In this document: positions 1 through 27,780 of the stretch, one piece after another
Layout: every line of letters begins with the position of its first letter
Numbering within the stretch: position 1 is the stretch's first letter
Source of the DNA: a virus
DNA: 27,780 nucleotides
Direction: 5' to 3' (one strand)
Virus record (IMG/VR): IMGVR_UViG_3300047550_006349
Span: 1-27,780 of that record
The notes under the pieces: generated by a model
Databases searched by the model: none
What the model was told of the DNA's origin: nothing
The model's input: only the letters and a program-made list of their open reading frames with translations
Translations under genes and position numbers: made by a program

Positions 1-637
1 CCATGCTAGTATTTGTACCAGTTTTTTTGTCACTTTGAAAATCTGGTTCCTGTCCAACAAAACCCTTAATCATATCTTTTTTAAAATTATATTTTCTAAA
101 TCTTAATAATTTATCTTCCTTATCATACTCTTCTGGGTCAAAATATCCGCTTTCTTGTAAGAACTTATAAAAAAACACTTGCGTACTTTGTTTTATCCTA
201 TCGTAATATTCTGTTATAAAGGTAGGTTGCGTTATTCTCTGAACTGTTCCTCTAGTATTAGCAGTATTTTTTAAATTTTCTTGTTTAACTTCTCTAGATG
301 GTTTTTGTGAATTTAAATTATTTATTGTTTCTACAGTGGGTTTAAATAAAAAAGTTGTATTATTTTTTTCAACAACTACATCATAAAAAGTTATTGTTAT
401 AGGCTTCCAAATTAATCTTTTTGGAAAATTAAAAGTATGCGAATATAGGTATTTTGCTTGTTGCACTCCTATTTCAAAAGATGGCTTATCTACGCTCTTA
501 GCAAAATAAAACGGTATTATATTGGCAGTTGGGCTAGACTCTGTTCCTAAAATGCGACTATCGTGCGCACCAAAAGAAATAACCCATCTGTGACTCTGTT
601 TAGGCGTCAATTCAGATGGGTTATTCCAGAAAGCCAT
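1..637 (-). CDS. Second tail-tube-like protein (gp19 paralog), 3' end beyond the window
   Basis: An open frame runs from the ATG at 635-637 to the window edge, giving 212 codons without a stop; it continues outside. It starts MAFWNNPSELTPKQ, which matches the opening of the neighbouring tube protein (MAFWSDANLDPKRQ). Both continue with a beta-rich segment containing F-N/A-F-P-K/G followed by the W-x-(P/T)-(I/V)-x-I-x-F pattern. The coding strand has GAGGA upstream of the ATG and a CTACTTAT motif 31 bases before it. In T4 the tube fold recurs in gp19 and in the baseplate tube initiator gp54, so this may be a second tube subunit, a tube terminator or an initiator. Paralogy is seen directly; the exact role is inferred. 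It is longer than the usual tube protein (about 163 residues in T4), with an added lysine- and glutamine-rich middle. Confidence 0.72.
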   Translation of the reverse strand, partial: MAFWNNPSELTPKQSHRWVISFGAHDSRILGTESSPTANIIPFYFAKSVDKPSFEIGVQQAKYLYSHTFNFPKRLIWKPITITFYDVVVEKNNTTFLFKPTVETINNLNSQKPSREVKQENLKNTANTRGTVQRITQPTFITEYYDRIKQSTQVFFYKFLQESGYFDPEEYDKEDKLLRFRKYNFKKDMIKGFVGQEPDFQSDKKTGTNTSM

Positions 638-668
638 TTAGGTATCCTCTTATAGGTTATATTATACT

Positions 669-676
669 ATAAGTAG
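669..676 (-). promoter_or_regulatory. Candidate late promoter motif (CTACTTAT)
   Basis: The coding strand reads CTACTTAT followed by AGTATAAT, ending exactly 31 bases before the ATG at 637. The same spacing is seen before the starts at 9055 and 26247. A TATAAT-like hexamer directly follows. No experimental support; the call rests on recurrence in intergenic gaps. Confidence 0.45.
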
Positions 677-692
677 GATCTAAAATAAAATC

Positions 693-1217
693 TTATAGAG
701 CTATTTCGGCCCAATCGTAACGGAAGGTATATGTTGCGGTTAGGATGCCTTCGGCACTGTAGTCAAGTTCATTTAGTGCAACTTTTGTAATCCAAGCATT
801 ATTTAGAGTCCAGCGATCTTCAACTTCACCAGTTGAACGTAGTACTTCAACTAATACTCTGCCTGAATTTGCTACAGCTGTTGATTTACCGATTGTTGCA
901 TAATTAGCCGTTTGTGGTGTACCGCCAACAGCAACTGGGCTTACCCAGCCAGCTTGTTGAAGATATCTATATGAATCTTTAGATACGTTTGCCGATACAG
1001 CATCAACAAATTTGATATCAACTGTATTCCAAGTGACTTTGCCGGGGAAAGCAAATTCTTTATCTAAAAAGTGAACTTTTGTGTTGTCGCCAACAGTATA
1101 TTGTGGACGACCAGCACTTTGTGCTAAGAACGTAGAGTCTGTTCCAAGGCGGCTAAAGCTCACCTTGAACTTAAATTGACGCTTTGGGTCTAAATTTGCA
1201 TCGCTCCAGAAAGCCAT
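693..1217 (-). CDS. gp19: Tail tube protein (gp19-like)
   Basis: This 174-residue protein should form the inner tube of a contractile tail, through which DNA passes. Its length is close to T4 gp19 (about 163 residues). It follows the sheath gene by 26 bases, the standard sheath-tube order. The sequence is mostly beta with the tube-family pattern: an N-terminal (K/R)-x-F-K-F-K-V-S-F strand, the W-N-T-V-D-I-K-F strand and a C-terminal Y-x-A-E-G-I-L-T-A-T-Y-T-F-R-Y-D strand. A clear AGGAG lies upstream of the ATG. No promoter motif or terminator lies between it and the sheath, so the two are probably co-transcribed. Family call is confident from context and pattern; no database search was made. 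Confidence 0.88.
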   Translation of the reverse strand: MAFWSDANLDPKRQFKFKVSFSRLGTDSTFLAQSAGRPQYTVGDNTKVHFLDKEFAFPGKVTWNTVDIKFVDAVSANVSKDSYRYLQQAGWVSPVAVGGTPQTANYATIGKSTAVANSGRVLVEVLRSTGEVEDRWTLNNAWITKVALNELDYSAEGILTATYTFRYDWAEIAL

Positions 1218-1243
1218 ATATTTATTCTCCTAATAACTTTTTA

Positions 1244-3700
1244 TTATTCTGTAAATGCTGCACCAGAGTTGGTAACTACGAAATCAATACCGATATATTC
1301 GATAGCTCTGGTTGGTTTGACATAAATCTTGCAGTACATGATATTGCGATCAACTAGATCTGCTGTTGTTGTACTGCTGTCTAATACTACCTTGGCGTCA
1401 TCAAGACCATAAGCGTTCTTGATTGCAAGTAGGAAAGGATCTACAACACCCTTGAAGTTGTTCCATGTTGCTTCAATGTTTGGCTCAAATAGTACGCGGG
1501 TTGCAGCGCGTGAAATTTGCTTCTTGATGTAGTTTAGTAATCTGCGAACGTTTACGCGATCAAGAGCGCTTGGTGTTACCTGTAGCGTCTTTTGACCAAA
1601 AATTAGTACGCCTTCGCTTGGGAAAGTAGCAATTGGGTTAATGTTTACGGCATATAGATCGTCACGGTCGCTAGCGTTTAATTGTAAAGCTGTGCGGCTA
1701 ACACCGATACCTGCATTACCTTCTGTTAGACCACCACGATTGAAACCAGCTGGCGCAAACCATAGAGCGCTACGACCTTCTGTACCACCAAATGCGCCGA
1801 GTGCTGCGATTGACGCTGGCATAAAGATGCCTTCGCTTGCTACGAATACAGCTGGGAAATATGCAGCGCCGTAGCTGTCATCAATAGCACGATTAGTTAG
1901 ATTAGTGATAACATCTGTTGTGCTTGTTGGACGGGCTTCTGTGCCATTATTTTCCCAAGAATATAAATAATCACCTTCTAGATCAATAATAGCTAGGGCA
2001 TCGCCTCTTGCACGGCATACGCTAACCATGTGGCTGGTTAGTGTTGCTTCTTTTAGGTTTGGTACGCAGAGAACGTTCATATCGATTGTTTCTGGATTTG
2101 AAACAATGTCGATTGCTTGTTTGATTGAACGATAGGCTGCGCTATCTGTTTCATTGTTACCATCAAGTAGATCAAAGTTAACAAATGGTTCTGCAACTGT
2201 GATGTCTGCGCCATCAAAACCACCATATAGTGGCATATTGAAACCAAATATAGTTCCGTTTAATAGTAGATCAGTTGAATTATATGTAACGCCATCATAT
2301 TGAACGGCTGTTGATGTACTTGTCATGTATCTCGTGCTGAATAGCGTTTCAGCACCTAATGTTGCTGCTACTGATTTAGCAGCTAAAATGTCTACTAGAT
2401 CGGCATTGCTTGTTACATCTGATACAAGGCCAAAACGTGTTGATTTAGCTGCTGAAAGTTTAACGCTTGATGTTAATAATTCAATTGCAGCGTGAGTAGT
2501 TGTTTTGCCGGGAACTTTACCTGTTACAACTGGCATACCTTGCATACGGAAGCCGTGTGGTAAATCAGTTGGCGCTGGTGTAACATTTTGTGGTAGTTCT
2601 ACGCGCACATATGCTGATCTGTTTGCATATGAACCATATTCTACGTAGTGGCTATTTGTTGCATCCCATTGACGATATGAATCACCAATGCGTCTTGCGA
2701 TAAAGTCTGCTGAATTTGGATCAAGTGATACGCCCGAGAAACGTTCTAGAACGGTTTCTGTTGCTGATTCGTAAAGCTTACGGATAACAACGTCAAATGT
2801 ACCGTACTTTGTTACATTTTGATTTCTTGAAGCGCGAACATTTTCGATTGAGATTTTGATATCTTTTGAAAGGCTTGCACCGCTGTTTAGACCAACAAAC
2901 TTAAATAGATTTGTTGGATCTGCACCACTTGCATGATCCGAGGTTACCCAGCCAGTTTCTGCGCTAACGGAACCACTGCTTGCGCCTGAAAAGCTGTTCC
3001 AAGTTGAAGCTGTTACATAAATGGCAGATACTGTTGTTTGTAGTGAATTTTCAAAGCTTTGGCCGAGGAAATAACCTTCATCAGCAAGTTTTGTTGGATT
3101 TGTATTTAATACATTACGTAAAAAGATTGGGCTTGATGCTACTAATGAGAAAGGAACTTCTTCTCTACCTGTAGATGAGCTAATAAATAAAGAACCGCCT
3201 GAAGAATATGATCCAGAGTTTGCGCTTGAATAACCGCCAACAGAGTTAGAGACTTCTACGGCATAACCAGCATCTGTATAAATAACACCAGCTAGAACTG
3301 CGGTTGAGCCGCTAACTGAATAAAGTTCATAAGCTCCGTTTGTAGACCAGCCGGGATTACCAGTTTCGCCAGCTGGAGTGTTAACGCCCGCAAGACGAAC
3401 AACTGTTACTGGGCTTGAGTTACGAAGGAACGCTTTTGCAGCATATGTTGCAAAAGTTGGTGCTGTTGGTACACCAGAGCGCCAAACATCAGCTGCGCCA
3501 ACATTACCATTTGATGTTGAACCGAAAACTTTTTCTAGTTCACCAACGCTGTTAACAATAACAGGTTGCATTGCTGGGCCTTTTGCAGTACGACCAATAA
3601 CAACTGGGCCTACAGCTGGTGGTGTTGGTGTGATGATTGAATCATCTATTTCGTTGATTTGTACGCCGGGGGATACAAAGCGGAACTTTTCAATAGCCAT
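1244..3700 (-). CDS. gp18: Contractile tail sheath protein (gp18-like)
   Basis: This 818-residue protein is the tail sheath, which contracts to drive the tube through the host envelope. The N-terminus has the typical sheath opening, F-x-S-P-G-V-Q-I-N-E-I-D, followed by V-G-P-V-V-I-G-R-T-A-K-G-P. The C-terminal part carries the conserved sheath signature: F-E-P-N followed by T-W-N-N-F, then V-D-P-F-L, G-L-D-D-A, and K-P-T-R-A-I-E-Y-I-G-I-D-F. T4 gp18 has about 659 residues. The extra length here lies mainly in a Ser/Gly/Thr-rich middle (roughly residues 130-400), probably a surface-exposed insertion. AGGAG precedes the ATG and a CTACTTAT motif lies 47 bases upstream. The next gene is the tube. 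Confidence 0.93.
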   Translation of the reverse strand: MAIEKFRFVSPGVQINEIDDSIITPTPPAVGPVVIGRTAKGPAMQPVIVNSVGELEKVFGSTSNGNVGAADVWRSGVPTAPTFATYAAKAFLRNSSPVTVVRLAGVNTPAGETGNPGWSTNGAYELYSVSGSTAVLAGVIYTDAGYAVEVSNSVGGYSSANSGSYSSGGSLFISSSTGREEVPFSLVASSPIFLRNVLNTNPTKLADEGYFLGQSFENSLQTTVSAIYVTASTWNSFSGASSGSVSAETGWVTSDHASGADPTNLFKFVGLNSGASLSKDIKISIENVRASRNQNVTKYGTFDVVIRKLYESATETVLERFSGVSLDPNSADFIARRIGDSYRQWDATNSHYVEYGSYANRSAYVRVELPQNVTPAPTDLPHGFRMQGMPVVTGKVPGKTTTHAAIELLTSSVKLSAAKSTRFGLVSDVTSNADLVDILAAKSVAATLGAETLFSTRYMTSTSTAVQYDGVTYNSTDLLLNGTIFGFNMPLYGGFDGADITVAEPFVNFDLLDGNNETDSAAYRSIKQAIDIVSNPETIDMNVLCVPNLKEATLTSHMVSVCRARGDALAIIDLEGDYLYSWENNGTEARPTSTTDVITNLTNRAIDDSYGAAYFPAVFVASEGIFMPASIAALGAFGGTEGRSALWFAPAGFNRGGLTEGNAGIGVSRTALQLNASDRDDLYAVNINPIATFPSEGVLIFGQKTLQVTPSALDRVNVRRLLNYIKKQISRAATRVLFEPNIEATWNNFKGVVDPFLLAIKNAYGLDDAKVVLDSSTTTADLVDRNIMYCKIYVKPTRAIEYIGIDFVVTNSGAAFTE

Positions 3701-3747
3701 TAAAATAGTCTCCTAAAACTGTATTTCTGTATGTGTGAAAACTTATA

Positions 3748-3755
3748 ATAAGTAG
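3748..3755 (-). promoter_or_regulatory. Candidate late promoter motif (CTACTTAT) before the sheath gene
   Basis: CTACTTAT followed by TATAAG on the coding strand, 47 bases upstream of the sheath ATG, in a 78-base gap between the gp14-like gene and the sheath. One of six intergenic copies of the motif. Confidence 0.45.
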
Positions 3756-3778
3756 ATGGAAAAATTATGAAAATCCAT

Positions 3779-4276
3779 TTATTTAGCATCAAATACGCCA
3801 TCACGCGCTTTAATGCATTTTGCTGCTATTTCCATCTTTATATTTGAGTCACCAAACAGACGTTTTGGCTCTAAAAGTGTAACAATTTCAAAATACGAAT
3901 TATCATAAAAAAGAAAATCGCCTTCACGCACAAAAAGATCTTGATCTTCTACTAATCTACGTTTATGAAAATGAACAACAATTGATGGACGGCGATCAAC
4001 TCCAAAATTATTTGTTGTTGTTTTATAACCTTCCCACTCAACAAGCGCATGAATATGCACAGGCGGTAAGAAAGTTTTCTTTAGAGCTTCGCCGTATAAC
4101 GGATGAAAGTTTGTATGCTCTAGACTTACTGGATAATAAACAACAGCTTGACCTATTACGCGCTCAATAAGCTCATCGTTGACCTGTTTTACAAGATCTT
4201 TTTCTTTCTTACCCGTAAAGAGCGGAGGAGGAGGAGCTTCTGGCTGCGTCCATTTATTGCCTTTCTTTTTAGCCAT
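3779..4276 (-). CDS. gp14: Neck protein, gp14-like
   Basis: This 165-residue protein probably belongs to the neck that seals the filled head and joins it to the tail. After a Lys- and Pro-rich N-terminus (residues 1-28) it follows the layout I know from gp14-type neck proteins. That layout is a short helix leading to V-V-Y-Y-P, then a P-L-Y-G-E-A turn, an H-I-H-A-L-V-E-W-E-G-Y strand, an N-F-G-V loop, and a V-x-F-H-K-R-R-L-V segment before E-G-D-F-L-F-Y. It sits directly downstream of a gp13-like gene, matching the T4 13-14 pairing. T4 gp14 is longer (about 256 residues), so this is a compact version. The call rests on motif resemblance and position. Confidence 0.6.
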   Translation of the reverse strand: MAKKKGNKWTQPEAPPPPLFTGKKEKDLVKQVNDELIERVIGQAVVYYPVSLEHTNFHPLYGEALKKTFLPPVHIHALVEWEGYKTTTNNFGVDRRPSIVVHFHKRRLVEDQDLFVREGDFLFYDNSYFEIVTLLEPKRLFGDSNIKMEIAAKCIKARDGVFDAK

Positions 4277-4324
4277 TTATTTTCTCTGTTTATAAAAATG
4301 TTACATCAATATTAGCGACTAAAA

Positions 4325-5602
4325 TCACCCCACATAAATTAAGTTTGGAGCGTAATTTTGAATTTTTGATGTGTTATCTGCAATTGAAGCATCTTTCTCA
4401 AGAAGCTTATCGTATGTTGTTTCATCAAGAATTTTTATTAGCTCGTCACGTAAATCTTTTTGTTCCGCTTTTGCTTCTGTTACAAGAGCGGTACCATTTA
4501 AGGTAACTGTTTCGCCGGGAATAGGGATATTAGCAAACTTGCTACGAATATAACCAAGCATTTCTTTGCATAATGATAAACAAAAACGACGTATCCATTG
4601 TTTACCAATGCTGTTTATTTTATCATATGGTATGTTTTGAAATGGTAATGTATTCATATTATTGACGCCATCGGTTCCGGCGTTTGTAATATTATCGCTT
4701 TGCTCTCCCCATACTTCTGTTGGTAATTGATACTCAAACCAGAAATTGATTGGGCTGTTTGAGCTTGGTACTGGATATATACGTACTTTATTATCCCGAA
4801 TTTGATAACTATAATCACTTACGCGGGTTTTGATAGCATCTTCATATGCCATAGCCTGTAGCTTATTTTGCCACGTTGGGATAATTTCAAACGTGCTATC
4901 GTCCGCATATTGACCATATGTTGAAAGGTTTCCTACAACGTTTAAGCCGCCGAAATAACCATAAAAGTTCCATGATGCGGCAGTTGTTTTATAGAATACT
5001 CTTTTGATTAGTACCCTTTTATTTGCAACAGATGCGCTGTGATCTGGGCTGGACATCAATATTGATTGTAGATCGTAATCTTGTTGACCAGCGGTAACAG
5101 TAAATGATGCTGAATAAACAGGTTCTGTGCCGTTTAGCGACACCATACTTGAGAAACCTTGTCCAACTCTTTGGGCATATCCTAATGAGAACTTGGGGTA
5201 TTTTAGCTCTAAATGCTCATCGGTGCCGTATTCAGAGCCTGTTAGCTGGCCCTTTTGATCAAATGACCCTGTTTTAGCTCCAAGGGCGCGCGATAATGAG
5301 TTTTTTGTTTGATGTAAATTTACAAGATATGAATACTCAAGACACGCTTCTTCATAAGCTGCATACACTTGCGAATCAACAATTTCTATATCAAGAACAT
5401 CGCCACCAAGCTTTTTATATACAAACGCAACCTGTTCTGCTGCGCCTTGTTGAAAAAGACCAATTTGATCATTTGACCAATATGTATCGTTTACGTAAAT
5501 ACCAAATGGTAGTGATGAGGTTGTTACAAGTGCAGCACTGCCTGTTGGGGATAATACGCTTTTGCTGCTATTCGATATAGGTGTGAGTACAGGATATGCC
5601 AT
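4325..5602 (-). CDS. gp13: Neck / head-completion protein, gp13-like
   Basis: This 425-residue protein has an early segment (about residues 55-95) with the usual connector pattern: a helix ending L-G-G, D-I-E-I-V-D, then A-Y-E-E-A-C-L-E-Y. This resembles T4 gp13 and other head-tail connectors. The C-terminal quarter has a helix (L-C-K-E-M-L-G-Y-I-R-S-K-F) followed by I-P-I-P-G-E-T-V-T-L-N-G and a coiled helix. I recognise that combination from gp13-type neck proteins of marine T4-like phages. Between them is a beta-rich domain with many aromatic residues, absent from the shorter T4 protein (about 309 residues). The start is preceded by GGCGG. It is followed by the gp14-like gene. It could instead be named only a connector protein. 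Confidence 0.6.
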   Translation of the reverse strand: MAYPVLTPISNSSKSVLSPTGSAALVTTSSLPFGIYVNDTYWSNDQIGLFQQGAAEQVAFVYKKLGGDVLDIEIVDSQVYAAYEEACLEYSYLVNLHQTKNSLSRALGAKTGSFDQKGQLTGSEYGTDEHLELKYPKFSLGYAQRVGQGFSSMVSLNGTEPVYSASFTVTAGQQDYDLQSILMSSPDHSASVANKRVLIKRVFYKTTAASWNFYGYFGGLNVVGNLSTYGQYADDSTFEIIPTWQNKLQAMAYEDAIKTRVSDYSYQIRDNKVRIYPVPSSNSPINFWFEYQLPTEVWGEQSDNITNAGTDGVNNMNTLPFQNIPYDKINSIGKQWIRRFCLSLCKEMLGYIRSKFANIPIPGETVTLNGTALVTEAKAEQKDLRDELIKILDETTYDKLLEKDASIADNTSKIQNYAPNLIYVG

Positions 5603-5607
5603 TTATA

Positions 5608-5886
5608 TTATCCGCCCATGCTGGCTAATTGTTTATTAATCTCATCTATTTCTGATTGTAAGCTGCTTATTGTATTACTTGCCGATTTGGCGGCAAGTAA
5701 ATCAGATTTTTTTTGGTTTAATAAATTTTTTAAATGATCTTTTTGTTTTTTTTGTTGTACTGGGTCTGGTTTTTGTTGTACGGGTTGTTGCATTGCTGTT
5801 GGTGGCACAGACGTATTGTTAAATTCTTCTAACCTACTCAGCTCTTCTTTTATTAATTGTTTTAAAAAACTTTTTGTTATTTTCAT
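5608..5886 (-). CDS. Small putative internal head protein with capsid-targeting-like N-terminus
   Basis: A 92-residue protein starting MKITKSFLKQLIKEEL. Residues 12-14 are I-K-E, a match to the (Ile/Leu)-X-Glu site cut by T4-type gp21 protease. The middle is Gln/Pro-rich (residues 25-48) and the rest is a predicted coiled coil. It is the first gene after the strong terminator behind the capsid gene and has its own promoter-like motif 18 bases before the ATG, with GAGG as ribosome binding site. Four other small proteins in the window have a related start. I recognise no function-bearing domain; packaging inside the head is an inference. Confidence 0.7.
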   Translation of the reverse strand: MKITKSFLKQLIKEELSRLEEFNNTSVPPTAMQQPVQQKPDPVQQKKQKDHLKNLLNQKKSDLLAAKSASNTISSLQSEIDEINKQLASMGG

Positions 5887-5904
5887 ACTATAACCTCTTG
5901 TGAA

Positions 5905-5912
5905 ATAAGTAG
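5905..5912 (-). promoter_or_regulatory. Candidate late promoter motif (CTACTTAT) after the capsid terminator
   Basis: CTACTTAT on the coding strand, 18 bases before the ATG of the 92-residue protein and 12 bases downstream of the T run of the capsid terminator. A terminator followed at once by a promoter would reset transcription for the neck and tail genes. Confidence 0.42.
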
Positions 5913-5924
5913 TTTTCGGATAAT

Positions 5925-5953
5925 AAAAAACCCCGCCTCTTTTGGAGGCGGGG
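5925..5953 (-). terminator. Rho-independent terminator after the major capsid gene
   Basis: On the coding strand a perfect 9-base-pair stem (CCCCGCCTC / GAGGCGGGG) with a 5-base loop (CAAAA) is followed by six T residues. It begins 25 bases after the capsid stop codon. One of only two strong hairpin-plus-T-run structures in the window. Confidence 0.95.
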
Positions 5954-5977
5954 CAGCTTTTCAGCTTTTAATTTTTA

Positions 5978-7804
5978 CTAACCGAGTAGATCCATCACTA
6001 CGCAGAGGCCGTACATGTCTGGGCGAACCATCGCCTTACCATAACGGGTCATAACAGCCTTACGTGGTGTAAAGGTGTCTGGATCGAAGATGGTTGGTGT
6101 GGTTTGTAGTGGAACGTATGGTGAGTATACGTAGCCGCTTTCGAGGAAGCTTGCACCCTTACGACCAACGAGGATTACTGAACGTGGGAAGTATGGGTCA
6201 ACGATTACGTCGAACTTGGCATTTAGAGCGCCAACCTTAACTGCACCGGTTGAGCCTTTTTCGCTATCGTGTGTAACGGTAGCGCGGAAGCCAGCGGTGA
6301 ATTCAAGGATGTTTGCAACTTCTGGTGAAACAACGATGAAGTTTGCACCACCGCGTAGTGTTTTACGGTGGATGTTAGCTGATACGTCGTTGATTGTTTC
6401 TAGTAGTGTTTCGTACCACATTGAAACGTTACCAGTGAAATCTGGTGGGTAGGTTGGACCGCCGCCGACTGCTGATAGATCAGCGCCAGTGTTGCGATTT
6501 ACGAACTTACCGGGACGGCGTGACCAGTACTTAACGCCAGCGGTTGCGCCCTTGACTAGATCGTTTAGGATTTCTTGATCAATTTCAAGACCGATTTGTT
6601 CTGATAGAATTGAAGTTAATTCTACTTCGGCATCGAGGTTGTGGTAAGCGTTTAGGTCTTGGCCGAGTTCTGGAGTCCAAGCTGCCTTGAGCTTACGGGT
6701 ACGGGCAGTGATTGAGAAGCTGTCAACCTTGAGTTGGATCTCAGGGATGTTAGCGCTGTTTTCTAGTGACCAAGGTGAGGTACCAGCAAGTGCGCCGAGA
6801 ACGCTGTTACCAGTGCTGTCGGTTACGCCAGTGAGCTTATCTTTGATTGGAATTTCAACTACTAGTGAACCAACTGAACCAGTAGCAAAATCATCGCCAG
6901 CAGCAAATGAAACTGATGATGAGTGGAGGAATACCATTTCAACGTACTTGGTGCCGAGTGTATCAGCAGCAGCGTAAACGCCAGCGCCTTCAACAACTTT
7001 GGTTAGGCGGCGAACTGGTTGAGCAAGTAGACCAGCTGCTGAAGCAAGTGAACCTGCTGATGTGCCAACGCCAGCTGCTGCTGAGCCTGAAGCGATTGAG
7101 ATTGAGGTTAGATCTTGTTCGGCAATTAATGCACCAGCAGTGGTAAGTGATGATACTGGGAAGCGAACAACAACCGCCTTCTTGGTGGTTTCTGCGAGAA
7201 GATCTGGGTCTTCGCGGAGTAGAGCTGCGCCAGCATCGCTTGGAGCAGAAAGATCAACTGATGCAGTGATTGCAACAACTGATGTACCAGCAAGAGTTTC
7301 AGCATAACGAGCAGTACCGTAACCGCTGGTTAGTGCGAAGAAACCTTTTTCAGCGTAAGCGTTACCGTCTACGCGAACACCTTGACGAATTTGTTCACCG
7401 ACGCGATCACCGAATAGTGATTCACCTTGGGTGATAACTTTGTCGTCTGATAGACCAAGATCGTTACCATGACGGAAGTCCATGAAGAATACTAGACCTG
7501 ATGGTAGGCTCATTGGTTGTACTGAGACTAGATCGTTGGCGATAAGGCCAGCAAATACGCGGCGTACGATTGGGAACGCAACAGCTGCGAAACCTTGTAC
7601 GTCACCACCTGACATGGTGTTAGCTTCGCGGAGTAGTTCTTTGGCTTGGTTTTCAAGTAACATAGCCATTGAACCACGTTGGTATTCGTCACCGATACCT
7701 TCGAGTAGACCTGAAGCTTCCCACTTGCTTACTAGTGCTGCACTTTCTTTTCTTTTGTCTTGGAAGACTGTGCCTTCCGTAAGACGTTCTAATACGTTAG
7801 CCAT
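5978..7804 (-). CDS. gp23: Major capsid protein (gp23-like)
   Basis: This 608-residue protein is the main subunit of the head shell. The segment at about residues 75-110 is the best marker: F-P-I-V-R-R-V-F, then L-V-S-V-Q-P-M-S-L-P-S-G and a F-M-D-F strand, as in T4-type gp23. The N-terminal 60 residues are charged and helical and end L-R-E at 58-60. Cleavage there by gp21 would leave a mature chain starting at Ala61, close to the T4 cut after residue 65. It is longer than T4 gp23 (521 residues), probably through an Ala/Ser/Thr-rich insertion around residues 150-330. Its base composition is visibly richer in G+C than its neighbours. It follows the scaffold gene by 27 bases with a good GAGAGGA site, and ends at a strong terminator. 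Confidence 0.96.
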   Translation of the reverse strand: MANVLERLTEGTVFQDKRKESAALVSKWEASGLLEGIGDEYQRGSMAMLLENQAKELLREANTMSGGDVQGFAAVAFPIVRRVFAGLIANDLVSVQPMSLPSGLVFFMDFRHGNDLGLSDDKVITQGESLFGDRVGEQIRQGVRVDGNAYAEKGFFALTSGYGTARYAETLAGTSVVAITASVDLSAPSDAGAALLREDPDLLAETTKKAVVVRFPVSSLTTAGALIAEQDLTSISIASGSAAAGVGTSAGSLASAAGLLAQPVRRLTKVVEGAGVYAAADTLGTKYVEMVFLHSSSVSFAAGDDFATGSVGSLVVEIPIKDKLTGVTDSTGNSVLGALAGTSPWSLENSANIPEIQLKVDSFSITARTRKLKAAWTPELGQDLNAYHNLDAEVELTSILSEQIGLEIDQEILNDLVKGATAGVKYWSRRPGKFVNRNTGADLSAVGGGPTYPPDFTGNVSMWYETLLETINDVSANIHRKTLRGGANFIVVSPEVANILEFTAGFRATVTHDSEKGSTGAVKVGALNAKFDVIVDPYFPRSVILVGRKGASFLESGYVYSPYVPLQTTPTIFDPDTFTPRKAVMTRYGKAMVRPDMYGLCVVMDLLG

Positions 7805-7831
7805 AATATGTTTTCCTCTCTAATGAGATTG

Positions 7832-9055
7832 TTATTTTTTGATTCCTGCGAGAATCCGCCAGCGATCCGTTGATGGATCTACTGTGCCTGACGTTCTTGG
7901 TAGAAATGGACTTGGAGCTTTACTTAACGCTTCAGACAATGATTGTGGTACTGCGCGCTTTTCAACTACAGTTTGCATTGTCTTTTGTAAGGTTTCATAA
8001 ACCGTCTTTGCTTCATCTACCGTGGCTGCATTTGAAATGGCTTCGGCAATCTGGTCACGCTGCCGCTCATTTAGGGAGGCATTTCTTAGAGCCTTATTTG
8101 AATAAAGTAAACGTGCGTTGATAAGGTTTACTTCATTAAGTTTTTGACTAAATTGTTCAAAGCTTTCTTTTAATTGAACATTGACAGAAACAGATTTTTT
8201 AAGTTTTGCTTTTGTTTCTGTTAGGGAAACTTTTGATTCAGTTAATTGTTCTTTAGTTAAATTTAATTCTTCTTGTAATGATTCAATTTCAGCGTCTTTC
8301 ACTATTAAATGTTCTTTTAAATCTTCTAATTGCGCAGCTAAAGCTTTTGCAATATTCATTTGACGTTTAACTTCAATGTGGTTTCCTTGAACGCCGCCGG
8401 GAACAACATTTTCCATGTCTAATTGAATTTCTTCTTTAAGAGAATCATCTAGTTCAAAAGACTCTTCTAGAGACTCTTCTTCTTCTTCTTCTTCTTCTTC
8501 TTCTTCTTCTTCTTCTTCTTGATGTTGAATTTCTGGATACGCGCCGCCTTTTGGAGTACCGCCTTTTGGAGTACCGCCTTTTGTAGCAGGAGTAGAAGTT
8601 TCATATTTTTCGCCAGAAGTTTTAGCTTGTTCGGCAAGAGTATCAGTTGCGATACGTGTTGTTGGTTGTGGAGCAACACTTGGTTCTGAAACAGCTGACG
8701 GTTGATCTACGATATGTAGTTCTTTTTTCATAGCATCAACTTTTTCTACTAATGAATCAAGGTCTAAGTCGATTTCTTCCATGTTATTTTCACCAAGATA
8801 TGCTGGTGGGATTTTATCTACTGTTTTTTTGGCAGCTTCAGAAGGTTCGCTGGCGTCTAAACCTAATCCTAAATCTGGAGTTGGAGCGGCGGCTGCTAAT
8901 GGATCGGCTGCTGGTTCATCTTGTTCTAAAAGCATTTCAATACTTTGTTTTATTTTAGATGAATACTTTTCTAATAGGGCAGCTTCTGCGTTTCTACGTG
9001 CTGTTTCTTTTAGTGTTTTTGCATCAATGATGGCTTGTTCAAGCAATGAAGACAT
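7832..9055 (-). CDS. gp22: Prohead scaffold (core) protein, gp22-like
   Basis: This 407-residue protein should form the inner scaffold on which the prohead assembles and which gp21 then degrades. It lies directly upstream of the capsid gene, as in T4. It is very acidic and helical, with a coiled coil at about residues 235-300, and has many (Leu/Ile)-X-Glu sites, including L-L-E at residues 4-6. The middle has a run of 15 Glu and a T-P-K-G-G pentapeptide repeat. The C-terminus ends in a short basic segment after R-W-R-I-L-A-G-I-K-K, suited to touching the capsid protein. T4 gp22 is shorter (about 269 residues), which the low-complexity middle explains. A promoter-like motif stands 31 bases upstream of the ATG. 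Confidence 0.85.
   Translation of the reverse strand: MSSLLEQAIIDAKTLKETARRNAEAALLEKYSSKIKQSIEMLLEQDEPAADPLAAAAPTPDLGLGLDASEPSEAAKKTVDKIPPAYLGENNMEEIDLDLDSLVEKVDAMKKELHIVDQPSAVSEPSVAPQPTTRIATDTLAEQAKTSGEKYETSTPATKGGTPKGGTPKGGAYPEIQHQEEEEEEEEEEEEEEESLEESFELDDSLKEEIQLDMENVVPGGVQGNHIEVKRQMNIAKALAAQLEDLKEHLIVKDAEIESLQEELNLTKEQLTESKVSLTETKAKLKKSVSVNVQLKESFEQFSQKLNEVNLINARLLYSNKALRNASLNERQRDQIAEAISNAATVDEAKTVYETLQKTMQTVVEKRAVPQSLSEALSKAPSPFLPRTSGTVDPSTDRWRILAGIKK
8476..8520. repeat. Trinucleotide microsatellite, (GAA)n on the coding strand
   Basis: Fifteen uninterrupted CTT units on the plus strand, coding for a run of 15 Glu (14 GAA plus one GAG) inside the scaffold gene. Being a triplet repeat, changes in copy number would keep the reading frame. 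Confidence 0.97.
8544..8583. repeat. 15-base tandem repeat coding for T-P-K-G-G
   Basis: Two full copies (8544-8558 and 8559-8573) and a partial third of a 15-base unit, plus-strand CCGCCTTTTGGAGTA. It lies in the scaffold gene next to the Glu run and gives K-G-G-T-P-K-G-G-T-P-K-G-G. Confidence 0.92.
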
Positions 9056-9086
9056 ATAACTACCTCAATATTCTACAACTTTGTAA

Positions 9087-9094
9087 ATAAATAG
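9087..9094 (-). promoter_or_regulatory. Candidate late promoter motif (CTATTTAT) before scaffold and capsid genes
   Basis: CTATTTAT on the coding strand, 31 bases upstream of the scaffold ATG in a 66-base gap. It is the natural place for a promoter serving the scaffold-capsid pair, which ends at the terminator at 5925-5953. Confidence 0.5.
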
Positions 9095-9121
9095 TGCTAA
9101 ATAATCCAAAAAGCAATAAAC

Positions 9122-9796
9122 TTATGGATAAATTAATCTAAACCACTTGCAGCTGTTATCCCTTGGATCTTTCATTGCGTGCAATACAACAGCATCATAT
9201 TCACCAGCAGGTCCGGGTATACTTATAAACGCAGTACTCCCATCTATTGTTTGGGAGTTAATAGGCTGAATAATAGTAAAATACCCATTATTCATTTGTT
9301 TAAAATAAAATAATTTATTTAAAACTTTATCATTATAAACATCAGGCAAATATAAATAAATATTTCCATTAACACTACTTGGATCAGAATAATATATTTC
9401 AAATAAATTTTCCGAATCCATGTAAAAGACACTGCTTGTCACAACAGTATAATTGTGCGTATTTGTTGTCGCCTGTTGATTATTATCGCCTCCTGCGTTA
9501 GGATTAGCATTTGATAATAAGTCTGTTCCATTGTAAAAGATTGTCCCACCGGTAATATAAAGATTACTTGCTGTTATATTTCCAATAGAACCAGAAACGG
9601 AGGCGTTTATTACCAAAGTGTCTGCGTTGCTACTACCAAGAATTATATTGTTTTTAAAATTAGCATTAGCGTTAACTACAAGATTGTCTACTGATATATT
9701 GTTATTTTCTAATTCTGTTCCAATAGTGAAATTATCCGCATTTACGGATGCCATCGAAACAGAACCAGAAATATTAACATTATCTAATATTTTCAT
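9122..9796 (-). CDS. Fibre-like virion protein, possibly a head fibre
   Basis: A 224-residue protein in two parts. Residues 1 to about 105 are repetitive and beta-prone with regularly spaced hydrophobic and Asn residues (N-I-S-G-S-V, I-I-L-G-S-S-N-A-D-T-L-V-I-N-A, S-G-S-I-G-N-I-T-A-S-N-L). This is typical of trimeric phage fibre shafts. After a polar linker rich in Asn and Gln, residues 115-224 form a compact beta domain ending K-W-F-R-L-I-Y-P. It lies between a decoration-like gene and the scaffold gene, not with tail genes, which suggests a fibre on the head surface. Its start is 2 bases after the preceding stop. The fibre character is seen; the location on the head is inferred. Confidence 0.6.
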   Translation of the reverse strand: MKILDNVNISGSVSMASVNADNFTIGTELENNNISVDNLVVNANANFKNNIILGSSNADTLVINASVSGSIGNITASNLYITGGTIFYNGTDLLSNANPNAGGDNNQQATTNTHNYTVVTSSVFYMDSENLFEIYYSDPSSVNGNIYLYLPDVYNDKVLNKLFYFKQMNNGYFTIIQPINSQTIDGSTAFISIPGPAGEYDAVVLHAMKDPRDNSCKWFRLIYP

Positions 9797-9798
9797 TT

Positions 9799-10203
9799 TT
9801 AACCAACACCAACAGATCCACTATACGCTGATGTTAAATTAAAGCCGGGTACTATTCCAGTTAAGCCAGCAATAACAGAAGCACTGATCGCGGTCCCGTT
9901 ATTGCTTAATAAAAATATAGAGGATAATTTTAAGTCACCAGAAAAAGCTTCGCCTTTATCAAGTAAAAAATAATTTGTTCCTGTTTTTGTTCCGTTTGAA
10001 CTAAAGCCAACTCTAAGAGTTCCAGATGTTGGATTAATATTTTTTACAACAACAAATTTGGTAACGCTAGGAAAAACTACTTCTATAGGATTACTAGAGG
10101 TTGCTGGAGCTACTATCGATGATGAAGCAAATGGGACACCGCTAACTTGATAATTTCCAACACTGTTTAATCCTGCTTTTAATGATACTGATTGATCTGA
10201 CAT
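9799..10203 (-). CDS. Small beta-rich virion protein, possible head decoration protein
   Basis: A 134-residue protein made of short hydrophobic strands with many Ser, Gly and Thr and no Cys. It contains N-S-V-G-N-Y-Q-V-S-G-V-P-F followed by P-I-E-V-V-F-P-S-V-T-K-F-V-V-V-K-N. I have a memory of similar small proteins beside head genes in aquatic myophages but know no assigned function. Its place between the protease and scaffold genes, paired with a fibre-like gene, fits a capsid surface protein. Ser/Gly-rich ends suggest exposure. There is no transmembrane segment or signal peptide. Confidence 0.5.
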   Translation of the reverse strand: MSDQSVSLKAGLNSVGNYQVSGVPFASSSIVAPATSSNPIEVVFPSVTKFVVVKNINPTSGTLRVGFSSNGTKTGTNYFLLDKGEAFSGDLKLSSIFLLSNNGTAISASVIAGLTGIVPGFNLTSAYSGSVGVG

Positions 10204-10214
10204 TTATATTACCT

Positions 10215-10487
10215 CTATTTACGCTTTTTATCGTCTATCGCTAGTCTTTCTTTTTCATTAAATTCGCGAAGAGCTTTTTCTTTAGCGATACGGCGTTCGC
10301 GGCGTTCTTTTTGTCTTGGAGTTTCAAAACGACGAACTCCTGCACTCTTATCGAAAACGTTATTTTGTAAATCTTCTTTTTTGCAGCTTTTTAAAAACTT
10401 TTTAATTAGTACTTCGTTCATTTCTAAACTTGGTTTTACATCTGGTGGTAGTGCAGCGCTTGCATGTGTTGGTGATTTAACTGACAT
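10215..10487 (-). CDS. bS21-like ribosomal protein of phage type
   Basis: A 90-residue basic protein. From about residue 25 it follows the layout of bacterial ribosomal protein S21: a helix with (L/I)-K-K-F-L-K-S-C-K-K-E, a short middle ending F-E-T-P, then a very basic helix (R-Q-K-E-R-R-E-R-R-I-A-K-E-K). In Escherichia coli S21 the same positions read R-R-F-K-R-S-C-E-K, then F-Y-E-K-P and a Lys/Arg helix. bS21 sits on the small ribosomal subunit near the mRNA exit and helps initiation. Phage copies are known, mainly from phages of aquatic bacteria. Here it has about 20 extra residues at each end. It starts directly at the stop codon of the upstream gene (no gap). An alternative is an unrelated basic head-core protein. 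Confidence 0.58.
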   Translation of the reverse strand: MSVKSPTHASAALPPDVKPSLEMNEVLIKKFLKSCKKEDLQNNVFDKSAGVRRFETPRQKERRERRIAKEKALREFNEKERLAIDDKKRK

Positions 10488-10868
10488 TTATTTTGCCTTT
10501 CCGCCCATTAGGGCGTTCCATATTTTTTTATTGCCGTTCATTAGTTTGCTTATATCAACGCCGGGATCGCTTGGGTCTATATCTTTTAATGGTCCAGTGT
10601 TTGGTCCAGTGTTTGACGCTTGAGATTCTGTTAATGGTTTTGTACCAGAAAATGGATCAAATTTATTATTCACATAACCGCTTTTGCCGATTTCATCAAG
10701 CATACGTTTTCTTTGTTCGTTTACTTGTGTAGACGGTTTTACTTTTTCAATAGCTGGTGGTTGCTTTGATTCGGAAATAAGTTTTGCTAAGCCCTCTTCT
10801 AAAAGAACTTCTTTTATGCACTCTTTTATTAATGGCTTGATAATGCTTTTTAGTTCTTTTGTATTCAT
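10488..10868 (-). CDS. Small putative internal head or core protein with repeated N-terminal motif
   Basis: A 126-residue protein starting MNTKELKSIIKPLIKECIKE, a variant of the N-terminal helix found on four other small proteins here. An I-K-E site falls at residues 14-16 and L-E-E and I-S-E sites follow by residue 33. The rest is polar and rich in Pro, Lys and Ser, with a short C-terminal helix (I-W-N-A-L-M). It begins just after the protease gene, its ATG overlapping that gene's end region, and is followed without gap by the bS21-like gene. I know no function for it. Its position in the prohead cluster and the protease-type sites point to a core or internal protein. Confidence 0.68.
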   Translation of the reverse strand: MNTKELKSIIKPLIKECIKEVLLEEGLAKLISESKQPPAIEKVKPSTQVNEQRKRMLDEIGKSGYVNNKFDPFSGTKPLTESQASNTGPNTGPLKDIDPSDPGVDISKLMNGNKKIWNALMGGKAK

Positions 10869-10869
10869 A

Positions 10870-11472
10870 TTAGCCGCCTAGTATTTTACTAACTAGATCA
10901 TTTAATCTGTTATTTTTAGATTCTTTCATAAGACGTTCTTTGGCTTCTTTTACCATATATGCGTTTGGCGTACTTGGCTCCGAAACCATATCAAAACAAA
11001 TAAGCTGAAAATCATCATCAACGACAGTTACGCCGCCTATTTGATGTGTAGAGCCAAGGCCACGCGAACTAATACCAAGCTTTACGCCACTTTCAACAAG
11101 GGATTTTAATATTTGACCACTTGGAGTTGGTAACACCTTTAATTTACCCATAACAGCCGATCCTTCCCACCAAGTTTTTACTATCAAGTGGGAGGTGTTT
11201 TTTAGATTTATCACTGAGCTTTCTGGGTGGTCCAACTCACCAAGAGCGCGATTTTCCGAAATAACTGATTGATATCTTTCAATTTCGCGACGTAATATTT
11301 TTTCGCTATATTTACGACCGTTTCCGTTCTTTACATCTGCTTCTTGAATTTTGCCAGTAAGATACATTGTGCCATTATTTTTAGCATCAAGCTTCTCGCC
11401 CTCAGTTAAAAAATCTTGGCATGTTCCGTTTGGACATAATTCAAAAAATTCACGTAATAATTGATTATTCAT
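10870..11472 (-). CDS. gp21: Prohead maturation protease (gp21-like)
   Basis: A serine protease of 200 residues that cuts scaffold, capsid and internal proteins after (Ile/Leu)-X-Glu inside the prohead. Seen here are the catalytic histidine in G-E-L-D-H-P (His82) and the serine motif G-I-S-S-R-G (Ser135/136). A conserved F-D-M-V-S-E-P (Asp161) lies near the end of the domain. T4 gp21 has about 212 residues. The frame is open further upstream to a TTG at 11487. I chose the ATG at 11472 because it overlaps the stop of the 36-residue gene (TAATG) and has GGTGG in front of it. L-R-E at residues 6-8 is a possible self-cleavage site. Confidence 0.92.
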   Translation of the reverse strand: MNNQLLREFFELCPNGTCQDFLTEGEKLDAKNNGTMYLTGKIQEADVKNGNGRKYSEKILRREIERYQSVISENRALGELDHPESSVINLKNTSHLIVKTWWEGSAVMGKLKVLPTPSGQILKSLVESGVKLGISSRGLGSTHQIGGVTVVDDDFQLICFDMVSEPSTPNAYMVKEAKERLMKESKNNRLNDLVSKILGG

Positions 11473-11582
11473 TATTGTTTCCACCAAATTGCGGGCGCAA
11501 CCCGCACGTTACTGCTTCCAGAACAGCAACGGCGTACTGGTTGTAACATGTAGCGACGAACAAAAGTTACTTGTTTTCTCAT
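11472..11582 (-). CDS. 36-residue gene overlapping both neighbours, function unknown
   Basis: A short reading frame coding for 36 residues: start MRKQVTFVRRYMLQP, then V-R-R-C-C and end A-I-W-W-K-Q. Its ATG overlaps the stop of the upstream 142-residue gene (ATGA, 11579-11582) and its TAA overlaps the ATG of the protease (TAATG). GGGAAGGAAG stands 4 bases before its ATG. This arrangement of a strong ribosome site and stop/start overlap on both sides is hard to explain unless it is translated. Without it the 107-base stretch between its neighbours would be empty in an otherwise packed cluster. The product is basic with six Arg, two adjacent Cys and two adjacent Trp. I do not recognise it; a small core protein like T4 gp67/gp68 is possible by position only. 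Confidence 0.75.
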   Translation of the reverse strand: MRKQVTFVRRYMLQPVRRCCSGSSNVRVAPAIWWKQ

Positions 11583-12007
11583 TTATCTTCCTTCCCGCTA
11601 AATTCTAGAATTTGTTTTTCTATCCTGCTGCTAAAACGAATATGTGCAGGGGTAGAATCAAACCAATTTATAGCATTACCATCTATTGTAAAACCAAATT
11701 CACCAATAGGAGTTACACGACCACTATTTCTTGTGTCTTTATCGTTAAATTGCAATAAATAAACGTTCTTGCCATCTGTTAGAAATAGCTCACCTTCGAC
11801 ATCTTTCGGTCCAGCTACTTCGCCTGATAGTTCATATGGTTCACGACCCTGATATGGCTGATAAGTTCTATTATCAATAGGTTGGCCGTCTGGATAATTT
11901 TTTGTATAGCCATAACCGGGGTATACGTTTCCTTCCCCGGCTCTTGCTGGCATACCGCCTATTTCTTCCATTATTAGCTTCTTTAATTGGTTTTTAGATA
12001 TTTTCAT
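11579..12007 (-). CDS. Putative internal head protein with capsid-targeting-like N-terminus
   Basis: A 142-residue protein starting MKISKNQLKKLIMEEI, with the I-M-E protease-type site at residues 12-14. The next part is Gly/Pro/Tyr-rich (Y-P-G-Y-G-Y-T-K-N-Y-P). Residues 60-142 look like a small beta domain with a T-D-G-K-N-V-Y-L-L-Q-F strand and T-P-I-G-E-F-G-F-T-I-D-G. No ribosome binding site is visible before the ATG; instead a CTATTTAT motif stands only 6 bases upstream. The stop overlaps the 36-residue gene (ATGA). Function unknown. Location directly before the protease and the N-terminal motif suggest a head-internal protein. Confidence 0.72.
   Translation of the reverse strand: MKISKNQLKKLIMEEIGGMPARAGEGNVYPGYGYTKNYPDGQPIDNRTYQPYQGREPYELSGEVAGPKDVEGELFLTDGKNVYLLQFNDKDTRNSGRVTPIGEFGFTIDGNAINWFDSTPAHIRFSSRIEKQILEFSGKEDK
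11587..11596 (-). promoter_or_regulatory. Strong ribosome binding site for the 36-residue gene
   Basis: GGGAAGGAAG on the coding strand, ending 4 bases before the ATG at 11582. It lies inside the last codons of the 142-residue gene and supports calling the small gene. Confidence 0.7.
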
Positions 12008-12013
12008 GATAAT

Positions 12014-12021
12014 ATAAATAG
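12014..12021 (-). promoter_or_regulatory. Candidate late promoter motif (CTATTTAT), unusually close to the start codon
   Basis: CTATTTAT on the coding strand, 6 bases before the ATG of the 142-residue gene. If it is a promoter the transcript would have almost no leader. A T4-consensus TATAAATA lies slightly upstream at 12045-12052, inside the end of the preceding gene, and could serve instead. Confidence 0.35.
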
Positions 12022-12024
12022 TGC

Positions 12025-12297
12025 TTATTTTTTATTAGTTTTTATATTTATAAGAATACCTTCATCATCAACAAGTCGACTTATAAAATACGATGTTCCG
12101 CTTGATATACACCCTGCTATAAAAGTATTAAATGGAAGCTCAAAAAAGCATATTGCATTTAATACGCCTATCCAGAAACCCATACACATTGGGCAGCGAA
12201 AGAAATGATATTGCGGTCTAATAGCATCAAAAATTTTGCCATAGACCGCAATCATTGTCGCGCCATAACAAGCTAAAATAAAAGTTAATAAAATCAT
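12025..12297 (-). CDS. Small membrane protein with C-P-M-C-M-G-F-W motif
   Basis: A 90-residue protein with hydrophobic segments at residues 1-18, about 38-55 and about 57-72. Between the first and second is R-C-P-M-C-M-G-F-W-I-G. The C-x-x-C-x-G-F-W combination is shared with small membrane proteins of the DUF1360 type and, in my memory, with a family common in aquatic T4-like phages. The paired Cys could bind a metal or form a disulphide. Its ATG shares one base with the stop of the upstream gene (TAATG), so translation is probably coupled. No function can be named; its presence in a head-gene cluster is odd for a membrane protein. Confidence 0.65.
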   Translation of the reverse strand: MILLTFILACYGATMIAVYGKIFDAIRPQYHFFRCPMCMGFWIGVLNAICFFELPFNTFIAGCISSGTSYFISRLVDDEGILINIKTNKK

Positions 12298-12857
12298 TAT
12301 TTATTTTTTCTTTCAAGTTTTAGCATTGATCTTGCCTGTTGTTCATTAGACCCGCCAATAGATCCTTTAACTTTATCTTCTAAAGCTTTGATGGAATCTG
12401 TTACAGCGGCGATTTTGTTATATATTTCGCCTCCTTCTTTTTTTGCTGGGAACGGGATTGTTTCAATCCTTGGTCCAGCGTCTGTATCAATTTCTCTTGT
12501 TGTTTTTTTTGTTTTAAGTATTTTCTCTAGTTGGTCAAGAGAAGTGTACATATCGGCAATGCTTTTATCAAAAGATTTGATAACAGAATCAAAATTGTTT
12601 AAAAAAATCTGATCTTGCTTTCTTTTTTCAGCAAATTCTTTTTCGCCTGTTCTTTTTTGTTTCTCAACTTCTCGCGCATCCGCTGCACTAGAAAGTTTAC
12701 CGCCTAACTCAGTAGCTCTTTTTGAAATTCCTCTTAACGCGCTTGTTCCCGCGTCTCTAATTGTATCCAAAAAAGCTTCGTCGATTTCGCCTTCTTCTAA
12801 CATCTTTTGAATTTCTTCTTGAATAATTGCTTTGACTTGCGATTCTTTAATAACCAT
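12297..12857 (-). CDS. Putative internal head or core protein with capsid-targeting-like N-terminus
   Basis: A 186-residue, strongly charged and helical protein starting MVIKESQVKAIIQEEI, with I-Q-E at residues 12-14 and L-E-E soon after. Residues 30-75 are rich in Ala, Arg, Lys and Glu, and residues 80-175 look like two coiled helices separated by a Pro/Gly segment (R-I-E-T-I-P-F-P-A-K-K-E-G-G). There are no Cys or Trp residues. A strong AGGAGA site precedes the ATG. It lies between the portal and the protease, where T4 has the core proteins gp67 and gp68. Role as a prohead core or packaged protein is inferred from position and the N-terminal motif. Confidence 0.72.
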   Translation of the reverse strand: MVIKESQVKAIIQEEIQKMLEEGEIDEAFLDTIRDAGTSALRGISKRATELGGKLSSAADAREVEKQKRTGEKEFAEKRKQDQIFLNNFDSVIKSFDKSIADMYTSLDQLEKILKTKKTTREIDTDAGPRIETIPFPAKKEGGEIYNKIAAVTDSIKALEDKVKGSIGGSNEQQARSMLKLERKNK

Positions 12858-12875
12858 ATTCTGTCTCCTGTATTA

Positions 12876-13433
12876 CTAGTAATTGTAACGATATATACCA
12901 CGGGTTGGAAATCCATAACGCGGAATACTCCCTTTAGATTTTTCTTGAGGAACTTGACCAAGTTCTGTGCTTTGCTCTTCGTCTGGTGCGAGAAGCTCTT
13001 GTTCAAGATCATCAATAAACTTTTTACGGATTTTGTATTCTTGTTTATCTTTGCTCAAAAAGTTAGTTATGTTTAAAATAACAACATCAAGTGGTTCTTC
13101 TTCAAACTTTTTTTCTGTTGAAAATGTTGCTTCAAGAGAGCCATAAATATTACCACCAATTATGGAATCAGGGGCAACAACACCGGCTTGTGTTAAAAAA
13201 GTAAATAGTTGATCTTGATCTGCGTAGCAATCTTGGTTAAATTCGCCTTTTGGAAAAGAAACAATTTTTCCTTTATCTGGCATAATGACTATGTTCATAT
13301 TATGGTGGTCTTGCACTATAAGACTACCATCTAACGCCTTACGGATTGCTAAAGAGACACTTTTAGTCTTTTTTGGTTCAATTTTTAAAGTAAGACTGCT
13401 TGCATCAGGTGCTTTTATTTTTAGCGATGGCAT
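12876..13433 (-). CDS. Unknown protein of the portal-protease interval
   Basis: A 185-residue protein. Residues 1-115 look beta-rich (L-T-L-K-I-E-P, G-S-L-I-V-Q-D, N-I-V-I-M-P-D-K-G-K-I-V-S-F-P-K-G-E-F). Residues 115-160 form a charged helix with D-E-E-Q repeats. The C-terminus ends in an aromatic, basic tail (I-P-R-Y-G-F-P-T-R-G-I-Y-R-Y-N-Y). Such a tail is often a docking peptide. Its ATG overlaps the stop of the upstream 272-residue gene by one base, so the two are coupled. I do not recognise the family by name. Position suggests head assembly. Confidence 0.65.
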   Translation of the reverse strand: MPSLKIKAPDASSLTLKIEPKKTKSVSLAIRKALDGSLIVQDHHNMNIVIMPDKGKIVSFPKGEFNQDCYADQDQLFTFLTQAGVVAPDSIIGGNIYGSLEATFSTEKKFEEEPLDVVILNITNFLSKDKQEYKIRKKFIDDLEQELLAPDEEQSTELGQVPQEKSKGSIPRYGFPTRGIYRYNY

Positions 13434-14251
13434 TATGCTTTTACCTCATGCAAAAATTGCTGCACATACATAACCTTTTTTATTAAATCATCATTAATTT
13501 CTGAGAATTTAAAAGAATTAAGTGACTCATTGATTTTTGCAACATTTCCTGTTGTATCAGAATTTTTTACTTGCTCAAGGTCTGACTTGAGTCTTGTTAT
13601 TTCTTCATTTAAATAAACTTTAAATTCTAGATCGTCCTCTGAGTGGTTAATATATTTTGTTAATAATTCTTTTTGTTCTTCCAAAAGTGATTCATTATAT
13701 GTTTCATTAAAACGATCAACAAATCTATTAATTACAGTAGCGTCATAAACATCAGTTTTTTTATTTTCAGTTATTAGTTTACCAGTGATGTTACCTAATA
13801 GTTCTTGCTCTAACAAAACTTTTTGTTTTGCTTCTACGTTTTTATTAAAAATTTGCGAAATCGTTGCAAGAGTTTTATAGTTTGGCACGAAATTATCATA
13901 AACTTTTGCACCAAATGATTTATTTACTTTAGCTATAAGGCGACTTTGTTCGTTATATATATCGTTTTCGTTTAACTTATCGTGTTCTTGTTTTACAGCA
14001 TCAATAAGTTTTTCGGCTATTTCTTTAGGAAAATCTTTTGTTTCATAAAGCTGCTTATAAAGACATAACTCTTTATTTAAAACGTTGTTTTTATTAAAAA
14101 ATTCTTTTATTAAACCAGATATTGCAATTTGTTTATGTTTTTCTTCGTAAATTACAGCTTTTGTTAATTCTTTTACTAATGATTCAAATAAAAAAGCTGT
14201 ATTGCGTTTTTTGTTATGTTTATGTTTTGGCTTTTCTAGCTTATTTTGCAT
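13433..14251 (-). CDS. Helical protein next to portal, possible prohead core protein
   Basis: A 272-residue, almost wholly helical and highly charged protein. It begins with a His/Lys-rich stretch (P-K-H-K-H-N-K-K-R) and then N-T-A-F-L-F-E-S-L-V-K-E-L-T-K-A. Many Leu/Ile-X-Glu sites are present (L-N-E, L-E-Q, L-L-E, I-N-E). Its start overlaps the end of the portal gene by 11 bases. In T4 the genes directly after the portal encode the core proteins gp67 and gp68, which gp21 degrades; this protein holds the matching place. I recall similar proteins in other aquatic myophages, always unnamed. The core-protein role is inferred. Confidence 0.68.
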   Translation of the reverse strand: MQNKLEKPKHKHNKKRNTAFLFESLVKELTKAVIYEEKHKQIAISGLIKEFFNKNNVLNKELCLYKQLYETKDFPKEIAEKLIDAVKQEHDKLNENDIYNEQSRLIAKVNKSFGAKVYDNFVPNYKTLATISQIFNKNVEAKQKVLLEQELLGNITGKLITENKKTDVYDATVINRFVDRFNETYNESLLEEQKELLTKYINHSEDDLEFKVYLNEEITRLKSDLEQVKNSDTTGNVAKINESLNSFKFSEINDDLIKKVMYVQQFLHEVKA

Positions 14252-16103
14252 CCTTTTTCTCCAAAGCTGTCACCAGATTTTTTATATCCTGATTGACTTC
14301 ATGCAATCTTTTTTCGTTTTCGTCTTCTTTATAAGTAGTTTCTCTGTAGAGAGAAGCCATTGATTCATAGCCGGGAATCATAGTTCTAGCTGTATTTCTT
14401 CTAGCGCCCTCTGGATGGGCTTCTGACCGCATCCAAGATGCTACTTTTTTGGAATCGGAGCTTCTCATATCTGGTTTATCATCGCGGCGCTTAGCTGCTG
14501 GTAATTCTTCTACTGATAATGGTCCTTCCTCTTTTTCTGGCGTTTCACCAGCACCACCAGCGCCACCAGCCAAAGCTGCTGCTTCATCCCCGCCACCAGC
14601 GCCACCTAAACCAGCTTCTGCGCCAGCACCAGCTTCTGCCCCAGTAGCAATTGTTTCAAGTGATTTTTCAAATTGTTTATCGTAATATATTTCACGTTGA
14701 ATTTTCTTAAATTCCATCTCAGAAAGATTGAAAACATTTTCCGAAATCCAGCGTTTGCTAAAGAATCCATCTTTTGCCTGACCAGCAACTTCAAACTTAG
14801 TTTTCCAGTGTTCAAGTTCTTGTAACTCTGAAATCTTAGATGGATTATTTAGCGATAAGCTAAAGTTTAATAAATCTTCATTTCTATAGCCAAGTGTAAA
14901 TAAATGAATAATGCCAATCTTTTCAAGTTCGGCTACAAGCACTCTTTGTAATCTTTGAATAGTTCTTGCAAAACGAATATCTTTTTGAGCTAATGTTGTC
15001 TTGTCTTCTGACGCTTTATCATCGCGTGCAAGATAACTTTGTGGAATTTTAAGTGCGGAGAATAATTTATCGCGCAAATATTTTACGTCTTCAATGTCGC
15101 CAACGAAATTTCCACCATTTAGTGTATCAATCTTTGTATTTGAAGATCCACGAGTTGGAACGAAATAATCTTCGTCAATGCTCATTGGATTATAACGAAG
15201 ATCAACACGCCCAGTTGATGGATCAACAATCATGTTACGCTTCATTTGTGCTTGAATTTTTAACATGTATTGTTCAACGTCTTCTGGAGCAATATTTCCA
15301 ACATCAATATAGAATACACGACGATCTGGCGCACGAACGATGCGATATGCCATCATGGCATCTTCTAGGAGGTTTAATTGACGCCAAATACGACGGGCTG
15401 GTTCTAATACGCTTGTTCCATATGGTGCGTATTTGTCTTGTCCAAGAATACGGAAATGTGCAATTTGCCAATTTTCAAAAGTTAAACCACCGCTATTCCA
15501 TTGAAATTGCACATAGTTAGGATTTGTTTTATCTTGTCCTTCAAGACGCTCTACTTCTTGCGAAGGAAGACCAATTGCATTACGAATACCGAGTTCTGGG
15601 TCTATTTCAAGATAGAGAAACATATCGCCAAACTTACACATCGTTCGGCACCAACCAAAAAGATTGAACTCAATATTTAATACATCATAATAAAGTGATT
15701 CAAGAATACCTCGTATCTCTTGATTAGAAGATTTAATGTGTAGCATTTTATTCATGCTACTGTGCGTTGTCATTTCATCGGCATAAATATCAAGAGTGCT
15801 AGCTATTTCAGGAGTATATTCCATTTGATCAAAGTCGCTATAACGTTCTGCGCGAGTTTGATTTGCCATAATATTGGCTTGAATTGCATCAAATGGGTTA
15901 TAGCTTGTTCTTTGAAATTGTTTACCGCTTGCGCTATTAAAATTAAATTTATTTAAATCACGACGACGAAATCTTAACTGCGCCTGTTGTCTAAAATTAA
16001 CAAGCGGACCAGAAAATAATCTAGTTAAACTTTTAAAAAGTGGAGATTCGGGATTCTTTATGTTTTTATTAAACTTTCCACCTTTGTTTTGCTGATTTGC
16101 CAT
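14241..16103 (-). CDS. gp20: Portal vertex protein (gp20-like)
   Basis: This 620-residue protein should form the ring at one head vertex through which DNA enters and leaves. It lies directly after the large terminase, as expected. The sequence has portal-family features: Y-S-D-F-D-Q-M-E-Y-T-P-E-I-A-S-T-L-D-I-Y-A-D-E near residue 90-112, a wing region with W-C-R-T-M-C-K-F-G-D-M-F-L-Y-L-E, and a R-R-V-F-Y-I-D-V-G-N strand. The clip and stem region contains Y-L-R-D-K-L-F-S-A-L-K-I-P-Q-S-Y-L. T4 gp20 has 524 residues. The extra length is a Gly/Ala/Glu-rich low-complexity segment at about residues 475-520 and a charged C-terminal tail. Confidence 0.92.
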   Translation of the reverse strand: MANQQNKGGKFNKNIKNPESPLFKSLTRLFSGPLVNFRQQAQLRFRRRDLNKFNFNSASGKQFQRTSYNPFDAIQANIMANQTRAERYSDFDQMEYTPEIASTLDIYADEMTTHSSMNKMLHIKSSNQEIRGILESLYYDVLNIEFNLFGWCRTMCKFGDMFLYLEIDPELGIRNAIGLPSQEVERLEGQDKTNPNYVQFQWNSGGLTFENWQIAHFRILGQDKYAPYGTSVLEPARRIWRQLNLLEDAMMAYRIVRAPDRRVFYIDVGNIAPEDVEQYMLKIQAQMKRNMIVDPSTGRVDLRYNPMSIDEDYFVPTRGSSNTKIDTLNGGNFVGDIEDVKYLRDKLFSALKIPQSYLARDDKASEDKTTLAQKDIRFARTIQRLQRVLVAELEKIGIIHLFTLGYRNEDLLNFSLSLNNPSKISELQELEHWKTKFEVAGQAKDGFFSKRWISENVFNLSEMEFKKIQREIYYDKQFEKSLETIATGAEAGAGAEAGLGGAGGGDEAAALAGGAGGAGETPEKEEGPLSVEELPAAKRRDDKPDMRSSDSKKVASWMRSEAHPEGARRNTARTMIPGYESMASLYRETTYKEDENEKRLHEVNQDIKNLVTALEKKDAK

Positions 16104-16106
16104 TTA

Positions 16107-17681
16107 TTATCCTTTTAATAACCACAAGAAATCTTGGTAAACTTTTTTGTTTGTATTAAACTCTACTTCTTTATGATTATACATCCCTTTGATAGAGGTA
16201 TTTAAGCTACTTCCTGCTTTTCCTATAGAAGCTAAGATTGCTTTACTTAATTCTGTGTCCTTTTGACTGTTTATTAGCGTTGTATCGCGAACCCAACAGG
16301 CAATAGCAAGTGACATAACCAAGTCATCGTTATAGCCTTTTTGCGCTTCTGGCCTACCGTTTACCCAAACAAACTTTTCTAATTCTCTAACTAGTCTTTG
16401 TGAATTTATAGCGATAGCTTTATTTCTTATAAACTCATCAAGTTTTGCAATAATAAGTGGTCTTGTTTTTACTGAGGTTGTAAAACCGGGAACAACATTG
16501 CTGTTTCCTATAGCGGAATTAGGTTCCACATATTCATGGCTTGTTTTATTTGAATAATATAAATTTCTATATCCTAATTCCGCAACACGTTGAGCTACTG
16601 TAAACCCAATGTTATTATTTTCAATAACAAGGAGTGCGTTACCATATTCTTTACCGGCATCCATAAGAAATTTAGCAAATTGATCTGGCTCGCATTTTCC
16701 TTGATATTCTGCTACTTGCTCCATAGTAGAAACATTGATTATATGGAATACAGAATAATCTTCTCCGTCACCACGGGCAACGTCTGCAACAAGCAAGTAT
16801 TTTCCTTGATGATTGTATGGCTTCCAGATGTGATAATTTCTATCTATCCATGATTTATGTTTTGGCTCGCTAACAGATTTACGCAAATAATCCATTTCTT
16901 CTGGATCTATTACTGTTTCGCCGCTTGCATTAAAATTACATAAATATTCCTGAGCGATTTCTCGCTTAGCCATATTTTTTGTTTCATTATCAAACCAATC
17001 TTGATCATGCTCTGGATGCACGCTCCAAGGCAAATTTGTTGGAATAAACAGATTTTGTCCGTTTTCTGCATCTTCATATGTTTTATGAAACCAATTGCCT
17101 ATACCATTTGGAGATGAAAGAGCAATACAACGACCACCAGTAGAGATGGTAGGGTATAAACCGGTCCAAATGCTATCCATATTGTCAATATGCGCAGCTT
17201 CGTCTACTACAAGTAACGATACCGCTTCTGAACGACCGGCATCTTCGCTTGTTGGGATTGCTTTTATCTGTGAACCATTTGTAAGTTCAAATGAGTGTTT
17301 GTTATCAATACTAACTGTAGCTATTTTTAACCAATCTGGTACGTTTTTAATAAGAAACTTTACCTTTTTTACCATATTGCTGGCTGTACTATACTTGGTA
17401 GCCATAACAAGAACGTTTTTTTCGCGATAAAATAGTAATAACCAAGAAATATAGCCCGCACAGATGGTAGAAATACCAAGCTGACGGGCTTTCACTATAA
17501 CATTAAAACGGTGATCGCGAAATTTATCTAATAAATCATCTTGGAAATCATATGTCTTAAAAGGTATTGCACCTTTTTCTGGATGGGTTATTCTTGCATA
17601 ATTTTTGAGAAAATATGCGGGATTTTTACCACATTTTATTATTTCTTTTTTTATCTCCTCAACTGTTAACTCATCTGACAT
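16107..17681 (-). CDS. gp17: Terminase large subunit, packaging ATPase and nuclease (gp17-like)
   Basis: This 524-residue motor protein pumps DNA into the prohead and cuts the concatemer. The ATPase domain shows the adenine-side Q-D-D-L (residues 47-50) and the Walker A-like K-A-R-Q-L-G-I-S-T (64-72), which lacks the classical Gly-Lys-Ser but is common in terminases. It also shows Walker B L-L-V-V-D-E (156-161) and the coupling motif S-S-P-N-G (189-193). The nuclease domain has the acidic triad expected of the RNase H fold: Asp300 in L-L-V-A-D-V-A-R-G-D-G-E-D, Glu354 in L-V-I-E-N-N, and Asp452/453 in Y-N-D-D-L-V-M. T4 gp17 has 610 residues. The portal gene follows 3 bases later. Confidence 0.95.
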   Translation of the reverse strand: MSDELTVEEIKKEIIKCGKNPAYFLKNYARITHPEKGAIPFKTYDFQDDLLDKFRDHRFNVIVKARQLGISTICAGYISWLLLFYREKNVLVMATKYSTASNMVKKVKFLIKNVPDWLKIATVSIDNKHSFELTNGSQIKAIPTSEDAGRSEAVSLLVVDEAAHIDNMDSIWTGLYPTISTGGRCIALSSPNGIGNWFHKTYEDAENGQNLFIPTNLPWSVHPEHDQDWFDNETKNMAKREIAQEYLCNFNASGETVIDPEEMDYLRKSVSEPKHKSWIDRNYHIWKPYNHQGKYLLVADVARGDGEDYSVFHIINVSTMEQVAEYQGKCEPDQFAKFLMDAGKEYGNALLVIENNNIGFTVAQRVAELGYRNLYYSNKTSHEYVEPNSAIGNSNVVPGFTTSVKTRPLIIAKLDEFIRNKAIAINSQRLVRELEKFVWVNGRPEAQKGYNDDLVMSLAIACWVRDTTLINSQKDTELSKAILASIGKAGSSLNTSIKGMYNHKEVEFNTNKKVYQDFLWLLKG

Positions 17682-17693
17682 ATAAACACTCTA

Positions 17694-18242
17694 TTATTTA
17701 ACTTTACGGGTTACATTTGCTGGCTTTGCTTTTTTGACCATTTTTTCTTGTTTGCCAAAGTATTCTTTCATTTTTTCTAGATTACCTTTAGCAACAACAG
17801 ATGGTTCGCCAATAACAGCAACTTCTTTTAGGTTTAATACTTCGTATGGCATCATGGCCTTTACTAGAGCCTTGATACGGTTGCTGGATTCGACAAGGAC
17901 TTTAACTTCGCCAGCCTCTTTCAGACGTAGGTTTTGCCCAGTTACTTTACTAAACTCTTTAACAATAAATTTACGCACTTCTTCAATGCGGCGCTCTATT
18001 TCTTTTTCAAAACGTTTTTCGTGAAGATTCATTAATGGTTCAAAGCTATTATATTTAATAATAAGCATATTGCCATGAAATGAAACACCAAAACCGTCCA
18101 TTATGCGTTGATCAACAATTGGTTGCTCTTCACGTTTTAGACCAACTTCAACAAGTTCACCGTTTTCATCAATAGCACCATGATGCTTATTGTGGATAGC
18201 TTGCGAGATACCTTTAACTACATCATATACAGAAAGTGCCAT
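17694..18242 (-). CDS. Conserved-looking protein of unknown function upstream of terminase
   Basis: A 182-residue protein starting MALSVYDVVKGISQAI. It has a mixed N-terminal part with H-G-A-I-D-E-N-G-E-L and D-G-F-G-V-S-F-H-G-N-M-L-I-I-K-Y. A long charged helix follows (residues 75-105), then a second mixed part and a Lys-rich C-terminal tail. I recall this family from other aquatic T4-like phage genomes, also next to terminase, but never with a function. The small terminase gp16 would be expected about here, and no other candidate is present, so that role is possible but unsupported by a visible DNA-binding motif. It is 12 bases upstream of the terminase gene and 3 bases after the previous one. 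Confidence 0.65.
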   Translation of the reverse strand: MALSVYDVVKGISQAIHNKHHGAIDENGELVEVGLKREEQPIVDQRIMDGFGVSFHGNMLIIKYNSFEPLMNLHEKRFEKEIERRIEEVRKFIVKEFSKVTGQNLRLKEAGEVKVLVESSNRIKALVKAMMPYEVLNLKEVAVIGEPSVVAKGNLEKMKEYFGKQEKMVKKAKPANVTRKVK

Positions 18243-18245
18243 TTT

Positions 18246-19121
<876 letters not shown>

Positions 19122-19466
19122 TTATTGTCTACCTTCAACTTTAGCAATATAACAAATATAGCAACAGTTATATTTTGTTAAATAGAGATCATCGTCACGA
19201 TTGAAAGAGTATTTTTTACAGTAAGAACAGCTTCTTTCAATATTCTTAATAAGTAGTTTCTTGCTTATTAAAACACCGCCAAGATCTATATTTTGCTGGG
19301 ATTTCTCTGCTTGTGCCTCTTTTCGATAGCTTTCTTTTATTTGTTCTATATATTCCTGTTCTTTCTCTTGATTCCATAAACTCTTAGGGTTTATTGTTGC
19401 AATATCACCATATTGTTGCCCTATTGCCTTTTCAAGTGCTGCAATATAGTTTAGATCCCTTTTCAT
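19122..19466 (-). CDS. Small zinc-finger-like protein
   Basis: A 114-residue protein. The N-terminal two-thirds is helical and charged (starts MKRDLNYIAALEKAIGQ). The C-terminal third has C-S-Y-C followed 18 residues later by C-C-Y-I-C, a four-cysteine arrangement able to hold one zinc. The N-terminal phrase followed by N-P-K-S-L-W is familiar from small proteins of marine T4-like phages, without assigned function. Its ATG overlaps the stop of the upstream gene by 4 bases (ATGA). It closes a run of four overlapping small genes. Nucleic-acid or protein binding is possible but not shown. Confidence 0.65.
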   Translation of the reverse strand: MKRDLNYIAALEKAIGQQYGDIATINPKSLWNQEKEQEYIEQIKESYRKEAQAEKSQQNIDLGGVLISKKLLIKNIERSCSYCKKYSFNRDDDLYLTKYNCCYICYIAKVEGRQ

Positions 19467-19903
19467 TTTGCCACCTGAACTGCTGCATAATATATTGTTA
19501 CTGAGGCTATAAATCCAAATAAAAAACCACCAGCTAATTTTAAATTATCCCAACGTTGCTCTGCACTTAGCTGATCTATTCTATCTTGCTTTATTTTTAG
19601 TAAGCTTTCATATAATTCTTTATTGATCTTAGTTTCTATTTCTTTCTTTTTATTTAATGTTTCTATTTCTAGATTTAGTTTGCTTATTTCAGCATCTTTT
19701 TCAATTCTTAATACTGATAATTTACTTTCTTGATTAGCCAGCAACTTAGCCATTGCTGGTGGATCAAATAATAATCCATCAACTGGTGCTACATCGCCAG
19801 CTTTTAGATCCACATAACCAACATCTTCAGCGTGGGCAATAGATATCTGTCCCGCCAGCATCGCTAGCAAGGTAAGTAAAGCCACCAGTTTTTTAGATAT
19901 CAT
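19463..19903 (-). CDS. Exported coiled-coil protein with C-terminal membrane segment, spanin-like candidate
   Basis: A 146-residue protein. Residues 1-26 are a clear signal peptide: K-K, a Leu/Ala-rich core and a cut site at A-H-A before E-D. Then come V-D-L-K-A-G-D-V-A-P-V-D-G-L-L-F-D (a phrase I associate with phage lysis-region proteins), a coiled coil at about residues 55-115, and a hydrophobic segment at about 124-142. Both ends would be anchored or processed at the membrane with the coil in the periplasm, as in spanins or Rz-like proteins. It overlaps both neighbours by 4 bases and follows a putative holin and a membrane-anchored coil. It implies a host with a periplasm. A membrane-scaffold role unrelated to lysis remains possible. 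Confidence 0.6.
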   Translation of the reverse strand: MISKKLVALLTLLAMLAGQISIAHAEDVGYVDLKAGDVAPVDGLLFDPPAMAKLLANQESKLSVLRIEKDAEISKLNLEIETLNKKKEIETKINKELYESLLKIKQDRIDQLSAEQRWDNLKLAGGFLFGFIASVTIYYAAVQVAK

Positions 19904-20289
19904 CTTTTCTTTGGCCTACCTTTTTTCTTTTCTGCTACTCCTGTCTTTTGAGCCACTTCTTTTTTATATTTTTCTTTGTTTTCTTCGGCCAGTTTTACAA
20001 GCTGTTCTGCTTCTTTTTGTATTTTTTCTTGCTCTTGCTTCTTTTTTGCTTCTTTTTGTTCTTCTATTTGTTTTTCTTTTAAAGCTTTTTCTGCCTCTAG
20101 TTTTGCTAATTCTTCTTTTTTTAGTCTTTCGGCTTCTTCTTTTGCTTTATTCTCTTTATCTTGTTGAGATTCTGTTGCAACTTCACTTTTTACGTGTTCT
20201 TTCCAAGCTATAAGCGCAATAACAACGCCAGCAACGATAGCCCAAACCCATTTTTTAGCACCAGAGAACATATTTTTGATAGTTTCCAT
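19900..20289 (-). CDS. Membrane-anchored coiled-coil protein with AT-hook-like tail
   Basis: A 129-residue protein with one N-terminal transmembrane segment (about residues 14-29, W-V-W-A-I-V-A-G-V-V-I-A-L-I-A-W). An extremely charged Lys/Glu/Gln coiled coil follows (residues 35-115), and it ends K-K-G-R-P-K-K-R. The G-R-P core with flanking basic residues looks like an AT-hook. The layout resembles TolA-type or Rz-type bitopic proteins. The start shares one base with the stop of the putative holin gene (TAATG) and the end overlaps the spanin-like gene (ATGA). It could be the inner-membrane partner of a spanin pair, or a protein that holds DNA near the membrane. Neither is established. Confidence 0.58.
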   Translation of the reverse strand: METIKNMFSGAKKWVWAIVAGVVIALIAWKEHVKSEVATESQQDKENKAKEEAERLKKEELAKLEAEKALKEKQIEEQKEAKKKQEQEKIQKEAEQLVKLAEENKEKYKKEVAQKTGVAEKKKGRPKKR

Positions 20290-20546
20290 TATTTACCCGC
20301 AGCCTTCCATTTTGCAGCAAGATCGGCAACGCCTTGTACGCCGATATAACCTAGAGAAATACCCATCCACTCATCTGGCGTTATTTTGCCAAAACCTAAA
20401 AATCCTGTAGCAACAATCCAAACAAGTAGCTTACGAGAAAGAACTTTCTCTGAGAGAACATCAACAAAACCAACACCTTCTTTTTCGGCCTGTTTCATTT
20501 CTTTTTTAACCTCTTCTTTCATATCGTCAATTATACCCATACTCAT
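20289..20546 (-). CDS. Putative holin, two membrane segments
   Basis: An 85-residue protein with a charged N-terminal helix (residues 6-25) and two hydrophobic segments. The first is at about residues 38-53 (K-L-L-V-W-I-V-A-T-G-F-L-G-F-G) and the second at about 59-78 (W-M-G-I-S-L-G-Y-I-G-V-Q-G-V-A-D). A short Lys-rich tail follows. Size, topology and the G-K-I-T-P-D-E-W link are typical of small phage holins. It lies 8 bases downstream of the Mre11/Rad50 gene and overlaps the membrane coiled-coil gene. A lysis group is suggested by the spanin-like gene two positions on. No endolysin is present in the window, which weakens the call. Confidence 0.55.
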   Translation of the reverse strand: MSMGIIDDMKEEVKKEMKQAEKEGVGFVDVLSEKVLSRKLLVWIVATGFLGFGKITPDEWMGISLGYIGVQGVADLAAKWKAAGK

Positions 20547-20554
20547 ACTTCCTC

Positions 20555-23500
20555 CTATTGGTTTACGTAAGCAAAATTTCCCTGTCTATCTATGTTAATT
20601 TGCATATCAACTGCGTCTTTGAGCGCATCAAGATGCGAAATTAGTAACACTGTCTTAAAATACCCCTTAATTAGTTCCAAGATGCGAATAAAACCAGCCA
20701 GATTATCATTGTCTAGCGCTGTTCCCGGTTCATCTAAGATTATGATATCGCTTTTTGGTAAGCTAGTAACGTTTAAAAAAGCCAATCTGATAGCGATTGA
20801 GGCAAGTGATTTTTCTGCTCCACTACCCATTTCTAGTGGGCGGGCATCATATTTTGGATGCTTGATCATAATATCCAGCTTATCATCATCGTTTACAAGG
20901 AATATTTGAAATTCTACTACGTTAGCTAACATTTTATTTATTTCTGCATTAATAACTGGTAATTTGTCCTTGATAACTTGATAAGAAATACCGTTTGGAT
21001 GCATTGCTTTCAAGTATAGATCATAAGCAGCAAACTCTTTACGTTTTTCTGCTAGTTCCATTTTTTGCTCTTCTAATGTTTCTAAAGTAGAAACATGATA
21101 GCCACTTTCTTTATAAAGAGTTGTAATTTTTTGTTGAATACGGCTTGTTTCTCCCTCTAAATCGTTTATTTTGAGCTTACAAGCTTTTTCATTTTCTTGT
21201 AATTTTTGAAGTGTAGCAACTAAATCTTTTTTTAGTTCTAGTTGAGCTAGTTTTTCATTGCAATCTTTTAATGAGCTATTTGTGCTTAGGAGCTTTTCTT
21301 GTTGTCTTTCAAGATCAAGACGTAGATTTTCTGTTTGTAAATCAATTTTAGATTGTAAAGCAATAGCAGAATTATACGAAGCAATTTTTTTATTCAAATC
21401 TTCTAATCTGCTTTGATCTAGAGCTAGTCTTTTTTCGTTTACTTTTGTAGATAGTTGTACAAGTTGTTGTTCAATACTAGGTTTTTGCTCCTTAGCTGAA
21501 AATGCATCCCTAATAAACTTACAGGATGAATATTCATCGCCACATGGGACATCGGAAAGCAAAGAAATACGCTTTGTTAAATCATTGTTGGATTGTGAAA
21601 CGAGTTTATAGTCTGATTCAAGACGCGACAACTCTTTACTATCGGCATCAATAGAAGCTTTTTCTCTTAAAACAGCTTGAATATCGATTAACAAATCAGC
21701 AGCGATGCTCTCGCTTTTTTGTTGAAGCTCTTTAATAGATGATTCTATCTGCTTTATTTTATTCTCTACTAAATTTACTGTTTCTTCAAGAGTTTTCTTA
21801 TTTTCTAGCAGTTCAGATGGCGATCCAATATCCATCTTCATGCTCTTAATCGTTGTAACAAGTTCAAGAAGCTCATCACGCTTTTTTGAAAGAGCCAATT
21901 GAACAATTTCTGATAGCTCTTTTTGTTCTTTTATGTTATTTTCGCTTTTCTTTATTTCTTCTTTTGTTTTTTCAATTTCCGAATCATAGTCAACGGTGTC
22001 TAGTTTTTTGAGTACAGCCTTAATCTCAGAGGCTTCGCCCTTTGCAAGCTTGAACTTGGCTTCAAAAATGTCCAAATCAAGAAACTTAGCAAGAATAGCC
22101 TTGCGTTGTGTTGAACCTTCACCAATAAAAGCAAGGGAATTTAACTGGCTTGCCATAGATGTCAAAAGAAAGTCATCAACCGTTCCAACAAATCTACGGA
22201 TATTTTTATCAGTATCACTACGGTCCAAACCATTATGAAGATCTTCGGATTCCTCTGAGAAAATAACATCTGTTTTAGCCTCTACGGTTTCAGCGCCCTT
22301 GCTTTTTTTGATATATTTTTCACTTGTGCGTTCAATAGAATATTCGTTTCCATTGATATCAAATACAATCTTTCCACGACCTTTTTCTCGATTTTGGTTA
22401 ATGATATTTAAGTTCTTACGATTATTTTTTGAGGTTGTATTAAAAACCGTATACATCAACGAATCAATAACTGATGATTTGCCAGTATAATTTTTACCAA
22501 ATATACCAACAACGCCATTTAGTTTATCAAAATCAAGCTTATTTCCTTCTCCATAATTAAAAAGATTGTCCCACTCAAGAGATTTAATCTTCCAATTTAT
22601 GTTTCTAGCAACTTCTTCGCCCTGTTCTACTTCGGAATTAAACCGCTTATTCATATCAAAGATTTTTTCTAATGCCTCATTGTCAGGATTATAATCCTTT
22701 AGATATGAACGAATTATTTCCTCTTGTACAGCCAAATCGCGAAGATTCATCGTTTTTGATAGGCTAGAAACCTCTTGTAGATTTTCCTTGCCTTCGACGC
22801 TTTTGTTTACATACGTTACGCTCTCTGGTTTAAAGCGCGTTTTGGCTGCATCAATAGCATTTTTTACTCTATCAACAGATAGATTGTTGCGCGATACTAA
22901 CCGAATACGCGATCCTTTTGGCAAATTGATACTATCACCAATTTCACCTTCTAGACCAAGTTCAATAGTAATAAATGGTCTTGGGTTGGGAATACAAATA
23001 TGCCGAACATCAAAAATGTTCTTATCTCTTATATTCCAAATAAGGAAACCCTTATCGTCTGTTTCACCAAAGTTCTGTTGTAATGTTGACCCAGCGTAGC
23101 GCATACGTCCATCTGGATCTACTTTTTGATTAGCTAAATGAATATCTCCGAGCAATGCATAATCATGGCCTTCAAAAATATCTATAACGTCGTCACCATG
23201 TTCAATAACATAGCCAGTATCTGTAATGACACCATTAATAGAGCCGTGATATAGCGCAATATTAATTCTATCCCGAGATGATGGTTTTACCCATCCTTCC
23301 TTATCAAAAATACTAAGGACATTGAACGATAGAGTATCATTAACAATATATTCGCCACTATTTTTATAAAGCGTAATACGTGGATTGTTTAATGCCGTGA
23401 CAATTGGCGAAATTGCATCTTGTCGATTACTATTACGTAGGTTCCCGTCGTGGTTTCCTAAAATAATATGTAGTGGAGCAATTTCTGCTAAGTTTGTAAA

Positions 23501-23692
23501 GAAATTGCCGCACATATCAACAAATTCTGGGCTGATCTGAGTTTTTGTATGAGCAATATCGCCCGTGTGAACAATATAATCTACTTTTTCGTTACGTAGA
23601 TGCTCATAAATTTTTTCAAATACTTGTGTATATTCATCATGTTGCTTTAGCGATTTTATATGTGTGTCCGACAGATGGCAAATTTTGGGCAT
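20555..23692 (-). CDS. gp47-gp46: Fused Mre11-Rad50 type nuclease-ATPase (gp47-gp46 fusion, SbcCD-like)
   Basis: One 1045-residue chain combining two proteins that are separate in T4. Residues 1-310 are an Mre11/SbcD/gp47 phosphoesterase, with motifs S-D-T-H (Asp9, His11), G-D-x-x-H (Asp45, His48), G-N-H-D (80-82), Y-H-G-S and G-D-I-H. From about residue 375 there is a Rad50/SbcC/gp46 ATPase: Walker A G-K-N-Y-T-G-K-S (Lys405), two long coiled coils, signature G-S-G-A-E-K-S (about 957), Walker B I-I-I-L-D-E-P-G (about 985) and I-S-H-L-D. The coil apex holds C-x6-C (Cys717, Cys724) instead of the usual C-x-x-C zinc hook. In T4 the complex resects DNA ends for recombination-dependent replication. 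GAGG precedes the ATG; a terminator lies just upstream. Confidence 0.92.
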   Translation of the reverse strand: MPKICHLSDTHIKSLKQHDEYTQVFEKIYEHLRNEKVDYIVHTGDIAHTKTQISPEFVDMCGNFFTNLAEIAPLHIILGNHDGNLRNSNRQDAISPIVTALNNPRITLYKNSGEYIVNDTLSFNVLSIFDKEGWVKPSSRDRINIALYHGSINGVITDTGYVIEHGDDVIDIFEGHDYALLGDIHLANQKVDPDGRMRYAGSTLQQNFGETDDKGFLIWNIRDKNIFDVRHICIPNPRPFITIELGLEGEIGDSINLPKGSRIRLVSRNNLSVDRVKNAIDAAKTRFKPESVTYVNKSVEGKENLQEVSSLSKTMNLRDLAVQEEIIRSYLKDYNPDNEALEKIFDMNKRFNSEVEQGEEVARNINWKIKSLEWDNLFNYGEGNKLDFDKLNGVVGIFGKNYTGKSSVIDSLMYTVFNTTSKNNRKNLNIINQNREKGRGKIVFDINGNEYSIERTSEKYIKKSKGAETVEAKTDVIFSEESEDLHNGLDRSDTDKNIRRFVGTVDDFLLTSMASQLNSLAFIGEGSTQRKAILAKFLDLDIFEAKFKLAKGEASEIKAVLKKLDTVDYDSEIEKTKEEIKKSENNIKEQKELSEIVQLALSKKRDELLELVTTIKSMKMDIGSPSELLENKKTLEETVNLVENKIKQIESSIKELQQKSESIAADLLIDIQAVLREKASIDADSKELSRLESDYKLVSQSNNDLTKRISLLSDVPCGDEYSSCKFIRDAFSAKEQKPSIEQQLVQLSTKVNEKRLALDQSRLEDLNKKIASYNSAIALQSKIDLQTENLRLDLERQQEKLLSTNSSLKDCNEKLAQLELKKDLVATLQKLQENEKACKLKINDLEGETSRIQQKITTLYKESGYHVSTLETLEEQKMELAEKRKEFAAYDLYLKAMHPNGISYQVIKDKLPVINAEINKMLANVVEFQIFLVNDDDKLDIMIKHPKYDARPLEMGSGAEKSLASIAIRLAFLNVTSLPKSDIIILDEPGTALDNDNLAGFIRILELIKGYFKTVLLISHLDALKDAVDMQINIDRQGNFAYVNQ

Positions 23693-23701
23693 TAATACCT
23701 C

Positions 23702-23734
23702 AAAAATAAAATGGCCCTGCTACTAACAGGGCCA
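23702..23734 (-). terminator. Rho-independent terminator between the primase operon and the Mre11/Rad50 gene
   Basis: The coding strand has an 8-base-pair stem (TGGCCCTG / CAGGGCCA by complement) with a 7-base loop, followed by TTTTATTTTT. It begins 26 bases after the stop of the 130-residue gene and ends 9 bases before the next ATG. Confidence 0.92.
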
Positions 23735-23760
23735 AGTATACTACAAGTTGCGATACTTTT

Positions 23761-24153
23761 CTACTGATCTTCTCCGCGTTCTTCTCGCTTAACTAAATTA
23801 TCTAGCATTTGTTTGATTTCTTCGATTTCTTTTTGAACACGATCCATATCATCAAGTGCTGTCTTGAATTGTTCTTGTGACATTACTGATATTTTTGCTT
23901 TTGGCATTTCATCATATGCTTTTATTCTTTTACGTAATTTTTCGCCTTCCTCCACAAATATATCAGCTATATTTTGTAAACTCATTTCTTCTTCCGGAAC
24001 TGGTCCGGTCGGATCTTCATAAGTTCGTTCTGTTGAGCGAAGACTAACATGCTCTGGATCGTCTAGGTATGGATCTGATTCATACTCAGATGGTTTTGCT
24101 TCTTGTATAGTTTCAACTATAAGTTTTTTAAGTGTGGTTCTGTTTAATTTCAT
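23761..24153 (-). CDS. Putative internal head protein with capsid-targeting-like N-terminus, in the replication region
   Basis: A 130-residue acidic protein starting MKLNRTTLKKLIVETI, with I-V-E at residues 12-14 and I-Q-E at 16-18. The next 40 residues are Asp/Glu/Pro-rich (D-P-Y-L-D-D-P-E-H, E-D-P-T-G-P-V-P-E-E-E), followed by helical segments ending in a coiled coil with K-R-E-E-R-G-E-D-Q. It is the last gene before a strong terminator and 10 bases downstream of the primase. It is the only member of the N-terminal motif group that is not in the head-gene cluster. I recognise no domain. A packaged protein is the main hypothesis; a small partner of the primase is the alternative. Confidence 0.7.
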   Translation of the reverse strand: MKLNRTTLKKLIVETIQEAKPSEYESDPYLDDPEHVSLRSTERTYEDPTGPVPEEEMSLQNIADIFVEEGEKLRKRIKAYDEMPKAKISVMSQEQFKTALDDMDRVQKEIEEIKQMLDNLVKREERGEDQ

Positions 24154-24163
24154 AGAAATTCCT

Positions 24164-25102
24164 CTAAATACTCATTATTTTTTGTAAAAGTAAACTATCT
24201 GTATTCTTAATTAGTGCTGCCTTAGCTTTCCTTCTCAAAAATTCTTCTTTGGACATTTCGCCAACATCTTTAAAAGGCGCAATAGGTACTTTATAAATTT
24301 CAATACCGTATCGCAGCAATGATTCTATAAGCTTCTCTATCTTCTTCTCCGCATCTGGATCTAACGCAAGATAAATAGCGCTATCGTTTTTGATAATTTG
24401 CGCAAATAACTTGCTATCTTCGCGTAATGTAGAACCTAAAATTGGAATACTGTTAGGTACTTTTAATGCATCAAATACACCTTCGCATAGCGTTATATCT
24501 TCGTTCCAATCAACCATCAACTCATTAAACACAATATCTCTGCCATGTGGAGGATTAAGATATTTTTTCCAATGTTTATTATAAGTTCTGCCAATAAAAT
24601 AATTAACTTTGCCATCAAGGTTAAAAGATGGCACAATAATACGCCCTTCAAATTCCCCTGTCGGGCAATAGCCAATCTTCCAGCAAAGAATATCTTCTTT
24701 TTCTACTCCCCGGCCAGAAAGATAGTTCTTAGCTTGCACTGATGTTAGCGATGTATTGCGATTACAAAGTGAAACAAATTCTTCTGGCAGTTGTAGTGTT
24801 TGTTCTTCTTCAGTTTTTTCTGGTTCACTGTGATAAAGCACTTTCTCAAAATTATTAATCTCTATTTGACCAGTAAGCTCACGCCATGCTTGTTGTTGTA
24901 AAAAGTTTCCAAAGCGTTTTACAAGCCGCGAAATAGGACCAGCGGCATCACAAATCCAACATTTATATTTTTCTTTATCAAAATTCAGGGATAACTTGCG
25001 TTTATGATGTTTACAAAATACACAATAAAAAAGATATTCATTGCCACTACGATTGTAGTCGCCTAGAACTTCTTTTAGGATGTCAACTTTTGATTTTGGC
25101 AC
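24164..25102 (-). CDS. DNA primase, DnaG type
   Basis: A 312-residue primase that would make RNA primers for lagging-strand synthesis. The N-terminus has a zinc-binding part with Cys27 and Cys30 (C-V-F-C), His32/33 and Cys48 and Cys51 (C-W-I-C). A catalytic TOPRIM domain follows, with L-C-E-G-V-F-D-A (about residue 205) and L-A-L-D-P-D (about 247) holding the metal-binding Glu and Asp. Size fits T4 gp61 (342 residues). The start is GTG at 25102, inside the last codons of the RuvC-like gene (28-base overlap), with GGGA 10 bases before it; no ATG exists early in the frame. No helicase domain is fused. Motif evidence is strong. Confidence 0.88.
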   Translation of the reverse strand: MPKSKVDILKEVLGDYNRSGNEYLFYCVFCKHHKRKLSLNFDKEKYKCWICDAAGPISRLVKRFGNFLQQQAWRELTGQIEINNFEKVLYHSEPEKTEEEQTLQLPEEFVSLCNRNTSLTSVQAKNYLSGRGVEKEDILCWKIGYCPTGEFEGRIIVPSFNLDGKVNYFIGRTYNKHWKKYLNPPHGRDIVFNELMVDWNEDITLCEGVFDALKVPNSIPILGSTLREDSKLFAQIIKNDSAIYLALDPDAEKKIEKLIESLLRYGIEIYKVPIAPFKDVGEMSKEEFLRRKAKAALIKNTDSLLLQKIMSI

Positions 25103-25608
25103 AGTAGATATCCCGCTTTCGCTATAATCAAACTGTCGGCACGATCAAATGTGCCTTGAACAGGATTACCGAACTTAGAGTATTCTACCTTAAACTGTGG
25201 TTCGCTTGCAAGCAGGAAATCAAATACGCATTTTTTAGCGTCACTTCCCTTTGGAATTTGTACGCCAACTAATTTTCTTGCTTGTCTGGCACTTACATAC
25301 TGTGGACGGATACCAAAAATTTCGTAGCACTGCCAAGACAGTATACCATTAAAACGATTCAACGTCATTATTGTGTGGGCGCTTGACATGCCACGGCTCA
25401 TAACATTAAGCGTTTCTTCTATCCATATTTGTTGAATAGGGAATTCACTTTTTATTTGCTGCAAAAGCTGCTTAGCAGCTACGCTTTTATCAAAAAAGTC
25501 GGTATATTTTTTGTTACGAAGATCAAGCTTATCACACTTGATTACTGTTTGGTTATCAAGTATAGTATAGCCTGTTATAGAAGTGCTTATATCCAATCCT
25601 AAAATCAT
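25075..25608 (-). CDS. RuvC-like Holliday junction resolvase
   Basis: A 177-residue protein with the RuvC/RNase H nuclease pattern: Asp6 in G-L-D-I-S-T-S, Glu64/65 in I-W-I-E-E-T, and Asp155 and Asp158 in F-D-R-A-D-S-L. The last pair keeps the D-x-x-D spacing of bacterial RuvC, and the length is close to RuvC (about 173). It would cut branched DNA before packaging or during recombination. T4 uses an unrelated enzyme, gp49 (endonuclease VII), for this; a RuvC-type replacement is known from other phages. It follows the 211-residue gene by 3 bases and overlaps the primase gene by 28. Confidence 0.85.
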   Translation of the reverse strand: MILGLDISTSITGYTILDNQTVIKCDKLDLRNKKYTDFFDKSVAAKQLLQQIKSEFPIQQIWIEETLNVMSRGMSSAHTIMTLNRFNGILSWQCYEIFGIRPQYVSARQARKLVGVQIPKGSDAKKCVFDFLLASEPQFKVEYSKFGNPVQGTFDRADSLIIAKAGYLLCQNQKLTS

Positions 25609-25611
25609 ACG

Positions 25612-26247
25612 TTACGATACCACATAATCATTTGGATTTTCATTTACAGCTATAAGTTTGTAGCTATCTGCACTATCTAGCGCTGCTGCGTCTAATACAA
25701 CCCAAATCTCGTCGCTAGAAGCGCCAGATACAACAGTTTCAACAGAGACAAGATCATTATACCAACTGCTACTTCCGCTTTCTCGTATAGAGACATTTAC
25801 AGACACATAATCAATTGATGAAGCCGGGAATCGTAATTCCGTTGGAGAAGAACCGGTTTTTGGCAACACTATAATTTTTGTACCATCAATATCAAAGTTG
25901 CCAACTTCTGCAAAACGTAATCTTCTATAAGATGATTGTATGTCCGTAACGTTTGCGTTACTAAGAGCGGTATCAACAGCATGAAACGCTTGGTCAACGT
26001 CATAAATATTATACGTATCTAGTGAACTAGTTACGATTGGGATATTGTTGAAAGCATCGTTAGTATTAACAGAAACCTTTGCTAAAAATGCTTCACTGCC
26101 AGTGATTGGGATTGATGAACTAACAAATCCATCCCCTAATGAGCCAGTAACTCTAAAAAGTACATTACCGTTTGCATCTTCTTTAACGATCTGCTTTTTA
26201 GTGAGCAGATCGGTCAAAACTTTCACTGGTTTTCTATTAACCGCCAT
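25612..26247 (-). CDS. Beta-rich protein of unknown function, probable virion protein
   Basis: A 211-residue protein poor in Cys and rich in Ser, Val, Asp and Asn, with alternating hydrophobic strands (V-L-F-R-V-T-G-S-L, I-I-V-L-P-K-T-G-S-S, Y-V-S-V-N-V-S-I-R-E-S-G-S-S-S-W-Y). The composition and the S-S-x-P-I-T-G-S phrases resemble structural proteins of phage tails or fibres. It is the first gene behind a CTATTTAT motif placed 31 bases before its ATG, with GGAAG as ribosome site, and is followed at 3 bases by the RuvC-like gene. I do not recognise the family; a virion role is inferred from composition and promoter type. Confidence 0.55.
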   Translation of the reverse strand: MAVNRKPVKVLTDLLTKKQIVKEDANGNVLFRVTGSLGDGFVSSSIPITGSEAFLAKVSVNTNDAFNNIPIVTSSLDTYNIYDVDQAFHAVDTALSNANVTDIQSSYRRLRFAEVGNFDIDGTKIIVLPKTGSSPTELRFPASSIDYVSVNVSIRESGSSSWYNDLVSVETVVSGASSDEIWVVLDAAALDSADSYKLIAVNENPNDYVVS

Positions 26248-26278
26248 AGAGATCTTCCTTTGTTTGTCTTAACAACTA

Positions 26279-26286
26279 ATAAATAG
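26279..26286 (-). promoter_or_regulatory. Candidate late promoter motif (CTATTTAT) for the RuvC-primase operon
   Basis: CTATTTAT on the coding strand, 31 bases before the ATG at 26247, in a 62-base gap. It has the same spacing as the copies before the scaffold gene and the tube paralog. Confidence 0.48.
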
Positions 26287-26309
26287 TCCGATAACCTGAA
26301 GACGGCATC

Positions 26310-27440
26310 TTATTTCATTACATCGTTGATAAGTTTACCATAACCCTCTACGTTCCTTGGGTGTTCTGGTAAAAATTGTTCTATATATCTTCTTGATTTT
26401 TCTAAATATTTTTTGGCGACATCGCCAGTATCAAAAGTTTTAATAACTTTTTCTAAATGTTTTACAGCTTTGTCTACGTCATAACGGTCATAATACCAAC
26501 CAAGCTCTTTTACAAACTCTGCGTTATGGATAACCGGCCACCCCAGCCAAGCGGCATCAAAATATAAATAGTTTAAACCTATATCTTGTTGATGGGATAA
26601 AACAACATCTGTATGGTTAAACAAACACCACGCAATAGAATAACGGTTTTCAAAAAATATTTTCTTTTGTTTATTAATGTCTAAATCTACAACAAAGTTT
26701 ATAAGTTCCTTTTGTGATCTTATGTGTTGTGTGCCAAAAATGTTTAATTTTTCTAAAAGATGGCTATTTTTTTTGCAAAATTTTTCACCAGTTATTATCG
26801 GAGTTATGCAAGTCTTATTCATACTTATGTTTGGCTCAAAAACGCATACTTTTTTATCTTTTTTTCCGCTTGGTTTATAAAAACCGTCTGTATCTATATG
26901 CTTTTTTTCGATTTCTACATCATGCATAAGAAATTTTGGCGACCAAATATATGGACCGATGTGCGCTGGTGCATCATATAAGACTTCAAATAGGTGTTTG
27001 TTAGTCTCGTAAAGATGAGGTGAAATCCAAGCAGCAGAATAATGTTTTTGTCTTGTTATTATTCCACCTTTTGATTCTTTAAAAAGAACACTTTCCGAAA
27101 AAGCGTAATATTCATTACCCATAATATGGTTAATAAACTTTATTCCTTTTCGAGCGCCTTCTTCTAAAATATCACCAGATAACGTAACATTTACGCAAAG
27201 AATAAGGTCTACTTTTTCAAGAGCTTGCTGATAATCAATAATGTACGGTTCATATTCTTTCCAAGGAGATTGAGAAAGATCTTTTTGCGAACCCATGTTT
27301 ATATAATAAACTTCGCCAACAATTCCCGTTTTTAAAAACGTATCACGTAAAATAATAGAGTTTTGTCGTATTCCGTTTGTAAAAAAACTCTCTGTTGGAG
27401 TTTTTATCATTATTGTAATTCCAATATTTATTTTTCTCAT
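26310..27440 (-). CDS. DUF2827 family protein, glycosyltransferase-like
   Basis: A complete 376-residue protein. It shows the DUF2827 landmarks I know: an N-terminal I-G-I-T-I strand with F-F-T-N-G-I-R-Q-N, the P-Y-I-W-S-P segment (163-168), F-E-P-N-I-S followed by K-T-C (201-211), and the block S-H-Q (282-284) with N-Y-L-Y-F-D-A-A-W-L-G-W-P-V-I-H-N (290-306). The two-domain layout resembles GT-B glycosyltransferases, and the family is usually described as glycosyltransferase-like without a proven substrate. It might modify phage DNA, a virion protein or a host glycan. The ATG overlaps the stop of a paralog by 4 bases (ATGA). No terminator is clear at its end. Confidence 0.82.
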   Translation of the reverse strand: MRKINIGITIMIKTPTESFFTNGIRQNSIILRDTFLKTGIVGEVYYINMGSQKDLSQSPWKEYEPYIIDYQQALEKVDLILCVNVTLSGDILEEGARKGIKFINHIMGNEYYAFSESVLFKESKGGIITRQKHYSAAWISPHLYETNKHLFEVLYDAPAHIGPYIWSPKFLMHDVEIEKKHIDTDGFYKPSGKKDKKVCVFEPNISMNKTCITPIITGEKFCKKNSHLLEKLNIFGTQHIRSQKELINFVVDLDINKQKKIFFENRYSIAWCLFNHTDVVLSHQQDIGLNYLYFDAAWLGWPVIHNAEFVKELGWYYDRYDVDKAVKHLEKVIKTFDTGDVAKKYLEKSRRYIEQFLPEHPRNVEGYGKLINDVMK

Positions 27441-27780
27441 TTATAAAGTACTCCTTCGATTAAATCTTCGTATTTATTGATATTGTTTTTGTTATCTGTA
27501 AAATATTTTTCTGCATAATTACGCGATTTTGCCATATATTCATTTTTATTTTTATCAAAAGTTGTTACTATTTTATATAATAGTTCTATAGCTTCATCTA
27601 CGTTGTTATCCTTGTAATACCAACCAAGATCTTTCATGAGATGTGAATTGTGTAATATAGGATAACCAAGCCAAGCAGAATCTAAATATAAGTAGTTTAA
27701 TGCACAACCTTCCTGATGAGATACAACTATGTCCGTATATTTAGCAAGCGATGGCACTATTGCATAGCCAGATTCAAAAA
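27437..27780 (-). CDS. Second DUF2827 protein, C-terminal part only (5' end beyond the window)
   Basis: The frame is open to the window edge, giving the last 113 residues. The first readable residues, F-E-S-G-Y-A-I-V-P-S-L-A-K-Y-T-D-I-V-V, align with F-E-N-R-Y-S-I-A-W-C-L-F-N-H-T-D-V-V of the next gene. S-H-Q, N-Y-L-Y-L-D-S-A-W-L-G-Y-P-I-L-H-N and G-W-Y-Y follow in the same order. It is a tandem paralog of the downstream gene and overlaps it by 4 bases. A GTG at 27757 is not a likely start, since homology continues upstream of it. Confidence 0.8.
   Translation of the reverse strand, partial: FESGYAIVPSLAKYTDIVVSHQEGCALNYLYLDSAWLGYPILHNSHLMKDLGWYYKDNNVDEAIELLYKIVTTFDKNKNEYMAKSRNYAEKYFTDNKNNINKYEDLIEGVLYK

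What the first reader, a model, noticed from the sequence alone, without database searches (positions are those of the whole stretch)
5608..24153. A family of small proteins shares an N-terminal peptide with an Ile-X-Glu site at residues 12-14, a likely capsid-targeting and gp21-cleavage tag
Four proteins begin MKITKSFLKQLIKEEL (5608-5886), MKISKNQLKKLIMEEI (11579-12007), MVIKESQVKAIIQEEI (12297-12857) and MKLNRTTLKKLIVETI (23761-24153). In all four an Ile-X-Glu falls at exactly residues 12-14. A fifth (10488-10868) has a variant with I-K-E at 14-16. Beyond this tag the proteins are unrelated. Established: T4 internal proteins carry a short N-terminal capsid-targeting sequence (MKTYQEFIAEA type) that gp21 removes after Ile-Ala-Glu. 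Inference: these are cargo proteins packed in the head and trimmed by the gp21 encoded here, possibly ejected into the host. Four of the five lie in the head-gene region (three beside the protease, one just after the capsid gene); the fifth, after the primase, would be the best test.
Basis: partly seen in the sequence, partly recalled or inferred. Interest (0 to 1): 0.75.

Follow-up and report, generated by a model that had tools for sequence, protein, structure and literature searches.

The report
Address tags on phage head cargo
Hundreds of otherwise unrelated small proteins in uncultured T4-like water phages begin with the same 14-residue peptide, which very probably sends them into the new virus head and is then cut off, so it marks a large unexplored set of proteins that these viruses may inject into bacteria.

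Summary
A profile of the first 16 residues (consensus MKITKSQLKQIIKEEL) scores 13.6-41.6 bits on the four and below -28 on every other window gene; 1.45 Mb of reversed sequence gives no hit. The tag occurs in at least 120 IMG/VR stretches on 354 distinct bodies (267 clusters), up to 17 genes per 8 kb, with no conservation after residue 22. Tags chosen on residues 2-10 alone keep [ILVM]12-x-E14 in 272 of 273 cases: the gp21 consensus. Fifteen of 17 tag contigs of 100 kb or more encode gp21. In a gp21-anchored sample, half of the tags lie within 1 kb of gp21.

I found a second tag, MKLLLENWRKFLNE, whose phi-phi-x-E motif also ends at residue 14. Several body families carry tag 1 in one phage and tag 2 in another, once with homology resuming exactly at residue 15.

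Best reading: capsid-targeting propeptides that work like T4's CTS but show no sequence homology to it. Packaging, cleavage and injection remain unproven.

The parts
5608..5886 (-). Tag-1 protein (92 aa) directly after the capsid gene; other gp21-anchored loci also have tagged genes about 5-7 kb after gp21
   Evidence: Profile score 41.6; tagged genes at +5 and +6 kb of gp21 in relatives such as L296, L299, L307
5845..5886 (-). Tag 1, residues 1-14 (MKITKSFLKQLIKE), predicted cut after E14
11579..12007 (-). Tag-1 protein (142 aa) directly upstream of gp21, between portal and protease (position of T4 gp67/68)
   Evidence: Score 33.1; nine orthologs in which M1, K2, I12 and E14 are the only invariant tag residues
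11966..12007 (-). Tag 1, residues 1-14 (MKISKNQLKKLIME)
   Evidence: predicted helix 5-16 at low confidence
12297..12857 (-). Tag-1 protein (186 aa), degenerate tag with a second phi-phi-x-E at E22|G
   Evidence: Score 13.6; relative in L302 with MIISESQVKAIISEEIKKMIAEG
12816..12857 (-). Tag 1, residues 1-14 (MVIKESQVKAIIQE)
23761..24153 (-). Tag-1 protein (130 aa) after the primase, with T at residue 15
   Evidence: Score 15.0; similar tag MKLDKKTLKKLIIETL in L106; weak PHROG hit to a virion structural protein family, E = 0.0012, over a coiled-coil-like stretch
24112..24153 (-). Tag 1, residues 1-14 (MKLNRTTLKKLIVE)
10488..10868 (-).
10870..11487 (-). gp21-type prohead protease (Peptidase_S77), the predicted processing enzyme
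   Evidence: PF03420 E = 2e-29; phrog_207 head maturation protease E = 6e-56
11401..11412 (-). phi-phi-x-E site FLTE|G in the N-terminal part of gp21 (candidate self-cleavage site, conserved as DLLTE|E/D/A in relatives)
5978..7804 (-). gp23-type major capsid protein
   Evidence: PF07068 E = 6e-73
7622..7636 (-). Predicted gp23 processing site LLRE|A, residues 57-61
   Evidence: Aligned with the same site in relatives: LLRE|A/Q/S, ISE|A
7832..9055 (-). Putative scaffold (gp22 position), with poly-Glu run; possible docking partner of the tag
   Evidence: Position between gp21 and gp23; no family hit; inference
14241..16103 (-). Portal protein (gp20)
   Evidence: phrog_213 E = 6e-73

Best explanation
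Residues 1-14 are a capsid-targeting propeptide. They form a short amphipathic helix that docks the protein onto the assembling prohead core (scaffold or protease), so the protein is enclosed with the core. The gp21-type protease encoded in the same phage then cuts after the phi-phi-x-E motif, at E14 and/or at a second site at residue 21/22, and frees the body inside the head. Tag 2 (MKLLLENWRKFLNE) is an interchangeable address of the same length. Bodies near the head genes may be core components. Bodies in distant arrays are probably cargo that travels with the DNA into the host. Shown here: the tags, their spread, their link to gp21, the near-invariant cleavage motif, and tag exchange. Inferred: docking, packaging, cleavage, injection.
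For: Conservation stops after residue 16 (weak to 22) while bodies fall into 267 clusters. Selected on residues 2-10 only, 272 of 273 tags keep [ILVM]12-x-E14, with E14 near 100% and E15 only 87%. Synonymous codons vary much as in the bodies and a Shine-Dalgarno is present, so selection is mainly on the peptide. gp21 in 15 of 17 tag contigs of at least 100 kb; length-matched 17/33 versus 4/27 random contigs, p = 0.006. In 80 gp21-anchored loci, 64 tags, all on the gp21 strand, reversed control 0; 27 of the 55 ATG-start tags within 1 kb of gp21, p = 2e-8. gp23 and gp21 of the same phages carry phi-phi-x-E sites LLRE|A/Q/S and LLTE|E/D/A. Tag 1 and tag 2 replace one another on the same bodies. 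T4 CTS experiments (PMC9026906): a 10-residue N-terminal peptide suffices for packaging, and gp21 cuts after [LI]-x-E.
Against: No protein evidence of packaging or cleavage. The residue after E14 is Glu in about 85%, unlike the gp23 site (A, Q, S) although like the predicted gp21 self-site. Eighteen tagged proteins carry a further tag core internally or at the C-terminus, which a purely N-terminal signal would not need. In jumbo genomes many tagged arrays lie more than 100 kb from the head genes. One 125-kb tag contig (G011) shows no PF03420 or Gp23 match although it holds portal and terminase genes.
Confidence: 0.76

Rival explanations
1. Docking tag without cleavage: the helix binds the scaffold, portal or another virion part and stays on the protein; I-x-E is conserved because those residues make the contact.
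For: Conservation covers K2, T4, K5, L8, K9 and I11 as well as I12/E14. Tag cores also occur internally and at C-termini. Glu is the usual residue after E14.
Against: E14 and I12 are the most conserved of the unselected columns, the pair gp21 needs. Tag 2 shares almost nothing else with tag 1, yet puts phi12-x-E14 at the same place in 226 of 267. A second [ILVM]xE with A/G/S/Q following is enriched at 21/22.
Confidence: 0.13
2. Address to another compartment or process (tail tube lumen, membrane, host factor, proteolysis adaptor) unrelated to the head.
For: Arrays of tagged genes far from head genes in jumbo phages. Few bodies have known functions.
Against: Tagged genes sit between portal and protease and directly after the protease in many relatives, S77 is strongly enriched in tag contigs, and the motif matches the gp21 consensus.
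Confidence: 0.08
3. Mobile 5' leader: a DNA or RNA element (ribosome-binding site plus start region) copied between genes for expression or as a recombination seam, with no role for the peptide.
For: In one jumbo phage bin, tag copies are 79-90% identical as DNA over about 35-63 bases, which could help cassettes recombine.
Against: Across phages codons vary much as in the bodies, and upstream DNA shows only a Shine-Dalgarno signal and an A-rich start. Residues, not bases, are conserved.
Confidence: 0.02
4. Lineage marker: descent from one ancestral tagged gene with new bodies fused, no present function.
For: Tags are confined to one broad group of S77/Gp23 phages; random S77-positive contigs lacked them.
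Against: Strong purifying selection on I12 and E14, and replacement of tag 1 by an unrelated-looking tag 2 on the same body, are not expected of a relic.
Confidence: 0.01

Closest known systems
T4 capsid-targeting sequence (CTS) of internal proteins IPI, IPII, IPIII (MKTYQEFIAE|A type)
   Same: Short N-terminal peptide on otherwise unrelated small proteins; begins Met-Lys; ends in hydrophobic-[IL]-x-E, the gp21 consensus; phage encodes a gp21-type protease (T4 facts from PMC9026906)
   Different: 14 rather than 10 residues; no sequence homology beyond that pattern; hundreds of body families and arrays of up to 17 genes per 8 kb instead of three genes; two alternative tags; second candidate cut at 21/22; function untested
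T4 Alt (packaged ADP-ribosyltransferase with N- and C-terminal gp21-cut propeptides)
   Same: Enzyme-type cargo; some tag bodies are enzymes (GNAT, Nudix, kinase, nucleotidyltransferase) and some proteins have a tag core at the C-terminus
   Different: Alt itself was not found among the bodies
T4 gp67/gp68 prohead core proteins
   Same: Position between portal and protease, as for window 11579-12007 and 12297-12857
   Different: No sequence similarity found; no family hits
SPN3US/phiKZ ejection proteins with propeptides cut at A-x-E or similar by a related protease
   Same: Proteins packed in the head, trimmed at a Glu by the prohead protease; two short propeptides of 20-24 residues (PMC10052503)
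   Different: Most propeptides are 111-254 residues long and are not described as a shared tag; a different phage group

Membership tests
T4-type capsid-targeting sequence (CTS) | N-terminal peptide of 10-19 residues shared by otherwise unrelated proteins | tested here: met
   IC confined to residues 1-16 (weak to 22); 354 bodies in 267 clusters
T4-type capsid-targeting sequence (CTS) | Ends in gp21 consensus [LI]-x-E | tested here: met
   [ILVM]12-x-E14 in 272 of 273 tags selected on residues 2-10 only
T4-type capsid-targeting sequence (CTS) | Phage encodes a gp21-type (S77) protease | tested here: met
   15 of 17 tag-1 contigs of 100 kb or more; 8 of 8 tag-2 contigs of 140 kb or more; 4 of 32 random contigs. 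Of the two exceptions, one is cut off before the head genes and one is unexplained
T4-type capsid-targeting sequence (CTS) | Sequence similarity to MKTYQEFIAEA | tested here: inconclusive
   No formal comparison run; by eye only Met-Lys and hydrophobic-[IL]-x-E are shared, 10 versus 14 residues; homology not shown
T4-type capsid-targeting sequence (CTS) | Protein is packaged in the head | not testable with these tools
   No virion proteomics of a tag phage found in the held papers
T4-type capsid-targeting sequence (CTS) | Removed by gp21 during maturation | not testable with these tools
   Only sequence sites compared
T4-type capsid-targeting sequence (CTS) | Sufficient to direct a foreign protein into the head | not testable with these tools
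   Tag exchange on the same bodies is suggestive only
   Profile -53 in register; Ile-Lys-Glu not conserved in orthologs

The most novel reading that the evidence does not exclude
Uncultured T4-type phages, including jumbo phages, run an open, modular cargo-loading system: two interchangeable 14-residue address tags, removed by the prohead protease, let almost any protein be loaded into the head. The phages have used this to build arrays of dozens of fast-changing injected effectors (GNAT acetyltransferases, kinases, Nudix hydrolases, nucleotidyltransferases, NlpC/P60-like peptidases and hundreds of unknown families).
Probability: 0.5. Interest if true: 0.88.

Novelty: new variant of a known kind. 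Interest (0 to 1): 0.77.

Why it matters
What a phage carries in its head and injects with its DNA is largely unknown outside a few laboratory phages, because such proteins share no fold and are annotated as hypothetical. If the tag is a head address, it is a sequence-only way to list candidate injected proteins in uncultured viruses: more than 350 here from tag 1 alone. It would show that T4's three-protein CTS is a small case of a general loading device, and it would give new addresses for packing foreign proteins into phage heads. The internal-protein question becomes directly testable by proteomics and simple fusions.

Tried and rejected
1) Tag as conserved DNA/RNA leader: rejected, codons vary much as in bodies and upstream DNA carries only Shine-Dalgarno and A-rich start signals. 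2) Chance: rejected, reversed-sequence controls 0. 3) The fifth protein as a variant tag: rejected on orthologs. 4) Tags in cellular genomes: the 257-Gb scan gave 12 stretches; the ones with several tags look like phage contigs in MAG bins, and one such bin has gp21 on the same contig. 5) Cultured phages with the tag: tblastn with the 20-22-residue peptides gave one uncultured huge phage (LR756508, then 10 tags in 50 kb) and nothing cultured (BLAST's low-complexity filter limits this). Flavobacterium phage immuto has one shortened tag, MKKSQLRQIIKEAL. 6) Similarity of the tag to other window proteins, including the scaffold: no core score above 7.7 outside tagged proteins. 7) Solved structures: no convincing hit to the peptide. 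8) AlphaFold model of 11579-12007: mean pLDDT 55, tag helix 5-16 at low confidence, not used for fold search. 9) Literature: no held paper contains the peptides, or 'capsid targeting sequence' together with metagenomics.

Full report
WHAT WAS CHECKED. The five proteins exist at the stated places on the - strand of a T4-type head and replication region: tail tube and sheath at the low end, gp23, scaffold, gp21, portal and terminase in the middle, SbcC/D-like, primase and RuvC-like genes at the high end (names of tail and replication genes are by reading the sequences). Peptidase_S77 (gp21) is at 10870-11487 (E = 2e-29), Gp23 at 5978-7804 (E = 6e-73), portal at 14241-16103. The five proteins have no confident family hit.

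THE TAG IS REAL. From 196 hits, per-residue information is high at residues 1-16, weak at 17-22 and nil after 23. Reversed sequence gives nothing, and 474 kb of random viral loci give nothing. In 32 whole random contigs a looser pattern found one near-match (one mismatch, lacking Lys5) that is not a convincing tag. In the bacterial and archaeal genome collection only 12 stretches matched, several of them apparently phage contigs in MAG bins with 14-17 tagged genes per 8 kb; one such bin has gp21 on the same contig. The tag is therefore essentially a virus feature.

BODIES. 354 distinct bodies form 267 clusters, 238 of them singletons. Of 130 cluster representatives, few match Pfam: a GNAT acetyltransferase, a TseH-like (NlpC/P60-type) domain, a pentapeptide-repeat protein, and DUF6321.

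THE CLEAVAGE MOTIF. To avoid circularity, tags were selected on residues 2-10 only. 272 of 273 then have [ILVM]12-x-E14, E14 near 100%, I12 98%, while neighbours K13 (65%) and E15 (87%) vary more. One reservation: most of the contigs were fetched with a pattern that itself required these residues, though each contig holds further tags that the pattern did not select. In nine orthologs of the gene upstream of gp21, most of them fetched through gp21 and not through the tag, M1, K2, I12 and E14 are the only invariant tag residues. The published gp21 rule is L/I-x-E (PMC9026906). The same phages' gp23 has LLRE|A/Q/S at the expected processing site, and their gp21 has a conserved DLLTE|E/D/A near its N-terminus. 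About 43% of tags have a further [ILVM]xE ending at residue 21 or 22 against about 2% background, followed by G, A, Q or S, which resembles the gp23 site more than the Glu after E14 does. Which of the two is cut is open.

LINK TO gp21. Of tag-1 contigs of 100 kb or more, 15 of 17 encode S77. One exception (G050) is collinear with S77-positive relatives and ends about 16 kb before the head genes. The other (G011) has portal and terminase but no PF03420 match and is unexplained. Among 20-75 kb contigs the figures are 17/33 against 4/27 for random contigs (p = 0.006). All tag contigs tested that lacked S77 also lacked Gp23 except one fragment, as expected of fragments. Independently, 80 loci found through gp21 itself contain 64 tags in 39 loci, all on the gp21 strand. 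With ATG starts only, 27 of 55 lie within 1 kb of gp21 (p = 2e-8; loci are related, so the p-value is optimistic). The slot right after gp21 holds different tagged genes in different relatives. In larger genomes tagged genes also form arrays far from the head genes.

A SECOND TAG. Reading that slot revealed another N-terminal peptide, MKLL[LF]ENWRK[YF]LNE. It too is spread over at least 120 stretches. Selected on residues 1-9, 267 cases keep phi12-x-E14 in 226, with no conservation after residue 15 or so. Eight of eight tag-2 contigs of 140 kb or more have S77. Its bodies include Nudix, protein kinase, Zeta_toxin, amidase, nucleotidyltransferase, DUF192 and HAD-like domains. Homologs of one, a 5'-nucleotidase, exist without tag 2 in Pelagibacter, Methylophilales and Flavobacterium phages.

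TAG EXCHANGE. Several body families occur with tag 1 in one phage and tag 2 in another. L257:9888 (MKITRRQIRQIIAE|ELALDLEVGD) and L412:7074 (MKLLLENWRKYMKE|NIDLDIKVGD) are homologous without a gap from residue 15. L062 and L486 share 77-82% identity over about 190-220 residues. GNAT proteins carry either tag, as do the L197/L474 and L007/L015 families. Two dissimilar peptides of equal length replacing one another before the same bodies is the strongest sign that residues 1-14 act as a unit with one function.

THE FIFTH PROTEIN. 10488-10868 is one of a conserved family directly after gp21 whose Ile-Lys-Glu is Q or D in 10 of 44 members, though a later V-[IL]-x-E-[ED]-G is kept. It may be a core protein, but it is not a member of this tag.

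MECHANISM AND ITS LIMITS. The anatomy (amphipathic helix, phi-phi-x-E end, synteny with prohead core genes, gp21 linkage, exchangeability) fits a capsid-targeting propeptide. In T4 the first 10 residues of IPIII suffice for packaging, targeting depends mainly on residues 4 and 7, and processing on 8 and 10 (PMC9026906). The present tags work like that but are not shown to be homologous, so I do not file them as members of the T4 CTS family. That the freed bodies are injected is inference by analogy with T4 IPI and Alt. Internal and C-terminal tag cores in 18 proteins show that the helix is not used only at N-termini; some of these cases may be fused neighbouring genes.

NOVELTY. No held paper contains either peptide, and none holds 'capsid targeting sequence' together with metagenomics; subscription papers and preprints were not searchable.

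Noticed in passing
L239, L233, L234, L388, L397, L406, L444, L454 and others: Second N-terminal tag MKLLLENWRKFLNE on about 109 clusters of bodies in the same kind of phages; not found in the held papers.
   Followed up: yes
L130, L132, L129 (8 kb each, in MAG bins): 14-17 tag-1 genes per 8 kb in phage-like contigs binned as Halobacteriovorax, Methylococcaceae and Peribacter; tag copies 79-90% identical as DNA within one genome, suggesting cassette shuffling.
   Followed up: partly
L086:365-952, L122:484-1611, L120:4376-5434, L037:4972-5511, L035:11263-12033: Proteins with a second tag core internally or at the very C-terminus; either fused neighbouring genes or true multi-tag proteins.
   Followed up: partly
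10488-10868 and the gene after gp21 in L294-L368: Conserved family M..ELKK.LKPLIKECIKEVIFEEG directly downstream of gp21; unannotated likely core or assembly protein.
   Followed up: partly
20555-23692: One 1045-aa ORF that reads like a fusion of an SbcD-type nuclease (gp47) and an SbcC-type ATPase (gp46), normally two genes.
   Followed up: no
7832-9055 and 18246-19121: Homopolymer runs: a long poly-Glu in the scaffold and a poly-Gln run in the 291-aa protein.
   Followed up: no
L117:5550-6104, L197:7934-8323, L474:7523: Cys/Lys/Arg-rich C-terminal modules (one matching DUF6321) attached to tagged proteins and, by PHROG matches, to the C-terminus of large phage proteins.
   Followed up: partly
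L226-L232 (G011, 125 kb): A tag-1 contig with portal and terminase genes but no detectable S77 protease or Gp23; possible diverged protease.
   Followed up: partly
L283-L292 (Microcystis phage Mel-JY01, about 60.3 and 60.9 kb): Two proteins starting MIKLKSLL[KQ]EIISDRVWHLT, a leader resembling the tag core in front of a possibly ADP-ribosyltransferase-like body.
   Followed up: no

Follow-up and report, generated by a model that had tools for sequence, protein, structure and literature searches.

The window (the whole 27,780-nucleotide stretch analysed, a 27.8-kb viral record) is from an uncultured T4-like phage and is probably a fragment, and all its evident genes are located on the minus strand, including the bS21-like gene P0001. 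This gene and its neighbours in the head-gene region are:

5978..7804, minus strand, major capsid protein gp23 (Pfam E=6e-73, and PHROGs)
9799..10203, minus strand, conserved hypothetical protein of 134 aa, downstream of the bS21-like gene
10215..10487, minus strand, bS21-like gene P0001, 90 aa (ORF list, profiles, synteny and dN/dS)
10488..10868, minus strand, hypothetical gene between the protease and the bS21-like gene, with a similar protein in the same slot in loci L019 and L118
10496..10499, minus strand, Shine-Dalgarno-like AAGG, 8 nt before the ATG of the bS21-like gene
10870..11487, minus strand, prohead core protease (Peptidase_S77), the synteny anchor (Pfam PF03420 E=2e-29, and PHROGs)
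14241..16103, minus strand, portal protein gp20 (Pfam E=2e-76, and PHROGs)
16107..17681, minus strand, terminase large subunit (Pfam and PHROGs)

The preliminary description placed a gene for a 90-residue product at 10215–10487, inside the head-gene cluster, and both statements are borne out: an ORF of 90 codons has exactly these coordinates on the minus strand, and it is flanked by T4-type protease, portal and capsid genes by Pfam and PHROGs, lying within a few genes of the prohead protease and the major capsid gene as it does in phage Mel-JY01. The plus strand of the same interval is full of stops. Relatives of the protein in IMG/VR show 58–91% identity, and the dN/dS of the gene against seven relatives is 0.06–0.24; the conserved ORF is therefore a real gene under purifying selection. 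No base separates its ATG from the TAA that ends the upstream gene, indicating that the two are probably translationally coupled. The prohead protease is listed with a TTG start, and an in-frame ATG 15 nt inside the CDS is the likelier one.

Several other features of the window were noted. A shared N-terminal leader, MK(I/L)(T/S/N)KxxLKx(L/I)IxEE, is found on otherwise different small proteins at 5608–5886 and 11579–12007, with variants at 12297–12857 and 23761–24153 (all minus), and in the related loci leaders of this type are present in 48 ORFs, 30 of them distinct examples, with none on the opposite strand. It is similar to a capsid-targeting leader of the kind that the prohead protease cleaves, and the proteins bearing it could be ones that are packaged in the head. 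The ORF of 1,045 aa at 20555–23692 (minus) has the N-terminus of a calcineurin-like phosphoesterase (E=8e-13) and weak matches to SMC/Rad50-like ATPases over residues 369–1031, and apparently encodes a fusion of the nuclease and ATPase that are separate proteins, gp47 and gp46, in T4. A DUF2827 protein (E=1e-85) is encoded by 26310–27440 (minus), and beside it, at the window edge, its C-terminal part is repeated incompletely (27437–27757, minus). Homopolymeric stretches occur within coding sequence: about 16 Glu in the 407-aa protein encoded ahead of the capsid gene (7832–9055, minus) and about 12 Gln in a 291-aa protein (18246–19121, minus).

The bS21-like protein can be divided into the following parts:

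10428..10487, minus strand, proline-rich N-terminal extension, residues 1–20, MSVKSPTHASAALPPDVKPS, a low-confidence coil in the structure model
10374..10427, minus strand, helix 1, residues 21–38, LEMNEVLIKKFLKSCKKE, matching helix 1 of E. coli bS21, DVALRRFKRSCEKA
10335..10346, minus strand, insertion of 4 residues, SAGV, at about residues 48–51 relative to all other aligned S21 proteins, its placement being uncertain by a few residues
10221..10319, minus strand, long charged C-terminal helix, residues 57–89, starting in the FETP motif that is aligned with YEKP of bS21

Of the ribosomal proteins found in phages bS21 is the commonest, and the preliminary description assigned the product to this family from its S21 layout. 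The motif of helix 1, (A/I)-x-(K/R)-F-x-(K/R)-x-(C/V)-x-K, is present and precedes (Y/F)-x-x-P and a basic helix (LIKKFLKSCKK ... RFETP), and F31 and K36 are invariant in 28 aligned proteins. A direct match to the family was not obtained. Ribosomal_S21 (PF01165) in Pfam matches neither the window protein nor any of nine members of its clade, single-sequence searches with the window protein found no S21 in NCBIfam, in the PDB sequences or in the phage collection, and its matches in PHROGs are at chance level. The lack of a significant Ribosomal_S21 match with the window protein alone is a result that the preliminary description had named as formally speaking against its family call, and the call stands instead by profiles and synteny. 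With a profile built from the clade only, the best match outside the clade is the syntenic S21 of locus L060 (E=5.6e-6) and the first 40 matches outside the clade are all S21-like, while the top three among all PDB sequences are bS21, each of them weak (E 0.32–0.67). Conversely, in the ranking by a profile of S21 proteins built without the clade, no unrelated ORF comes before any clade member (3e-4 to 0.19 for the clade against 0.41, with 5,838 ORFs scored), and comparison of the two kinds of profile with hhalign gives a probability of 91.6% and E=8e-7.

The gene order points to the same family. With the prohead protease as anchor 80 loci were fetched, of which 71 are testable, their protease being intact and the sequence continuing far enough past it; the other nine end early at a contig end. 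In 71 of 71 an S21-type gene is located downstream of the protease on the same strand in exactly one copy, at a distance of 367–2,298 bases and mostly with one gene between. The syntenic orthologs in the outer, more distant branches are ordinary Ribosomal_S21 proteins scoring 29–57 bits (the Pfam cut-off is 27) and also match phrog_21469, whereas window-type proteins match neither model. A second Pfam-detectable S21 was not found in the 162-kb relative belonging to the clade (L013, IMGVR_UViG_3300023174_000058). Because the reciprocal profiles and the synteny connect it to bS21 through intermediates, the window protein is a statistically supported homolog of bS21 and, judged by gene position, a diverged positional ortholog. 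That it is instead a small basic phage protein with a chance resemblance to S21 would agree with the missing direct match to any S21 model, but the reciprocal ranking, the hhalign result and the exact synteny of a single-copy gene with Pfam-positive S21 genes leave this reading strongly disfavoured and hardly credible.

In the tree of the protease the window type constitutes one supported group (100/99), which includes L023, a contig that stops before the S21 slot, and the deeper branches L075, L077 and Mel-JY01 have an ordinary S21 in the same place. The window type is therefore derived: in the simplest account the ordinary state is ancestral and an ordinary S21 was remodelled to give this type. 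In the preferred reading, an ordinary S21 gene near the prohead protease predates the diversification of this phage group.

The protein has been remodelled in several respects. The Phe of helix 1 is residue 31 in the window protein and residue 19 in E. coli bS21, corresponding to about 12 extra N-terminal residues, so the N-terminal extension claimed in the preliminary description is found; the C-terminal extension that it also claimed is not, with 33 residues after the conserved Pro against 30 in E. coli, and it had missed the 4-residue insertion, which comes after helix 1 and ahead of FETP and the basic helix. Conservation is highest in helix 1, the signature of S21, where the mean pairwise identity within the clade is 79%, against 75% for the first 20 residues and 39% for the C-terminal tail. 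The Gly after helix 1 is lost. The net charge is +10 (clade mean about +11) compared to a mean of +20 in other phage S21s, and there are many acidic residues in the C-terminal helix, more than in the other phage S21s. Glu70, 13 residues after the conserved Pro, aligns with Tyr54 of Flavobacterium johnsoniae in a helix whose alignment is gap-free but not anchored by identity, and there is no aromatic residue at this position.

A structure model of the window protein, made with an alignment of the fetched loci only, has a pLDDT of 74 and a pTM of 0.37 and shows three helices in the same order as in an ordinary ortholog, with a middle helix of 13 residues compared to 9 in the model of the latter. 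Foldseek with this low-confidence model found no S21, and neither Foldseek against PDB and BFVD nor VIA-align gave anything useful, a negative that is only partly informative since the model is weak. As a positive control, the model of the ordinary ortholog L089 found ribosomal S21-type chains in 19 of the 20 rows listed. The control finds S21 and the window model does not, suggesting that the variant departs from S21, and this is the main ground for caution regarding its function.

In the published model (PMC9723584, PMC6375957), the bS21 of a phage takes the place of its host counterpart and, late in infection, gives phage messages an advantage. The phage bS21 genes described by Chen et al. 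(2022, PMC9723584) are from large freshwater phages and are, like the window gene, located within a few genes of the terminase, portal, prohead protease and capsid genes, and those in the head cluster are transcribed late. In their clades, however, the bS21 gene is on the strand opposite to the head genes, while the window gene and its counterparts in all of the 71 loci are co-directional with them, and the window bS21 is therefore not filed in these clades. Their proteins also have an aromatic residue at the Tyr54 position where the window protein has the aligned Glu, and are closest to bS21 of Bacteroidetes, whereas the window protein is beyond Pfam detection and its phage uses Shine-Dalgarno (SD) sites. 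The bS21 of Pelagibacter phage HTVC008M is likewise a phage-encoded S21 and enters E. coli ribosomes when expressed, and the ribosomes containing it showed almost no activity with a reporter (Mizuno et al. 2019, PMC6375957), but it has an ordinary S21 sequence (MSITVVV...YYEKPS) with neither the N-terminal extension nor the linker insertion, and its gene is outside the head cluster. Exactly the same slot is occupied in the cultured Microcystis phage Mel-JY01 (PP395634), with protease, one hypothetical gene, RpsU and then capsid on the same strand; its RpsU is a recognisable S21, found with an E. coli S21 query, and does not have the 4-residue insertion. By analogy to these systems, ribosome exchange late in infection is plausible for the window protein.

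The preliminary description further supposed that late virion genes are distinguished by strong AGGAG-type sites, which was not confirmed. AGGAG or AGGAGG precedes only 5 of the 31 window genes and is not concentrated on the virion genes. SD sites in general are present in 16 of 29 window genes compared to 3% of control ATGs, and in the 162-kb relative SD cores are found before 44–61% of the genes in seven of eight 20-kb bins, with 2–8% at internal ATGs. The eighth bin (L112, positions 80001–100000) has SD cores in 13% of 15 genes, far below the others. SD use is thus about equally common across nearly the whole of this genome, and SD strength cannot single out late messages.

Such genome-wide use indicates that the host is probably an SD-using bacterium and argues against Bacteroidota. 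A Bacteroidota host would otherwise allow a mechanism in which a swapped-in protein uncovers the anti-SD and so favours SD-bearing phage messages, because it has no aromatic residue of the Tyr54 type, which in F. johnsoniae stacks on the anti-SD. It would fit with Glu70, with the SD-rich genes of the window, with the gain of SD use by F. johnsoniae ribosomes carrying Y54A (PMC9976891) and with Flavobacterium phage immuto being among the best capsid matches. The SD sites of the 162-kb relative would nevertheless have to work from the start of infection, and immuto, taken as control, has SD cores in 0–2% of its genes; the mechanism was rejected on these grounds and is very improbable. Counts of Bacteroidota and sigma-70 promoter motifs are near chance and uninformative, with no clear excess of the Bacteroidota type, and the sole genome record with the protease is alphaproteobacterial: a search of bacterial and archaeal genomes with the protease gave one contig (L118, PAAR01000001.1, from a Micavibrio MAG), and close relatives of the bS21-like protein were not found in these genomes. 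The contig holds a phage fragment with protease, hypothetical gene and ordinary S21-like gene in the same order as in the window. It hints weakly at an alphaproteobacterial host for some members of the group, unless it is a contamination, and is too little to name the host.

Taken together, we consider that the window gene probably encodes a remodelled phage bS21 that replaces host bS21 on the ribosome and alters the surface of the platform. Co-expression with the head genes is likely from the order of the genes and from the start codon that adjoins the upstream gene, and the protein would thus be translated together with these late in infection. It would then occupy the site of host bS21 on the 30S platform, where helix 1 and the basic helix would dock on 16S rRNA close to its anti-Shine-Dalgarno end, and the conserved N-terminal extension and the longer middle helix may reshape the mRNA-binding (SD) region of the phage-loaded ribosomes, so that initiation would be biased to phage messages by something beyond SD strength alone. 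A more far-reaching variant, which we regard as possible but tentative, is that the proline-rich arm and the extra helical turn on the S21 core give the protein a function beyond substituting for the host copy, such as gripping phage mRNA, or an initiation factor, on the 30S platform regardless of SD strength.

The main rival to ribosome replacement is that a protein descended from bS21 has lost its ribosomal site and now has a role in head morphogenesis or another RNA-binding role. The remodelled middle helix would fit with this, and the reduced charge, the acidic residues of the C-terminal helix and the model that finds no S21 in Foldseek are compatible with ribosome binding being altered or lost. 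The location between head genes and the protease linkage in every testable locus could also suggest a function in the head, but ordinary S21 genes share the identical linkage and the position is thus no argument for a head role of the variant. Further, it is helix 1 that is best conserved, and the window protein does not have the MK-(I/L)-x-K leader of the neighbouring small proteins. We therefore regard loss of the ribosomal site as unlikely, and replacement of host bS21 by the remodelled protein as the preferred reading.

That phages encode bS21, that the gene can be placed in the head cluster and that it is transcribed late is already known (Chen 2022; Mizuno 2019). New, as far as the literature searched shows, are a monophyletic S21 variant with an N-terminal extension, a 4-residue insertion that makes the middle helix longer and a lower net charge that is invisible to the family models, and the invariant co-directional linkage of protease and S21 in this phage group. 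A clade in which S21 is reshaped at defined places with the slot being kept provides naturally occurring variants with which the importance of the individual parts of the protein can be probed. If the more far-reaching variant is true, the rebuilt bS21 would be a dedicated phage subunit that retunes ribosomes and has passed beyond recognition by models of the S21 family. Some phage bS21 proteins escape surveys that rely on family models, so that their prevalence is undercounted, and the position near the prohead protease recovers phage bS21 genes that such models miss.
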